From: Candidatus Woesearchaeota archaeon
Lineage (GTDB): Archaea > Nanobdellota > Nanobdellia > Woesearchaeales > UBA10216
Assembly (NCBI GenBank): GCA_016185705.1
Contig: JACPMZ010000009.1
Span: 17,656-81,655, forward strand
Direction of reading: 5' to 3'
Length of the DNA: 64,000 bases
A model generated the notes under the pieces. The model was not told where the DNA came from. It made no database searches and worked only from the letters and a program-made list of their open reading frames with translations. Shown here piece after piece: positions 1 to 64,000 of this stretch; the first letter of the stretch is position 1; each line of letters opens with the position of its first letter. The position numbers and the translations under genes were made by a program.

Positions 1-37
1 AATGCAGCATTTTTGATGAGCCCACAGCGTGTGGTTT

Positions 38-270
38 TGAGCATGTGTCAAAAACAAAGTTTTTGAGCACTCAGAAACGCTTAAGCGTTTCTGTTGTGTC
101 AGAAGCCGCAGCTTCTGAGCATCATCAGAAATGTCAGGAACAAGTTCCTGAGCACCATCAGAAGCATTAGCTTCTGAGGCCGAAGGTTTCTGAGACTCAG
201 AAACGCTGAATGCTTACTCCGAACTGAAGTAAGGAGCTTTTGCATCAGCGTTTCTGACATATCAGGAAGA
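38..270. repeat. Modular hairpin-array element (array 1)
   Basis: Consecutive short palindromes, each beginning TCA and ending TGA or nearly so: TCAAAAACAAAGTTTTTGA, TCAGAAACGCTTAAGCGTTTCTG, TCAGAAGCCGCAGCTTCTGA, TCAGGAACAAGTTCCTGA, TCAGAAGCATTAGCTTCTGA, and a larger TCAGAAACGCTG...CAGCGTTTCTGA. Confidence 0.85.
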
Positions 271-356
271 CACAACTATTTTGTATAATTGCTTGTGTCT
301 TCCGCTATAACATAAATTAGCAATGCTTAAAAATCAGCCGCTGTTATGCTTTTGAT

Positions 357-632
357 ATGGATGACAGGCAAATCAATGAAAAGCTTGACAAATATTTTGC
401 CATGACAGAAAAAGCAATATCCTTGGTTAAAATCGCGAAGCCGAACAAGGATGCTGATGATGTTTTGGCAATGGCAAAAAATTATTTTTCTGATGCAAGG
501 CATTTCCGCGAGAAAGGCGATTTGCTTACTGCGCTTGCTGCTGTCAGCTATGCTCATGCGTGGCTTGATGCCGGCGCGCGGCTTAGGCTGTTTGAGGTTG
601 ATGCTGGCTCAAATCTTTTTGTCGTAGATTAG
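357..632 (+). CDS. DUF357-like small archaeal protein
   Basis: 91 aa ORF; DARHFREKGDLLTALAAVSYAHAWLDAGARL resembles archaeal DUF357. Confidence 0.75.
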   Translation: MDDRQINEKLDKYFAMTEKAISLVKIAKPNKDADDVLAMAKNYFSDARHFREKGDLLTALAAVSYAHAWLDAGARLRLFEVDAGSNLFVVD

Positions 633-1599
633 GGTATGTTCCGGTATTCATGAACACTGCATCCGGTTTTACTGCCGTGCCCATGCGCGCAGTTTTCATT
701 TTCTCTGATTCGGTTATGGCGTTGCCGTAGCAGACCAGTTCGTTTTTCAGGGTAAGAACTGCAACAATGTCATCCTTTCTTATTCCGTTTTCAAACTTGC
801 TGATTCCGGGCATCTTCAAGCTTGTTCCGTGGCAGATGCTGTCAACTGCTCCGTCCACTATCCATACTTTTGGGAGATGCGCAACCGCCTCTTCTATCGG
901 GCGGATGACTCTGCGTATGAACTTCTCATTTCCTTCTTTGTAATAATGAAAGCTGTCCTTGACGTCCTGCAGCGTAAAGGAATCCTTTTCTTTGAACGGC
1001 CCTGCTTTCGTTCTTCGCAGCTCAGCCATGTGCGCGCCGCCTATTTTGCTGCCGATGTCTGCAACAAGTTTCCTTATGTATGTTCCTGCTTCGCATCCAA
1101 CCCTGAACAAAACAAGTCTTCCGCTGGTTTCAATGATTTCAAGGTAGTAGATTTTTCTTTCCCGCAATTTTCTCACTACTGCGCTTTTCACAGGCGGCAG
1201 CTGCTTTATTTTGCCTACAAAACTGCTGCACACATCTCTGAGCTTTGCTTCTTCAACGTCTTTGTGCAGCTGCATCAGGCAGATGTATTCTTTTCCTGCC
1301 GTGAGGAGGACTTCTGCTATTCTGGTGGCTTTGCCTAATGCCACTGGCAAAACTCCGGTTACTTTCGGGTCGAGCGTTCCGGAATGCCCGGCTTTTTTTA
1401 TTCCTAATATCTGCTTGACATACGCAGATGTCTGGTGCGAGCTTGGCCCTGATGGCTTGTCCAGATTTATTATGCCGAAGTTAATCAGCTCCTCAACGCT
1501 TCTCTCCCCGGGGCTGCAGCCGAAGCTGCTGTCTGTATATGATTTGCGTTTTTCAATTATTTCGCGCTCAAACCTTTCAAAGGGCAATAAGCTGTTCAT
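583..1599 (-). CDS. cbf5: tRNA/rRNA pseudouridine synthase Cbf5 (TruB family)
   Basis: NLDKPSGPSSHQTSAYVKQILGIKKAGHSGTLDPKVTGVLPVALGKATRI and a PUA-like C-terminus. Confidence 0.95.
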   Translation of the reverse strand: MNSLLPFERFEREIIEKRKSYTDSSFGCSPGERSVEELINFGIINLDKPSGPSSHQTSAYVKQILGIKKAGHSGTLDPKVTGVLPVALGKATRIAEVLLTAGKEYICLMQLHKDVEEAKLRDVCSSFVGKIKQLPPVKSAVVRKLRERKIYYLEIIETSGRLVLFRVGCEAGTYIRKLVADIGSKIGGAHMAELRRTKAGPFKEKDSFTLQDVKDSFHYYKEGNEKFIRRVIRPIEEAVAHLPKVWIVDGAVDSICHGTSLKMPGISKFENGIRKDDIVAVLTLKNELVCYGNAITESEKMKTARMGTAVKPDAVFMNTGTYPNLRQKDLSQHQPQTA

Positions 1600-1632
1600 T
1601 CATTATGAGAAGTAGAGGTTGGTTAAAGAACT

Positions 1633-2187
1633 TTACTGTTTCTGCTTTTTATCTGATGTTTTTTCTTTACTGCTGCTGTCTTTTCTGGTTTCAGCAAGTG
1701 TTTCAGCTGCCTTTTCAGGAGCTGCTTCTGCTTTGCCGCTTTCTTTCCTGTAAGCTGCTTTGCTGCTGCCCTGCGTTTCTTTTTTGGTTTCGGTTTTAGC
1801 GGCTGCTTTTTTGCTGTTGCCTTCTATCGTTTCTTTTTTGTCAGCGGCTGCAGCAGGGGTTTCTGTCGCTTTTTCAGCGGCTTCTTTCTTTTCTTCCGGC
1901 GATTTTTTATGTTTCTTAATTTCTTCCTTCACTTCTTTCGGCGCTCCGACAAGCTCTGCTGTCACTATGCCTTCGTCGTCCTTCGTTGTCTCCACGCTTA
2001 TTGTGTGGGGGACGTTTTTCATTCCTTGCTCCCACAGCTTGAGATTGAGGTATTTGCCTAATCTTATGTTGGAAGCTTTGGTGTGCCTTATAATATAGTC
2101 CCTTACTGCGCTGACTGCCCTGTCTGCCCGCTTGTATTTGGGAGCTTTCATTATGCTTCTTCGCAGCGGTATGTTGTAGGTTGCCAT
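1633..2187 (-). CDS. rpl31e: Ribosomal protein eL31 with a long low-complexity C-terminal tail
   Basis: N-terminal ~85 aa match eL31 (TYNIPLRR...KRADRAVSAVRDYIIRHTK...IRLGKYLNLKLWEQG); tail is K/E/A-rich. Confidence 0.92.
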   Translation of the reverse strand: MATYNIPLRRSIMKAPKYKRADRAVSAVRDYIIRHTKASNIRLGKYLNLKLWEQGMKNVPHTISVETTKDDEGIVTAELVGAPKEVKEEIKKHKKSPEEKKEAAEKATETPAAAADKKETIEGNSKKAAAKTETKKETQGSSKAAYRKESGKAEAAPEKAAETLAETRKDSSSKEKTSDKKQKQ

Positions 2188-2232
2188 TTTTTGTTGTGTT
2201 GTTGCTCGCGCTCGGTATTGGCCTGCTTGCTA

Positions 2233-2406
2233 TTACGCTTTCAGCTTTGTGCGCCTCCAGTTGCGCTTGACAGCTGTGTGCCTTCCGGGGTGGATTCTTC
2301 TGCCTCTTCCGTATATTTTCGGAACTGTCCAGAACGGAGCCCATTTTGTCTGGTTTGCCCTTTTGTGCAGTCTTTTCTTTTTGCTTGGGTGCTTGTGGCG
2401 TGCCAT
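2233..2406 (-). CDS. rpl39e: Ribosomal protein eL39 (57 aa, not in the supplied ORF track)
   Basis: Reverse-strand translation MARHKHPSKKKRLHKRANQTKWAPFWTVPKIYGRGRRIHPGRHTAVKRNWRRTKLKA*; classic eL39, adjacent to eL31. Confidence 0.95.
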   Translation of the reverse strand: MARHKHPSKKKRLHKRANQTKWAPFWTVPKIYGRGRRIHPGRHTAVKRNWRRTKLKA

Positions 2407-2450
2407 TTTGGTTTCTTATTCTTTTTGGCTTTATTTTCTTCGCTTGTCTT

Positions 2451-2502
2451 CCGCTCTTTTTTTTCTTCCCTTAATTTGCGAGGGAGGGAAAAAAAGGAGC
2501 GG
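2451..2502. repeat. Intergenic pyrimidine/purine hairpin (family C)
   Basis: CCGCTCTTTTTTTTCTTCCCTTAATTTGCGAGGGAGGGAAAAAAAGGAGCGG. Confidence 0.75.
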
Positions 2503-2537
2503 GTTGGCAGCTTGAGATAGGGAAATGCGCCGGATTT

Positions 2538-3068
2538 TTACTGTGATTGCGCAGCTTTCTTCGGCTCAGTTTTTGTAGGTGCTTTAGCAGATTCCTTGCT
2601 TTCAGCTTTCGCAGATGCTTTTGCTGCACTCGCGCCTGCAGCAGTTTGTTTTGACATAGCCATTGCTGCTGCGTTCATGATTTCTGCCGCTTTTTTGGTG
2701 ATGACCCTGCCTTTGTGGCTGCCTACTGCTGTCTGCCTGACTAATCCTGCGTTTTCCAGCTGCTGCAAAACCTTTCTCGCAACGCTTCCTGAGCCTTTGT
2801 AAAACCGCTCGGGCTTGTGGCCCCGGTTCTTCTTTCCACCATACTTTATGCGCAGCTTTGACACGCCTACCGGGCCAAGCTTGGCTACTGACCTCAGCAG
2901 CGCAGCTGCCCTGATGTGCCACCATTCCTGCTCGGGCGGCCTTTCCTTGTGCATGCCTGTTTTTGCAAACGCTGCCCATTCAGGAGCTTTTATCTTGGGC
3001 TCATTCTTCAGCTCTGCAGATACCTTGTCTATTAATTCAGACGGGTCTACTTCCATGAACTTTGCCAT
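2538..3068 (-). CDS. rps19e: Ribosomal protein eS19 with an A/K-rich C-terminal tail
   Basis: PEWAAFAKTGMHKERPPEQEWWHIRAAALLRSVAKLGPVGVSKLRIKYGGKKNRGHKPERFYKGSGSVARKVLQQLENAGLV. Confidence 0.95.
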   Translation of the reverse strand: MAKFMEVDPSELIDKVSAELKNEPKIKAPEWAAFAKTGMHKERPPEQEWWHIRAAALLRSVAKLGPVGVSKLRIKYGGKKNRGHKPERFYKGSGSVARKVLQQLENAGLVRQTAVGSHKGRVITKKAAEIMNAAAMAMSKQTAAGASAAKASAKAESKESAKAPTKTEPKKAAQSQ

Positions 3069-3311
3069 TTTATTCGTGAGAAATTGCGCTGGTTTAAAAA
3101 TGTTGCTGCCATAACGTATTGAAGCGATGAGAATTCTTTAAAGCTGTAGAAACGCACACTTATTTCCCCTGCTTATTTTTTCTCCTCCTTCGCATTTAGA
3201 AAGCTGCCGGAATAAGCATGGAGCGAAAGAAAACCGCGTAGTAGATTTTCTACAGCGACTGCCGTCCCAAGCAACAATTATATATAGTGCTGTCCAGCTT
3301 CAAATCTTTAC

Positions 3312-3395
3312 GAGGGGATACCGAAGTGGCCAAACGGGATGGGTTTAGGACCCATTAGCTTAGTGCTTTCCGGGGTTCGAATCCTCGTCCCCTCA
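3312..3395 (+). tRNA. tRNA-Leu(UAG)
   Basis: Acceptor GAGGGGA/TCCCCTC, T-arm CGGGGTTCGAATCCTCG, anticodon TAG in loop TTTAGGA, extended variable arm. Confidence 0.93.
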
Positions 3396-3718
3396 TGCAT
3401 CTTTATCTTTTCGTTTGAGCACATAGCAACTGTTAATCTGCGCTGCTCTTCGTTGCGCTGGAAACGCAGTAGGCGGAATGTCAGCAGGCTGAATCTGCAA
3501 CACTTATTTGTTTCCCGGTTCCTTTTTATACTGCACCGCTTGGTTTTTCTCGTCGGGACATTTATATATGATATTGCCTGCACCATATAAAAGTTTATAA
3601 ACTGCCCCTTTCAGATAGCTCCAGTTCAATCTGCACGGCATGTGGTGTGCCTGCAAAAAGAAGAAAAAAAGAAGCATATACAACAACCAATATTTTCCAA
3701 AATATACTAAAACAAAAA

Positions 3719-3727
3719 CTTTAAATA
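3719..3727 (+). promoter_or_regulatory. Probable archaeal TATA box upstream of the S-layer gene
   Basis: AAAACTTTAAATACC; GGAGGTG Shine-Dalgarno just upstream of the GTG start at 3811. Confidence 0.55.
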
Positions 3728-3810
3728 CCCCAATAATCAAGGAGAAAGTGGCGCTGCATGCGTCTATATGTTGAATAATGTTAAACCAAAATGACACGGA
3801 GGTGTTCGGT

Positions 3811-6525
3811 GTGAAGTTGATAAAAACAGTTAAGAAGATTATGGCTCTCAGTACAGGAGCTGTTATGATGGGCGCTACTTTGAGCGCAGGCGCATTTGCT
3901 GCTGACTTGGCAGAATATCCATCTCCATTTATTAAGGATGGCAAATTCAACGGCATCCTCGTTGTAGGAGATTCAGCCAATGCTGCCGATGTTCTCGGTT
4001 CAGTTGATATTGCTACAAAGCTTCAGGTCGCTTCCAGAGTCAAGAAGTCTGTAAAAGCAGAGGGCGGCGCAACCGTCAGCGTGAGCGGCGAAGCTTGGAG
4101 AGTAGGCACTTCTTCAAAGAAGCTTGAGATGTCAGAAAGCGTTGCAGCTCGCTCAAGTCTTGTATCAGAAAGCATAACTAATATAACTACCTTCATAACT
4201 GATGATGAACTGCCGCAATTATTGGCTGATGGCACATTCAGGAACAGCAAGGGAGATTACGACTACCACCAGTACCTCTATTTCGATAAGGTGAACAACC
4301 AGGACGGCACCAATCCGCAGAGTCTTTCAGTTACTTTTGCTGAGGACCCTGACACAGACATAGTAGGGGATTATTTCTATATAAAGAACAACGACCGTAT
4401 TGCAAGATACACTTTGGAGTTCACGACTTCAGCTGAGTCAGATGTCACTGACAGCGCAGGCTCTGCATCCATGTCAGGAACTTATTTGTGGAGCTACGAA
4501 GGAAAAGACATCAACATGCTGGGAAGGACATTCTCTATTGTAAAGGCAAGAAGGTCAAGCTCAGTAGGCAACAGCGCAGAACTTACTCTTATGGGCGGTG
4601 CTGCGCATGACACGCTTGACGAGGGAGCTTCCAAGACTTACACTGTTGGCGGCAAAGAATATGATGTTGAAGCTAATTTTGTTGGAACAACTACAGCTAA
4701 GCTGATAGTCAACGGCCAGCTTACAGACTCATTAAATGAAGGCGATACCTTTACCTTGTCTGACAAGAGTCAGGTGGGCATCAAGGATATCTCTGTTCAG
4801 GACTTCGCAGGCGGTGTCCGCAAGGTTGAGTTCTATGTGGGTGCTGACAAGGTGTTCCTGAAGGACACTGTTGTGCATCAGGCAGGTTCTGGCTCGCAGA
4901 CTTTGGAAGTCGGCTCTGAAAAGATAGACGATTCTAAAGTTACGATAACAGGCAGCGATGACAACACCACATTCAAAATTGATACAATCCAGATTAATAT
5001 GACCGCAGATGACGACATTTACATTCCTAAAGGCGGCAAGTTGTCAGACCAGCTTGATGAGCCTCAGGTGTTGCTGAGCGCTTGGGATATTGAGTACGCT
5101 GGATTGGAAGATGTGTCAACAGAGGAGTACAGGATAGATACCTCTGGCTCAAACCAGTACGAGATTATTTTTGTAGATGGCAATGGCAACAAAGCAGCCA
5201 TACCGCTGGCGTACAGTTCGTCAGGCACCAATCTGAAGCTCGGCGACAACAACGACGACTTGATCCTCGTTGAGAACAATGCGATTGCGCAGTCAAACAG
5301 CACAGCAGTTATTACCAGGAACGACTACTTCCTTGTTACTGACATCAGTCAGAAGCAGGGTGAGAGAAACACCTACTTGCTGAGGTACAAAGGTTCTTCT
5401 GCAGTTACCGACAGTTCTCCTGTAATCAAGTTCCAGGACATAGGTTCAGGGGAAACATTGGAAAGGGTTTTGGCATCCAGCGCAACTGGGCTTAATGTGC
5501 CTTTCACCGGAACTGAAGTCGCAAACATACAGCTGGGCGGCGCTACATACAATGTGTATAACGCCTCGCTGGCATCAACAGCTGACTTTGACATAGTTGT
5601 TGACCTTAACGGCAACGGCGTTTTTGACCAGCCGCATGCTAATTTGACTGGTGAGATGGCAGCTACGTACGAAAATATTGTTAACGTAACCACGAAAGCG
5701 GGCATGCAGATAGTGATTCAGACAAGCCCGCAAAACGCCTCACTTGGTCCGGCGCAGGCGCCAAGAGCGATTAACGTGTCGTTCCAGACAGTTGATGCAG
5801 ACGACTATGACAACGTGGCTCCGTCGCCAGTTGAATTTTCAATTACCGCTGCAAGCGGGGAAGTTCAATTTTCAGAACAAACCTTGGATGTTGACCACAA
5901 CTACCGCACCCCGCAGGACGAGACAAACACCAACTATGGTTACACAAGCATGGGCGCTTACATTAAGTGGGACAACCCAACGAACAGCCCTGACAAGCTG
6001 ACTGTTACATATCCGAAGCAGCAGAGGCTGCCTTTGGTGTACATAACAGCGCCTTCAGCTGCGATAAGCTCAGGTGAAGCAACAGAAGCCGGCCAAATCA
6101 TTTACTACGAAACGCAGCCGATTGCTGTCGGCGCGGCAAAGCTTGCTGGCGAGGTTACTGACATAACTGCCCAGAACGCCATTGTTATTGGCGGTCCGTG
6201 CGCTAACGCTGCAGCTGCTGAGCTGATGGGCAACCCTGCCAACTGCCTCACTGGCTTTACAGCCGGAAAGGCAATGGTTAAGCTTTACGAGCACACCAAC
6301 GGCAACGTTGCAATGCTTGTTGCTGGCTACAATGCTGCTGACACAAGAAGGGCAGCAAGGGTAGTTGCAAACTATGAGGACTGGCAGACAACAAGCAAGC
6401 TTAAGGGCATGGAAGTTGAGGTCAGCGGAACAAGCTTCACTGACATCAGCGTAGCTGCTCCTGCAGCAGCGCCTGCGCCTGCTCCAGAGGAACCTGCTGC
6501 TGACGGCAACACTACAGCAGAATAA
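3811..6525 (+). CDS. S-layer protein
   Basis: GTG start preceded by GGAGGTG; signal-peptide-like N-terminus; FNGILVVGDSANAADVLGSVDIATKLQ and AIVIGGPCANAAAAELMGNPANC...YEHTNGNVAMLVAGYNAADTRRAARVVANYE typical of methanococcal-type S-layer proteins. Confidence 0.88.
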   Translation: MKLIKTVKKIMALSTGAVMMGATLSAGAFAADLAEYPSPFIKDGKFNGILVVGDSANAADVLGSVDIATKLQVASRVKKSVKAEGGATVSVSGEAWRVGTSSKKLEMSESVAARSSLVSESITNITTFITDDELPQLLADGTFRNSKGDYDYHQYLYFDKVNNQDGTNPQSLSVTFAEDPDTDIVGDYFYIKNNDRIARYTLEFTTSAESDVTDSAGSASMSGTYLWSYEGKDINMLGRTFSIVKARRSSSVGNSAELTLMGGAAHDTLDEGASKTYTVGGKEYDVEANFVGTTTAKLIVNGQLTDSLNEGDTFTLSDKSQVGIKDISVQDFAGGVRKVEFYVGADKVFLKDTVVHQAGSGSQTLEVGSEKIDDSKVTITGSDDNTTFKIDTIQINMTADDDIYIPKGGKLSDQLDEPQVLLSAWDIEYAGLEDVSTEEYRIDTSGSNQYEIIFVDGNGNKAAIPLAYSSSGTNLKLGDNNDDLILVENNAIAQSNSTAVITRNDYFLVTDISQKQGERNTYLLRYKGSSAVTDSSPVIKFQDIGSGETLERVLASSATGLNVPFTGTEVANIQLGGATYNVYNASLASTADFDIVVDLNGNGVFDQPHANLTGEMAATYENIVNVTTKAGMQIVIQTSPQNASLGPAQAPRAINVSFQTVDADDYDNVAPSPVEFSITAASGEVQFSEQTLDVDHNYRTPQDETNTNYGYTSMGAYIKWDNPTNSPDKLTVTYPKQQRLPLVYITAPSAAISSGEATEAGQIIYYETQPIAVGAAKLAGEVTDITAQNAIVIGGPCANAAAAELMGNPANCLTGFTAGKAMVKLYEHTNGNVAMLVAGYNAADTRRAARVVANYEDWQTTSKLKGMEVEVSGTSFTDISVAAPAAAPAPAPEEPAADGNTTAE

Positions 6526-6597
6526 ACGCGGCTGATGCCGCTTTTTTTCTCTTTTTTGAATAAATTATTTTAACTAGTTCTCTTTTTATCTCTGCAA

Positions 6598-8346
6598 ATG
6601 AATAATAAGATTGTATTGCTGCTACTGCTGGTTTCTGCAGTTGTTTTCATTCCTGTCCTTGCATCGCTGGGCAACTGGGGCTTGTACGACTGGGACCAGC
6701 ATTTTTTCTACAATGAGGCAGCAAGGACTGCCATTCTTGACTACGGCCAGTTTCCGCTGTGGAACGCGCATTACTGCGGCGGGACTCCGCTGCTGGCTAA
6801 TCCGCAGTCCGGCTTTCTCTCGCCGTTTTTCCTGTTTGTGCTGCTTTTCGGCGCTGTTGCAGGGCTTAAGCTGCAGGCCCTGTTCTACATGATTCTTGGT
6901 CTTTTGGGCACTTTTCTGGCTGCAAGGAAGCTTGGCAGCAGCAGCGTGTCTTCAGCATTGGCAGCGGTTATTTTCATGCTGAGCAGCTGGTTTGCAGCCA
7001 GGGTGGTTGTTGGCCACACCACGTTTTTTCCTTTTGCGCTGCTGCCGTGGGCATTTTATTTCTACCTTAAGTCGCTGGCTGCATGGAAATGGCTTATGGC
7101 TGCAGCCGCAGTCTTGGCTGTCATGTTCCTGAGCGGCGGGCTGTATGCGCTGTACGCATCTGTTCTGCTGCTCGCCAGCCATTCTGCGCTTACAGCTGCA
7201 GAAAAAAGGCAGCTGAGGCCCTTGCTCCTGGCAGCTGCAATTTTCATTGTCTTCCTCGGTTTGGCAGCCGTAAAGCTCCTTCCCATGATTGAGCTGGTTT
7301 CTGATATTCCCCCGCCTGAGGATGTTCAGCTTACCGGCTTTGGCATGGCTGCAAGGGCGTTGTTCCATCCTTTTCAGGGAATAGCTGAAAACGATTTACG
7401 CCTTAATCCCGGGCTGGTTACCGGTGCTGCCATGCTCCGCGGCGAAATACCATGGGGCTGGCACGAATACTCTGCTTATGTCGGCGTCATATCTTTTTTA
7501 CTGGCGGTTATTTCAGCTGTAAATTATAGGAGAAACTGGAAGCTGCAGCTGATTGCAGCATTTTTCTTTTTGCTCAGCCTGGGCCATCTGCTGCCGCTTT
7601 GGCCCCTGCTAAGGAATCTGCCTTTTTTCAGCGCCCTTCACGGCCCGTCGCGGTTTATTATTCCGTTTACATTCATGATTGCGCTTCTTGCTGCGCAGTC
7701 ATTGACATCTCTGCGCCTGCCGCGTAAGCAGCTGATTAGTTGCTTGCTGCTGGCAGTTGTTGCTGCCGAACTGCTTTTTGTTTCCTTGCCGCTGTTTTCC
7801 AGCGCTTTTCCATTAACGCCTCAGGCCGGTCTGCAAACAGGCAATCCTGATTTCATCCAGTATTATGCCGCTGACCCTTACGTTTCGCAGTTTCCCAATC
7901 TGCTGCAAAACCTTGGCACTGTTAACTGCTGGGAGCGCATCCACCTTGCTCCGCGCGCAGCTCCGCAGTTCATTATAGACCGGCCAAACCCGGCTTTTAT
8001 CGGCAACGCCTACATCGCAGAAACCAACCAGTCGTTTGATTTTGATTATTTTTCGCCAAACAATATAAGGGTTAATCTGGAATCTGCCATAATCAACGAT
8101 ACAGCTGTTTTGGTAATCAACCAGAACTATTACGCAGGATGGAAATCATCAAACAACAAGGCAAAATCATTTGGCGGATTGCTCGCAGCAGAAATCACAG
8201 CAGCTGATAAAAAAATTGAATTTTATTATCTGCCAAGAAGTTTTGTGTTAGGAGCTGTTATTTCTTTTGCCACTGCAGCTATTCTGCTTTTGCTTTTGCT
8301 AAAGCCTGGTTTAATAAGAAATGCATTGTTTCAGCCGCAGTCATAA
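6598..8346 (+). CDS. Multi-pass membrane protein, YfhO-like/GT-C type
   Basis: 582 aa, many TM segments, N-terminal loop YDWDQHFFYNEAARTAILDYGQFPLWNAHYCGGTPLLANPQ. Confidence 0.7.
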   Translation: MNNKIVLLLLLVSAVVFIPVLASLGNWGLYDWDQHFFYNEAARTAILDYGQFPLWNAHYCGGTPLLANPQSGFLSPFFLFVLLFGAVAGLKLQALFYMILGLLGTFLAARKLGSSSVSSALAAVIFMLSSWFAARVVVGHTTFFPFALLPWAFYFYLKSLAAWKWLMAAAAVLAVMFLSGGLYALYASVLLLASHSALTAAEKRQLRPLLLAAAIFIVFLGLAAVKLLPMIELVSDIPPPEDVQLTGFGMAARALFHPFQGIAENDLRLNPGLVTGAAMLRGEIPWGWHEYSAYVGVISFLLAVISAVNYRRNWKLQLIAAFFFLLSLGHLLPLWPLLRNLPFFSALHGPSRFIIPFTFMIALLAAQSLTSLRLPRKQLISCLLLAVVAAELLFVSLPLFSSAFPLTPQAGLQTGNPDFIQYYAADPYVSQFPNLLQNLGTVNCWERIHLAPRAAPQFIIDRPNPAFIGNAYIAETNQSFDFDYFSPNNIRVNLESAIINDTAVLVINQNYYAGWKSSNNKAKSFGGLLAAEITAADKKIEFYYLPRSFVLGAVISFATAAILLLLLLKPGLIRNALFQPQS

Positions 8347-9731
8347 ATAATATACTCTTTCACTTTGCCGTTCCACGGCGTTTCAAACTCCTTCACTTCC
8401 TCGCATTCCTCCTCGAAAAAGTCCTTGAATTCCCGCAGCGTTCCAACGCCGTAAGCTATTTTTATGTCATCTCCGAGGTCAAGTTTTCTGACGAGGAAAT
8501 ATCTCACATTATTGCGCAGCCCCTCAATCGCTTTTCCTGTATCCTCCAGTCCGCTCCTGAACCTCAAGTCGTTGCTGTCAGCGAAGTCAAGCGCAATCCC
8601 TCTTTCAGACAGCAGTGATATTAGCGGCGTGGTTGCGTCCTCGCCGAATATGAGTTCGTTTTCAGCAGAATTTTCCTTTATATATGCTGCTGCTTCCTGC
8701 GCAGCTTCAAAATCATAAGTGCTGTCTGCCGCAACATTGGCATAGCTGCTGTAGCTGGCAAATATTACAACTATCATGATGGCGCCATATGCCAATGTTT
8801 TTCTCAGTCTGAACCTGTTCACAAAGCCGGTTATTCCCAATCCTGCCAGTATCGCAAGGTAAGGCGCCATGTTCAGGAAGTAGTAGTCAAATACAGTGTT
8901 CATGTAAAAGAACAAAGCTGCATAAAGCGTTACTATTATTGCCGGCACAAAAACTCCTCTGCTGAGCTTTTTCGCGGCAAATACGGAAGTTAAGGCAGCT
9001 GCCAGCAGCAGCCAGTTCCTCATTATAACCCTGGAAATCACGCTTCCTGCGTCAAGCACGCCTTCCGGCTTCAGCAGATTATAGGTTATTGTTTGCGTAA
9101 AGTAAGCGCCTTCGGACATAACCAGGAAAAAAGCGTTCACTGGCACTGCTATTATCAGAAATCCTTTCATAAACCTGATAAATTCCCTTATGTTTCTCAG
9201 CAGCAGCCATGCGCTTATTGCAGCAGCAGGCATCAGGGCAAGCAGCCCTGTTATTGTTCCAAGCCCGAACATTATCCCGCTCGCCATACTCCTCTTTTTG
9301 TAAAAATAATAGAACCCTGCTGCAGAAAACATCATCACAAACTCTGTTCCGGTCGGATAGCTCGTGAACAGAAGTATTGCATGCGTGAAAAAGAACAGCA
9401 GCGTTCCGGTTGCAGCTGCGATTTCTGACTTTTCCTTCAGCGTTTTGAAAACAAAAACCGCAGCTATGACTGCTGCGCCTGCAGAAAGCATTTTGAGAAT
9501 GGCGAGATTAAACCCAAACAGCATAAACACGGCAGCATACAGGTAAATCTGCAGCGGAGGATGCGCAAAAAAGAAGTCCTTGTACGGCATTCTGCCTTCG
9601 CTGGCGAGCTGCCCCATCTTGTAGTAAGTGTTTTCGTCGCTTGCAGAATATTCTATCATGCTGATTTTCAGGCCGAGAAATATTATTGCCGCTGCTATAA
9701 ACACAACCCAGCTTATGCGTTTGGTTTTCAT
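8331..9731 (-). CDS. GT-C family glycosyltransferase (PMT/ArnT-like membrane protein)
   Basis: 466 aa, N-terminal TM, YSASDENTYYKMGQLASEGRMPYKDFFFAHPPLQIYLYA. Confidence 0.72.
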   Translation of the reverse strand: MKTKRISWVVFIAAAIIFLGLKISMIEYSASDENTYYKMGQLASEGRMPYKDFFFAHPPLQIYLYAAVFMLFGFNLAILKMLSAGAAVIAAVFVFKTLKEKSEIAAATGTLLFFFTHAILLFTSYPTGTEFVMMFSAAGFYYFYKKRSMASGIMFGLGTITGLLALMPAAAISAWLLLRNIREFIRFMKGFLIIAVPVNAFFLVMSEGAYFTQTITYNLLKPEGVLDAGSVISRVIMRNWLLLAAALTSVFAAKKLSRGVFVPAIIVTLYAALFFYMNTVFDYYFLNMAPYLAILAGLGITGFVNRFRLRKTLAYGAIMIVVIFASYSSYANVAADSTYDFEAAQEAAAYIKENSAENELIFGEDATTPLISLLSERGIALDFADSNDLRFRSGLEDTGKAIEGLRNNVRYFLVRKLDLGDDIKIAYGVGTLREFKDFFEEECEEVKEFETPWNGKVKEYIIYDCG

Positions 9732-9884
9732 CTTAGGAGTCTTTCAATAATTTGTTTATTTCTTCCATAAGCGAATCACTTCTTTTTTTATTGTCGGTAA
9801 TCAATAAGTTGAATATTTGGCGTTTTTATCCGCGATTTATTGTCAGATGTTCAATAAAGCGAATATTCTTTGGGGATTGGCGCT

Positions 9885-11102
9885 TTAAACCATCTTCCCA
9901 AAAAATATGTTGTGCTTGTCGCTGGTAATCTTTATTCTTGCTTTTTTATTGTTAACCGCATTTTCCGCGTAGTCAGTTACCGTAATGTTTCTGTCCATCG
10001 CAGCAGCTATTGCTTCGCCCTTGTACCTTCCGCCGCATTTGATAACCGCTTCAATTATCTGCCCCTTCCTGAACGGCTTCGGCAGCGGCTTGGTCTTTGT
10101 TATTCCAAAATCCTTCTCGTCATAAATGAGCTTGAAATCATTTTCTTCCTCCAGTTTTTTAAGCTTTTCATAAAACTGCTCCCACGGCATCTGCTTCGCG
10201 TTCATCGGAGTCCTTCCCCTGTCATAATGCAGGAAATTCTGAATCCCTACTTTTGCGCCTATTTTTTTGGCAAACTTCACTATCAAATCCAGTTCGCCGT
10301 CATTGTATCCGGGAACAAATACGGGCGCAAGCATCACTTCCAGCTTCTTGGCAGCATACTCGCATATTTTTTTGACGTGCGCAACGTCATATTTTCCGTG
10401 ACCCTCCAGTATCTTTGCCATTTTGTCGCTTACTGCATTCAGGGAAACATTCAGCCTTGTCAGCCCCGCTGCTGCTAATTTATCCACGTATTTTTCATCA
10501 ATCAAAGTGCAATTGGTAATCAGGGAAACGCTTTTCACATTCCTTATCTGCCTCAAATCTTTTATTAATTCATGCATCGGCTTGTAAATGGTCGGCTCGC
10601 CGTGCGCATTGATGGTGATGTGGACGCTGCAATCCTTGCTTTCAGCAACCTTTCGCGTCTCCTCAGCCAGATAGTCCTTGTCAATCACCAGTTCACTTAC
10701 TTTCTTTGTCATCAATCCTTCATCGACAGAGCAGAAGATGCAGTTCATGTTGCATCCTGTTACCGGCTTGATTTCCAGCATGTTGCTGTTCCTGTCCACT
10801 ATGCCGAATGCTCCGCTGCCAATCAGCGGCAGCCCAAAATACTTGTTTACATAGACTGTCGGCTTTCCTGTTACGCTGCTCGTGAGGTTTTCAAATCCTT
10901 TGTCTAAGATGCTGTTCAGTTTCCCGCGGGCTTCTTTTTCTTTAAGACTGGGAAAACTGATGGTATTGGCGGCAGCAGTAAAGTCGCCTGCTGCTTCTAA
11001 TTCATCCTTGCCTACATCAAAATAAAAATTATCAAGAAATTTAAACCTGACTTTGTCTCCATTCTCCTCAAACTGCAAATCCTGAAATACGAGCTGCGCC
11101 AT
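9885..11102 (-). CDS. Radical SAM protein
   Basis: CNMNCIFCSVDEG (CxxxCxxC) with radical SAM barrel features. Confidence 0.85.
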   Translation of the reverse strand: MAQLVFQDLQFEENGDKVRFKFLDNFYFDVGKDELEAAGDFTAAANTISFPSLKEKEARGKLNSILDKGFENLTSSVTGKPTVYVNKYFGLPLIGSGAFGIVDRNSNMLEIKPVTGCNMNCIFCSVDEGLMTKKVSELVIDKDYLAEETRKVAESKDCSVHITINAHGEPTIYKPMHELIKDLRQIRNVKSVSLITNCTLIDEKYVDKLAAAGLTRLNVSLNAVSDKMAKILEGHGKYDVAHVKKICEYAAKKLEVMLAPVFVPGYNDGELDLIVKFAKKIGAKVGIQNFLHYDRGRTPMNAKQMPWEQFYEKLKKLEEENDFKLIYDEKDFGITKTKPLPKPFRKGQIIEAVIKCGGRYKGEAIAAAMDRNITVTDYAENAVNNKKARIKITSDKHNIFFGKMV

Positions 11103-11176
11103 GTGATTTAGCGATGTTGCGGCAGTTATAAAGATTTCCTGAAAAGCTTTTATACTTGTAAATTAATTTGCTTTAG

Positions 11177-11377
11177 ATGTATATTATAACAACGAGAAGC
11201 AAAAAGGCTAAAAACAATATAATTCTTATCTTGAGGACAAGGTCTTGATTAAATTAGAAAGGTTGAAGGCGGATCCACGAAAAGATTAGATGCTCATCAG
11301 CTTAAAGGAAAGTTGAAAGGTTTGTGGAGCTGTTCTCTTGGTGCAGATATCAGACTGCTGTATGAGATTGATGACGC
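11177..11377 (+). pseudogene. Degraded RelE-type toxin
   Basis: Reads MYIITTRSKKAKK...QYNSYLEDKVLIKLERLKADPRK...RLDAHQLKGKLKGLWSCSLGADIRLLYEIDDA only across frameshifts; ends at MITE copy 1. Confidence 0.65.
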
Positions 11378-11519
11378 GGTAATGTCAAGTTGTGTGTCCT
11401 GCAATCCTGAGCTTGCCGATGCCTGCTTGGCTGATTTTTTTCTCCCCCTTATTTTTCAAGGGGTGGAGAAAAAAATCAGAGCAGTGTGCGACTGTTTTGC
11501 CACTTAACTTGAAATTACC
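11378..11519 (+). mobile_element. MITE-like element, copy 1
   Basis: GGTAATGTCAAGTT...AACTTGAAATTACC inverted termini with an internal CTCCCCCTTATTTTTCAAGGGGTGGAG palindrome. Confidence 0.85.
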
Positions 11520-11578
11520 CTGTGTGTTTTCTGAAAAATGCATTTTCCGATACATTTTTAAATCATCCGGCTACTCCT

Positions 11579-11767
11579 ATGCCTATGCTTGAACGCGAAA
11601 CAACGTCAAAGTTTGTAAAGGTCAGATGCACCAAATGCAAGAACGAGCAGATTATTTTCGGTAAGGTAAGCACGGTGGTTGACTGCCTTGTTTGCGGCAA
11701 AAACGCTGCTGAGCCGACTGGCGGCAAGTCAAGGATTAAGTCAAGGGTTTTAGAGGTTTTGGAATAA
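11579..11767 (+). CDS. rps27e: Ribosomal protein eS27
   Basis: SKFVKVRCTKCKNEQIIFGKVSTVVDCLVCGKNAAEPTGGKSRIKSRVLEVLE (zinc ribbon). Confidence 0.93.
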   Translation: MPMLERETTSKFVKVRCTKCKNEQIIFGKVSTVVDCLVCGKNAAEPTGGKSRIKSRVLEVLE

Positions 11768-11797
11768 AATTTATCAGCTTCGCGCGCAGTTATCCCC

Positions 11798-11848
11798 GTT
11801 TCCTTTCTTCCTCCCCCTGACTTTTTAAGGCGGAGGAAAAAAGGAAAC
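11798..11848. repeat. Intergenic pyrimidine/purine hairpin (family C)
   Basis: GTTTCCTTTCTTCCTCCCCCTGACTTTTTAAGGCGGAGGAAAAAAGGAAAC. Confidence 0.75.
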
Positions 11849-11892
11849 TGGTGGAGAAAGGAACGCTGCATCGCGTTTTCACTAATTAAAAA

Positions 11893-12660
11893 ATGCCACC
11901 CGCCAACTTTCCCGACGAAGGAGAACTTGTCAAGTGTACTGTCACTTCTGTCCAGAGCCATTCTGTTTTTGTGCGCATGGAGGAATACGGCATTAACGGC
12001 ATGATTCACATCTCTGAGGTTGCGCCTGGCCGCATCCGCAACATTCGGGACTATGTGGTGGAAGGCAAGTCAGTGATTTGCAAAGTTCTTCGCGTTAACC
12101 CTGAGCGTGGCCACGTTGATTTGTCTCTGCGCAGAGTTTCCGACAGCCAGCGCCGCAATAAGATTGACGAGCTCAAGAAGGAAAGTCTCGCAAGGAAGCT
12201 TGTGGACGTTGTTGCTTCCAACCTTAATATGGATTCCGGCAAGCTTTTTGCACATATTTCGGAAAAAATTCATCAAAACTTTTTTTTGGTGTTTGAGTGC
12301 TTCGCAGAGATTGCACGCGGCAATTTTTCCGTTTCTGAGCTGGAGCTGCCAAAAAATGTGTCTGATGAGCTTAAGAAAGTCATTGCAGACCGCTTGAAGC
12401 CTGAGGTGTATGTTTCAAGGGGCAAATTAAAGCTTCAGAGTTTTGCTCCTGACGGGGTCAAAATAATAAAGTCTTCCCTTAAGAAAGCTGCGGATTCCGG
12501 TGCTGCTGTCGCATACTTGGGCGGCGGCAAATATTCCGTTGCCTGCGAGGCTTCTGACTACAAAAAAGCCGAGGCAGCGCTTAAAAAGTCAGTTGATGCT
12601 GCTCTGGCCCACATAAAGTCCCATAAGGGCATGGGGGAGTTTGCCCAGGATAAGGATTAG
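11893..12660 (+). CDS. Translation initiation factor aIF2 subunit alpha
   Basis: S1 domain MPPANFPDEGELVKCTVTSVQSHSVFVRMEEYGINGMIHISEVAPGRIRNIRDYV. Confidence 0.95.
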   Translation: MPPANFPDEGELVKCTVTSVQSHSVFVRMEEYGINGMIHISEVAPGRIRNIRDYVVEGKSVICKVLRVNPERGHVDLSLRRVSDSQRRNKIDELKKESLARKLVDVVASNLNMDSGKLFAHISEKIHQNFFLVFECFAEIARGNFSVSELELPKNVSDELKKVIADRLKPEVYVSRGKLKLQSFAPDGVKIIKSSLKKAADSGAAVAYLGGGKYSVACEASDYKKAEAALKKSVDAALAHIKSHKGMGEFAQDKD

Positions 12661-12702
12661 CAAAGCGTAAATTATAAATACCTCGCCTCATTAATCTTCC
12701 TG

Positions 12703-12876
12703 ATGAAGCATATATTAAAGTGTGTTAAGTGCGCCAATTACACTCTTAACTCGCAGTGCAGCTGCGGCGGTGTTGCTTCAACTCCGAGGCCTGCCAAGTT
12801 CAGTCCTGAGGATAACTACGGCAGATACCGGCGTCTTGCCAAGGCCGCTGCGCTTAAGGAGAGGGGATTGCTATGA
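12703..12876 (+). CDS. nop10: H/ACA RNP component Nop10 (57 aa, not in ORF track)
   Basis: MKHILKCVKCANYTLNSQCSCGGVASTPRPAKFSPEDNYGRYRRLAKAAALKERGLL*; overlaps the next start by 4 nt. Confidence 0.93.
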   Translation: MKHILKCVKCANYTLNSQCSCGGVASTPRPAKFSPEDNYGRYRRLAKAAALKERGLL

Positions 12877-13652
12877 ACATGTGGAAACTTATCAAGACTG
12901 CTAAAGTTCCTAAACTGAACAGCCCTGTTTTGATTGAGGGGCTGCCTGGCATAGGGAATGTTGGCAAGGTTTCTGTTGATTTTATGGTTGATGAGCTGAA
13001 GGCCGAGAAGATTTATGAAATGACTTCTAACTCCATGCCTCACTCAGTGTTTGTAAATGAGCAGAATCTGGTTGAGTTGCCTGTCATTTCTGTCTATTAC
13101 AAGAAATTTAAGAACAGGGATATTCTGTTTGTCGCTGGCGATGCGCAGCCAATTGACGAGGCTTCCTCTTACGAATTTTCTTATGCAGTGCTTGATTTGC
13201 TGAAGCAGTTTAAGGGAAAAGACATTATTACTCTGGGCGGTATTGGTTTGCCTGCTATTCCCAAGAAGCCAAAAGTGTACTGCACCGGCACTTCAAAGGC
13301 GTTCATTGAGTCTTACAGCAGGGATACGTCTGCGATTCCAAATCTTTATGGAGTTGTCGGCCCGATTATCGGCGTTTCCGGCCTGCTCCTCGGGCTTGCG
13401 AAGCGCGAGAACATGAACGGCGTTTCCTTTTTGGCTGAAACATACGGCCATCCAATGTATTTAGGCATTCGCGGAGCCAGGGAAATTGTTAAGATTCTTA
13501 ACAAGAAGCTCTCGCTCGGAATAAACATTAAGGAGCTTGATTTGGAGATTGACGAGCTGGAAGAGGAAGCTGTCCGCAATTCAAAGGCAGCCCTGGAAAA
13601 AGCCGCCCGCGGCATGCCCGCAGCGCAGCACGATGCCTCTTATATTGGCTGA
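12873..13652 (+). CDS. PAC2 family protein (proteasome-assembly-chaperone-like)
   Basis: SPVLIEGLPGIGNVGKVSVDFMVDELKAEKIYEM; conserved position after nop10. Confidence 0.9.
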   Translation: MNMWKLIKTAKVPKLNSPVLIEGLPGIGNVGKVSVDFMVDELKAEKIYEMTSNSMPHSVFVNEQNLVELPVISVYYKKFKNRDILFVAGDAQPIDEASSYEFSYAVLDLLKQFKGKDIITLGGIGLPAIPKKPKVYCTGTSKAFIESYSRDTSAIPNLYGVVGPIIGVSGLLLGLAKRENMNGVSFLAETYGHPMYLGIRGAREIVKILNKKLSLGINIKELDLEIDELEEEAVRNSKAALEKAARGMPAAQHDASYIG

Positions 13653-13810
13653 GGCATTACTACATTGGCAGCAGTAAAGAGATAGCTAAAAGAACTCGCG
13701 CTGTTGTGCGGCAGGGCAGGGCGAAATGAGGTTTATTGCGTTTATTTTGCTGCCTTTTCTGGTGCTCTTTGAGTTTGCATTCCCGTATAATCAGTGCTTC
13801 AAATTCCTTG
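13649..13810 (+). repeat. Decayed duplicate of the phosphoglycerate mutase 3' end and downstream sequence
   Basis: ctgaggcattactacattggcagcagtaaagagatagctaaaagaactcgcgctgttgtgcgg... matches 16861-17023 with scattered differences. Confidence 0.85.
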
Positions 13811-13834
13811 TCAACTATGAGTGCCCTCGCAATT

Positions 13835-14245
13835 TCACTTCTTAAGTTCATTCTTTAAGTCTTCCGTAGAATATACTTTAACTCTGTCCTGTTGTTTTAA
13901 CCTTTTATCATTAGACCAGAGAGCACACTTCAACTTTAAAGCAAGAGCTAGATACATCACATCTTTTTCATCTGGAGAAACTTTTTCAGCTTCTCCGATA
14001 AACTTAGAATATTCTTCTTTTGGAACAACTGTGATGATGTCCTTCAGCATGTGCATAATTTGGATGAATTCTTCTCTTGTTCTTGATGTTTTCTTCAGCA
14101 TTAAATCTTCATATTTCAGAAATTCTTCAATAACAAATTCCGGAGCGCTTGGAATAATGCTTTCTTCAGATATAATTTCTGCAGTCAAGCTATTTTTAAT
14201 CAAGGCAGAAAAGAGCACATTTGCATCAATTACTAAGCTAATCAT
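13835..14245 (-). CDS. PIN-domain toxin (VapC-like)
   Basis: MISLVIDANVLFSALIKNS...YLALALKLKCALWSNDKRLKQQ. Confidence 0.82.
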   Translation of the reverse strand: MISLVIDANVLFSALIKNSLTAEIISEESIIPSAPEFVIEEFLKYEDLMLKKTSRTREEFIQIMHMLKDIITVVPKEEYSKFIGEAEKVSPDEKDVMYLALALKLKCALWSNDKRLKQQDRVKVYSTEDLKNELKK

Positions 14246-14466
14246 CTTGCCCTATGTTTTTTCATGGCTTTCTCGCTAACTTGCCTGCCTAACTCAAGGG
14301 CTTCCTCCTCAGTTAAAGTGCTGTCTTTTGTAAATTCTTTAAACTTTTCCAGCATTAAGAGTTTCCTTTTTATTGCTTCCCTAGCCACTGCACTCCAATT
14401 TATATCTTGGAATATGCCCATCTCTTGTTTCATTTCTTGTGGAATTGATAAAGTTATGCTGACCAT
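14242..14466 (-). CDS. VapB-like antitoxin
   Basis: 74 aa, overlaps the PIN toxin start by 4 nt; VSITLSIPQEMKQEM..NWSAVAREAI RHH-like. Confidence 0.7.
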   Translation of the reverse strand: MVSITLSIPQEMKQEMGIFQDINWSAVAREAIKRKLLMLEKFKEFTKDSTLTEEEALELGRQVSEKAMKKHRAR

Positions 14467-14647
14467 TTTTTACCTCCAATATATTACGTTTATTATTTAA
14501 AATACGTTTAGATATTTAAAACTTTCTTTTAAGGAAATTGCGGGGCTCTGAAACCTATAATATAACGCTTCGTGGACAGCCTTCGCTACATTCGGGCAAC
14601 TTCGCTTAACCGCACATGTTATAGCAAATCGCATAAATAATGGAACT

Positions 14648-14844
14648 GTCAAAAACAAAGTTTTTGAGCACTCAGAATTCCACGTTTGGAATTCTGTTGT
14701 GTCAAAACCACACGCTGTGGGTTCATCAGAAATCCTTCGGATTTCTGAGTGCTCAGAAACCTTTGGCCTCAGAAGCTAATGCTTCTGATGGTGCTCAGGA
14801 ACTTGTTCCTGACATTTCTGACATCAGCCCGCAGTGGTTTTGAC
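14648..14844. repeat. Modular hairpin-array element (array 2)
   Basis: Same hairpin grammar as 38-270; its reverse complement carries a ~80 bp block nearly identical to array 1 (TCAGAAATGTCAGGAACAAGTTCCTGAGCACCATCAGAAGCATTAGCTTCTGAGGCC). Confidence 0.85.
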
Positions 14845-14898
14845 AAGATGGATTCTGTTGAGTAAAGCTTTTAAACTTCTTTAGTCCTTGTTAGCTGC

Positions 14899-16164
14899 AT
14901 GAGCTTCAGAATCAGGAAAATTAAGGCGCGGCAGATACTCGATTCAAGGGGTAACCCGGCTGTTGAGTGCGATGTTTTCACTGATTCCGGAGTGGGGCGT
15001 GCAGCGGTTCCTTCCGGTGCTTCTACTGGCAAATACGAGGCAGTTGAGCTGCGCGACCACAGCACCAGCTACGGCGGCCTGTCCGTTCATAAAGCTGTTG
15101 CAAATATTGACAAAAAAATTGCCAGGAAGATTGTTGGAAAGGATTGCAGGAATCAGGAGGAAATCGATAGCATTATGATTTCTCTGGATGGAACTAAAAA
15201 TAAATCTGTTCTGGGCGCAAATTCAATTCTTGCAGTCAGCATGGCTTGTGCAAGGGCTGCCGCAGTTGCCTCTAAAAAACCGCTGTACCGCTATTTAACA
15301 TCATTAACAAAAAACAAAAAGCTCGTAATGCCTGTTCCTTTCAGCAATGTGATTAACGGCGGAAAGCATGCTCGCAGCAATCTCAAAATTCAGGAATTCA
15401 TGCTTGTCCCGCTAAAATTTAATTCATTCAGCAATGCTGTTGCAGCAGTCTCAGAAACTTATCATTCTCTGGAAAAAATTATTGCCAGAAAATACGGCAG
15501 GATATCCGCTAATGTTGGCGACGAGGGCGGCTTTGCGCCGGATATTGATTCAGCAGAGGAAGCGCTTGACCTTCTTGAACGCGCTGTTTCTGCGGCAGGC
15601 TACCGCAAAAAGATTTTTTTTGCCATTGACGCCGCTGCTTCGGAATTTTATGATGCAAAAAGGAAAAAGTACGGTTTAGGAAAAAGTTATGGCAGAGATG
15701 ATTTACTTGACTATTACATGAAACTGATTAAAAGTTACAGCATTGTTTCAATTGAAGACCCTTTCCAGCAGGAAGATTTTGATTCCTTTGCAAAGTTAGC
15801 TGCAAAGTCAAAAATTCAGGTAGTTGGGGATGATTTGCTGGCTACCAATGCCGGGCGAATTAACACAGCTATCTTAAGGAAATCCTGCAATTGCCTGCTG
15901 CTTAAAGTCAACCAGATAGGAACGCTTACAGAAGCGATTGCAGCTGCCAGCCTTGCCGGGAAAAGCAGATGGAAAGTAATGGTCAGCCACCGCAGCGGCG
16001 AGACCGAAGACCCGTTCATAGCTGATTTGTCTGTTGCGCTTGGCTGCGGACAGATTAAGATTGGGGCTCCGGCAAGGGCTGAGAGGACTGCGAAGTTTAA
16101 TCAGCTTCTCCGGATTGAGGAGGAGCTTGGCAGGCCGACGTATGGCAGTGGAGGTATGCTGTAA
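14899..16164 (+). CDS. eno: Enolase
   Basis: ARQILDSRGNPAVECDV, GDEGGFAPD, VSHRSGETED. Confidence 0.97.
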   Translation: MSFRIRKIKARQILDSRGNPAVECDVFTDSGVGRAAVPSGASTGKYEAVELRDHSTSYGGLSVHKAVANIDKKIARKIVGKDCRNQEEIDSIMISLDGTKNKSVLGANSILAVSMACARAAAVASKKPLYRYLTSLTKNKKLVMPVPFSNVINGGKHARSNLKIQEFMLVPLKFNSFSNAVAAVSETYHSLEKIIARKYGRISANVGDEGGFAPDIDSAEEALDLLERAVSAAGYRKKIFFAIDAAASEFYDAKRKKYGLGKSYGRDDLLDYYMKLIKSYSIVSIEDPFQQEDFDSFAKLAAKSKIQVVGDDLLATNAGRINTAILRKSCNCLLLKVNQIGTLTEAIAAASLAGKSRWKVMVSHRSGETEDPFIADLSVALGCGQIKIGAPARAERTAKFNQLLRIEEELGRPTYGSGGML

Positions 16165-16194
16165 TTAATCACTGCTGCAGCAGGCAGCGCGCAC

Positions 16195-16941
16195 ATGGCA
16201 AAACTTGTAATTATCAGGCACGGAGAAAGCATCTGGAACAGGCAGAACAGGTTTACCGGCTGGACTGATGTGGATTTGACTCGTAAAGGCGTTGGGGAAG
16301 CTGTTGAAGCAGGCAAAGTTTTGAAACGCCGCGGCTACGCTTTTGACATTGCTTTTACTTCTGTGCTGAAAAAAGCGGTTCATACTTTATGGCATGTTCT
16401 TGACGAGGCGGATTTGCTGCAGATTCCTGTGAGAAAGTCCTGGCGCCTCAACGAGCGGCATTACGGCGCTTTGCAGGGGCTTAACAAGGCGCAGACAGCA
16501 AAAAAATTCGGCGAGAAGCAGGTTCTTTTGTGGCGCAGGAGTTATGCTGTCAGGCCGCCTCTTCTTAATAAATCCGACCCCCGCTATCCGGGCAGCGATT
16601 CAATGTATAAAAACGTCAGCAGAAAAAATCTTCCTGTTGGTGAGAGCTTGAGGGATACGGTAAAAAGGGTGATGCCCTACTGGAGAAGCTCTATACTGCC
16701 TGAGATGAGGAAGCGCAAAAAAGTTTTGCTGGTGGCGCATGGCAACAGCATACGCGCCATTGTAAAGCATCTTGATAAAATTTCCGATGAAGGCATTGTT
16801 GGCATAAACATTCCTACAGGAATTCCGCTGGTGTATGAATTCAGCCGCAGCTTAAAGCCGCTGAGGCATTACTATCTTGGCAGCCGGAAGGAGATAGCTA
16901 AAAGAACCCGCGCTGTTGTGCAGCAGGGAAAGGCGAAATAA
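16195..16941 (+). CDS. gpmA: Phosphoglycerate mutase (2,3-BPG-dependent/histidine phosphatase type)
   Basis: [29 protein letters not shown]...[24 protein letters not shown]. Confidence 0.95.
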
Positions 16942-17023
16942 GGTTTATTGCGTTTATTTTGCTGTCTTTTGCGAGTATCCTTTGAATTTGCATTCTCGTA
17001 TAATCGGTGCTTAAAATCCCCTT
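16861..17023 (+). repeat. Parent copy of the gpmA-tail repeat
   Basis: Direct repeat partner of 13649-13810. Confidence 0.85.
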
Positions 17024-17104
17024 CCAACTTTTGATTTTTTACCCAATACTGTATGTGCACAAATAACCGAAAGTTTTAAATAGTATGTGCCCTTACAATA
17101 TTGT

Positions 17105-18043
17105 ATGACCTATATTGAAATCATAAAACGGAACAAAAAGGAATATTACTACCTTACAAAAAATGTAAGGCTCAGCCTAAATAAGTGGAAAAAGATAAGA
17201 ATTTTCTTAGGAGGTAAAAAGCCTTCACAAGGAGAGCTAAAAAAGCATGCCAGAGAAATAGAAGATAAATCAAAACCTTTCTTAAAAATATCAAATTATG
17301 CTTATCTTTCAGAGCATGATGCAGAAACCTTGCAGGATTTAAAGGAAAGCTACAGCACATGGCTTAAGCAAATCCCAAAAAGCGTTAAGGAAAATCTAAA
17401 TGCGGATTTTGTAATACGTTTCACCTATCATTCTAATGCAATTGAAGGCAATAGATTGACGTTAAGGCAAACTGCCCTGATACTAAAAGACAAGGTAATC
17501 CCTTCTGGAGTACGAGCAGAGGATTATAACGAAGCAATAAACGGAAAAGAATGCTTGGATTACATAAAATCCTATAAAGGCGAATTAAATGCCAAACTGC
17601 TGGAAAAAATAAATGGAATCCTAACAAAAAATACTGGCGTGGTTTATGGTGGGAGAATGCGCTTTTTTAATGTGCAGATACAGGGTTCAACTCATGTACC
17701 GCCTCAGCATGCCGAAGTCAAGAAACACGTGCTTAACTTCTTTAAATGGTACAGCGCAAATAAAAATAAGCTGCACCCTTTTGAATTAGCTGCTTTAATT
17801 CATGCAAAGCTGGCATGGATACATCCATTTGAAGATGGAAACGGAAGAACAGCTAGAACAACTATGAATTTTATCCTTATGAAAAAAGGATTTCCTATGT
17901 TTTTTATTCCATTTGAGAAAAGGGAAGAGTACTATCAGTCATTAGATGCCGCTGATAAAGGCAATTATAAGGAATACGTCTCTGGGATGTTACGATTGAT
18001 CATAGATCAAATACGAAGTTACGGGCACAAGAAAGAAAAATAG
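17105..18043 (+). CDS. Fic-domain protein
   Basis: HPFEDGNGRTAR (Fic motif); FTYHSNAIEGNRLTLRQT inhibitory-helix-like. Confidence 0.92.
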   Translation: MTYIEIIKRNKKEYYYLTKNVRLSLNKWKKIRIFLGGKKPSQGELKKHAREIEDKSKPFLKISNYAYLSEHDAETLQDLKESYSTWLKQIPKSVKENLNADFVIRFTYHSNAIEGNRLTLRQTALILKDKVIPSGVRAEDYNEAINGKECLDYIKSYKGELNAKLLEKINGILTKNTGVVYGGRMRFFNVQIQGSTHVPPQHAEVKKHVLNFFKWYSANKNKLHPFELAALIHAKLAWIHPFEDGNGRTARTTMNFILMKKGFPMFFIPFEKREEYYQSLDAADKGNYKEYVSGMLRLIIDQIRSYGHKKEK

Positions 18044-18181
18044 CCTTTTAATTGTGCCCATGCATTACTGTAAGGGCTCTGTCTAAGCGAAGGGACTTTC
18101 GCTATTCAGAAATCCCGTAGAATAGACTGCGCCTACCCCTGAATAGAAACTCTTAAATATTGATTTCGCAGTTATCCTGCC

Positions 18182-19159
18182 ATGCGCTATGACTTTCTGG
18201 TTGTGGGCAGTGCGTTGGTTGACGTGATTGTTGAGACCAGGTCTTTGGAGCGGCAGGACGTTTCCGGCAAGTATGCTGAGTATGTTTTGCATTTTTCGTC
18301 TGCTTCCAAGTCTTTGGTTAATGGGCTGAGCGTCAGCCCCGGCGGCTCTGCGCTGAACGTGGCTGTTACCATGGACTGCATGGGCAGCCGCGTTGCTTTT
18401 TTGACGAGCATTGGCAAAAGCGTTTTTGGCGATTTTATTCTTGACAAGCTTCGCAGTACCGGCATTAACGCTTCTTTTGTGAGGCGCGCTGATTCCCAGA
18501 CCGGCGTTGGCATTAATCTTGTTTCAGGGCATGAAAAGTCTGCTTTGGTTTATCACGGCGCTGTTGACGAGTTAAGCGTGAAGCACGTTACGCCTTCCAT
18601 GATTATGAACTCAAGGCATGTATTGATTACTTCTTTGACTTCTGACAAAAATTTTCCGCTTTTCATGCGCATTCTTAAGCTTGCTAAGGACAATAAAGTT
18701 CCTGTTGTTTTTGCGCCGGGCATTACCATGCTTAGGAAGTTTGAGCGCAGATTGAGGAATCTGAAATATTATTTTGATATCATTATTCTCAATTATGAGG
18801 AAGGCAGCTTTCTGACAGAGCAGAAGGATGTCAGGTCAATCCTCAGGAGACTGCCTGGCCGCATTGCCGTAGTCACTAAGGACAGGGATGGCGCTTACGC
18901 AAGGGAAGGCAGCAGGTTTATGCATGTTGACAGTTTGAAAGTCAGGGTCAGGAACACTACTGGCGCGGGCGATGTTTTCTGCGGCGCGTTTGTGCACACT
19001 TTTTACGATACCGGCTCAATTAACGAGGCGCTTAAGATTGCCGCAGTTGTCAGCTCCATGAAGCTGTCCCGTATGGAAGCTGAAGTTCAGTGCTTCCCTC
19101 CTGAAATACTGAAGTTCTTAAAGGCGTATGAGAAAAGGATTCGCGTGCGTGAATTATGA
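18182..19159 (+). CDS. PfkB-family carbohydrate kinase
   Basis: GGSALNVAVTMDCMGSRVAFLTSIGKSVFGDF...RNTTGAGDVFCGAF. Confidence 0.92.
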   Translation: MRYDFLVVGSALVDVIVETRSLERQDVSGKYAEYVLHFSSASKSLVNGLSVSPGGSALNVAVTMDCMGSRVAFLTSIGKSVFGDFILDKLRSTGINASFVRRADSQTGVGINLVSGHEKSALVYHGAVDELSVKHVTPSMIMNSRHVLITSLTSDKNFPLFMRILKLAKDNKVPVVFAPGITMLRKFERRLRNLKYYFDIIILNYEEGSFLTEQKDVRSILRRLPGRIAVVTKDRDGAYAREGSRFMHVDSLKVRVRNTTGAGDVFCGAFVHTFYDTGSINEALKIAAVVSSMKLSRMEAEVQCFPPEILKFLKAYEKRIRVREL

Positions 19160-19169
19160 CTGAACTTTT

Positions 19170-21566
19170 TTACCTGACTTTTGCCTCTTTCTTTGCCACT
19201 GCTACCAGCGTTTTCACAACAGCATCCGGCTCTAATGACATGCTGTCTATGCCGCAGTCCACCAGGAACTCGGCAAATTCCGGATACGTGGAAGGCGCTT
19301 CGCCGCAGATGCCAATTTTTTTCTTTTTTCTTTTTGCAGCGGCAATTGCATGGCTCACCATCCACTTTACCGCTTCATCCCTCTCATCAAATATGCGCGC
19401 CACCAGCGCTGAGTCGCGGTCAACTCCCAGTGTCATCTGCGTCAGGTCATTGCTGCCTATGCTGAAGCCGTCAAATATTTCTGCAAACTGCTCTGCCAGC
19501 ACGACATTGGTTGGCAGCTCGCACATTACGTATATTTCAAGCCCGTTTTTGTGCTGCACCAGTCCGTTCCTCCTCATTTCTGCGATGACTTTTTTGCCTT
19601 CTTCTGTGCTGCGGCACATCGGCACCATTACTTTTATGTTTGTAAGCCCCATTTCCTCTCTTGCCCTGAGGAGCGCTTTGCATTCCATTGCAAAAGCTTC
19701 CGAGTATTTGCGGTCATAATATCTTGATGCGCCTCTCCAGCCGAGCATAGGGTTGTCTTCTTTCGGCTCAAACTCTTTGCCTCCGATTAAATTTGCGTAT
19801 TCGTTGCTTTTGAAGTCTGACAGCCGCACTATCACGTCTTTTGGGTAAAACGATGCTGCTATGGTCGCAACCCCTTCCGCGAGTTTTTGTATGAAGAACT
19901 CTTTTTTGTCCTTGAAGGAAGCAGTAAGCTCTGCTATCTTTTTCTTGGCTTTTTTGTCTTTTAGTGCGGAAAAATTTATGAGCGCGAGCGGGTGTATGCC
20001 TATGTGGTTGTTTATTATGAACTCTTCCCTTGCCAGGCCGACTCCTGCTACCGGCAGGAAGCTTTCTGAAAACGCTTCTTCAGGGTTGCCTATGTTTACC
20101 ATTATTTTTGTTTTTGTTTTAGGCAGCTTTTTGAGGTTGAACCGCTTCAGCTCGTAGTTGAGCTTTCCTATGTACACGTTTCCCTTTTCTCCTTCTGCGC
20201 AGCTTACAGTCACTTCCTGCCCTGTTTTCAGCATTTTCGTGGCGTCGTTGCATCCTACGATGCAAGTTATTCCAAGCTCGCGGCTCACTATTGCTGCATG
20301 GCATGCTTTGCCTCCGCGGTTCGTGACTATTGCTGCTGCCTGCTTCATTATCGGCACCCAGTCCGGGTCTGTCATCTCTGTAACGAGCACTTCTCCCGGC
20401 TTGAATTCCCTGATGTGCTCCACTGATTCTATTTTCCTTACTTTTCCGGTGCTTATGCTGCTGCCTACGCTGCTTCCGCTCGTTACTGATTTTCCTTTTT
20501 CTTTCAGGACGTACCTTTCCAGCTGCGCTGCATCCCTTCCTGAGTGCACTGTTTCAGGCCTTGCCTGGACTATGTGCAGCTTATTGCTTATTCCGTCTTT
20601 TGCCCATTCTATGTCCATGGGCATGTATCTGCCGTGCTTTCTGCTGTAGTGCTGCTCTATTTTCATTCCCCATTTTGCGAGTTGCAGTATTTCCTCGTCG
20701 CTGAGCACGTATCTTGATTTTTCTGCTTTGCTTACGATTATGTTTTTCACTTTTCTTCCTGCGTACACCATTCTTGTGCCTTTGTCTCCCAGTTTTTTGC
20801 TTATAATCGGCCTGTATTTGCCCATCGTCGCTTTAAACACGTAATATTCGTCAGGGTTGATGCGGCCTTTTACTATGTTCTCGCCCAGTCCGTAGCCGGC
20901 GTTTATCATTACCACTTTGTCAAATCCGCTTTCTGTGTCTATTGTGAACATTACCCCTGAGCCTGCCTTGTCTGCCCGGACCATTTTCTGCACTCCGATG
21001 GACAGCGCAACTTTGAGGTGGCCAAATCCGCGTTCCTGCCTGTAGGCAATTGCCCTGTTCGTGAACAGTGAGGCAATGCATTTTTTGCATGCTTCAAGCA
21101 GCGCTTTTTCCCCTCTTATGTTCAGGTAGGATTCCTGCTGCCCTGCGAAGCTTGCTCCTGGCAGGTCTTCTGCCGTCGCTGAGCTTCTTACTGCAACGTC
21201 TGCTTCTTTCATTCCGCAGCTGATGCTCAGCTTTTTGTAGTGTTTGAGTATTTCATTCCGCAGCTCTTCAGGAAATTTTGAGTTGAGTATCAGCTCCCTT
21301 ATCCTTGAGCCGGCATGCGCAAGCTGCTCGTAGTTGTTCGCATTCAGGTTTTTCAGCAGGCGTTTTACTTCTTTTTTTATGCCTGCTTCCTCCATGAATC
21401 TGCGGTAAGCGCAGGCAGTTGCTGCAAACCCGTTCGGCACATTTATTTTTTCCCGTCTAAGTTCGCGGTGCATCTCGCCAAGGGAAGCGTTCTTTCCGCC
21501 AACCAGAGGAACGTCTTCTATGCCGACTTCGTCAAACCAAAGAACCAGAGCGCTCTTTTTGTCCAT
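19170..21566 (-). CDS. ppsA: Phosphoenolpyruvate synthase
   Basis: VPLVGGKNASLGEM, TNRGGKACHAAIVSRELGI, IGSNDLTQMTLGVDRD, IGICGEAPS. Confidence 0.96.
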   Translation of the reverse strand: MDKKSALVLWFDEVGIEDVPLVGGKNASLGEMHRELRREKINVPNGFAATACAYRRFMEEAGIKKEVKRLLKNLNANNYEQLAHAGSRIRELILNSKFPEELRNEILKHYKKLSISCGMKEADVAVRSSATAEDLPGASFAGQQESYLNIRGEKALLEACKKCIASLFTNRAIAYRQERGFGHLKVALSIGVQKMVRADKAGSGVMFTIDTESGFDKVVMINAGYGLGENIVKGRINPDEYYVFKATMGKYRPIISKKLGDKGTRMVYAGRKVKNIIVSKAEKSRYVLSDEEILQLAKWGMKIEQHYSRKHGRYMPMDIEWAKDGISNKLHIVQARPETVHSGRDAAQLERYVLKEKGKSVTSGSSVGSSISTGKVRKIESVEHIREFKPGEVLVTEMTDPDWVPIMKQAAAIVTNRGGKACHAAIVSRELGITCIVGCNDATKMLKTGQEVTVSCAEGEKGNVYIGKLNYELKRFNLKKLPKTKTKIMVNIGNPEEAFSESFLPVAGVGLAREEFIINNHIGIHPLALINFSALKDKKAKKKIAELTASFKDKKEFFIQKLAEGVATIAASFYPKDVIVRLSDFKSNEYANLIGGKEFEPKEDNPMLGWRGASRYYDRKYSEAFAMECKALLRAREEMGLTNIKVMVPMCRSTEEGKKVIAEMRRNGLVQHKNGLEIYVMCELPTNVVLAEQFAEIFDGFSIGSNDLTQMTLGVDRDSALVARIFDERDEAVKWMVSHAIAAAKRKKKKIGICGEAPSTYPEFAEFLVDCGIDSMSLEPDAVVKTLVAVAKKEAKVR

Positions 21567-21651
21567 GCTCCCATCTGATTTTCAGCGTTTATATAGTTTT
21601 TTGATTTGGCAAAACCTATAATTCATATATTATCAATAACAAAACTTAAAT

Positions 21652-22134
21652 ATGACTCCTGGTTCTCTCATGGTTATGTCTCAGGGTTCAGTTGATTACA
21701 AATCGGGGTTTGATGATAAACCCTGTGATGATAAACCTGGGTATTATTCTGGTTCAGGGGTTTTTGTGCGTTGAGCGGATATACTCGGACTCGCCGTTAT
21801 ACCACCAGAACTCGACATATTCGGCGATGAAGAACCCGGCGATGACAGACATCCATTGACGAAAGGTGAAGCCAGAAGGCAGCTCGCATTCAGGCCTGCA
21901 CAGACCAATACGGGCTACATTGATCACGCTGTGTCAAAAACTCCTTCACAAGAGCCGCCTACCGAAGCAGATATTTCTGAGCGCGTTCTCAGCCACGTTC
22001 CTGAACGAGCAGGAGCCCACAGGGATTACGCGCTTAATCACGGCATGGAAGCTTATCGTGATGACTTGCCTGACAAGGAAGCGCCAGTTTTGTTTGAAGG
22101 CAATGGCAGGCCTGATTTTCTCAAGAGACTTTAA
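21652..22134 (+). pseudogene. Hypothetical ORF interrupted by one in-frame TGA
   Basis: MTPGSLMVMSQGSVDYKSGFDDKPCDDKPGYYSGSGVFVR-TGA(21772)-ADILGLAVIPPELDIFGDEEPGDDRHPLTKGEARRQLAFRP...FLKRL*; the frame is preserved on both sides. Confidence 0.4.
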
Positions 22135-22213
22135 GCAGCATATATTGCTAATCTGCTGGCAGATGCTTAAAGGTTTTAGCGGCAACCAAAAAATTAACGC
22201 TATGACGCTGCAG

Positions 22214-22325
22214 GGTAATGTCATGTAATGTGTGTTACGATAATTAGTTGCAGTGGTAGCGGCTGCTGCTGCGAGAACAAAACTATTGCTGCCGCTATTG
22301 ATTTTCTGCTTAACTTGAAATCGCC
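22214..22325 (+). mobile_element. Possible degenerate relative of the MITE
   Basis: Starts GGTAATGTCA and ends AACTTGAAATCGCC; internal sequence unrelated; no target duplication seen. Confidence 0.4.
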
Positions 22326-22338
22326 CAGAAGCAGAAAC

Positions 22339-22347
22339 CTTTAAATA
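22339..22347 (+). promoter_or_regulatory. Probable TATA box for hppA
   Basis: CTTTAAATA about 22 nt upstream of the ATG. Confidence 0.45.
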
Positions 22348-22369
22348 ATATCCTTATGTAGCTTTTTTC

Positions 22370-24355
22370 ATGGCTTTGTCTGAAATGCTGCTTTTTGCCA
22401 TTGCGTTGCTTGGCAGCTCTGTTGCGCTGCTGTTTGCCCTGTTGCTGGCGCTCAGCGTTTTGCGTTCTGATGCCGGCAGCGGAGCTATGAAGAAAATTGC
22501 TTTTGCCATCAGGCAGGGCGCTGTTGCATATCTCAGCAGGCAGTACAGGACAATTGCGGTTATTACTGTTGTTTTGGCAGTTATTATCGGCGTTCTCATT
22601 GGCTATGTGATGGCAGTTACTTTTGTCCTTGGCGCGCTGCTGTCAGCGGTTGCAGGATTCATTGGCATGATGGTCAGCGTTCGCGCCAATGTTCGCACGG
22701 CTCAGGCAGCCACTAAAAGTTTGAAGGGCGCTTTTTCGGTTGCTTTCAGGGGTGGTGCTGTTACCGGCTTTGCTGTTGCCGGGCTCGGCTTGCTTGGCGT
22801 TACCGCTTTGTTCCTTTTTTTTGACGACCCCCATATTTTGATTGGCTTTGGTTTTGGCGCGAGCTTAATCAGCCTGTTTGCAAGGGTTGGCGGCGGTATT
22901 TACACCAAGGGCGCTGATGTGGGCGCTGATTTGGTCGGCAAGCTTGAGAAGGGCATTCCTGAGGATGACCCCAGAAATCCTGCGGTGATTGCTGATAACG
23001 TTGGCGATAATGTTGGCGACTGCGCAGGCATGGCTGCTGACTTGTTTGAGTCTTACACTGTTACCATTATTGCTGCCATGCTTCTTGCTTTGTCCCTTTC
23101 CCGCTCTGAGATGATTCTTCCGCTTGTTTTGGGCGCTGTTGCCATTTTTGCTTCTGTTCTCGGCAGCTTGTTTGTAAGAGCTGCTTCTGCTGACAGGATT
23201 TGGAGCGCTTTGAACACGGGCATTCTGTTCAGCGCCGGCTTTTCTGCTGTGGGCTTTTTTGTAGTCAATGTTCTGATGTTTGACCACTTTGCTTATTTTT
23301 ACGCTGCGCTTATTGGCCTGGCATTGACAGTCATCATAAGCTTTGTTACCGAGTATTACACCGCAACTAATAGAAAGCCGGTTCAGTTGATTGCAGAGTC
23401 TGCCAAGACCGGCCCTGCTACCACGATTATCATGGGCGTTGCCAAGGGCATGGAATCTACTTTCATCCCGGTGCTTGCCATTGCTGCAGGCGCTTTTCTC
23501 GCTTACACGTTTGGCGGCGGATTTTTCGGGGTTGCGATTGCAGCCACTTCAATGCTTGCGATGACTGCCATTATTGTGGCAGTGGACGCGTACGGCCCTA
23601 TTACTGACAATGCCGGCGGCATTGCTGAGATGAGCAAAATGCCCAGGTCTGTTCGCGAAATAACTGACCCTCTGGATGCTGTGGGCAACACCACGAAAGC
23701 TGTTACCAAGGGCTTTGCCATTGGCTCTGCCGGGCTTGCTGCTTTGTCTTTGTTCGCTGCCTACAGGGATTTAACCGCAGTCGATATACTTGACATTTAC
23801 AATCCTGCTGTTGTCGCAGGGCTTTTCATTGGAGGAATGCTTCCGTTCCTTTTCTCCTCGCTTACCATGAAAGCTGTTGGAAAGGCAGCTTACCTTATGG
23901 TTGAAGAAGTAAGAAGACAGTTCAGGGAAATCCCCGGCCTGATGAAAGGAAAGGCAAATCCTGATTATGCGAAATGCGTTGACATTTCAACTAAAGCAGC
24001 TATCAGGGAGCTTATCCTGCCGGGTTTCATAGCAGTTTTTTCTCCTTTGCTTGTCGGCTTTATTCTCGGCCCCGAAGCTCTTGGCGGATTATTAGCGGGT
24101 GCAATTGTTACCGGCTTGTTGCTTGCCATTACAATGACTACGAGCGGCGCAGCGTGGGACAACGCCAAAAAATTTATTGAAGCAGGAAATCTTGGCGGCA
24201 AGGGCAGCGATGCGCACAAAGCTGCTGTTGTCGGCGATACAGTCGGCGACCCGTTCAAGGACACTTCCGGGCCTGCTTTGAATCCGCTGATTAAGGTTCT
24301 GAACACTGTTGCTTTGCTTGCTGCTACGCTTATTGTCAGTTATCATATTTTCTAG
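22370..24355 (+). CDS. hppA: Membrane-bound proton-translocating pyrophosphatase
   Basis: [56 protein letters not shown]-terminal [22 protein letters not shown]. Confidence 0.97.
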
Positions 24356-24499
24356 GGTAATGTCAAGTTGTGTGTCCTGCAATCCTGAGCTTGCCGATGC
24401 CTGCTTGGCTGATTTTTTTCTCCCCCCCTTATTTTTTAAGGGGGGGAGAAAAAAATCAGGGAAGGATGCGACGGTTTTGCCACTTAACTTGAAATTACC
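24356..24499 (+). mobile_element. MITE-like element, copy 2
   Basis: Inverted termini GGTAATgTCAAGTT/AACTTGAAATTACC; perfect 9-bp duplication ATTTTCTAG at 24347-24355 and 24500-24508. Confidence 0.92.
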
Positions 24500-24544
24500 A
24501 TTTTCTAGTAAACCATTTAAACTGCTGTCTGATTCTGTATTAGT

Positions 24545-25210
24545 ATGAAAGTATCAGAGCTAAAAGACAAAATACCTGAGCAATTATATAAGGCGATTTC
24601 AGCAAACATATCCGAGTTGCGGCCAGCGCAGGCAAAGGCAGTCAAAGCCGGCCTGCTGGAAGGAAAGAACTTGCTGGTCTGCACGCCTACTGCTTCGGGC
24701 AAGACTTTGATTGCCGAACTCGCAGCCCTGTGCGCCATACTTAACGGCAAGGGAAAGGCAGTTTACATCGTCCCTCTTAAAGCGTTGGCTTCTGAGAAGT
24801 ACAAAGACTTTAAGCAGCGCTACGGCAGCTTGATAAAAATTGCTATTTCCACAGGTGATTTGGATTCTTCTGACAATTATCTGGCTGATTATGATTTGCT
24901 GTTCATGACATCTGAAAAAATGGACAGTTTGCTCCGCCACCATTCTCCGTGGATAAAATCCGTAAAAGTGGTGATAATTGATGAAGTCCACCTTCTCAAC
25001 GACCCAAGCCGGGGTCCGACGCTTGAAATCCTGATTACAATTCTTAAGCAGCTGCTGCCAGGCATGCAGCTAATTGCTTTGTCAGCAACAATTGGAAATG
25101 CAGAGGAACTGGCAGAGTGGCTGGCAGCAAGCCTGGTTGTAGACGCTTGGCGTCCTGTAAAGCTGCATCAGGGCATTTTCCTTGACAACAGGATTCAGTT
25201 TAAGAAGTAA
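24545..25210 (+). CDS. Truncated Hel308/Ski2-like helicase, first RecA-like domain only
   Basis: LRPAQAKAVKAGLLEGKNLLVCTPTASGKTLIAE, IIDEVHLLNDPSRG, LSATIGNAEELAEWL, then stop. Confidence 0.8.
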   Translation: MKVSELKDKIPEQLYKAISANISELRPAQAKAVKAGLLEGKNLLVCTPTASGKTLIAELAALCAILNGKGKAVYIVPLKALASEKYKDFKQRYGSLIKIAISTGDLDSSDNYLADYDLLFMTSEKMDSLLRHHSPWIKSVKVVIIDEVHLLNDPSRGPTLEILITILKQLLPGMQLIALSATIGNAEELAEWLAASLVVDAWRPVKLHQGIFLDNRIQFKK

Positions 25211-25505
25211 GTCTTGCGTGCCTAACCAGTTTTATGCTTGTGACTGCAGCCCATCCCCAGCTGCCTATTACCATCAAAACTCCCAAAAAAGCCAACATTA
25301 TTTCTGGCAGGGGTGGTTCAGTAAATCCGTATGTACCTGCAAGAAACCCGGAAATGTAGAGTAATGCCTGCGTCATCCCTTTCTTTACGTCCACAACAAC
25401 TGTGCCCAATCCGGGAATTATGGCATTAACCAACAAGATTGCCGTAGCCAGTTTTATGTCAGGATTGCCTGAGTGCTTTCTTGACTCGGTGTCTGCGTTT
25501 TCCAC
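25200..25505 (-). CDS. Small membrane protein
   Basis: 101 aa with 2-3 predicted TM segments. Confidence 0.6.
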   Translation of the reverse strand: MENADTESRKHSGNPDIKLATAILLVNAIIPGLGTVVVDVKKGMTQALLYISGFLAGTYGFTEPPLPEIMLAFLGVLMVIGSWGWAAVTSIKLVRHARLTS

Positions 25506-25725
25506 TTAGGAAATTCGCATGGTTTCGTATAAAAACATTGCGCAAACATATATGATAAATACGGATATATAGCAAAGCTTAAATACCGTTTTCCAACATC
25601 TCACGGCTATGGCAAAAGCACTAATTTCAGTCATGCTCTTTGTGCTTCTGCTAATCATTATTGTCTAAAACTCTTAGACACTTCTTCTGGTGTTCTGAAG
25701 CGGTGTCTTGATAAAACGCTAAAAA

Positions 25726-26436
25726 ATGGTAAAAATGGTTGCAGAAAATAAAACAATTGATGATGTACTTACTTTGGATGAACTTCGCTTAAAATTTGGC
25801 AATCACCCTGCCGCAAGAAGTCTCCCGGGAAGTACTGGCCGTGTGAACCCTGTCACTAAAGCAGTTGTGCGAGGAGCTATGATATTTTTGGTGTACGATG
25901 CTCTAAATCCTTATATTAGTCGTTCCGAACGTAGAAGCTATGTCTATTCTGAGGGTAATGGAAACGATGCAACTTTTTTCGATCCCTTGACATCTGAATA
26001 TAGAAGGAGAGAATACCCTAACGAATGTTTTGATCCCGAAATTGAAATAGATGACCGTATAAGTTTTTTAAAGAGACCTTATCTGGTAGGTGTGGATGGT
26101 GAAGGGGTATTTGGAGGCGCAAGGCAGCACTATCTCTCACCTCAGGAACTTAAAAAAGGCAGGAGGGTTATGGTCTCTCATATTAAGATTTTTGATGGGC
26201 TTACTGGGAAAGGCTATGGTGGCGCTCTGCTGGAAGAATTCATAAGCCAAATAGTCAAACCGCGTTTTGATGGTGTACGTTTTGATTGGTCTTATGCTGA
26301 GATTCATGAGGGCTGTGTTGAGTTTTTCGCTAAAAGGGGCTTTGATGTTGTCAACTCTCCTCGAGCAAGGTCATATACAGCAAAATTGTTATTTGAGGAT
26401 GTCGCGCCTTATTATGCAACGCCGAGGGTGGTGTGA
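25726..26436 (+). CDS. GNAT-like acetyltransferase
   Basis: VSHIKIFDGLTGKGYGGALLEEFI followed by FFAKRGFDVV (acetyl-CoA-binding-like motif). Confidence 0.6.
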   Translation: MVKMVAENKTIDDVLTLDELRLKFGNHPAARSLPGSTGRVNPVTKAVVRGAMIFLVYDALNPYISRSERRSYVYSEGNGNDATFFDPLTSEYRRREYPNECFDPEIEIDDRISFLKRPYLVGVDGEGVFGGARQHYLSPQELKKGRRVMVSHIKIFDGLTGKGYGGALLEEFISQIVKPRFDGVRFDWSYAEIHEGCVEFFAKRGFDVVNSPRARSYTAKLLFEDVAPYYATPRVV

Positions 26437-26900
26437 TTATCATGGATGATGCGATTAAGCAGCTGGAAACGACTATTGTCGGAGGGTCTCTTGAATCGTT
26501 TGTATTGCCGAATCGTTCAGCTCTTGCAGTCAGTGATGCGCATTTGGCTGGCAGGCAGCTGACTGCAGTGGTGGTGGAGGAAGGTGTTAAGGTTTATCAT
26601 AATTATCTTGGTGGTGTTTCCAAACCTGAGCATATAAGTGTTTATTCTGTTAATGGCTGTTCAGACGCAGATGTCAGGGTTGGCATGGCTGGCGCTGGTG
26701 TTGGTAATCCGTCTGCGCATCCTGTACTGCCTTTATCAGGAGAAGTTGCGCTGGCTATATTGTCGCAGCTCCCTGCTTCGGGCGATGCATCTGCCAGGTA
26801 TGCTCAGCCTCGCAGGTTTACTGATCCGAAGCCGCTATGGATTAGAAAAACATTTGAAGACAAGGCGAAGTATGTTTGCGTGTCGCTGAAATACGATTAA
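26433..26900 (+). CDS. Hypothetical protein (155 aa), middle gene of a three-gene operon
   Basis: 4-nt overlap with the upstream gene; the next ORF starts 1 nt downstream. Confidence 0.6.
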   Translation: MIIMDDAIKQLETTIVGGSLESFVLPNRSALAVSDAHLAGRQLTAVVVEEGVKVYHNYLGGVSKPEHISVYSVNGCSDADVRVGMAGAGVGNPSAHPVLPLSGEVALAILSQLPASGDASARYAQPRRFTDPKPLWIRKTFEDKAKYVCVSLKYD

Positions 26901-26901
26901 A

Positions 26902-27663
26902 ATGAGCCGTCCAAAATCTGTTAGGAAAACGCTGTTGAATCGCTTCACTGAGGAGCATCTGCTAAGCGTTGCCAGTTATGCGTGCAGGCTTTCCGAGGGC
27001 AATGTCCTTCTCATTGGCGGCGCTTTGAGCCTGCCCCAGGTTTCCGGCTACCCTAAGCTCAGGCCGCGCAGCGAGGATTTGGATTTTATAGTTAATGATG
27101 AGGGGCTGAATGCACTGTGCTGCTCGAATATTATCTGCGCCAGGGAAGGCAGCATTACAGGAAGCCCTGAGATGGGGGGATACCTTGCCTGGATTAATGA
27201 TGTAACTATGGTGTTTTTCCATGGCGCCATCAGGGGTTATCCTTTGTCAGATGAAATTTTTGGCTCTCCTGTTTTCAGGAAGACCTCAGAGGGCGTTGTC
27301 GCAACTATCAGGAATGAGCTTAACATCGCGTTAAAGATAAGAAGGGGGCTTACAAGAGGCAGTATTTACGGAAAGGATAAGCTGGATTTTGCTTCCGCTG
27401 TTCTTGGTTTGAAGGGAAGCGGCGAAGACTTTGATGCTTCCCTCCTTTCTGATTTCATGAGCCCTGATGTCTGCAATGCGTGTCAGATTGGTGAACCTTA
27501 CGGCTGCATGTCTGCCATGAGTGAAGGCGCTCACAATCTGCGTGCCGGAGATAGAACTGTTTTTTTCTCAAAAGTTAAGGAGTGTGCAGAGCGGCTTGAA
27601 GATGTCTGCCGTTACACTGTTACGCCGCCAGCCCCAGCGATTTTACAACAAGCTCGGGGTTGA
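26902..27663 (+). CDS. Nucleotidyltransferase-like protein (AbiEii-like fold suspected)
   Basis: LLIGGALSLPQVSGYPKLRPRSEDLDFIVNDEG ... YGKDKLDFASAVLG. Confidence 0.5.
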   Translation: MSRPKSVRKTLLNRFTEEHLLSVASYACRLSEGNVLLIGGALSLPQVSGYPKLRPRSEDLDFIVNDEGLNALCCSNIICAREGSITGSPEMGGYLAWINDVTMVFFHGAIRGYPLSDEIFGSPVFRKTSEGVVATIRNELNIALKIRRGLTRGSIYGKDKLDFASAVLGLKGSGEDFDASLLSDFMSPDVCNACQIGEPYGCMSAMSEGAHNLRAGDRTVFFSKVKECAERLEDVCRYTVTPPAPAILQQARG

Positions 27664-28864
27664 ACGGCGTCAGGTCAGCGTAGTCCTGCCCTGTTCCCAG
27701 GTAGATGATTGGTTTTTTGGTTACGTAGCTTACTGATATTGCTGCTCCGCCTTTCTCGTCAACGTCTGCTTTCGCCAGTATGATTCCATCCACTCCTATT
27801 GCGTTGTTGAATTCAGCTGCCTGGTTTGTGCAGTCGTTGCCTGTTATTGACTCTCCGACGAATATTTTAAGGTCAGGATTGGTAACCCGCGCTATCTTTG
27901 CCAGCTCTGCTATGAGGTTTTTGTTGCTGTGCTGCCTTCCTGCAGTGTCTATCAGCACAACATCAATGTTTTTGGCCTTGGCGTATGACACTGCATCGTA
28001 GGCAACCGCAGCCGGGTCTGCTCCGTAATCGTGCTTGATTACCGGCACTCCGATTTTTTTTGCGTGCAGCTGTATCTGCTGTATTGCCGCTGCCCTGAAG
28101 GTGTCTGCTGCTGCTATTACGCATTCCATGCCGTTGTCTTTGTACAGCTTTGCCAGCTTTGCAATTGTTGTGGTTTTGCCTGAGCCGTTTATTCCTGCAA
28201 AAAGGATGACATACGGCTTCTTTCCGCGGGCGCTCGCAACAAGGTCTATGCCTGCAACCTGGAACAGCCCTTCTATGCTTTCCCTTAAGCTGTTGGTTAC
28301 TGCTTTCTGCACTTTTCCGCGGGGTACAGGCGTATTGACAATCGCATTCTTCAGGTCATCCTTGATTTTGTCTATTACTTCCAGCGCTACGTTGTTTTCA
28401 AGCAGGACAATCTCCATTTCCTCAAATAATTCATCAAATCTTTTCTCAGATATGGTGGTTGTTGTGACTATTCCGCGCAGCTTTCCGATTACGCCTTCTT
28501 CTGTCTTGAAGGCTGTGGTAACCCTGCTTATGATGCCCCCTTTTCTTTTGTCCTTTTCGCTTTTCTGCAGCTCTGTTTCCTTTTGTTTGAGCTCTTTTCT
28601 GATTTCTTCCATTGCTGAGTCAAGGTGCTGCATGTCCTTGTTGTCGCGGACTACTTTGATGTCCTTGGTCATTTCTCCTACTGCTTCATCTGCCTTTTTT
28701 TCATCCTCCAGATCCTGCGCAGTCGGCTTTTTCTTTTCTTCTGTCTTTTTCTTTATGGTTTCTTTTGCAAGCTGCTTCCTTACTTCTTTTTCCAGCTCAA
28801 GCTCTGCCTGCTTGGAGAATTTGTCAACCACTGTTTTTAGCTTTTTCTTCAGAAAATTAAACAT
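27620..28864 (-). CDS. ftsY: Signal recognition particle receptor FtsY
   Basis: ILFAGINGSGKTTTIAKLAKLYKDNG, ADTFRAAAIQQ, DTAGRQHSNKNLIAEL. Confidence 0.96.
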   Translation of the reverse strand: MFNFLKKKLKTVVDKFSKQAELELEKEVRKQLAKETIKKKTEEKKKPTAQDLEDEKKADEAVGEMTKDIKVVRDNKDMQHLDSAMEEIRKELKQKETELQKSEKDKRKGGIISRVTTAFKTEEGVIGKLRGIVTTTTISEKRFDELFEEMEIVLLENNVALEVIDKIKDDLKNAIVNTPVPRGKVQKAVTNSLRESIEGLFQVAGIDLVASARGKKPYVILFAGINGSGKTTTIAKLAKLYKDNGMECVIAAADTFRAAAIQQIQLHAKKIGVPVIKHDYGADPAAVAYDAVSYAKAKNIDVVLIDTAGRQHSNKNLIAELAKIARVTNPDLKIFVGESITGNDCTNQAAEFNNAIGVDGIILAKADVDEKGGAAISVSYVTKKPIIYLGTGQDYADLTPFNPELVVKSLGLAA

Positions 28865-29264
28865 TTTGTACCATGCTGCTTAACTCCAGCTCAAGTTTTT
28901 TCATCATTTCTTCGCCCCTTTCAGCCTGTTTGCGCATCCGGGCTGCGTACTGGCTCAGCTCCAGTTTTCTTTCCTGCAGCATTCTCCTGACCTCCTCAGC
29001 GCTTTTCCGCACGCACACGCCAGCGCCAACATTGACCACGAGATGCCTTTCATCTTTCAGCTGCGCCTTTAAAAATATTCCTTCGCTGATGGGGCTTAGC
29101 ATTTCTGCGCTCTTTCTTCCTTTCAGGTCTGCTATGCTGTCAATGTTTGCTTCCAGTTCCTTGCCCTTCCTCTCAACAGCTTCAAGCTGCTGCTGAATCT
29201 CTCTGACATTCTGGGCAGTCATCTGGAGCTGCAGGTATTTTTGCTTTATTTCTTCTTCTCCCAT
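28857..29264 (-). CDS. pfdA: Prefoldin alpha subunit
   Basis: Coiled-coil protein with GIFLKAQLKDERHLVVNVGAGVCVRKS core; 8-nt overlap with ftsY. Confidence 0.85.
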   Translation of the reverse strand: MGEEEIKQKYLQLQMTAQNVREIQQQLEAVERKGKELEANIDSIADLKGRKSAEMLSPISEGIFLKAQLKDERHLVVNVGAGVCVRKSAEEVRRMLQERKLELSQYAARMRKQAERGEEMMKKLELELSSMVQNV

Positions 29265-29317
29265 AACTTCTTAGAAGTCCACAGCGGTTTAAAAAGGTTT
29301 GCGCCTTGTCGTAATTT

Positions 29318-29635
29318 TCAGTCTGCGGGCGGCAGCTTTTTGGCTTTTGATGGCTGCACTTCTGGAAGGTTCAACAAGGCAGGAACACGGGCTGAACTCT
29401 TAGTAGATGTTATCATGATGCTCATAACATCTATTTCATAAGTTAAAACGAAAGATTTATCGATGTGAACTCTTCTTGAGCCTTTCATATCTCCTCTTAG
29501 CGGCTTAAAATGGTGCGGATTTTCCCGAATTTGTTCAACTTTCTTATTGATAATCTCCAGTTGTTTCTTATCTTTCTTTGCTAACTTACCAAATTTCTTG
29601 TCCAGCTCACCAGAAATATCTAAATCATAAGTCAT
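29318..29635 (-). CDS. RelE-family toxin
   Basis: ELDKKFGKLAKKDKKQLEIINKKVEQIRENPHHFKPLRGDMKGSRRVHIDKSFVLTYEID. Confidence 0.82.
   Translation of the reverse strand: MTYDLDISGELDKKFGKLAKKDKKQLEIINKKVEQIRENPHHFKPLRGDMKGSRRVHIDKSFVLTYEIDVMSIMITSTKSSARVPALLNLPEVQPSKAKKLPPAD
29319..29360 (-). repeat. Repeat family B fragment forming the 3' end of the RelE ORF
   Basis: CAGCTTTTTGGCTTTTGATGGC (29333-29354) is identical to 54812-54833. Confidence 0.6.
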
Positions 29636-29857
29636 TTACAATCCATACCTGTCAGTGAAGCTTTTTATTCTAATAAACTTCCCTTTCCTTATTCTTTCTA
29701 ATTTTTCCAAGTACTCCTGTTTGGCTTCGGCTTTTTCTTCAAGCATAGATTCCATAAACATTTCCACTTGTTTACTCATGCTAACACCATGTCCTTTACA
29801 AAAATCGGAAAATTTCTTATATACTTCTTCTTGCACATTAAATGTTTTTAAAGCCAT
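29636..29857 (-). CDS. Cognate RelB-like antitoxin
   Basis: 73 aa directly upstream of relE; ALKTFNVQEEVYKKFSDFCKGHGVSMSKQVEMFMESML RHH-like. Confidence 0.75.
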   Translation of the reverse strand: MALKTFNVQEEVYKKFSDFCKGHGVSMSKQVEMFMESMLEEKAEAKQEYLEKLERIRKGKFIRIKSFTDRYGL

Positions 29858-29969
29858 AGTCTCGCCTTGTTATTTAATATTAAATAAGATTATTTAACGC
29901 TATTTAAATCTTTCGTTCTATCGGCGCTGAAAAGTCCATGCGCTCCTGTTGTTTTGCCGGCTTTGCTTC

Positions 29970-30010
29970 CTGCTTTTTCCCTCCCTTGCTGTTTAAGGGG
30001 GAAAAAGCAG
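29970..30010. repeat. Intergenic pyrimidine/purine hairpin (family C)
   Basis: CTGCTTTTTCCCTCCCTTGCTGTTTAAGGGGGAAAAAGCAG. Confidence 0.75.
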
Positions 30011-30148
30011 AAGAGCGGCGAGGCAGCTGCGGGCATGCCGCTAACTTTTCAATGTCACCGTTCTATCAGTATTGTTCAGTCTGCGGCTGGTTTTCATAGC
30101 ATTGCTAACTGGAGCAGGTTTGCAGGTTATGCTTTGGGTAATCATGGG

Positions 30149-31102
30149 TCACTGCCCGTTGCCTGGCCTGAAGGGATGCAGGGATATGCCGCCTGCCAAT
30201 CTTTCAATGACGTTGCTTATTATCTCTGATGTTCCGAGCACTTTGACTTTGGCAAACATTTTTTCTTTGGGTATCTGTATTGTGTCTGTGAATACGAACT
30301 CTTCAACTTCCTTCAGCGCTTTCAGGTTTTCGGTTGCAGGCTCTGTCAGGAGGGCGTGCGTTGCCACCACCCATATCTTCTTGGCTTTGTGGTTCTTGAC
30401 TGCTTTCACTGCTTCAACCATGCTGCTTCCTGTGTCTATGAAGTCGTCGAATATTATCGCGTTTCGTCCGTCCACTCTTCCGACTACGTTCATGGCTGTT
30501 GCCCTGCTGAAGTCTTCCCTGTATTTGTCTATTATTGCGATTGCATTTGCCTGCATTGCATTGGCAAGGTCTCTTGCGCGCTTTACGCCTCCGGCGTCAG
30601 GGGCGACAACTACAGTGTTTTGCAGGTTCTTGCTCTTGAAGTAGGCCGCAATCATGTTGACGGATGTCAGGTTCTCTACAGGTATGTCAAAGAATCCCTC
30701 AATTTGGGGAGCGTGCAGGTCAAACGTCACCACTCTGCCGACTTTAACCATTTCCAGCATGCTTGCAACCAGCTTTGATGAGATTGGCTCCCGGCCGCTT
30801 TTTTTCTTGTCCTGCTTGGAGTAGCCGAAGTACGGCATCACTACAGTTATGAATCCTGCGGATGCCCTCTGAAGCGCATCAATGAGGATTAGAAGCTCCA
30901 TGAGATTGTCATTCACCGGAGGGCAGGTGCTCTGTATTACAAAGATGTCGAATTTCCTCACCGACTCGTTGATCTGCACCCTTACTTCCCCGTTTGGGAA
31001 ACGCCCGATGTCAGCGTCAACGAGCTTTAAGCCGAGATGGTTCGCAACTTCTTCTGCAAGCTGCCTGCTGGCTGTGCCTGCTATTAGTTTCACGTCTTTC
31101 AT
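30149..31102 (-). CDS. prs: Ribose-phosphate pyrophosphokinase
   Basis: FGYSKQDKKKSGREPISSKLVASML, VVAPDAGGVKRARDLA, IIFDDFIDTGSSMVEAVKAVK. Confidence 0.95.
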   Translation of the reverse strand: MKDVKLIAGTASRQLAEEVANHLGLKLVDADIGRFPNGEVRVQINESVRKFDIFVIQSTCPPVNDNLMELLILIDALQRASAGFITVVMPYFGYSKQDKKKSGREPISSKLVASMLEMVKVGRVVTFDLHAPQIEGFFDIPVENLTSVNMIAAYFKSKNLQNTVVVAPDAGGVKRARDLANAMQANAIAIIDKYREDFSRATAMNVVGRVDGRNAIIFDDFIDTGSSMVEAVKAVKNHKAKKIWVVATHALLTEPATENLKALKEVEEFVFTDTIQIPKEKMFAKVKVLGTSEIISNVIERLAGGISLHPFRPGNGQ

Positions 31103-31328
31103 TCAGAACACTGAAAAAGAATATTGGCTGCTACTATTTAAAGTTAGTGCAAGCTCCGGCTTTGAAGCGGTTAGAATTCTTTTTAGCTGCTGTCTGGAAG
31201 TTTCGCGGTTGGTGCTTTCAGGATAACAGAAAATCCTGTGCAGCAAGTTTTTATACTCTGCCGCCTTCCCGGCTTCAACACATGCAAAGTGCTTTTTTGT
31301 GATTTTGTAGGCTGTGTGGGCGGTGAGC

Positions 31329-32867
31329 ATGAAAATGTCTGGTGCAGTCTTTGGAGGAAAATCTGGTAAGCCCTTGGTTGTAGTATTTGACGATGCTGAC
31401 GTTGTTCTGGAAGCTTTTAAAGGTGAGGTTCAAAAGATTGACCCTGAAGCTAAGTTTGATTTTTTTCTGAGTAATAACCCTGATGAAGTTTTTAAAGCAG
31501 CAAAAAAACTATCAGCGCGGCTGGCTATTTTGGACTTCGCCATTGCTGATCCGCAAAGTAAACCTTATGCGTTTAAAAACGGCCTGGCGCTTGCGGAAGC
31601 CATTAAGGATTTTCGCGGAAAGGGCATTGATGTTGTAATGATGAGTTCTCATGAGGTTTCAGGCGCTAACATATCGCAGCTGGTAACAAACCACCCATTT
31701 CTGAGCGGCAGCTATGACAAAGCTAAGCTCTATGATGAGCTTCCTGATATATTGAACTGTGTTTTGGGTAAGAGCCAGCCCTATCCGCGTCTTGTAGTGG
31801 TGGAAGGCCCTGCTGGTGCTGGGAAAACTACTTTGTCTGATATCAGGAAGCTTGTGAGTCGTCTTGAAGTGCTTTTCTCTGCAACCACGCGGCCGCCACG
31901 TGAGGGAGAACTGGGACAGGGCCTGGGAAAAAAGGGCCTAAGGGATAATGACCATTACTTCTTGTCGCAGGAAGAATTTGATGCTTGGAGGAATTCTGCC
32001 CGCAGGCCATTTGTCTATCGCGATGAGAATGAAAATTGGGTTTATGGGCATGATTTGTCAAGCATTGATGATGCGCTTGAATCCGGATCCAGTGCGCTCA
32101 TGGCAACAAGGCACCTTTCATTGGTGGACGAAGTGATGCGCCAATACAGGGAGCAGTGTCTTGTTGTTTATTTGGCTTCTGATCCTGCCGATGTAAAGAA
32201 GGGGCTTGAGCAGCATCGTGGCAGTTCCCATGGCCTGTTAACAAATGGTGAGTTGGGCCAATACGTGAAACGCGCGCATCTTATCCTTAACACAAACCCC
32301 TTGCACAAGTCGTTGCCCAACAATTTTAATAGGACAAGGGCGTCGGTGGAGATACAAGACAGGATTGTGGCTGCCATTGATTTTGCGGTAATGCATTATC
32401 CGTATGGCGAACCAATGCATGGTTTGAATCAGTTTTACGTGGAAAAATTGAGTGGCGCTCTTGCCGGGGTCTTAAAAAAAGGCGCTGTTATAACCATTCC
32501 CGGAGATTTAGTTCGCGATTATTGCGAAGGTCTTGAGGGTATTTCGAATCTCGCTCAGGAACATATTCGTGAGCTTTCGCAGATTCTTGTCACAGATGTC
32601 AGTGATGCCGGGGGGGTGATTACAGCAACACTTGCGCCAAATGCGGCTGCTGACTCAGGCACCTACACAACATCGATTATGCAAAAAAATGCTTTGACTG
32701 GGCTCATTGCCTTTTATCTGGATAGGAAAGGATTTAGTCCTGTTAAGCTTAATCTTTTTGACCCTTACAGGGTGGGGGCAGGTGTTAGTATTCCAAAGGC
32801 GGTGTATCAGCTGAGTGACATGAATGTGGGGCAAGGGCCGTTTGCCCTTGAGCTTCTCATAGGCTAA
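31329..32867 (+). CDS. Receiver-like domain + guanylate-kinase-like P-loop domain + unassigned C-terminal region
   Basis: VVVFDDADVV...AILDFAIAD...VVMMSSHEV, then VVEGPAGAGKTTLSDI...ATTRPPREGE...DNDHYFLSQEEFDAW...YRDENENWVYG. Confidence 0.65.
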   Translation: MKMSGAVFGGKSGKPLVVVFDDADVVLEAFKGEVQKIDPEAKFDFFLSNNPDEVFKAAKKLSARLAILDFAIADPQSKPYAFKNGLALAEAIKDFRGKGIDVVMMSSHEVSGANISQLVTNHPFLSGSYDKAKLYDELPDILNCVLGKSQPYPRLVVVEGPAGAGKTTLSDIRKLVSRLEVLFSATTRPPREGELGQGLGKKGLRDNDHYFLSQEEFDAWRNSARRPFVYRDENENWVYGHDLSSIDDALESGSSALMATRHLSLVDEVMRQYREQCLVVYLASDPADVKKGLEQHRGSSHGLLTNGELGQYVKRAHLILNTNPLHKSLPNNFNRTRASVEIQDRIVAAIDFAVMHYPYGEPMHGLNQFYVEKLSGALAGVLKKGAVITIPGDLVRDYCEGLEGISNLAQEHIRELSQILVTDVSDAGGVITATLAPNAAADSGTYTTSIMQKNALTGLIAFYLDRKGFSPVKLNLFDPYRVGAGVSIPKAVYQLSDMNVGQGPFALELLIG

Positions 32868-33835
32868 GCGGGGCTGCCTGCATCATGCGGGTATTTTATT
32901 GCCATCAGCGCTTCTATGAGGTCAAGCGTCATTTCAAGCATCTGATATGCGGTAGCAGCTATTATGAATTCAGCAGGCAGAGTTGACTTTGGAAGGCGCC
33001 TCAGCAGATTCCCTGCTTTGTATCTGTTTATGTTTAGCGTTTTTATTTTTTCATTGCTGTACTTGTAGTAAAGGCGGGAATACTCGGTGAGGCTGGCTGC
33101 AACTGTCTGCAGAATCACCATTACGCCGCTGTTCATGCGCTTTCCATGCGCCAATGCCTCCTCTGCTATGAATGTGATTGTGTCTGATACCCGGTCAAGG
33201 ATTGTTAGTATGTAATATGTGTATGCAGTCTTTTCAGGTTCAGGGCAGCCTTCCAGGTTTAGTAGCCGCAGGCAATAGCTGATATATCTGGTAAGGGTAT
33301 CGTGCCTTCCACGCGTATTTTCAACAAGCGGCCAGTTCTGGTTTTTTATCCCTTCAACGCAGTCTTTCAGGTTATCATTCAGAATCAGAAATATCCTTTG
33401 CAGCAGCTGGGAAAAATCCTTCATGGAGCCAATTTGCAGGTTTTTGAGAACGCACAATTTTTCCCTGTCCTGCATTATCTCAAATCCGATGAGCCTGTTT
33501 ACTTCCTCACGTATAATGCTGGAAACCCTGACTTCTTTGCCTATCCGGGGATAGCTGGCCATCGGGGAATTGAAGCTCAGGGCAATGGTGTCAAACCCCG
33601 CCCGGTAAAGGCCGCGGATTACAAAAATTATGGAAGTTCTGTCCAGACCGGAAATATCAACGTTCGCTTCTCTTGGCTGTTTCTCCATGGCAGCGTCTGC
33701 GTTTATTATCAGGGACTTCTTCTGTTCCAGAACATCCAGATAGCTTCCTTTGACGACGTTGTTTGTTCTCGCCCATTTGCTTGGCAGCGAAATTATCAGC
33801 GAAGAGGGGCCGTGCTTGACTACTTTTCTCTGCAT
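32864..33835 (-). CDS. PhoU-like regulator with N-terminal AbrB/SpoVT-like domain
   Basis: MQRKVVKHGPSSLIISLPSKWARTNNVVKGSYLDV (swapped-hairpin) then PhoU-like helical repeats. Confidence 0.8.
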   Translation of the reverse strand: MQRKVVKHGPSSLIISLPSKWARTNNVVKGSYLDVLEQKKSLIINADAAMEKQPREANVDISGLDRTSIIFVIRGLYRAGFDTIALSFNSPMASYPRIGKEVRVSSIIREEVNRLIGFEIMQDREKLCVLKNLQIGSMKDFSQLLQRIFLILNDNLKDCVEGIKNQNWPLVENTRGRHDTLTRYISYCLRLLNLEGCPEPEKTAYTYYILTILDRVSDTITFIAEEALAHGKRMNSGVMVILQTVAASLTEYSRLYYKYSNEKIKTLNINRYKAGNLLRRLPKSTLPAEFIIAATAYQMLEMTLDLIEALMAIKYPHDAGSPA

Positions 33836-34207
33836 TATACCACCTTTTCTGCAACAAAACATGCCCAGATATTTAAATTTTATCATATTTATATAAAGAA
33901 ATATGCATGTATGAAAAATATGCATAAAGCAATGATTAAGTAGATATATTTAGCAGTATTCCCGGTTCTTAGTTCAGCAAAACGGGGTGATGCGGTTTGG
34001 GAGCTGTGAGTGAAACACTGAGGGAGGACGCATTTTCCGAACTTTTGGAAATGCAGGAAATCCGGCCTGTCCGCTATGAGGACATATTGAGGGCGCTTCT
34101 CACAGAATAAATCTGGAGAAGTGCTTTCTTTGATTTTTGGCATTCGGCAGGATAAGTTTTCATCGCCAGCTGGTCGGACAGAACGTCAGCAGTTGTGGTG
34201 CTTGAAA

Positions 34208-35263
34208 ATGAAAAACAAGGCAAAGTTTGCGGCAGTAATGGTTGCGGTTTTGGCAGGGGTTATACTATTCTCTCAGCCGGTTTTTGCATACATTGAGGGA
34301 AACACCATAGTCACAGAGGATGCAAAAATAAAGGCAGGAATTACGCCCGGTTCAGTCTTTTACGGGCTGGATAAGGCGCTTGACCGCGTTTCGCTTGCTC
34401 TCACGTTCGGAAGTTCTGCCAGGGCAAAAACAGGCCTGACAATCGCGAGGGAGCGGCTTATGGAAGTCAAGGTGATGGTGGAAGCCAATGATACGGTAGC
34501 TGCCGGGGAAGCGCAGCGTGGGCACGCCAGAGCTTTGGCTTCTGTGAGTGCTTCCCTAGATAAGCTAAAGGGTTCTGAGCTAAACACAAAACGTGAGGAT
34601 GTAATAAGCTTGGAGAAGGGCATGCTGGAGCACGAGAGCGAAATAATCGCAGTCAATAAATGGAGCAAATCTGATGCCGATGCAGGGCAGATAACGTTTA
34701 TGCTTGACGCTATGCAAAACAGCATGGCAGATGTCAGAATTCAATTATTTGAGAGAAAAAGGGAGATAGCGCTTGAGCAGATTGCTGCAGGTAAAATCCA
34801 AAGCGAAACTGAAACCGAAATAATTGTCCGTGAGGAGGGCTTGATTGACTTGAGAAAACAATCGGCTGCTGAGGAAATGAAAGCAGCCCACGGCCTGGTG
34901 GCGTACGTCAAAGGTGATATTGATGCCCGCCTCAAGGCAGCCCGGAGTGCAGGGCAGGTTCCCCGGGAAGATGTATCTGCCGCAGCAGCAGCAGCGCAGA
35001 TATTGCTTCAGGCAGACCTGAAGCTTGGTGCTGCCAGCGAGGCGTTTGCAGATTCTGAATTTGAGCAGGCATTTGAGCTTGCGCACAATGCGCGCAGACT
35101 TGGCGAAACTGCGCAGTCATTATTTGCTGAGGAGCTGGAGGCAGAGGCAGCCGTTGGTGCTGAAGCCAAAGCTGACAATGCAGGGGCTGGTGTAAGCGCA
35201 AAAGCCGGCGAATCTTTATCGGTGTCAGTGGGTGCAGGCGTTGATGTTTCGGTAAACGAATGA
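34208..35263 (+). CDS. Secreted DUF5667-like protein
   Basis: Signal peptide; IKAGITPGSVFYGLDKALDRVSLALTFGSSARAKTGLTIARERLMEVKVMVE. Confidence 0.75.
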   Translation: MKNKAKFAAVMVAVLAGVILFSQPVFAYIEGNTIVTEDAKIKAGITPGSVFYGLDKALDRVSLALTFGSSARAKTGLTIARERLMEVKVMVEANDTVAAGEAQRGHARALASVSASLDKLKGSELNTKREDVISLEKGMLEHESEIIAVNKWSKSDADAGQITFMLDAMQNSMADVRIQLFERKREIALEQIAAGKIQSETETEIIVREEGLIDLRKQSAAEEMKAAHGLVAYVKGDIDARLKAARSAGQVPREDVSAAAAAAQILLQADLKLGAASEAFADSEFEQAFELAHNARRLGETAQSLFAEELEAEAAVGAEAKADNAGAGVSAKAGESLSVSVGAGVDVSVNE

Positions 35264-35328
35264 TGCTCTTTTCTTGGCTTTTTTTATAAACTGTCAAGAT
35301 ATCCGTGCATTAATTGTTTGTGATTGAG

Positions 35329-35341
35329 ACGCCGGGACTGG
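35329..35341 (-). repeat. tRNA-Ser 3'-end remnant (att-like), copy a
   Basis: acgccgggactgg identical to 52564-52576; also forms a local hairpin AGACGCC...GGCGTCT. Confidence 0.5.
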
Positions 35342-35432
35342 CGTCTGGTTGCAAACCACACGCCGTCAGGCTTTGCCCGCCTCTTTGACATGCATTGCAG
35401 GAGGTGAGATATGGAGTGTTATCTAATAAAAC

Positions 35433-35705
35433 TCATATTTTGTATATGTTATCATGGTGGTCAAAGTCGTAGAAAATCACTTTGTCTTCTGGCTCAAGGT
35501 ATTTGAATGTCAGAACAAAAGGGCCTCGTATGTGAACTCGTTTTAAGTGCTGGAGTGGCTTGCGCAGATTTTTGTAATGGTTAACATCCTCACAGTTTAT
35601 TATTTCCTCAATCTTTCGCATGACGATTTCATAGGTTTGCCTGTCTTTTTTGCATAGCTTTTCAAGTATCCTCTGAAGTCCGGCTTCAACAGAGAAATTA
35701 CGCAT
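35433..35705 (-). CDS. RelE/YoeB-like toxin
   Basis: ILEKLCKKDRQTYEIVMRKIEEIINCEDVNHYKNLRKPLQHLKRVHIRGPFVLTFKYLEPEDKVIFYDFDHHDNIYK. Confidence 0.8.
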   Translation of the reverse strand: MRNFSVEAGLQRILEKLCKKDRQTYEIVMRKIEEIINCEDVNHYKNLRKPLQHLKRVHIRGPFVLTFKYLEPEDKVIFYDFDHHDNIYKI

Positions 35706-35943
35706 TCTCTACCAGCTTCCTCAATTCTGCAACGTTCTTAAATTTCCTGAATGTGCCCTTTCTCTCCAGGCGCTTTATCTTCTTCACATACTCGGGTTTC
35801 AGTTCAGGTTCCAGAAAGCTCTCTTCATAAACTTCAACCACGTAATTTATGGCCTCAGACTTGTCCTTTAGGCCGTATTTCGCCTTTACCATGTTAAGCA
35901 CCCTGTTGGATTGTTCTTCAATGTTTATTACAGCTTGTACCAT
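35698..35943 (-). CDS. Cognate antitoxin
   Basis: 81 aa, overlaps the toxin start. Confidence 0.72.
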   Translation of the reverse strand: MVQAVINIEEQSNRVLNMVKAKYGLKDKSEAINYVVEVYEESFLEPELKPEYVKKIKRLERKGTFRKFKNVAELRKLVENA

Positions 35944-36174
35944 GTTACATCACATATATGAAAGTATATGGGAAATATATAAATGTTTTGTTATTAACCG
36001 TGTCTCCCAAGGTGCGTTAATATTTGCAAAAGCAGCAACTGTTTTCATTGCATTTAAAAAATCTAAATCGGCTTTTTAAAGAGTTGCTTATGCTTGCCAA
36101 ATAAATTTCTCCGAGTTTTGTTTAATACCAATTGACGCATAATTTCTCTTTCTGCAGGCAACTTTAGGAATTGA

Positions 36175-36187
36175 ACGCCGGGACCGG
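36175..36187 (-). repeat. tRNA-Ser 3'-end remnant (att-like), copy b (degenerate)
   Basis: acgccgggaccgg; one mismatch to 52564-52576. Confidence 0.4.
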
Positions 36188-36189
36188 TT

Positions 36190-36546
36190 CTATTTTAATT
36201 CTCTTATCCGTATGCTGGTTTCCGAAATGGTTACGAAGGCTTTGCTGAGTTTTTTTCCTTGTTCTTCAATTAGACTCAGCGCATAGTCAATTCTTCGCCG
36301 GGGTGTATCTTTTTTGAGTCTCAGAAATATGATTCCTGCGCATTCCTTTCTCTGTCTGAAAATCAGTTCGCCAAAATCTTTGTCATTGGTTATTAGAATT
36401 CTGTTTTCTTTCAACGATTTTGCCAGCACTGAGCCGTCACTTTCACCTCTCAGCACTTCGCCTGCATACAAAGCATCATGCCCTTCTTTAATCAGCGCCG
36501 CAGCAAGTTTGTTACCTGAACTTTCATCAACCAGAAACTTTAGCAT
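36190..36546 (-). CDS. DUF5615-like PIN-like toxin
   Basis: MLKFLVDESSGNKLAAALIKEGHDALYAGEVLRGESDGSVLAKSLKENRILITNDKDFGELIF. Confidence 0.88.
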   Translation of the reverse strand: MLKFLVDESSGNKLAAALIKEGHDALYAGEVLRGESDGSVLAKSLKENRILITNDKDFGELIFRQRKECAGIIFLRLKKDTPRRRIDYALSLIEEQGKKLSKAFVTISETSIRIRELK

Positions 36547-36790
36547 GTTCCTTGACCGTTACAGGCATGACTGATTCACCGCTTACTATGTCTGCGCCGT
36601 ACATCAGAGCTGCAGTGATATCTTCCTTTGTGAGTTGAGGGTAGTCTTCAAGAATTTCGTCTACTTTCATGCCTTCAGCCACCTGGCGAATTATCGTATC
36701 TACAGGTATGCGTGTTCCCCGAATAACCGGCTTCCCAACCATTATTTTAGGATTCACTGTTATCCGCTGCAATAGTTTTGCGTCTTCCAT
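36527..36790 (-). CDS. DUF433 antitoxin
   Basis: ITVNPKIMVGKPVIRGTRIPVDTIIRQVAEGMKVDEILEDYPQLTKEDITAAL. Confidence 0.9.
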   Translation of the reverse strand: MEDAKLLQRITVNPKIMVGKPVIRGTRIPVDTIIRQVAEGMKVDEILEDYPQLTKEDITAALMYGADIVSGESVMPVTVKEHAKVSG

Positions 36791-36843
36791 GGTAAGTGAA
36801 CTTATTTGCTCAGTATTTATAATTATCGCTTTCAATAAATTAA

Positions 36844-36859
36844 ACGCCGGGACTGGGAC
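36844..36859 (-). repeat. tRNA-Ser 3'-end remnant (att-like), copy c
   Basis: acgccgggactgggac, 16/16 identical to 52564-52579. Confidence 0.75.
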
Positions 36860-36911
36860 ATACTCACTGCGGTTCGTAGCCCCAGTCCCGGCTCTGTTCG
36901 CTTCGCTCACT

Positions 36912-36925
36912 ACGCCGGGACTGGG
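36912..36925 (-). repeat. tRNA-Ser 3'-end remnant (att-like), copy d
   Basis: (t)acgccgggactggg, 15/15 identical to 52563-52577. Confidence 0.72.
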
Positions 36926-36969
36926 CAAAGTTTCTTGAAGGCAGCCCTGAAAAACGAAACATTTTTATA

Positions 36970-37007
36970 TTATCTTTATAGAGATAATGTTATCTCTGGT
37001 GAGATAA
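36970..37007. promoter_or_regulatory. Tandem palindromic operator overlapping the HTH-nucleotidyltransferase start
   Basis: TTATCTTTATAGAGATAA and TTATCTCTGGTGAGATAA back to back, ending at the ATG (37007). Confidence 0.65.
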
Positions 37008-37621
37008 TGGATTTAGCGATTAAAATAGTGGGGATTTACGATGGCGAACCAAAGGCAGAGCTCTCCATTAGAGAGATTTCTAAGAGGCTGAAAGCCACGT
37101 ACAGTTTCGTTTATGATGCAGTTGATACCATGGCTAACGAAGGCATCATAAGGGTTGCTGTTAAGGGCAGGGCCAAGATGTGCTCTTTGAATCTTAAAAA
37201 TGACAAAGCGCGTGCCTTGCTTGCTATCCGCTCAGTCAGCAGAAAGGATGGGTTCCTTGGAAAAAACAGGCTGGTTGGGGAGATGCTTGGCGAGTTCGTG
37301 AACAGGGTTACGGGCGAGAATGTTTATTCCATAGTCCTTTTTGGCTCTTATGCCAAGGGTTCGGCTTCTGAGGCCAGCGATGTTGATTTGCTGGTAATTG
37401 GAGCTTCGAAAGCTAAGCTGGATGGTAAGGTTGATGCTGAGGTCAACAGTTTGGAAGCGCGGTATGGAAAGGAAATCAACGCTGTCGTCATAGATAAGGC
37501 AATGTTTCTAAAGTCGCTGAGAAGCGAAGGGGTTACTGCTGTGAAGGAGGCGCTGGCTGACCACGTTATCTTGTCTGGTTTTGAGCGCTTTTGGGAACTT
37601 GTAAGGGAGGGGTTGGGATGA
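37007..37621 (+). CDS. wHTH + minimal nucleotidyltransferase (MNT) antitoxin
   Basis: ELSIREISKRLKATYSFVYDAVDTMANEGIIRV; VLFGSYAKGSASEASDVDLLVIG. Confidence 0.85.
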   Translation: MDLAIKIVGIYDGEPKAELSIREISKRLKATYSFVYDAVDTMANEGIIRVAVKGRAKMCSLNLKNDKARALLAIRSVSRKDGFLGKNRLVGEMLGEFVNRVTGENVYSIVLFGSYAKGSASEASDVDLLVIGASKAKLDGKVDAEVNSLEARYGKEINAVVIDKAMFLKSLRSEGVTAVKEALADHVILSGFERFWELVREGLG

Positions 37622-38157
37622 CTAGCAAGCAAGTGCTTAAGGATAAGCTTGACATGTATGAGCGGAAAAGCTTGTTCAGCAGGGACTCAGGCATCAAGCG
37701 TTTGGTGGGTAACTTCATGGCGAAGGCCAGGCATAATCTTGAGACTGCTGGTGTTGTTTTTGACTTGTCTGAGAGTAATGCTGCTAAGGAGGCTTTGAAG
37801 ATAAGCAGTTCTTACGCGGCTTATGATTGGGCGATTGTTGCTGCTTATTATGCCATGTACCACGCTGCTTTGGGCGCTTTGGCCGCTTTGGGTTTTAAGA
37901 GTGATGACCATGAAGCCACCAGAGTTGGGCTTTTATACTATTATGTCCTTGAAGGCTCGCTTGAAAGCAAATACGTCACAGCACTGGAAAAAGCCAGAAG
38001 GCTTGAAGAGGAGTACGTTCAGAAGCTGTACAAAGCTAAGAGAACTAGGCAGATAGCCCAATACTCTGTGGAAGGAGAGTTCAGTAAGGTGGAGGCTAAA
38101 AGCCTTATAGAAGACGCTGTGAGTTTTGTGAACCGCATAAGCGAATTGCTTAAGTAG
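37618..38157 (+). CDS. HEPN-domain toxin
   Basis: ARHNLETAGVVFDLS...AYDWAIVAAYYAMYHAALGALAALGFKSDDHEATRVGLLYYYV; 4-nt overlap with MNT. Confidence 0.82.
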   Translation: MTSKQVLKDKLDMYERKSLFSRDSGIKRLVGNFMAKARHNLETAGVVFDLSESNAAKEALKISSSYAAYDWAIVAAYYAMYHAALGALAALGFKSDDHEATRVGLLYYYVLEGSLESKYVTALEKARRLEEEYVQKLYKAKRTRQIAQYSVEGEFSKVEAKSLIEDAVSFVNRISELLK

Positions 38158-38365
38158 AGGGGGAGGGAGATTGATATGGTTGATGAGGAAATAGGAAGGA
38201 TTTTCGAATCCGACATAAGGTTGTGCAGCAGCTTGTCATAGACAGCTTCTGCTTGGTAAATTTGTTCCTTCAAATTCTGTTCCATAGCGGTTCACCCTCT
38301 TTTGGCGTGTTCGCCTAATATTTATTCCACCGCTAAAAGTGCCCCTGATTTAAACCGAGAAGGAA

Positions 38366-38375
38366 ACGCCGGGAC
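38366..38375 (-). repeat. tRNA-Ser 3'-end remnant (att-like), copy e (short)
   Basis: acgccgggac. Confidence 0.35.
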
Positions 38376-38487
38376 AGGACGGCGGACGAGCAGTGCGACG
38401 CCTTGCCCTTTTTGACCGCCATCAGAGACCAATGCCCTGCTTCTTTAATATACATTCTCGGAGAACGGATATATAAAGCTTGTCGTC

Positions 38488-39042
38488 TCAGTTTTGCTTT
38501 CTCCGTTTCTTTGGCTTTTCTTTTCTGGCTTCCACTTTGTCTAAGAATTCTCTTGGATTTTGCAGTATTTTGTCTATTCTCCAGTCGCCTTGAATTTCAA
38601 GAAATTGCTTAACATCATCGACGAACTGGATGTATTGCTCTTTCGTTTCCACATTGTCATTTAAGCCGAAAGCTTCAAGGAATTGCCCATAATTCTTGAT
38701 ACCGCCAAATTGAGAGAAAAACTTATAGCATTTGTAACAAGATTTGAATTTATCATTGTTTGTGTGGAATGTGCTTTCGCAAAAAATGCATGTTTTCTCG
38801 AACTTGTAATCTCTTGTCGCTTTTTCAGGTTCTTTGATCTTTGCTGGTTGCTTTGTCCAGCCTTCGGCAACAAGTTTATTGACAAGGACAGTATCCATTC
38901 CGTGCTGCTTGTCATAGTTGTGACTTTCTCTAAGTCCGGGATAGTATTTTCTGTGTTTGTATAAGTAGTTGCAGGGTAAGCATCTACCTTGATGATATAT
39001 ATCTCTATCGCAGCGTTTGCAACTATAGGTTTTCCCTTCCAT
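38488..39042 (-). CDS. Zinc-finger protein of unknown function
   Basis: CKRCDRDIYHQGRCLPC and CIFCESTFHTNNDKFKSCYKC. Confidence 0.65.
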   Translation of the reverse strand: MEGKTYSCKRCDRDIYHQGRCLPCNYLYKHRKYYPGLRESHNYDKQHGMDTVLVNKLVAEGWTKQPAKIKEPEKATRDYKFEKTCIFCESTFHTNNDKFKSCYKCYKFFSQFGGIKNYGQFLEAFGLNDNVETKEQYIQFVDDVKQFLEIQGDWRIDKILQNPREFLDKVEARKEKPKKRRKQN

Positions 39043-39148
39043 TAAAAACACACATTCCAGGAGAGCGGGATATAAAAAGCTTGTCAAGAAGTCCGCCAAT
39101 TTTTTCAATGCGGAAGCTATTTAAAAAGGAGCTTTTTATGCCTCCAAT

Positions 39149-39646
39149 ATGAAGAAAATCTTTAGCTTGGCTTTGATGGTGATATTATTAGCGTCGTTAG
39201 CAACAGCATTTGCGCCTTCTGAACCAAATCCGGATGTCAGTTGCCAAGAGAACTTAGCTCAGTGCCAAGCAGACATTCAGAAGCTGCTTGCAATTAATCA
39301 AAACTTAACACACCAGTTGGAGAATATAACTTCACAACGTGATTATTATCGCACACTTTACGAGCAAACATTGCTCGATAATTTTAGTGTGCAAAAGCTC
39401 GAATCTTTTGAAAGCAAAATAATCAACAATAATTACCAGTATAACACAACTGTAACTGAGATTAAGCAGACGATTAATAACATAAAAATTCGTCAGAATA
39501 TTATTATTTTTGCATTAGTATTTGAAATTGGTCTTTTCAGCTTTACCTTCTTCAAGCAAAGGCTGTTGTTGAAGAAAACAGAGCAGCTTCTTTTGAAGGT
39601 CAATGCAGTCTCAATCAAGACAGAGAAAAAGAATGAGGATGAGTGA
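39149..39646 (+). CDS. Signal-peptide coiled-coil protein with C-terminal TM
   Basis: LALMVILLASLATAFA; central coiled coil; FALVFEIGLFSFTFF. Confidence 0.6.
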   Translation: MKKIFSLALMVILLASLATAFAPSEPNPDVSCQENLAQCQADIQKLLAINQNLTHQLENITSQRDYYRTLYEQTLLDNFSVQKLESFESKIINNNYQYNTTVTEIKQTINNIKIRQNIIIFALVFEIGLFSFTFFKQRLLLKKTEQLLLKVNAVSIKTEKKNEDE

Positions 39647-40604
39647 GCATTTTTCTCGCTCCGTGAAGAGAGGTATTTACATAGCTGGAAGTTTAATGGT
39701 GTTATTTTTAGCAGCCTATCTACTAATTCCTGCAACAGTTGATTTTTTCTGGGGTGAACAAATTATAGAACGTCATGTTGCAGATGTCTTAGGAGCTGCA
39801 GAAACTGCTGATGAAGCTGCTTTTAAAATTCTGTCCTGGGAAGACTTGAATTTTGAAGATCCTTATTCTACATGGGAAGGAAAGTGGTACAACAAGTACA
39901 GCATCTATCACATGAACGGTTCTTATAAGTGGTTCATTCGCTCAAACCAGTTATCATGGCTAATTACAAGCAAACTCGGCAATTGCGGAGAGCGTGCCTA
40001 TTATTTTGTTCAAATGATGGAAGAAGCAGGCTATCCCGCAAGGGTAGTATGCGTAGTAGAAGATCACTGCTGGGCAGAATACCAATCGGGAGGATTCTGG
40101 ATTGCAGTTGATCCAAGTCAGGCAGAATATGTCACACCCGAAAACTACGTTCTAGGGCGCAACTGGTCTCGCATAGAGGCACGCTATCTTAATGGAAGTA
40201 TGGAAGACGTCACATACCGTTACCTTAATACTGCCGAGTTGTTCATTACATCAGAAAAAATGGGCGGTCAAGTGAACATATACTCTACCGTTCTTTCAAG
40301 CAGTGGCTCACCACGTTATGCGAGCCCTTCGCTAGTAACTACTCGAAAACTGGAAGAACCTTTCACACTAAGATTAGGGTATGTTCCTACCTATCAATTG
40401 GTTTATAAAAGAGATTATGGGCCGATTAGCTTCCATAAGAGATTTTCTGATATAAAGTTGCCTACAAATATTAGTCTGGTTCAAGGTGAACTTATAAACT
40501 TGAAGAATCTTCGCTTTAACACTCTTTGGATAGTCTGGTTTTCTCTTTTTTCGATTTTTCTTTTTGCAGTTATCAGAAGGATCATGGCGGAAAAAAGGAA
40601 GTAG
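39633..40604 (+). CDS. Membrane-anchored transglutaminase-like protein
   Basis: LGNCGERAYYFVQMMEEAGYPARVVCVVEDHCWAEYQSGGFWIAVDPS: C-H-D triad context; N- and C-terminal TMs. Confidence 0.75.
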   Translation: MRMSEHFSRSVKRGIYIAGSLMVLFLAAYLLIPATVDFFWGEQIIERHVADVLGAAETADEAAFKILSWEDLNFEDPYSTWEGKWYNKYSIYHMNGSYKWFIRSNQLSWLITSKLGNCGERAYYFVQMMEEAGYPARVVCVVEDHCWAEYQSGGFWIAVDPSQAEYVTPENYVLGRNWSRIEARYLNGSMEDVTYRYLNTAELFITSEKMGGQVNIYSTVLSSSGSPRYASPSLVTTRKLEEPFTLRLGYVPTYQLVYKRDYGPISFHKRFSDIKLPTNISLVQGELINLKNLRFNTLWIVWFSLFSIFLFAVIRRIMAEKRK

Positions 40605-40613
40605 CATAAAGGA

Positions 40614-41576
40614 TCACAGTAGGTTCCCAAGCTCATCAAGGCTATGTAAAATACGAGTGTTGTAAAATTTGTCAACATTTCGTTGTATTAGAATTTTTGC
40701 CCATTCACGCTCGGTTACCACCACGTCACAATAGGGAACTGCGATATTTAGAGCACCAAAATCATATAAATCGTTGGGTTCTATTGCTCTGCCTTTATTC
40801 AAGTTTCTTGTACTATTTAGAACATAGTAAACGTACGCTGTTGGAATAGACCTTAGAAAAGCTCTAGACGTCTCTTTGCTTCCAAAAACCTGTTTTGTCA
40901 AAGCTTTTGCATTCAGATTAAAACTAAGCACCTCTCTGAGAAATTTATCACGTATAACATTTAACAAAAATCTTACTTCACTGATTTTCTTTCGCATTTC
41001 TTTATCAGGATGTCCATACTCCTCAGAGCGTAGTTTTTCGAGATTTGCGGCAAGGTCTGAATCACGTTCTATCATACGCTTTACGAAGTCGGTGGAATCT
41101 GTTTGCCCTAGTGCATTTGCCATCATTTCAGAATTTTTCATCGCTGCAAGGCATTTGTCCAATATCTCCTTTGGGACTGGCTTATCAGCCTTAATCGACG
41201 TAAAGTGCTCCTTTGCACCGAAGCAGTGGCCTATTCCCCGTCCGAATACGGCATTTGAAAGCTCTACCGGTGTCTTCCCAACCGTTTTAATTATAGCATT
41301 TCTGATTTCGAGGTCGATTATGTGTGTCCAAGGTATTATAGAGTTGAATTTGGAGATATCTAAAATGAATTTGAAGAGTTCTGTTCGGGACCTGGTATCT
41401 CTTCTCTTATGTGTTTCAAAAAGATGACAGAAGGATAAAGGATAGGTGTGTTTTCCAGAATTTGCCGTTTCAATTACCTTTTGGCAAACGTCTTTATGAT
41501 TGGGGTAATACGGCTTCTGTCCTTTGTACGTTTTTAGAAGGTTTACGTACGCCCATTGATCTAAATAAATTCTCAT
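40614..41576 (-). CDS. PIN-like domain protein (solitary)
   Basis: MRIYLDQWAYVNL...NDLYDFGALNIAVPYCDVVVTEREWAKIL. Confidence 0.5.
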   Translation of the reverse strand: MRIYLDQWAYVNLLKTYKGQKPYYPNHKDVCQKVIETANSGKHTYPLSFCHLFETHKRRDTRSRTELFKFILDISKFNSIIPWTHIIDLEIRNAIIKTVGKTPVELSNAVFGRGIGHCFGAKEHFTSIKADKPVPKEILDKCLAAMKNSEMMANALGQTDSTDFVKRMIERDSDLAANLEKLRSEEYGHPDKEMRKKISEVRFLLNVIRDKFLREVLSFNLNAKALTKQVFGSKETSRAFLRSIPTAYVYYVLNSTRNLNKGRAIEPNDLYDFGALNIAVPYCDVVVTEREWAKILIQRNVDKFYNTRILHSLDELGNLL

Positions 41577-41684
41577 AAGTATCAGGATATCTAGTCCCTT
41601 TATGAATTTTAATGTTTAGCTGTTTCAAAACGTGTATTCTGTTATCCGAGATTTGCCTTTCTTCTTGTCAAAATATCGACCAAT

Positions 41685-42032
41685 TTGATGAAATTAAATA
41701 CCATTTCGTGCCTGTATAATCTTGACTATCTTAGGCAAATACCTTCAAATGAAGTTGACTTGGTTGTTACCGATCCTCCTTATAACGTCAGCCAGAAGCA
41801 GGACATGAAATTTGATGGTCGGATTGTTACGAAGAATTTCGGTGACTGGGATTTTGGCTTTGACCCTCTGCCCGTTTTGAAGGAGTTAAAGCGTGTTCTG
41901 AAACCTAATGGCCAGATTTATGTGTTCTGTGGGACTGAGCAGATTCCGCTTTACATGAATGCTTTCAGAAATGGAAAAGGACTACCTGCTGACAGCAACG
42001 CAAGGCAAAGGCATCCTCATAATGGACAATGA
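41685..42032 (+). pseudogene. Truncated DNA methyltransferase N-terminus
   Basis: NEVDLVVTDPPYNVSQ...VLKELKRVLKPNGQIYVFCGTEQIPLYMNAF, then homology ends abruptly. Confidence 0.75.
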
Positions 42033-42648
42033 CCATCAGGAGCTGGAAGTGGTCGCCTCTCCAAAAGAGCACGAGCTCATAACAACCAATCCCAATGAAA
42101 TCGTCAACAAGCATGCCAAGCCGGAAGAGCTTGCAGACATTAATGCAGCAGTTGACCTTGAAAAGAAACTCTACTACGCCAGAGACCTTGACATAGAACA
42201 GAAAAACTATCTTGGAAATCATGGCTACAAGGCAGGCTTCTTCGTTCCCATAGGCAAGCCCAGGCAGGAAGAGTGCTGGGTTAAAGCTAATGAAGTGGAA
42301 TCGCTGGAGCATACGTTTTTGGTGGAGAATATTAAATCAGAACTTCTCAAGCACACAAAAGAAGTAGTTGTTAATGTAGCGGTTGGGCCTGATATCATAT
42401 TTAAAGATAAACGTAACCGCAGTATAGCTTTAGAAATAGAAACTGGAAAAAGCTTAAGAGAAAAGAAAAGATTGCAAGAAAAATTCCATGAAGCAAAATT
42501 AAAATATCAAAATCTGGTGCTTATTGTTCTCACTGATGTTCATCAAAAACAAAAGTACGAAAAAATTGTCGAAGACATCCCTCTGCTGCTTCGGAAAGAC
42601 ATCCCGCACTTAATAGAAACCCTATTCAAGAAAAAGAAGCAAGCCTAA
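41959..42648 (+). CDS. C-terminal fragment of a VirB4/TraC-like conjugation ATPase joined to a nuclease-like domain
   Basis: DYLLTATQGKGILIMDNDHQELEVVASPKEHELITTNP; later GPDIIFKDKRNRSIALEIETGKSL (PD-(D/E)xK-like). Confidence 0.5.
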   Translation: MLSEMEKDYLLTATQGKGILIMDNDHQELEVVASPKEHELITTNPNEIVNKHAKPEELADINAAVDLEKKLYYARDLDIEQKNYLGNHGYKAGFFVPIGKPRQEECWVKANEVESLEHTFLVENIKSELLKHTKEVVVNVAVGPDIIFKDKRNRSIALEIETGKSLREKKRLQEKFHEAKLKYQNLVLIVLTDVHQKQKYEKIVEDIPLLLRKDIPHLIETLFKKKKQA

Positions 42649-42766
42649 TTCTTGGAGGTATTTAGACTGTAGATTTGGGCTTTCGGGGCCTGAAAAGGCA
42701 GATTAGGCTGTCCAGTTGGGGTTCAAAACATTTATAAGTCTAAGAGGAAACTTCCTCTAGAAAACC

Positions 42767-45112
42767 ATGAATAAAAAGGATCTGTCTGAAAGAGATATTT
42801 GCAGTAAGTATATAACTCCTGCAATTTTGAAGGCGCAATGGGATCGAGATAAGCAGATAAGAGAAGAAAAAACTTTCACAGATGGGATGATTATTGTCAG
42901 AGGGAAGAAAATAATTCGTGGAGAACAAAAAAGAGCTGATTACATTCTATATTATAAACCTAATCTGCCGATAGCAATTATTGAGGCGAAGGATAACAGG
43001 CATACGATAGGATCGGGCTTGCAACAAGCAATAGATTATGGAGAGATTCTTGATATTCCTTTTGTTTATAGTTCAAACGGAGATGGTTTTATTGAACATG
43101 ATCGCACCGGCAAATCTAAATTGATTGAACGAGAATTAACACTTGATGAATTTCCCGGTCCAGATGAGCTATGGGAACGGTATAAGCTGTGGAAGGGAAT
43201 AGAAAAAGAACATGAAACAATAATCACCCATAACTACCACACGTCTTCAGGTGCAAAAACCCCCCGTTATTATCAAGAAATCGCCATTAATCGAGCTATT
43301 GAACATATTGCTAAAGGAAAGAATAGGCTCTTGCTCGTCATGGCTACAGGAACCGGAAAAACTTACGTGGCATCGCAAATAATCTACAAACTCTGGAAAT
43401 CAAAAAAGAAGAAACGAATTTTGTACCTTGCTGATCGGAATGTGCTTATAGACCAAACCATGAATAATGATTTCAAGATATTTAAAGAGGCCATGACCAA
43501 GATAAAAAACCGAAATGTGGACAAATCGTATGAGATTTATATGGCTCTTTATCAGGGTATCTCTGGAAGTGAAGACTGGAAGAATATATATAAAGCATTT
43601 TCAAAAGATTTTTTTGATTTGGTTGTTGTCGACGAGTGTCATAGGGGCAGTGCCAAAGAGGATTCTGCTTGGAGAGAAATATTGGAATATTTTAATTCTG
43701 CAACCCAGATTGGCATGACTGCTACTCCAAAAGAAACAAAAGAGGTATCAAACATTGATTATTTTGGCGAGCCCATATATACTTATTCATTAAAACAAGG
43801 AATCGAGGATGGTTTTTTGGCTCCTTATAAGGTTGTAAAAATATCAATTGATCGGGACGTAGAAGGCTGGCGACCTACCAAAGGCCAAAAAGATAAGTAT
43901 GGCGCTGAAATCGAGGATCGGATTTACAACTCTAAGGATTTTGATCGTACTTTGGTAATAGATGAAAGGACTCTTCTTGTTGCTAAGAAAGTCACGGAAT
44001 TCCTCAAAAATTCTGGGGACAGATTTGCGAAAACAATTATTTTTTGCGTCGATATTGATCATGCCGAACGCATGAGACTAGCGTTAAGAAATGAAAATCA
44101 GGATATGGTAAAAAAGAACTCCAAATATGTTCTTAAGATTACTGGAGACGATGACATTGGTAAAAAAGAACTTGACGGATTTATCGATCCTGCTTCCAAA
44201 TACCCAGTTATAGCAACTACTTCAAAATTGATGACTACCGGAGTAGATGCACAAACGTGTAAGCTTATAGTTCTTGACTCTAACATTCAATCCATAGCTG
44301 AATTCAAGCAGATAATTGGTCGTGGCACCAGAATCAGAGAGGACTATGGAAAATACTACTTTACAATTATAGACTTCCGACAGGTTACAGACCTGTTCGC
44401 AGACCCTGATTTTGATGGAGAACCAGTTCAAATATACGAAGCATCCATTAATACAGAACTGATAATTGAACAAGCAATAAAGGAAGATGAGAACAAACTT
44501 GGGCTAACTAAACAAGAACAAATATATCTGAAGGATACTGACGAAAAACCTAGGAAATATTATGTAAAAGGCGTCCCTGTTAAAGTAGTCAACCAACGGG
44601 TACTGTTCTACGATAAAGACGGGAAACTTATTACAGAATCTCTGAAAGATTACACCAAAAAAACACTAAGTGGAGAATATGCTTCGCTGGGAAAATTCCT
44701 CAAGAAGTGGAACTCTACAGAAAAAAAATCAGCGATTATTCAGGAACTGGAAGAGCAGGGAATACTTCTTGACGAGTTAAGAAATGAAGTCGGGAAAGAT
44801 TATGATGATTTTGATTTGATATGCCATGTTGCGTTTGATAAAAAGCCATTAACAAGACAAGAGAGAACGAGAAATGTTAAAAAAAGAAATTATTTTGCCA
44901 AGTATGGAGAAAAAGCAAAAGCCGTGATTGATGCATTACTGGAAAAATATGCAGACGAAGGAATTGAAAACCTTGAAAGCCTTCATGTTTTAAAGGTTAA
45001 TCCTTTGAACGAATTCGGCACTCCTTTTGAGATAATCGACTTATTCGGTGGAAAGACCGGTTACATGGAAGCAGTCAGAGAATTAGAGTCAGAACTATAT
45101 GCGCAGGTATGA
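42767..45112 (+). CDS. hsdR: Type I restriction endonuclease subunit R
   Basis: PIAIIEAKDN nuclease motif; MATGTGKTYVASQI, DECHRGSAKED, GMTATPKETKEVSN, IIGRGTRIREDYGK. Confidence 0.93.
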   Translation: MNKKDLSERDICSKYITPAILKAQWDRDKQIREEKTFTDGMIIVRGKKIIRGEQKRADYILYYKPNLPIAIIEAKDNRHTIGSGLQQAIDYGEILDIPFVYSSNGDGFIEHDRTGKSKLIERELTLDEFPGPDELWERYKLWKGIEKEHETIITHNYHTSSGAKTPRYYQEIAINRAIEHIAKGKNRLLLVMATGTGKTYVASQIIYKLWKSKKKKRILYLADRNVLIDQTMNNDFKIFKEAMTKIKNRNVDKSYEIYMALYQGISGSEDWKNIYKAFSKDFFDLVVVDECHRGSAKEDSAWREILEYFNSATQIGMTATPKETKEVSNIDYFGEPIYTYSLKQGIEDGFLAPYKVVKISIDRDVEGWRPTKGQKDKYGAEIEDRIYNSKDFDRTLVIDERTLLVAKKVTEFLKNSGDRFAKTIIFCVDIDHAERMRLALRNENQDMVKKNSKYVLKITGDDDIGKKELDGFIDPASKYPVIATTSKLMTTGVDAQTCKLIVLDSNIQSIAEFKQIIGRGTRIREDYGKYYFTIIDFRQVTDLFADPDFDGEPVQIYEASINTELIIEQAIKEDENKLGLTKQEQIYLKDTDEKPRKYYVKGVPVKVVNQRVLFYDKDGKLITESLKDYTKKTLSGEYASLGKFLKKWNSTEKKSAIIQELEEQGILLDELRNEVGKDYDDFDLICHVAFDKKPLTRQERTRNVKKRNYFAKYGEKAKAVIDALLEKYADEGIENLESLHVLKVNPLNEFGTPFEIIDLFGGKTGYMEAVRELESELYAQV

Positions 45113-45116
45113 AAAA

Positions 45117-46562
45117 ATGAGCATTTCAACAACGATAAAGTCCATACAGGATATTATGCGCAAAGACGCCGGAGTTGATGGTGACGCCCAAAGAATTTCG
45201 CAACTTGTTTGGATGATTTTTCTAAAAGTATTTGATGCGAAGGAAGAAGAATGGGAGCTTGAAGACGACACTTATAAATCACCCATTCCTGAAAGATTAA
45301 GGTGGAGAAACTGGGCGGCAAATGATGAAGGAATAACCGGAGAAGAACTTCTTGATTTTATAAACAACAAGCTATTCCCCCAATTGAAAAATCTTGAAGT
45401 CTCTGCAGATGATAAAAAGGCGGTGCTTGTCAGAGATTTATTCTCTGATGCCTACAACTACATGAAGCACGGCGCATTAATTAGGCAGGTTATCAATAAA
45501 CTCAACGAAATTGACTTTCATACAACCAAAGACAGGCATCTGTTCAATGACATCTATGAGCAGATACTTCGTGATTTGCAAAGTGCAGGAAATGCCGGTG
45601 AATATTATACTCCAAGAGCAGTAACTCAATTTATAGTCGATATGATCAATCCAAAACTTGGTGAGGTTGTACTCGATCCTGCATGTGGTACTGGTGGATT
45701 TTTAATCTGTACACTTGAAAACTTAAAAAAAGTAGTAAAAAGTGTTGATCAGCGAGCAAAATTGCAGGATTGCTTAAGAGGAATAGAAAAAAAGCCACTA
45801 CCACATTTACTAGCAACGACAAATTTGATTCTTCACGACATTGAAGTCCCAAATATTAAACATGATAACTCATTATCTAAACCTATCAGAGATATTGGAC
45901 CTTCAGATCAGGTAGATATTGTTGTAACAAATCCGCCCTTTGGAGGTGCTGAAGAAGAAGGCATAGAAAATAATTTTCCTTCTTTATTTAGGACCCGAGA
46001 AACCGCAGACTTGTTCCTTGTCTTAATTATGAGACTTTTAAGGGATGAAGGTAGATGTGGGATTGTGCTTCCAAGTAGCCCAATTGATGAAGGAAAGGTT
46101 AAAGGTAGGATTTTTGCAAAGCTTTTTGAGGAATTTAATCTCCATACTATTGTTAGACTTCCGCAGGGTGTATTTTCGCCATATACAGACATAAGTACTA
46201 ACCTACTATTCTTTGAAAAAGGTAAACAAACTAAAGATATCTGGTATTTTTTCCATCCAATTAGAGAGGAATTAACACATTTGAATAATCCTAGATATTC
46301 AAAAACCAAACCGATTAGAATTGAAGAATTCGAATTGGAAAAAGAATGGTGGAATAATCGTAACGATAAAAAATTTTCAAATTATTGCATAAAAATTTCA
46401 GCTGATGAAATAATTAAAAGAAGATATGACTTGTGGATTGAAAACCCAAATAACGTTGACGAAACCGAAAATATGACTAGCAAAGAAATTATTGAACGAC
46501 TAGAAAAATCAATAAATAAAAATGTGCAACTTCTTGAGAAAATAAAGAGGGAACTCAAATGA
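45117..46562 (+). CDS. hsdM: Type I restriction-modification methyltransferase subunit M
   Basis: GEYYTPRAVTQFIVDMINPKLGEVVLDPACGTGGFL; VVTNPPFGG. Confidence 0.95.
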   Translation: MSISTTIKSIQDIMRKDAGVDGDAQRISQLVWMIFLKVFDAKEEEWELEDDTYKSPIPERLRWRNWAANDEGITGEELLDFINNKLFPQLKNLEVSADDKKAVLVRDLFSDAYNYMKHGALIRQVINKLNEIDFHTTKDRHLFNDIYEQILRDLQSAGNAGEYYTPRAVTQFIVDMINPKLGEVVLDPACGTGGFLICTLENLKKVVKSVDQRAKLQDCLRGIEKKPLPHLLATTNLILHDIEVPNIKHDNSLSKPIRDIGPSDQVDIVVTNPPFGGAEEEGIENNFPSLFRTRETADLFLVLIMRLLRDEGRCGIVLPSSPIDEGKVKGRIFAKLFEEFNLHTIVRLPQGVFSPYTDISTNLLFFEKGKQTKDIWYFFHPIREELTHLNNPRYSKTKPIRIEEFELEKEWWNNRNDKKFSNYCIKISADEIIKRRYDLWIENPNNVDETENMTSKEIIERLEKSINKNVQLLEKIKRELK

Positions 46563-47119
46563 AATACATGCCGCTTTCTATGTTTATCAAACAGCAAAAA
46601 GAATTCATTGAAATAGATTATTCGGAAGAATATCTGAGAGTTAGAGTTAAACTACATCAGCAAGGTATGGTTGTTAGGGATAGAGTAAAGGGAATCGAGA
46701 TTAGGACTAAAAAACAACAGGTATGCAAAAAAAACCAATTGCTAGTCGCCGAAATTGATGCAAAAGTTGGCGGATACGGGTTAGTTCCCCAGTCACTGCA
46801 AGGTGCAATTGTTAGTAGTCATTACTACTTGTTTAACATAGATGAAACTCAACTATCGGTTGAATATTTAAAATACATTTTGCAAACAAAGCAATTCTTT
46901 TCTCAGATAAGAGCTCAGGGTAGCACAAATTATGCATCAATAAGACCTAAAGATGTACTAGAAATTAAAATACCTTATACTTCTATCAATGAACAAAAAA
47001 AAATTGTGTCATTAATGCAGCTCTGCGATCAATTAGAATCTCAAATTAAAGAAACTCAAAAAAATTATGATGCATTAAGGAAAGCTGTTTTGAAGGAAGC
47101 TTTTGAGGTAGAAGCATGA
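46559..47119 (+). CDS. hsdS: Half-length type I specificity subunit (single TRD)
   Basis: 186 aa; QGSTNYASIRPKDVLEIKIPYTSINEQKKIVSLMQLCDQLESQIKETQKN; 4-nt overlap with hsdM. Confidence 0.82.
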   Translation: MKYMPLSMFIKQQKEFIEIDYSEEYLRVRVKLHQQGMVVRDRVKGIEIRTKKQQVCKKNQLLVAEIDAKVGGYGLVPQSLQGAIVSSHYYLFNIDETQLSVEYLKYILQTKQFFSQIRAQGSTNYASIRPKDVLEIKIPYTSINEQKKIVSLMQLCDQLESQIKETQKNYDALRKAVLKEAFEVEA

Positions 47120-47781
47120 CCTACAAATTCTCTCCTTTCTCACTCTCACTTCTCAAAGAATGCCCTCGCTGCTTTTGGCTTCACTTCAATAAGAATGTTA
47201 AGCGCCCTTCTACTCCTTTCCCTTCGCTTCCGGCAGGAATGGACCGGATTTTGAAGGCCCATTTTGATGCGTTTCGTGATAAGGGAGAGCTGCCTCCGGA
47301 GATGGAGAAGTTGAATGGCCGGGTTAAGCTGTTTGACAATGTTGAGCTGCTGGAGCAATGGCGGAAAACATTAAAGGGCATTCAGTGGACAGATGAAAAA
47401 GGCAACCTATTCAGAGGTGCTGTGGACAATATTCTTCAGAAGGGAAAAAAGCTTATTGTTCTTGATTATAAAACCCGTGGCTATCCTGTTAAAGAAGATA
47501 CTGCTGAGCATTACAAGGACCAGCTAGACATTTACAACTTCTTGCTTAGAAAGAACGGATATGAAACTGAGGATTATGGCTATCTGATGTTTTATTACCC
47601 GAAGGAAGTTGAGGCTGACGGAGATGTTGCCTTTCATACAGAGTTGGTTAAGATGGAAATTTCTGTAAAGAATGCAGAGCGCATCTTTAAAGAAGCTGTT
47701 GACGTGGTGGATGGAAAGATGCCGAAAAGTGCTGAAGGATGCGGATATTGTAAATGGGCCTTGGCTAATAACAACGTTTAA
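47116..47781 (+). CDS. Cas4/AddB-like PD-(D/E)XK nuclease with cysteine cluster
   Basis: LLKECPRCFWLHF...FRGAVDNILQKGKKLIVLDYKTRG...CGYCKWA; 4-nt overlap with hsdS. Confidence 0.8.
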   Translation: MTYKFSPFSLSLLKECPRCFWLHFNKNVKRPSTPFPSLPAGMDRILKAHFDAFRDKGELPPEMEKLNGRVKLFDNVELLEQWRKTLKGIQWTDEKGNLFRGAVDNILQKGKKLIVLDYKTRGYPVKEDTAEHYKDQLDIYNFLLRKNGYETEDYGYLMFYYPKEVEADGDVAFHTELVKMEISVKNAERIFKEAVDVVDGKMPKSAEGCGYCKWALANNNV

Positions 47782-47814
47782 GTAGTGTTGATTTTACAGA
47801 TGAACGGGGGAAAA

Positions 47815-48084
47815 ATGGTAGAAAAAAACAAGCTGATTGTAGAATATTTTGACAAAATATACGATGTCCCATTAGAAAAAATTGTGCCAAATCCAAACAA
47901 TCCCCGAGAAAAATTCTTGGAGTCCGAAGAAGATGAATTAATTGAATCAATTCTTTCAAAGGGGATTCTGAATCCTATTGTGGTCTATAAACGTAATGGC
48001 GATGGCAAGTATGGGAAGAATGTAAACCACTTTCGTGATGTTAACCAGTTTCGTGATAACAGAGGCCAAAGAGGTAGAAGATAA
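47815..48084 (+). CDS. Truncated ParB/Spo0J N-terminal domain
   Basis: YDVPLEKIVPNPNNPREKFLESEEDELIESILSKGILNPIVVYKRNGDGKY, then ends. Confidence 0.6.
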   Translation: MVEKNKLIVEYFDKIYDVPLEKIVPNPNNPREKFLESEEDELIESILSKGILNPIVVYKRNGDGKYGKNVNHFRDVNQFRDNRGQRGRR

Positions 48085-48116
48085 ATTTATTAAGAGGCTA
48101 ATGACACCCCCTTTTA

Positions 48117-48746
48117 GTGAAAAGGAGTAACAGTAAAGCGGAAAAGAGCACACTTGTAGCGTTTTTGGATACTGCCGAGAGCTTTTTGAAACACTACCCC
48201 TTACTTTCAAAAGGCTTCTTCTTCCTTATTTTATTCATACTGTCCTCAGGATTATTGTATATGTTTATCCAAGACAGAGCATATAATGAAGGCTATAAAC
48301 AGGGTGTGGCAGAAGAACGAGAGAATACATTATATTCTCGTTATCCTATAACCGTTAATGCTGAGACTAATTACGGGCCATTTGCAAAAGGACAATATTT
48401 CCAAGTAGCTCCAGAATACCAGAACCCTACTGACAAGGATGTACGCATTAAGGGATTTACAATCACAGTTCCATCTGAAGATTGGCTTGTTCAAAAAGGG
48501 GGTGCTCCCAATCAAGCGACACAGCAAGTTCAGATACCTATTCCCGTAACTGAGAATGCAACACAGACCAAACAAGTTGTTGTTATACAATCCCGATCGG
48601 ATGTATTCCCAGCTCATGCAGTAGAGCAAATACCCGCTAATCCGCTGGTAGCTGCAGCTGAAGGAACGTGGCCAATCAAGTTTTGTATAGAATACGCAGA
48701 TGGGACACAAACCTGCCCGAGAACAAGTGTAATTGAAGTAAGGTAA
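48117..48746 (+). CDS. Single-TM protein of unknown function
   Basis: GTG start; FFFLILFILSSGLLYMFIQ then a soluble domain. Confidence 0.55.
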   Translation: MKRSNSKAEKSTLVAFLDTAESFLKHYPLLSKGFFFLILFILSSGLLYMFIQDRAYNEGYKQGVAEERENTLYSRYPITVNAETNYGPFAKGQYFQVAPEYQNPTDKDVRIKGFTITVPSEDWLVQKGGAPNQATQQVQIPIPVTENATQTKQVVVIQSRSDVFPAHAVEQIPANPLVAAAEGTWPIKFCIEYADGTQTCPRTSVIEVR

Positions 48747-48760
48747 GTTATTCCTTTTAA

Positions 48761-48934
48761 TTATAGGCGTGTCTTATTGCGTTCATCTCTGAGAATTTTC
48801 TCCATTATGGCTTGTTTGATGTACTCCGAAACCGACATGCAATCATTTGTCTGCTTCTTGAGCTCTGCCCAGAGCTTTTTCGGGCAGAAGAAGCTTCTGC
48901 GTTCTGACCTGGCCATTTCAAAGTCGTCATTCAT
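48761..48934 (-). CDS. Small RHH-like protein (57 aa, not in ORF track)
   Basis: MNDDFEMARSERRSFFCPKKLWAELKKQTNDCMSVSEYIKQAIMEKILRDERNKTRL*. Confidence 0.55.
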   Translation of the reverse strand: MNDDFEMARSERRSFFCPKKLWAELKKQTNDCMSVSEYIKQAIMEKILRDERNKTRL

Positions 48935-49127
48935 TTTTGCTCAGTTTTGAAGGCATGAACAAAGCACACCGAACATAGTCTGATTTCTTGCGGAAGCCTA
49001 CTTCTTGCATTTTTATTTTTAACATGTTTTCCTGTTCCGGTGTTATGCGGATAATAAGCGTTTTTTTTTTCCCATATCTACCCTGATTTCTGCATTTTAT
49101 TAATCTGGCTTGGTTAATCTTCGGCAC
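48927..49127 (-). CDS. Small RHH-like protein
   Basis: KKKTLIIRITPEQENMLKIKMQEVGFRKKSDYVRCALF; overlaps its neighbours. Confidence 0.55.
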   Translation of the reverse strand: MPKINQARLIKCRNQGRYGKKKTLIIRITPEQENMLKIKMQEVGFRKKSDYVRCALFMPSKLSKNE

Positions 49128-49239
49128 CTTTCTCTGGCTCTTTTTGATGTAACATTTTTGTGCTCATTCTTGTTCCCTGAATTAATCCAGTTACTATGCT
49201 TACCCATTTCGGCGTTTCAGCTTCTTTTTCATCTTCCAT
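49114..49239 (-). CDS. Small hypothetical protein (41 aa)
   Basis: MEDEKEAETPKWVSIVTGLIQGTRMSTKMLHQKEPEKGAED*; overlaps both neighbouring ORFs. Confidence 0.4.
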   Translation of the reverse strand: MEDEKEAETPKWVSIVTGLIQGTRMSTKMLHQKEPEKGAED

Positions 49240-49417
49240 TTTGCTTTACTGCTTCATAGATTTTTGATAGAAACTCCTCGATTTGTGAATTGTTACCAAA
49301 CGATATTATTCGTAGGTAGCTCGAGATGGTCTTACACCCCCTTTCTGAGGCGTTACTCTGAAGGCGTTTGAATTGCTCCTCGTCTACAAGGAATTTGACC
49401 ATGTGATTGCTAATCAT
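49229..49417 (-). CDS. Small RHH-like protein
   Basis: MVKFLVDEEQFKRLQSNASERGCKTISSYLRIISFG. Confidence 0.5.
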   Translation of the reverse strand: MISNHMVKFLVDEEQFKRLQSNASERGCKTISSYLRIISFGNNSQIEEFLSKIYEAVKQNGR

Positions 49418-49499
49418 GAAAAGAACAAGACAGCACTATAAAATAAAGGTATCTCGGAAAAGGTATATCAAAAAGCTACCAAATTGGCAGTTATATGAA

Positions 49500-51203
49500 T
49501 CATACGGCAAGAATACGATTAATTTGGTTAATTATCAACTTTCTTCTTTCTGTTACTAGTTCCTCGTAATTTTCAAGTTCCCATAAGTTTTCATCTTCAG
49601 GGATTAAGTGTTTTTTAAGGTAAAGTGCCTTATTTGAAACAGAGCTCGATATCCATTCTTGCAATGATTTGCCAGACTTTTCCCATCGATTTGTTCCTGA
49701 GTCTAGAAGTTGGTAATTTTCAACTCTATTCATTTGAGCGTAGTCATAACCTTTTCTTTCTAAAAGTGAGGATGGCTGAACGTGGTCTATATCTTGCAAT
49801 CTTGTTACTTCTTGCCTGTCGTATAATATAAAGAATAAGAAATTTTGATCCAATCTATCAAGGTTTGATTCATCAAAAACGACGTAGAAATATACGGGGT
49901 GGTTTCTATACATCTCAAAAATTTGTTTAATTGGAAATTCTTTTCCTTTAAATTCCTTTATTATTAACAAAATTTTTCTTATTCCTGTTTTATATGGAAT
50001 CCAACCGGCACCTCTACTTTTAAAAACTCCGCTTAGAAGAGATATGTATATCCAGCTATACATGTTTTTAAAATCGGCATTGCCTGTATCGTAATTATCA
50101 AAGAAATGCTCTAGTTCTTCATCCTTTAGATTCTTATGGAAGAGATGATATGCAATGAAATATAGGGGTATGAAAGACCTGTTTTCTTTTTTGTAGTATT
50201 CGTATAGACCGGCATTTTTTAAGAACTTTTTAAGCGCATTTAAAGCTGCAGAAATTTTTGCGCTGTTAGTCACCGCAAATGTGGCATCCTCTTGTTGCAA
50301 GTTAGCCATTTCCTTTGAATGGTTGTCACGAAGAATGAATATGAGCTTAATGAGCGAGTCCTGATTTATTCCGATATCGGAATATTCTTTAAGAATATCA
50401 TCCAAGAATTGCTCCATTTTCCATTCAAAACCTTTCAAGATCGATGCCACTAAGTCAAAAGCAGATAATTTTGTTCCTCCATCGTTCAGTCGCTTAAATA
50501 ATTCAACCACTCTCTGCCTGTTTGCAATAGAATCCAAGGCTCGATTGACATTCACCCTTGCCATGCCAACATGTTTTCCAGCAAACACATTATTATAAAA
50601 AGTGCTGATATTTCTATTTATGTGTGCTTTTTGTTGATCATTTTCAATATTTAACTTTCTGATAAATTCTTCGGCAACCTGATATCCATCGTTTGTTTCT
50701 TTGAGGCGCATGAATAACGAAGGTACTGGAATCCACTTAGTTTCTTGGATAGCTTTCTCATCTCTATCTTGGTTAGTCTTTGGTAATTTTGATTGATCAT
50801 TTCCAAACTCAAAATCATACTCCATATTATTGTAATCACTAAATAAATCAAAGAACAACATCTTTCTATTTATGCTACCGGTTAGCCCAATATAAAAAGA
50901 TTGTAGCCTTTGTTGACCATCTATCACAAGGCTATGGTTTTTTTCTAATTTTTCAAGACTAATTGAACTTACCGGTTCACCGTCTTTTGTAAAATATCTG
51001 AATGCAAATAATGGAGGGAAGCTCACATCCTCTTGGATAGTCATTATGCCACCAAAAGAATTAGCTTTTAATAAAGTGTCAAAAAGCAACTCCATTTTCC
51101 CTTCATCCCATATGAGCCTTCTTTGAATAACGGGCAATACTAACGCATTTTCAGAAATATTATCTACAGTATCAGCAACGGATTTTGACTCCCAATTAGC
51201 CAT
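49500..51203 (-). CDS. DUF262/GmrSD-like protein
   Basis: VLPVIQRRLIWDEGKMELLFDTLL; LVIDGQQRLQSFYIGL; C-terminal DIDHVQPSSLLERKGYDYAQMNRVENYQLLD (HNH-like). Confidence 0.82.
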   Translation of the reverse strand: MANWESKSVADTVDNISENALVLPVIQRRLIWDEGKMELLFDTLLKANSFGGIMTIQEDVSFPPLFAFRYFTKDGEPVSSISLEKLEKNHSLVIDGQQRLQSFYIGLTGSINRKMLFFDLFSDYNNMEYDFEFGNDQSKLPKTNQDRDEKAIQETKWIPVPSLFMRLKETNDGYQVAEEFIRKLNIENDQQKAHINRNISTFYNNVFAGKHVGMARVNVNRALDSIANRQRVVELFKRLNDGGTKLSAFDLVASILKGFEWKMEQFLDDILKEYSDIGINQDSLIKLIFILRDNHSKEMANLQQEDATFAVTNSAKISAALNALKKFLKNAGLYEYYKKENRSFIPLYFIAYHLFHKNLKDEELEHFFDNYDTGNADFKNMYSWIYISLLSGVFKSRGAGWIPYKTGIRKILLIIKEFKGKEFPIKQIFEMYRNHPVYFYVVFDESNLDRLDQNFLFFILYDRQEVTRLQDIDHVQPSSLLERKGYDYAQMNRVENYQLLDSGTNRWEKSGKSLQEWISSSVSNKALYLKKHLIPEDENLWELENYEELVTERRKLIINQINRILAV

Positions 51204-51262
51204 TTTGAGACTTTTACTGGGTATGTGAATAAAAAGCTTTCTCAAATTTTGCAAGGTCGGTT

Positions 51263-52483
51263 TTACTTTAGGTTTAATTCATTAATTTTCGTCGCTATGA
51301 CGCTTAGCACTTCAGGATCTTTTAGCAGGGTATTCATGATGTTGTCCGATTGCTGGCGCATTGCTTTTTCCTTTTGTAGCTTTTCTTGGAGTTCCATTGC
51401 TGTTTGTATGTCAAGGACTCCTGCGCATTTGCTGCAGTATTTGGCGTCTGGGCTGTTAAGGGTGTCGCAGCGTTGGCAGGATTTGGGCTTGAATTGGGCT
51501 TCCCTGCCCTTTTCTGGCGACTGCAAGCCATTAAGTGCAAGGATTGATTTATCCAGACTTTTCCCGCTCATGTGCACGTAGGTTGCTGGCATTTTGCTGC
51601 CTTGTATCCAGCCAAAATATTGGTTCATTTGGAATTCTGTAAGATGGTTGGCAAGAAAAGTGGCTCGGGAATGCCTGAAAATGTGTGGGTTGAAGCGTTT
51701 GGCTACGCCAGCTTTTTTGAAAAGCCTGCCAAGCAGCACTCGGATAGCGCTATATCTGAGAATTTCGTAACGTGAGCACTTGCCAACGTTTACCCAGAGT
51801 GGTGCATTGTTATTGTTTCTGTCCGGATGGTTTTGCAGCCAGACCGAAAGGTAAGATGTTGATGTTACGATGCGTATTGTTCTTGGGCCAGTCTTGCCAG
51901 TAACATGCATCACCGCTCCGTAAGTGTCAAATTTGAGGTTTTTGATTTGCATGGTTGCAATTTCCCCTATGCGAGCACCGCTTTCGTAGAGTGTAGCGAT
52001 AAATGCTTTGTCTCTGACTTGGTCTGCCGCATTGATGAGCTTTTGCACGTCTGCTTCAGTGAGCATCTCACCATTGGATGGCAGGGTGATTTCTGTTCGT
52101 TTAATAGTGGTGGGAATCCACTTGACCTCTGCCGGATGGCCGTCAGGCGTGTCTTTGAGCCACCTGTAAAACCGTTTGAACATTATCTTGTATGTTGCTT
52201 TTGTCCATGCGCTGTAATGCTCGTTCTCTTGGATAACACGCACTGCTCTCCCAATATCCTCTTTGGTAGCTTTGTCAAAATCAACGCCAAGAATCTCAGC
52301 CCATCTGCTCAGAATGCTCAAATAGCGCACTGTTCGGGGCAAGCCTATGCCCTCCAGGCTGCAGAAGTCCCGGAATTTCAGTATTGCCTGCTTGTTTTGC
52401 AGGCTTATCTTTGCTCTCTCAACACAGGCCACTGCCTGCTCTAGCTTTTGCGGGTAGTTATGGATATCCAGGCCGTTTTTCAT
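51263..52483 (-). CDS. Tyrosine recombinase/integrase with C-terminal zinc ribbon
   Basis: YESGARIGEIATMQ (R), NPHIFRHSRATFLANHL (HxxR), MPATYVHMSG (Y); CQRCDTLNSPDAKYCSKC; GGAGG upstream of the 52483 start. Confidence 0.9.
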   Translation of the reverse strand: MKNGLDIHNYPQKLEQAVACVERAKISLQNKQAILKFRDFCSLEGIGLPRTVRYLSILSRWAEILGVDFDKATKEDIGRAVRVIQENEHYSAWTKATYKIMFKRFYRWLKDTPDGHPAEVKWIPTTIKRTEITLPSNGEMLTEADVQKLINAADQVRDKAFIATLYESGARIGEIATMQIKNLKFDTYGAVMHVTGKTGPRTIRIVTSTSYLSVWLQNHPDRNNNNAPLWVNVGKCSRYEILRYSAIRVLLGRLFKKAGVAKRFNPHIFRHSRATFLANHLTEFQMNQYFGWIQGSKMPATYVHMSGKSLDKSILALNGLQSPEKGREAQFKPKSCQRCDTLNSPDAKYCSKCAGVLDIQTAMELQEKLQKEKAMRQQSDNIMNTLLKDPEVLSVIATKINELNLK

Positions 52484-52564
52484 GTTCAAATCCTCCAAAG
52501 AAGCAGTTCTTAATAAGCCGAATGGCCCAAACCGGGCCATATAGGCGTTTACTCTATGAGCGTA

Positions 52565-52693
52565 CGCCGGGACTGGGACTTTCAAATTTACTGGCGAAAC
52601 CAGTGAATCTTTTTGAACCCAGAAGGCCGTGAGGCCATCGGTTTACCAGCAGTGGTTCAAGACCGACGCACTACCAGATTATGCGATCCCGGC
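52565..52693 (-). tRNA. tRNA-Ser(UGA) with two candidate introns (anticodon loop and T-loop)
   Basis: Acceptor GCCGGGA/TCCCGGC; anticodon stem TCGGT/ACCGA with loop CTTGAA|ccactgctggta|A; variable arm GGCCTCACGGCC; T-stem CTGGG/CCCAG interrupted by a ~29-nt insert with internal ACTGG/CCAGT hairpin. Confidence 0.82.
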
Positions 52694-52828
52694 ATGCTGC
52701 TTTAGAACTAAGGATTCTTTTTAAAGCTTTACCCTCCGTGGTAATGCCACGTTATTAATTTTCGAAGCCAGGCGGAAATGAAGCGCGATGGCAGCTGAAG
52801 CATGCGGTTTTGCTCACCCGTCACCTTG

Positions 52829-52875
52829 CCCGCTGCCTCCCCTGAATTTTAGGGGGAGGGAAAAAAAGCAGCGGG
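52829..52875. repeat. Intergenic pyrimidine/purine hairpin (family C)
   Basis: CCCGCTGCCTCCCCTGAATTTTAGGGGGAGGGAAAAAAAGCAGCGGG. Confidence 0.75.
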
Positions 52876-52895
52876 AACGGAGTTCAGGACATCGG

Positions 52896-54254
52896 TTATT
52901 TTCCCGGCAGTTTCATTCCCCTCATGCCGCCAAGTTTTTTCATCATTTTTTCCATGTTTTTTGGCGTAGCTCCTTTGAACATTTTAACCATTTTTTTGCT
53001 CTGCTTGTGCTGCTTGATAAGCTCGCGTATGTCTGGCTGGGATATTCCGCTGCCTTTGCTTATGCGCTCAATCCGTTCCGAATCAAGCATTTCCGGGTTC
53101 TCGAGCTCTTTTTTGGTCATGCTCTGCATTGCAATTTTCCATTTTTCCAGCTTTCCTTCCTGCACTTCAAGCATGTCTTTTGGCAGCTTAAGCTGTCCGA
53201 AGCCGGGTATCATGTCCAGCACCTTGCTTATGGGCCCCATTTTTTTCATTGCCTGCATTTGCTCATATAAATCCAGCAGGTTAAATTCTCCTTTAAGGAA
53301 TTTCTTGCCGATGTCCTCTGCCTCTTCCTCAGACATGGCCTCCTCTGCCTTCTCCATCAGTGTCTGTAAGTCGCCCATTCCAAGGAGTCTGCCGGCGAAT
53401 CTTTCAGGGTTGAATGTTTCAAGGTTTTCTATCTTTTCCCCTACTCCGATAAACTTGACTTTTGCGCCTGTTGCTGCGCATGCTGTAAGCGCACCTCCGC
53501 CTTTTGCAGTTCCTTCCAGCTTTGTTACTATTACGCCTGTTATGCTCTTTGCCTTGTGGAATGCTTCTGATTGCTGCTGCGCTGCCTGGCCTATGTCTCC
53601 GCTTATGACGAGCAGGCTTTCGTCAGGATTGATTTCCTTTCCGAGCAGCTCAAGCTCTTTTATCAGCTCGTCGCTTAAAGCGTGCCGTCCTGCTGTATCA
53701 ATGATTGCGATGTCAAATTTGCTTAATTTATCCCTTATGCTGTTGTATATTTTGAACGGATTTTTTTCTTCGCTGCCAAAAACAGGCACATTTATCTGCT
53801 CCCCGAGCTGCTGAAGCTGCTCGTAGGCTGCCGGCCTGTATACGTCAAGCTGCACCATGGCTGCCTTAAGGCCGCGTTTCTGGTAATATCTTGCCAGTTT
53901 CGCGGCAGTTGTTGTTTTTCCTGATCCAAAAAGGCCGAGAAGCATAATTATAGTCGGCTTTTTTGACGTGTCAATTTCTTCGCTTTTCTCTCCGAGAAAC
54001 TTCACCAGCTCGTCATAAACTATCTTTATGAGGTGCTCTTTCTTGGTTAGTCCGGCAGGAGTCTCCTCTTTTGATGCGCGCTCCTTTATTTCATTGCTGA
54101 GCTTGAATACGAGCTTAACATTTACGTCTGCCTGCAGCAGCGCTCTTTGAATGTCTTTGACAAGCTCATTAATCAGCCTGTCGTCTACGAAAACGCTTTT
54201 CGCTATCTTCTGCAGCGTTCCCCTGAGCGCATCCCCCAATTTGTCCAGCACCAT
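52896..54254 (-). CDS. srp54: Signal recognition particle protein Srp54
   Basis: IMLLGLFGSGKTTTAAKLARYYQKRGLKAAMVQLDVYRPAAYEQL; C-terminal M domain. Confidence 0.97.
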   Translation of the reverse strand: MVLDKLGDALRGTLQKIAKSVFVDDRLINELVKDIQRALLQADVNVKLVFKLSNEIKERASKEETPAGLTKKEHLIKIVYDELVKFLGEKSEEIDTSKKPTIIMLLGLFGSGKTTTAAKLARYYQKRGLKAAMVQLDVYRPAAYEQLQQLGEQINVPVFGSEEKNPFKIYNSIRDKLSKFDIAIIDTAGRHALSDELIKELELLGKEINPDESLLVISGDIGQAAQQQSEAFHKAKSITGVIVTKLEGTAKGGGALTACAATGAKVKFIGVGEKIENLETFNPERFAGRLLGMGDLQTLMEKAEEAMSEEEAEDIGKKFLKGEFNLLDLYEQMQAMKKMGPISKVLDMIPGFGQLKLPKDMLEVQEGKLEKWKIAMQSMTKKELENPEMLDSERIERISKGSGISQPDIRELIKQHKQSKKMVKMFKGATPKNMEKMMKKLGGMRGMKLPGK

Positions 54255-54433
54255 GTTGTTTAGGGCTGAGATTTTGGTTTATAAAGTCTTTGCTGGGAAG
54301 GCGTCAACGCCTGCTTTATTTCGCCAGGTGGTGAAGCTGAAGTCAGGAACAGATTTCAGCACTCTTTCAACAGTCGGAATGTCGGAGGGCTTGCTGCCTC
54401 GTTTGGAGTTGGAATGCCAGCTTATGCTAACTG

Positions 54434-54745
54434 TTATTTCCCCATCTCATTCTCAACTTTCTTAAGTGCAGAGTCAACAGCAAAGAACAGGTTTCTGTCA
54501 GTTACCTCGGAGGAATATTTTTTGCCGCCGTCAACCACCAATGCATGCAGCTCGTACATCTCCGAGTGTTCCTGCTCGTGCACTTTTTTCATGGTTAATT
54601 TGAGCAGTTCCATATTCTTGCATTTGTTGCCAAATTTCCTTGCATACGCGCCTATGACTTTCTTTAAAACTACCATCTGCGCTGCTTCCAGGTCCTTGAA
54701 GCCTGATATTTGTATGTTTCCGCCAAGAGTTAGTGTGTCATCCAT
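54434..54745 (-). CDS. Small protein, HPF/ribosome-associated-like fold suspected
   Basis: ~103 aa alpha/beta protein; IQISGFKDLEAAQMVVLKKVIGAYARKF. Confidence 0.45.
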   Translation of the reverse strand: MDDTLTLGGNIQISGFKDLEAAQMVVLKKVIGAYARKFGNKCKNMELLKLTMKKVHEQEHSEMYELHALVVDGGKKYSSEVTDRNLFFAVDSALKKVENEMGK

Positions 54746-54792
54746 GGCTGTAGGCTTTTTCACTGGTTTTAATATTTATTTGTTCTGTCGTA

Positions 54793-54936
54793 TCGTTCAG
54801 TCTGCAGCCGTCAGCTTTTTGGCTTTTGATGGCGGCGGCATTTAGGATGCACCAGGTTAGCGTAGTAGCAGTCGTTGCTACTGCTGCAAAATATCCGCCG
54901 CTTAAACCTTTTTAGCATCACCCGAAAACTTAACAA
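54793..54936. repeat. Repeat family B, copy 1
   Basis: Shares GTAGCAGTCGTTG..CTGCTG.AAATATCCGC.GCTTAAA..TTTTTAGCA.CACCCGA...ACTTAAC with 57574-57719. Confidence 0.7.
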
Positions 54937-54941
54937 TACTC

Positions 54942-55541
54942 TCACACCGCAATAGATAACAGTATCCCTCCCAGCAGGAAGAACGCGAGGAGATTGAAGG
55001 ATATGCTGATGACAAAATAGTATAGCGCTTTGATTTTTGTTTCCAAGTCTCCCGGCAGCATGTAGACTGGCTGGCAGATGAGGTTGAACAGCAGCACCAT
55101 CAGTACGCCAAGCAGGACTATGTTCATCCCTGCCAGGAAGAATGCCGTTGCTCCTATTACCCCGCGGGCGAAGGCGTACACCATGGTAAACATATCCACC
55201 GCTGAACTGATTATTTCTGAAGCTATCGTTGTCAATACTCCAAAAATTGCTCCCACAAGCGGCCCGTAAGCGATGGACGTAACCACTGTTCCCAGCGTAA
55301 CCAATTCAATGGCTGACGGCACTCTCACCACTCGCTTGTAAATGGTTGAGTATGATGCAGCCACCGCGAGCACGCTTACAATCGCCACAGCTTTGATATT
55401 GCTGCCAAGAAACAGGTAGAGCCACAAAACAGCGCTGAACGGAAGCACATACCTCCACTTGAAGAAGTAGTTTTCTTTGCGCAGCCCTTCGTTCACTATA
55501 GTGAAATAATTCTGTAACCTGTCAAAATAGCGCGCATACAT
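54942..55541 (-). CDS. Integral membrane protein of unknown function
   Basis: 199 aa with about 5-6 TM segments. Confidence 0.65.
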   Translation of the reverse strand: MYARYFDRLQNYFTIVNEGLRKENYFFKWRYVLPFSAVLWLYLFLGSNIKAVAIVSVLAVAASYSTIYKRVVRVPSAIELVTLGTVVTSIAYGPLVGAIFGVLTTIASEIISSAVDMFTMVYAFARGVIGATAFFLAGMNIVLLGVLMVLLFNLICQPVYMLPGDLETKIKALYYFVISISFNLLAFFLLGGILLSIAV

Positions 55542-55754
55542 GCTGCCCTCGCATAGATTTATTTTCTGTCTTTTTAAATTTTGCTCAATAATTTATATAT
55601 GCCTGCCTTCCCGCTCTCTCCGCAGGTAACTTGCCCCGCTTGCCCACGCTTTCCATTTTCCATAGCTGCCCGCTGCTTTTTTGCATCGCCTGAAATAATG
55701 AGGCGGATAACTGAGCGGCAATAAGGTGCGGTGCTGCAGAAATTTAGAAAAAAG

Positions 55755-55874
55755 TGGGCCCGACCAGATTTGAACTGGCGACATCCAGCTGTCTTAAAGC
55801 GTAGCCATATAAGACTGGCGCTTTGGTCTAGTGCGATGCAATCACACTATCTAACCAAACTGAGCTACGGGCCC
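55755..55874 (-). tRNA. tRNA-Ile(UAU) with two candidate introns (D-arm and canonical 37/38)
   Basis: Acceptor GGGCCCG/CGGGCCC; T-arm GCCAGTTCAAATCTGGT; anticodon stem CCAGT/GCTGG; CTTATA|TGGCTACGCTTTAAGAC|A with central helix CTTA/TAAG; D-arm insert TAGTGTGATTGCATCGCACTAGACCAAA. Confidence 0.82.
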
Positions 55875-56256
55875 TTAAAATCTTTGTGCGCTCAGCATAA
55901 TTAAGCTCGTCTATCCTTTGACAATATCCAAATCTTGTCCAAAAGGATAGTTTTGAGTGTTTATCTGGATGACTACTCCCTATGAGTTTGAACCACCTTA
56001 ATAAATTTTTCTTTCCGTGAAGTTTTACAGAGTCTTTATAATGGACAATTTTTGTATTAAATCCAACAGCATCTAATATGCCTTTCACTTGTTTTAGTAA
56101 GACGTCATTGTGCATAGATAATTCAATTATTGGATATCGCCTATATTTTTTCCAATCGTTTTTTGTAAAATAAAGACTGCCATCAGTGTCGAATATGCCT
56201 CTCAAAACGTATTTTAGTAAATACCAATTTCTGACCACGTTTTCGTGTATTTGCAT
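55828..56256 (-). pseudogene. LAGLIDADG homing endonuclease C-terminal fragment
   Basis: VRNWYLLKYVLRGIFDTDGSLYFTKNDWKKYRRYPIIELSMHNDVLLKQV; no N-terminal LAGLIDADG half; ends inside tRNA-Ile. Confidence 0.75.
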
Positions 56257-56324
56257 GTTTGTCTTTTTACCAAAAGGAAAACCAAGCTTGCTGTTTAAAA
56301 ATAGTGCTAATTTTTTTGTTGCCG

Positions 56325-56858
56325 TTACCTGTGTTTCAGCGGGTTCTCAAAAATTTCCATGAGTGGTTGCCCACCGGAAGGTATGGCTGATAGGTACAGG
56401 TCAAACGTTTCTCTGCTCAGCACTTCCATCATCTGGCTTGGTCCGTACATCTTTCGCGGCCACAAAATAGCCATGTCCTGCCCTGATCTTGCCATGTGCC
56501 ATACTCTGAGTAAGCTTCCCGTGCTGAATCTGCGTCCATAAACCAGGCTCATTTGATTGTTGAGATTCCTTTTTAGAAACTGCTCGAACTCTTTCATCAG
56601 GCGTGTTCCTTCGGATGATGCCCTGAAATATGCGGATAGCGTAAATTTGGTTGTTGCCCATTCGTCAGCAATTGTCACCTGCATCGTATTGCCGTTGCTG
56701 CCTCCGAGGTAAGTATATTCCTGCGGTGAACCGTTTATCTTTATCAAGTCTGTTCTTCTGGGTTTGCCATCTTGGCTGTATGCTACACGCAGCGTTAAGC
56801 ATTTTCTAAACTTTTCCAATTTGCATTCGTCTATGCGTCTTTCAAGACTAACTACCAT
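56325..56858 (-). CDS. Hypothetical protein
   Basis: 177 aa ORF. Confidence 0.5.
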   Translation of the reverse strand: MVVSLERRIDECKLEKFRKCLTLRVAYSQDGKPRRTDLIKINGSPQEYTYLGGSNGNTMQVTIADEWATTKFTLSAYFRASSEGTRLMKEFEQFLKRNLNNQMSLVYGRRFSTGSLLRVWHMARSGQDMAILWPRKMYGPSQMMEVLSRETFDLYLSAIPSGGQPLMEIFENPLKHR

Positions 56859-56901
56859 GCAATCAGGGGTTTAGAACCGGCTTATATTGATTTCCGAATT
56901 A

Positions 56902-57333
56902 TTACACGCAATTCAGCAATTTATCCTTTTGCAGCAACGCGCATAAGCCAACTCTGATTTCGCCTTCAGGCTTAACGAACGCATAATCGCCTCCCTGCAG
57001 CGCATGCGCTATAATGCCTCTGCTGCTTGTTTTAATAACCGCCTCAATGGCTGATTCATTCTCCTGCCATACTTTCAAAGCTTCATCCAAAGTCTTCTGA
57101 TGGTCCACTTCGGTCCGTATTCCAAACGTTGACGTTAGGTACAATTGTTTTCCATCCGGAGCTTTTATCCAAATGTCAAATCTTATGTTATCGTATCCAG
57201 TCCGCTCAATCTTGTGGCTTACGACTTTGCAGGGCACTCTGTAAAATAGTTGCTTCTTCAAAGCGCCTTGGTATTCAGAAGCAGACTCTCTGAGTTTCGC
57301 ATGCCTGGCCTGCAGTCTTTTCGCATCTATCAT
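56902..57333 (-). CDS. Hypothetical protein
   Basis: 143 aa ORF. Confidence 0.5.
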   Translation of the reverse strand: MIDAKRLQARHAKLRESASEYQGALKKQLFYRVPCKVVSHKIERTGYDNIRFDIWIKAPDGKQLYLTSTFGIRTEVDHQKTLDEALKVWQENESAIEAVIKTSSRGIIAHALQGGDYAFVKPEGEIRVGLCALLQKDKLLNCV

Positions 57334-57372
57334 TGCTGGTTAGAACTAAGGTATGTGTTAAAAAATTTCGTA

Positions 57373-57455
57373 TGCGGCAGCCGGGATTTGAACCCGGGTA
57401 AGAGCCTGTTTGCATGAATGGCAAGGCCCTATCATAGCCACTAGATCACTGCCGC
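57373..57455 (-). tRNA. tRNA-Gly(GCC) with 11-nt canonical intron
   Basis: Acceptor GCGGCAG/CTGCCGC; stem GGGCC/GGCTC; TTGCCA|TTCATGCAAAC|A with central helix TTGC/GCAA. Confidence 0.88.
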
Positions 57456-57459
57456 ATAA

Positions 57460-57532
57460 TGGGCCCACCCAGATTCGAACTGGGGACATTCACCTTGTAA
57501 GGGTGACGTCATAACCACTAGACCATGAGCCC
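57460..57532 (-). tRNA. tRNA-Val(UAC)
   Basis: Acceptor GGGCTCA/TGGGCCC; anticodon TAC in CTTACAA; T-arm CCCAGTTCGAATCTGGG. Confidence 0.93.
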
Positions 57533-57573
57533 TTCATCAGTTGCTGGTTGGATTTGTTTTATAAAGATTTCTT

Positions 57574-57719
57574 ATGTTTCTGTTCAATCTGCGGGTGCTG
57601 CTGTTTTGGCTTTGCTTCTCAGTAGCGGTGGCGGTAGCTTAGTTGCAGCAGTAGCAGTCGTTGTTGTTGCTGCTAAATATCCGCTGCTTAAATGTTTTTA
57701 GCAACACCCGATGACTTAA
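57574..57719. repeat. Repeat family B, copy 2
   Basis: gcagcagtagcagtcgttgttgttgctgctaaatatccgctgcttaaatgtttttagcaacacccgatgacttaac; partner of 54793-54936. Confidence 0.7.
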
Positions 57720-57926
57720 CATCACGTTTTTTTTTTAGGATAATATCTGCTTTTGCGTGTTCCGCTGCCCGCTTCTTATTCCTTCCAGCTTCGCAACAAA
57801 ACCATTTCCTTCTGCGGCCAAGCAAAGCACTTGTGAGAGCAGGCAAGCAGCGAGAGAGAGGGGAAAAAACACTTAACTCGGGATTTTTTCAGTTATCTTT
57901 ATATACTATGCCGCCATAATGCAGTT

Positions 57927-58688
57927 ATGCCCGAAGCCAGAGCAAACCACGACCGCATTCTTGACATCGTCGTTGAGAAAGATGAAGTTACCTGGCAGAG
58001 CATGATTTATGAGCTTGTCAGGCATGAGGGCATGAATCCGTGGGATATTGACGTCAGGCTGCTTGCGAAGCGCTATTTGCAGATGCTTAGTAAGCTGAAG
58101 GAGCTGGACTTCAGGATTAGCGGCAAGATTGTGCTGGCTGCTGCAATTCTTCTCAAGATAAAGTCTCAGAAATTGCTGAGCGATGACATCAGCGAGTTGG
58201 ACCGGCTGATGAATCCGGAAGAGGAAATGTCTGAGGATGACTTTTACGAAGACTTGGACCGTGCTCCTGCTGGCGGGGAGGAAACGCCTGCGCTGATTCC
58301 AAGAACCCCGCAGCCGAGAAAGCGCAAGGTTTCGATTTATGACTTGATGATTGCGCTGCAGAAAGCTTTGGAAGTCAGGGACCGCAGATTCCTGAGAAGC
58401 ATTCCGTCAGTTAGGGTTGAAGTGCCTGAAAGAAAGGTTGACATCAGCAAATTGATTAGCGATGTCCGCAATAAAATTCTTATGCTGCTTTCAGCCGCTG
58501 GAGGCGCTTTGACATTTTCAATTTTAACGAAGGATGATGAAAGGTTGGCTAAGATTCATAAATTCACGGCACTTCTTCATTTGGCAAACGTAGACCACCG
58601 CGAAATAGACCTGCTTCAGGATGAGCATTTCGGCGAGATAAGAATCGTCAGGGCTGACCCTTCTGCGGCTAAGAAGGTTGAGGGTTAA
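57927..58688 (+). CDS. scpA: Segregation and condensation protein A (kleisin)
   Basis: MIYELVRHEGMNPWDIDVRLLAKRYLQMLSKLKELDFRISGKIVLAAAILLKIKSQKLL. Confidence 0.93.
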   Translation: MPEARANHDRILDIVVEKDEVTWQSMIYELVRHEGMNPWDIDVRLLAKRYLQMLSKLKELDFRISGKIVLAAAILLKIKSQKLLSDDISELDRLMNPEEEMSEDDFYEDLDRAPAGGEETPALIPRTPQPRKRKVSIYDLMIALQKALEVRDRRFLRSIPSVRVEVPERKVDISKLISDVRNKILMLLSAAGGALTFSILTKDDERLAKIHKFTALLHLANVDHREIDLLQDEHFGEIRIVRADPSAAKKVEG

Positions 58689-58744
58689 GGCGCCGGTGCT
58701 TCGCAATAATTGACCTGCTCAGGTTTTTCCCCTTGCTATTTATT

Positions 58745-58798
58745 CGCGCTCCTTTTTCCCTCCCTCTGAATTTTAAGGAAGGGATGAAAAAGAGCGCG
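58745..58798. repeat. Intergenic pyrimidine/purine hairpin (family C)
   Basis: CGCGCTCCTTTTTCCCTCCCTCTGAATTTTAAGGAAGGGATGAAAAAGAGCGCG. Confidence 0.75.
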
Positions 58799-58868
58799 AT
58801 TGTAGCTGGGCTGGTTCAGGGTTAAATCAGCAATCTTTAAAAGCAGAATTAAATTCTATTCGTGAAAT

Positions 58869-58990
58869 GCCTCGTTGGTGTAGTCCGGCCAATCATCCCG
58901 GCCTCTCGCGCCGGGGACTCGGGTTCAAACATGCTCACTGGCGTTCGCAGCTTACAACGCCGGTGAGCGTTGAAAGTCCCGAACGAGGCA
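58869..58990 (+). tRNA. tRNA-Glu(CUC) with a T-loop intron
   Basis: Acceptor GCCTCGT/ACGAGGC; CCGGC-CTCTCGC-GCCGG (CTC anticodon); T-stem TCGGG/CCCGA split by ~45 nt with 13-bp stem GCTCACTGGCGTT/AACGCCGGTGAGC. Confidence 0.87.
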
Positions 58991-59144
58991 TGCTCATTAT
59001 CATTCGCAGCTTCGTCTGGGATTACGGGCGAAAGTGAGTTTATCCCTGATGAGGCATTTCTCACTGCCCGTTTTCGCTTGCAGAGCCGGATAATTGCCTG
59101 GTGATGTCAGTAACTTTTTTATATTCTCCTGAATTCATTTTCCC

Positions 59145-59996
59145 ATGACAGTCATATCTTTTATCCAGGCGCGTGAGATTCTTAAGGCGATTGATGAGGG
59201 CAAAACCCGTCTGCGCCTTCCGCTTGATTTGGGGTTGCAGTCAGGCACGGTTGATATCAATCCCCGCTTTAAGGAAGTCAAATTCTCAGATGCCAAAGTA
59301 ACTTTCAGCGATTTGGCTAAAATTGCCGACGATACAGCTATCTGCTATTTTCTTGAGAAGCGCCGGGAGCCGCAAAAGCTTAAGCTGTTTTCTGCTGAAA
59401 CCAACAGGTTCTACAAGCTTGTGCCAACAACTGACGCTCCAACAGTGGAAATATCAGGCATAAGAATGCATCGCACACAGGAAAGGACGCCGTGGCAGGA
59501 CACGCTTGACAAGATAAGTTCAATCGCGCCTCTAAAGGGGCGTGTTCTTGATACGTGCTGCTGCCTGGGCTATACTGCTATTGCTGCTGCCAAGAATGAT
59601 GCTGTAACGCAATTATTCACTTTTGAAAATGATTCCAATGTTCTGGAGATGACTGATTACAACCCATGGTCCCGGGAGCTGTACTTGAACAGAAAGATTA
59701 AGCTGACCATCGGCGATGTGTACAGGGGCGTGGAGATGTTTTCAGCGGCTTTTTTTGATGCAGTCATCCATGACCCTCCCAGATTTCCGCTGGCGCCTGA
59801 ATTGTATTCGCTTGATTTCTACAAAAAGCTTCATCGTGTGTTGAAATCCGGGGGCAGGATTTTTCATTATACCGGCAATCCTGGTGAAAAGCAGGGCAAG
59901 AATTTTGTTAAGGGTGTTCTAAAGCGGTTGAGGGAAGCTGGATTCGGGAGCGTTAATGCAAGGCCTGATGTTTTGGGCGTTACAGCCCGGAAATGA
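59145..59996 (+). CDS. Archaeal class I SAM methyltransferase (COG2521-like)
   Basis: LKGRVLDTCCCLGYTAIAAAKN; DAVIHDPPRFPLAPELYSLDFYKKLHRVLKSGGRIFHYTGNPG. Confidence 0.85.
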   Translation: MTVISFIQAREILKAIDEGKTRLRLPLDLGLQSGTVDINPRFKEVKFSDAKVTFSDLAKIADDTAICYFLEKRREPQKLKLFSAETNRFYKLVPTTDAPTVEISGIRMHRTQERTPWQDTLDKISSIAPLKGRVLDTCCCLGYTAIAAAKNDAVTQLFTFENDSNVLEMTDYNPWSRELYLNRKIKLTIGDVYRGVEMFSAAFFDAVIHDPPRFPLAPELYSLDFYKKLHRVLKSGGRIFHYTGNPGEKQGKNFVKGVLKRLREAGFGSVNARPDVLGVTARK

Positions 59997-60067
59997 GTTA
60001 AGTATTTAAACTACTGCTTACATTCTTACAGGCGCTGATAAATCCGTTGAGCAAATAAGGTTCAAAA

Positions 60068-60178
60068 ATGAAACGTTCGTCACGGCGCTGGAAGAAGCGC
60101 AAGCAGATGCGCTGGAAGTGGCAGCGCAAGCGCATGAAGAAAATCAAGAGGCAGCGCAGGAAGACTGCTGCCGGCTAG
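60068..60178 (+). CDS. rpl41e: Ribosomal protein eL41 (36 aa, not in ORF track)
   Basis: MKRSSRRWKKRKQMRWKWQRKRMKKIKRQRRKTAAG*; MRWKWxRKRMKKIKRxRRK is the eL41 signature. Confidence 0.85.
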   Translation: MKRSSRRWKKRKQMRWKWQRKRMKKIKRQRRKTAAG

Positions 60179-60255
60179 TAGCAGTATATGGCGTTTCATC
60201 GGTATAGGTCTTATATAGTGAATCATTATATAGCCCGCCTCTGCCAGATTATTAA

Positions 60256-61179
60256 ATGACTTTCCTTCGCAGGGGTATTTACGGGTTTGCTGCAACTTCA
60301 TTGCTGGTGCTGCTTTCCTGCAGTCAGCCTAAGAATATGGCAGTGCCTGCAGCAGCTGAGATTTCTGTGCCAGCTGCATCCGTTCAGCTTTTAGCCACTC
60401 CGGTTGCGCCTCCCACTATTGATGATAAGCTTACGCTGGTCAGGGAGCGTTTAATTGATGACAGGGAATACGTTGCTTCCCGAATCAATGACAACCCTGC
60501 CATTGGCGAGCTTCTTGGCGCTGGCAGAATCTCAGTGTTCTACAACCTCAGGCCATCAGAGCTCGCTGATGCAATTTTCAGTGCGCTTCGTGGAAAAGTT
60601 TCTGACGAACAGCTCTCAGATACTGTGCTGTCGTACACTATGCCTGGCGGTGCAGCAAATTCTCTTCTGTACATGGCAGCGCTTATTCCGGATATACGAT
60701 TTTACGGCACCGGCTTGCCTGTTATTGTCCATTTGCCTGTATACCTGATTGTAGGCAGCGGAAGCTATCTTCAGACAGACGATGATGTTGATTTGTGGCT
60801 TACATCGCTGGCTAAGCTGGCTGAGGAATATTCTTATGGCATTTCTGACTTGGGTATAGACTCTCTTGCTGAACACGCACGATTCGGCACGGGTTCATTC
60901 ACGCCAGATGTGCCCAATGGCTCAATAGGTCAGGCGTTCCTCAGTGACCTGCTCGCACTGCGTTCACAGGGCCGCATTCTGGATGCCTTTCGGCAGAATA
61001 AAGCCGGAGGCGGCAATAAGCAGTACAGCAATTCCTTCCATGCGCACACAGCCCGCAGATATGACCAATATATGCGCATGCTTGACGATAGCCCAAAAAC
61101 AAAGCGCGAGAGTGCTGCATGGGCAATTCAAAAGCTTGTATTGGCAGAGTACAATTCTGCAGGCAGCACTTTGCATTAG
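60256..61179 (+). CDS. Predicted lipoprotein, non-catalytic paralogue of the next gene
   Basis: Lipobox-like LLVLLSCSQP; GAGRISVFYNLRPSELADAIFSAL parallels RGEITDIFYNPSPGELEDIAASFV downstream. Confidence 0.6.
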   Translation: MTFLRRGIYGFAATSLLVLLSCSQPKNMAVPAAAEISVPAASVQLLATPVAPPTIDDKLTLVRERLIDDREYVASRINDNPAIGELLGAGRISVFYNLRPSELADAIFSALRGKVSDEQLSDTVLSYTMPGGAANSLLYMAALIPDIRFYGTGLPVIVHLPVYLIVGSGSYLQTDDDVDLWLTSLAKLAEEYSYGISDLGIDSLAEHARFGTGSFTPDVPNGSIGQAFLSDLLALRSQGRILDAFRQNKAGGGNKQYSNSFHAHTARRYDQYMRMLDDSPKTKRESAAWAIQKLVLAEYNSAGSTLH

Positions 61180-61323
61180 CTTGTGTGAGCAGCGGCAGAA
61201 GTTTTTTCAGGCAGATGAGATGTAAAGCCAGCGCAGGAGCACGGCTGCACAGCAGTTCTTGATTACTGTTAAGTAGTCACAAAATAGAAAGATTTATAAA
61301 GCGCTATCTGACATTTTTATTCT

Positions 61324-62313
61324 ATGGCAAAGCGACATAGGAGAGCTGTAGGGCAACGAAGAGAAACACCTGGCAAGCGCTTTGTAAAACTTCCGGATTG
61401 GAAGATTGCTGCTGCAAGCGCAGGTGTTCTGGCGCTTATAGCTGGCGGAACTGTTGGAGTTGTCAGGTCTGGCGTTTTTGATTCTTCTTATGTGTGTGAT
61501 AACTCTTCTGCTTACCAAGCGCCTCTGCCTGATTATTTGATGACGTTTCAGAATGTTTTGGAGGGCAGAATCTCAGAGGCAGCTTACGTGTGCCATCTTG
61601 GGAATACCATGCCTGAAGTGTTGGCGGCAAAGAAAAGGGGTGAAATCACCGACATTTTTTATAACCCTTCGCCAGGCGAGCTTGAAGACATCGCTGCGTC
61701 TTTTGTTAGACATGTTAATCCTGCCGCAACGCCATCGGAATTGGCAAGAGGAAAAGCTGCCGTGCTTCAGGCTGTCTATCAGGTAGACAATATCCATTCC
61801 ATGTCAACTCCTTATGAAATAACTACTTTAGGGAGTGGCAATCCTACTGTTGTAATTGTATGGCCGCGGTCTTTTACTGGGTTTATAAAAAATGATGCGG
61901 ATTTCCGTGAATCAATTTTGCATGAGTTGGGTCACGCTGCAATAAGTCATTCAGGATACAGGAATATGTCAGAATTATACTCTTCAGGTAAATTGTCGGT
62001 TAACTTTGTTTTTAATTTCATAGAATTCACCATTTACGCCGACCAGCTTTCCAGAATGCTGGCAAATCCTGACAAGGGCTATAGTAACGAGTTTTGGGGT
62101 GTAATTATTAATAGGTTTTATCAATTCCGTAACAGCATTTGCCCCTCCAGCCTTGAGGAAATGAGCATGGCCTATCAGAGAATTTCTGAGCTGCCCGGTG
62201 TGGAAAGGGAAGGAGAATTTTTGGTTGTTAAAAATAAAAATGGCACACCTTTGCTTCGGACACAATACAATTTATCGGATGACCCTCTGTGTGCGATTAA
62301 AATAACGCGATAA
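61324..62313 (+). CDS. Membrane-anchored HELGH zinc metallopeptidase-like protein
   Basis: N-terminal TM; DADFRESILHELGHAAISHSGYRN. Confidence 0.65.
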   Translation: MAKRHRRAVGQRRETPGKRFVKLPDWKIAAASAGVLALIAGGTVGVVRSGVFDSSYVCDNSSAYQAPLPDYLMTFQNVLEGRISEAAYVCHLGNTMPEVLAAKKRGEITDIFYNPSPGELEDIAASFVRHVNPAATPSELARGKAAVLQAVYQVDNIHSMSTPYEITTLGSGNPTVVIVWPRSFTGFIKNDADFRESILHELGHAAISHSGYRNMSELYSSGKLSVNFVFNFIEFTIYADQLSRMLANPDKGYSNEFWGVIINRFYQFRNSICPSSLEEMSMAYQRISELPGVEREGEFLVVKNKNGTPLLRTQYNLSDDPLCAIKITR

Positions 62314-62459
62314 CCCTGGGCTTATGAATGCTGTTTGGTTTCAGAAATTGAGTAGTAGTGCTTCGACATACCAACCCCAGTATCTCCGAAACTGCCTTAG
62401 TTCCATCCACTGCGCAGCACGCACCGCCAAAGCTGCAATCGGAGATACTGAACCCACAG

Positions 62460-62600
62460 GGTAATGTCAAGTTGTGTGTCCTGCAATCCTGAGCTTGCCG
62501 ATGCCTGCTTGGCTGATCTTTTTCTCCCCCCTTATTTTTTAAGGGGGGGAAAAAAATCAGAGCAGTGTGCGACAGTTTTGCCACTTAACTTGAAATTGCC
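62460..62600 (+). mobile_element. MITE-like element, copy 3
   Basis: GGTAATGTCAAGTT...AACTTGAAATTGCC; perfect 9-bp duplication AACCCACAG at 62451-62459 and 62601-62609. Confidence 0.92.
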
Positions 62601-62611
62601 AACCCACAGAA

Positions 62612-62625
62612 ACATTTATATATAA
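62612..62625 (+). promoter_or_regulatory. Probable rRNA operon TATA box
   Basis: CATTTATATATAAC upstream of the 16S gene. Confidence 0.6.
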
Positions 62626-62758
62626 CCCCCCACTTTTTTTTGATATCGCCTCCGCTGTGGCTACTGTTTGCGCCACGGTTTCTATTGAAGAAGAATTATG
62701 AGTACTTAACGTAATGCTGTTAAGTATGAGTGAGAGTTGCAAAAGCATCTTTGTGATG

Positions 62759-62806
62759 TCAAAACACTTCGTGTTTTGAGCATCGTCAGAAATAGAAGAT
62801 TTCTGA
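62759..62806. repeat. Two-hairpin mini-array in the 16S leader
   Basis: TCAAAACACTTCGTGTTTTGA GCATCG TCAGAAATAGAAGATTTCTGA; same grammar and linker as the large arrays. Confidence 0.75.
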
Positions 62807-62860
62807 GATGTACTGCAAGTTAATTCCTTTAAGGCAAATAAAAACTCCATAGGATTGAAC

Positions 62861-64000
<1,140 letters not shown>

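Follow-up and report, generated by a model that had tools for sequence, protein, structure and literature searches.

Cassettes of toxin-antitoxin and defence genes bounded by tRNA 3′ ends form arrays behind tRNA genes in a woesearchaeal genome

Analysis of a 64,000-nucleotide stretch of woesearchaeal (DPANN) DNA (hereafter the window) revealed a row of cassettes behind a tRNA-Ser gene. Because these cassettes are bounded by copies of the tRNA 3′ end and stacked end to end, genes seem to accumulate at the tRNA in the manner of an integron, though by means of an ordinary tRNA-targeting integrase. We consider it probable that the arrays arose by serial site-specific integration behind tRNA genes, with the small cassettes being moved in trans.

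The receiving gene is a tRNA-Ser(UGA) (52565-52693, reverse strand) whose 3′ exon constitutes the attachment core (attB/attL). Since it carries an intron of about 33 nt in the T-loop, ARAGORN did not call it at 52565-52693, and the gene was placed by sequence with a dedicated T-loop-intron search. Motif matching located the core ACGCCGGGACTGGGAC at the 3′ end of the intact tRNA (52564-52579, forward strand) and confirmed that the motif recurs, always in the same orientation, at every position claimed in a preliminary description of this DNA: 35329 (13/13), 36175 (12/13), 36844 (16/16), 36912 (15 matching bases, with an extra t upstream) and 38366 (10 bases). The outermost copy (35329-35344, forward strand), which ends the RelE/DUF2683 cassette, reads GACGCC-GGGACT-GGCGTC when a flanking base is included and is a perfect dyad; the copy at 36175-36187 (forward strand) reads ACGCCGGGACCGG. 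Across the core copies, bases 1-10 correspond to the local tRNA sequence (ACGCCGGGAC, or ACGCCGGGAT at tRNA-Ser(CGA)), base 11 and bases 14 onward vary with the element, and the GG at 12-13 is conserved and forms a dyad with the CC at 4-5. Judged from sequence alone, these copies have the appearance of hybrid attR sites, in which ten tRNA-derived bases are followed by element-specific sequence.

HMM searches bore out the modules that had been proposed between the copies. Cassette E1 (35345-36174, reverse strand; 846 bp core to core) encodes a YafQ/RelE-like toxin (35433-35705; NCBIfam TIGR00053, with a score below its cut-off) and a DUF2683 antitoxin (35698-35943; Pfam DUF2683). Cassette E2 (36188-36843, reverse strand; 669 bp core to core) carries a DUF5615 PIN-like gene (36190-36546; Pfam PF18480) and a DUF433 gene (ORF 36527-36928; Pfam PF04255). 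Cassette E4 (36926-38365, forward strand; 1454 bp core to core) encodes an MntA-like nucleotidyltransferase (to 37621) and a HEPN toxin-like protein (to 38157), both recognized by Pfam/NCBIfam. Most insertions, in the window and in relatives, are cassettes of 0.5-1.8 kb that hold one toxin-antitoxin (TA) or defence operon without an integrase; in three no TA gene is recognisable, and one has only a GNAT gene. With att-like sites at both ends and no recombinase of their own, the cassettes meet the structural criterion for CIMEs or satellites mobilised in trans. The DUF5667 gene to the left of the array was tried as a synteny marker and proved uninformative, the family being scattered.

The 14.2-kb element E5 (38376-52563), the only module of the array that bears an integrase, is the type I restriction-modification element that had been described. 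It comprises HsdR (42767-45112), HsdM (45099-46562) and HsdS (46559-47119), identified by HMM, as well as a PD-(D/E)XK protein (47116-47781), GmrSD_N (49500-51254) and a 407-aa tyrosine integrase with a C-terminal zinc ribbon (51263-52486, reverse strand; Pfam PF00589). The integrase lies 78 bp from the tRNA core, and its residues R172, H268, R271, H272 and Y303 are invariant among five homologues. Its best model was archaeal XerA (96.8 bits, cut-off 220), and on viral contigs only a single full-length relative was found, at 35%, the others being weak. E5 meets the criterion for a tRNA-integrated tyrosine-integrase element: its integrase adjoins a tRNA that the element restores, and the 3′ end of that tRNA is directly repeated on the opposite side. 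The same layout is seen in relatives: the close integrase homologues examined mostly adjoin a tRNA, several of them with a distal copy of the tRNA 3′ end 5-27 kb away. A scan of the larger ORFs of E5 alone did not reveal a conjugation system.

Genome-wide, the motif occurred 15 times with at most one mismatch. Rather than being scattered, 13 of these matches fell into three clusters, in the window, at C8:154018-156450 and at C8:72415-73012, each ending at a tRNA-Ser and each with its own array; a reversed-pattern control gave 3 matches. The two remaining matches, on the opposite strand of other contigs, are probably due to chance. A VapBC-like cassette and an identical duplication of 111 bp were found at tRNA-Tyr, and receiving tRNA 3′ ends also occur at loci without a nearby integrase. 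The attachment genes used in this genome are three tRNA-Ser genes and, apparently, tRNA-Tyr, so that the single tRNA-Ser site of the preliminary description was too narrow: the observation was right and its real extent is bigger than stated.

The array also contains a 68-bp unit without an ORF (E3, 36844-36925) that had been overlooked. Its ends are the core copies at 36844 and 36912, and it consists of a core, a 22-nt loop, an inverted core (36881-36894), a 19-nt spacer and a core. Its 82 bp are repeated identically at C8:156382, immediately adjoining another tRNA-Ser, and two more tRNA-Ser genes show this anatomy; the hairpin unit measures 67-68 bp and its stem covaries with the adjacent tRNA. 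We did not accept it as a plain integrase cassette, because the inverted inner arm also matches the tRNA sequence; integrase action alone is insufficient to explain this unit.

At its far end, E5 carries the hybrid core 38366-38375 together with an attachment arm of about 120 bp (38364-38484, reverse strand). An identical copy of this arm lies at C8:154571, and six further cargos terminate in homologous arms. The arm is 119/119 identical between E5 and a MazE/ParE element, and in another genus homologues sit on HEPN/MNT, 740-bp, AbiE, 225-aa and integrase-fragment cargos. All in all, a homologous arm terminates at least seven different cargos, E5 included, and several small cassettes have arms in common with integrase-bearing elements. 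E1, E2 and E4 lack E5's distal arm, and therefore other, now lost integrases may have been used for them.

Relatives, which like the present genome are incomplete MAGs, differed in what lies between the repeats. The syntenic tRNA-Ser is empty, with a single core, at sites B and C in G001, at C in G002 and at A in G005, and other relatives, including G012 and G016 with different cassettes at repeat-bounded sites, carry AbiE, HEPN/MNT, a wHTH pair or two RelBE cassettes. The HEPN/MNT cassette of G012 bears a core and is a counterpart of E4 (42/38% identity). Two genomes shared an AbiE cassette without integrase, present at three sites of the tRNA-Ser type: G012 C11, where no tRNA was visible on the retrieved stretch, G012 C34, which is syntenic to site B, and the tRNA-Ser(CGA) of G016. 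These copies (1.36-1.5 kb) are 80-85% identical, with homology beginning at the core and flanks that are unrelated apart from the arms. Besides the VapBC-like cassette at tRNA-Tyr, there were two further independent cases. In G009, a RelBE cassette with TA pairs homologous to that of E1 separates tRNA-Arg from an integrase, and in L216 a 626-bp GNAT cassette, which has inverted repeats of 15 bp, lies between an integrase and tRNA-Ser. As far as sequence comparison can tell, the relatives support repeat-bounded gain of cassettes.

The confinement of the motif to tRNA-Ser and the variation among relatives favour the earlier proposal that repeated integration stacked att-bounded cassettes; of the two outcomes named beforehand as refuting it, a motif common away from the tRNA and relatives lacking repeat-bounded variation, neither was obtained. 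In such a process, a tyrosine integrase of the 51263-52486 family would join the 3′ end of tRNA-Ser by recombination to the core of a circular element, each insertion restoring the tRNA, displacing older insertions outward and leaving a hybrid core as boundary. Cassettes without integrase would most likely be excised and inserted in trans by the integrase of an element that shares their arm, and addictive cargo may slow their loss. Mobilisation in trans had already been suggested; the AbiE cassette at three sites and the arms on at least seven cargos support it, but trans action itself is only inferred, as are the circles, excision, a crossover within GGGACT and the reason for persistence.

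Alternatively, complete integrase elements could have inserted serially and then lost all but their addictive TA genes, the cassettes being remnants that were never mobile. Integrase-bearing relatives are common at tRNAs, islands in tandem and their remnants are well documented, and an integrase fragment (162 aa) in G012 C12 has a TA-like gene and an arm next to it. We nevertheless regard this origin as unlikely: the same AbiE cassette occupies three sites with homology from the core, many small cargos end in one homologous arm, and compact cassettes retain both ends and the operon, so that identical limits would have to arise repeatedly. Spread among tRNA-Ser loci by homologous recombination between arms or tRNA sequence, after a single site-specific insertion, appears very improbable. 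The shared arms of 60-120 bp could also serve homologous recombination, the 119-bp arm and the 82-bp hairpin unit are each identical at two loci of one genome, and there is the identical duplication at tRNA-Tyr; however, the AbiE copies at C11 and C41 have unlike distal ends and no long common flank, and cores of 10-16 bp are below what ordinary homologous recombination needs. Chance or composition acting on a GC-rich motif can be discarded, since nothing weighty speaks for it, merely the two stray matches, and both the genome-wide count and the window (9 matches with at most three mismatches versus 1.56 expected, a number reached in 0 of 100 shuffles) contradict it.

Serial integration with movement in trans would offer tiny-genome archaea a concrete route to gain and exchange single TA and abortive-infection operons, and would account for the clustering of such genes behind tRNA genes. 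Cassette exchange also becomes testable in metagenomic reads by a simple junction signature. Only tentatively, and short of an even chance, do we propose that Woesearchaeales possess a cassette-capture system whose evolution was independent of integrons, in which tyrosine integrases that target tRNAs act in trans on dedicated small TA/defence cassettes with a common arm and place them in arrays behind tRNAs, the tRNA-matched hairpins and perhaps some T-loop introns being further products of this recombination. Were trans mobilisation to be confirmed, integron-like capture would have its origin in an ordinary tRNA integrase, with neither IntI nor attC involved.

In the literature we found nothing on point concerning tRNA, integrase and TA genes in DPANN, or T-loop introns and integration. 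The arrays resemble integrons in that small, recombinase-less, mostly one-operon cassettes are joined at short recombination sites, and large integrons often contain TA cassettes. Without an attC model, the observations bearing on attC-type folding are limited to the short dyads at the cores and the 15-bp inverted repeats of a single cassette. In archaeal integrons, IntI and folded attC sites are the defining features (PMC9668308). The woesearchaeal arrays, in contrast, have no IntI and no attI, number several per genome and use a tRNA 3′ end as receiving site; with 27.9 bits for the integrase against the IntI model TIGR02249 (cut-off 265), membership was rejected, and the term integron-like, used in the preliminary description, holds as an analogy only. 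Tycheposons are described as cargo-carrying bacterial elements of 4-200 kb that likewise have a tRNA border and a tyrosine recombinase, whereas the woesearchaeal cassettes are mostly below 2 kb and lack a recombinase. The closest kinds are CIMEs, or accretion islands, and the ssrA islands of Dehalococcoides. CIMEs and ICE-IME accretion share the presence of integrase-less, att-flanked DNA adjoining an integrase-bearing element, but CIMEs are usually large ICE derivatives, unlike single-operon cassettes that recur at several sites. Like the present arrays, the ssrA islands stand in tandem behind an RNA gene whose 3′ end is copied at the boundary of each island; insertion falls at the T-loop, and for the many islands without an integration module, movement together with neighbours, by accretion, has been proposed (PMC3146451). 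The ssrA islands, however, are bacterial, rely on tmRNA and a serine recombinase and carry reductive dehalogenase cargo (PMC3146451), whereas the woesearchaeal arrays combine a tyrosine integrase, the use of several tRNA genes in each genome and an archaeal host with cassettes of 0.5-1.8 kb that are mostly TA/defence operons.

Copies of the core, the tRNA-Ser 3′-end motif considered a putative attachment site, were present in a single orientation at every position named in the preliminary description (35329, 36175, 36844, 36912 and 38366). When up to three mismatches were allowed, the window contained 9 matches against 1.56 expected, a number reached in 0 of 100 shuffles. The tRNA-Ser(UGA) gene (52565-52693, minus strand), whose 3′ exon is the core, was missed by ARAGORN because an intron of ~33 nt sits in its T-loop. 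T-loop introns were also seen in many other tRNAs serving as attachment sites, the core again coinciding with the 3′ exon (L012, L060, L063-L065, L118 and L264-L266). Throughout the assembly, 15 sites matched the motif with no more than one mismatch, 13 of them in three clusters that each end at a tRNA-Ser gene: A in the window, B at C8:154018-156450 and C at C8:72415-73012. The repeat of C, ACGCCGGGATTGG, is the 3′ end of its own tRNA-Ser(CGA). The other two matches lay on other contigs and were at the level of a reversed-pattern control. The motif is thus not common away from tRNA-Ser, as the initial proposal required, and the single tRNA-Ser site assumed there was too narrow.

From the tRNA outward, array A comprises E5, an integrase element with a type I restriction-modification system (14.2 kb), HEPN/MNT (E4, 1454 bp), a hairpin unit (E3, 68 bp), DUF433/DUF5615 (E2, 669 bp) and RelE/DUF2683 (E1, 846 bp), followed by the chromosome. 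In the same order, B carries a hairpin unit, MazE/ParE with a 176-aa ORF (1811 bp) and a 114-aa ORF (553 bp), and C a hairpin unit and Fic/Doc (530 bp). A tRNA-type integrase was found in this genome only in E5, the one other match being a 275-aa Xer-like frame. An ORF of E5 (41685-42032) encodes a short N6/N4 methylase of 115 aa, which matches only the first 64 of 221 profile positions and is apparently truncated. Analysis of the core copies showed that bases 1-10 follow the local tRNA, base 11 and bases 14 onward vary by element, and bases 12-13 are always GG, pairing with CC at 4-5 about a common centre; the copy at 35329 is a perfect dyad (GACGCC-GGGACT-GGCGTC). This would be the product expected from recombination within GGGACT, the exact crossover being inferred from sequence, and hybrid sites therefore explain the shorter copies better than repeat decay does.

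E5 and the MazE/ParE element are identical over 119 bp inward from the core, where the similarity ends. Homologues of this attachment arm (window 38364-38484), all terminating in GCCGTCC-TGTCCCGGCG, end several cargos in another genus of the family, g10: HEPN/MNT, the 740-bp cassette, AbiE, the proximal C34 cassette, an integrase fragment (C12) and the 225-aa gene. Of 353 genomes in the order, only the one under study, G012 and G015 clearly carried the arm; the tRNA-proximal 59 bp of E4 are 81% identical to the G015 cassette. No such arm was found on E1 or E2, so that a common integrase for these two is merely an assumption. A TATA-like stretch, AAGCTTTATATATCC, lies within the arm (38440-38484 and homologues), and a promoter at the cassette end is possible.

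The genome under study holds 8 exact cores, compared to 1-4 in 14 of 18 other family genomes and none in the remaining four. Single-core tRNA-Ser genes stand in G001, of the same genus, beside Kae1 (the B position) and beside a CBS gene (the C position), and in G005 beside SRP54 (the A position); G002 has three, one of them at C, where each flank can be recognised. The anticipated variation in cassette presence at syntenic sites was thus found. At C, the stretch from the left neighbour tRNA to the outer core is ~166 bp longer in our genome than in G002, and the junction is not base-exact. The tRNA-Ser(CGA) core in g10 is CCTGTCCCGGCG, the variant also present at 38366 and C8:154571. Other sites are differently filled: G012 carries HEPN/MNT, AbiEi/AbiEii (1357 bp) and the 740-bp cassette on C11, and AbiE (1428 bp) and a wHTH pair (873 bp) on C34, syntenic with B; AbiE (1509 bp) in G016 and the 225-aa gene (900 bp) in G015 stand behind tRNA-Ser(CGA), the former immediately. 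The AbiE copies are 80-85% identical from the core inward and, arms excepted, share no homology outside, indicating that one integrase-less cassette occupies at least three such sites.

Similar, independent arrangements were detected at other tRNAs. In G009, tRNA-Arg is followed by two RelE/DUF2683 pairs (1268 bp), a bare core and an integrase; in L216, tRNA-Ser is followed by a cassette with a single GNAT gene (626 bp), a core, an integrase element and a core. Perfect 15-bp inverted repeats of the GNAT cassette would flank the core in an inferred circle. On contig C2 of our genome, an RHH/UPF0175 and PIN-like pair (998 bp, VapBC-like) lies behind tRNA-Tyr between two identical 111-bp stretches (the tRNA region is C2:61838-61973 and ~1 kb downstream, L060); a second toxin-antitoxin-like pair follows on the opposite strand. 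Many integrase homologues were found in Woesearchaeota and other archaea, and those examined closely mostly adjoin tRNA genes, several with a distal 3′-end repeat.

The hairpin unit (67-68 bp) consists of core, spacer, inverted core, 22-nt loop and core. Units lie downstream of tRNA-Ser, tRNA-Asp and tRNA-Glu (window 36844-36925; C8:156382, C8:72945 and C2:59546; L061-L063 and L066), the close relatives being those behind tRNA-Asp in our genome, behind G006 tRNA-Ser genes and behind G001 tRNA-Glu, where two stand in tandem. They have the loop in common (GCTACGAA..GAGTnTGT), and the 12-bp stem, acceptor plus T-stem-like, tracks each adjacent tRNA. Across 7 sequences, 94% of cells pair, covariation scored 0.42 (shuffles 0.15, slid controls at most 0.17) and both sides had changed in 10 cells (0 of 500 shuffles). 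Kinship alone can lift sequences above shuffles without structure, and the signal is partly a consequence of the 3′ arm copying each tRNA; even so, the inverted arm must have changed as well. In G001, one tRNA-Ser carries the loop, inverted, inside its T-loop intron (L063 ~4095-4160; 20 of 23 bases identical, 0 of 2000 shuffles), which hints at a connection between intron, hairpin and insertion, by a route not shown. Short-range tRNA 3′-end copies with weaker hairpins occur in related archaea, 66 bp behind tRNA-Gly and tRNA-Glu (L111, L155) and at +79 and +207 of tRNA-Ile (L188). In L036 (G021), tRNA-Ser is preceded by hairpin copies of its own 5′ end, whose spacers resemble GTTCGCTTCGCTCAC.

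The sequences themselves show the cassette boundaries, the hybrid cores, the arms held in common, the occupancy of the sites and the recurrence of cassettes. The most likely mechanism is that the integrase links circular DNA, itself inferred, to the tRNA 3′ end, and every new insertion would restore the tRNA and take the innermost place. Small cassettes would rely in trans, by inference, on the integrase of a resident or incoming element, and toxin-antitoxin cargo would favour persistence, a selective effect that is likewise inferred.

The array had been called integron-like, and it does work in a manner like an integron. Archaeal integrons are defined by IntI and attC (PMC9668308); the window integrase scores far below the IntI model cut-off and attI is absent here, which rules out a true integron. 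Its working also resembles that of the Dehalococcoides ssrA islands, which stand in tandem and whose recombinase-less modules are proposed to move by accretion (PMC3146451). We file it as a variant among tRNA-targeted integrative elements mobilised, as we infer, in trans.
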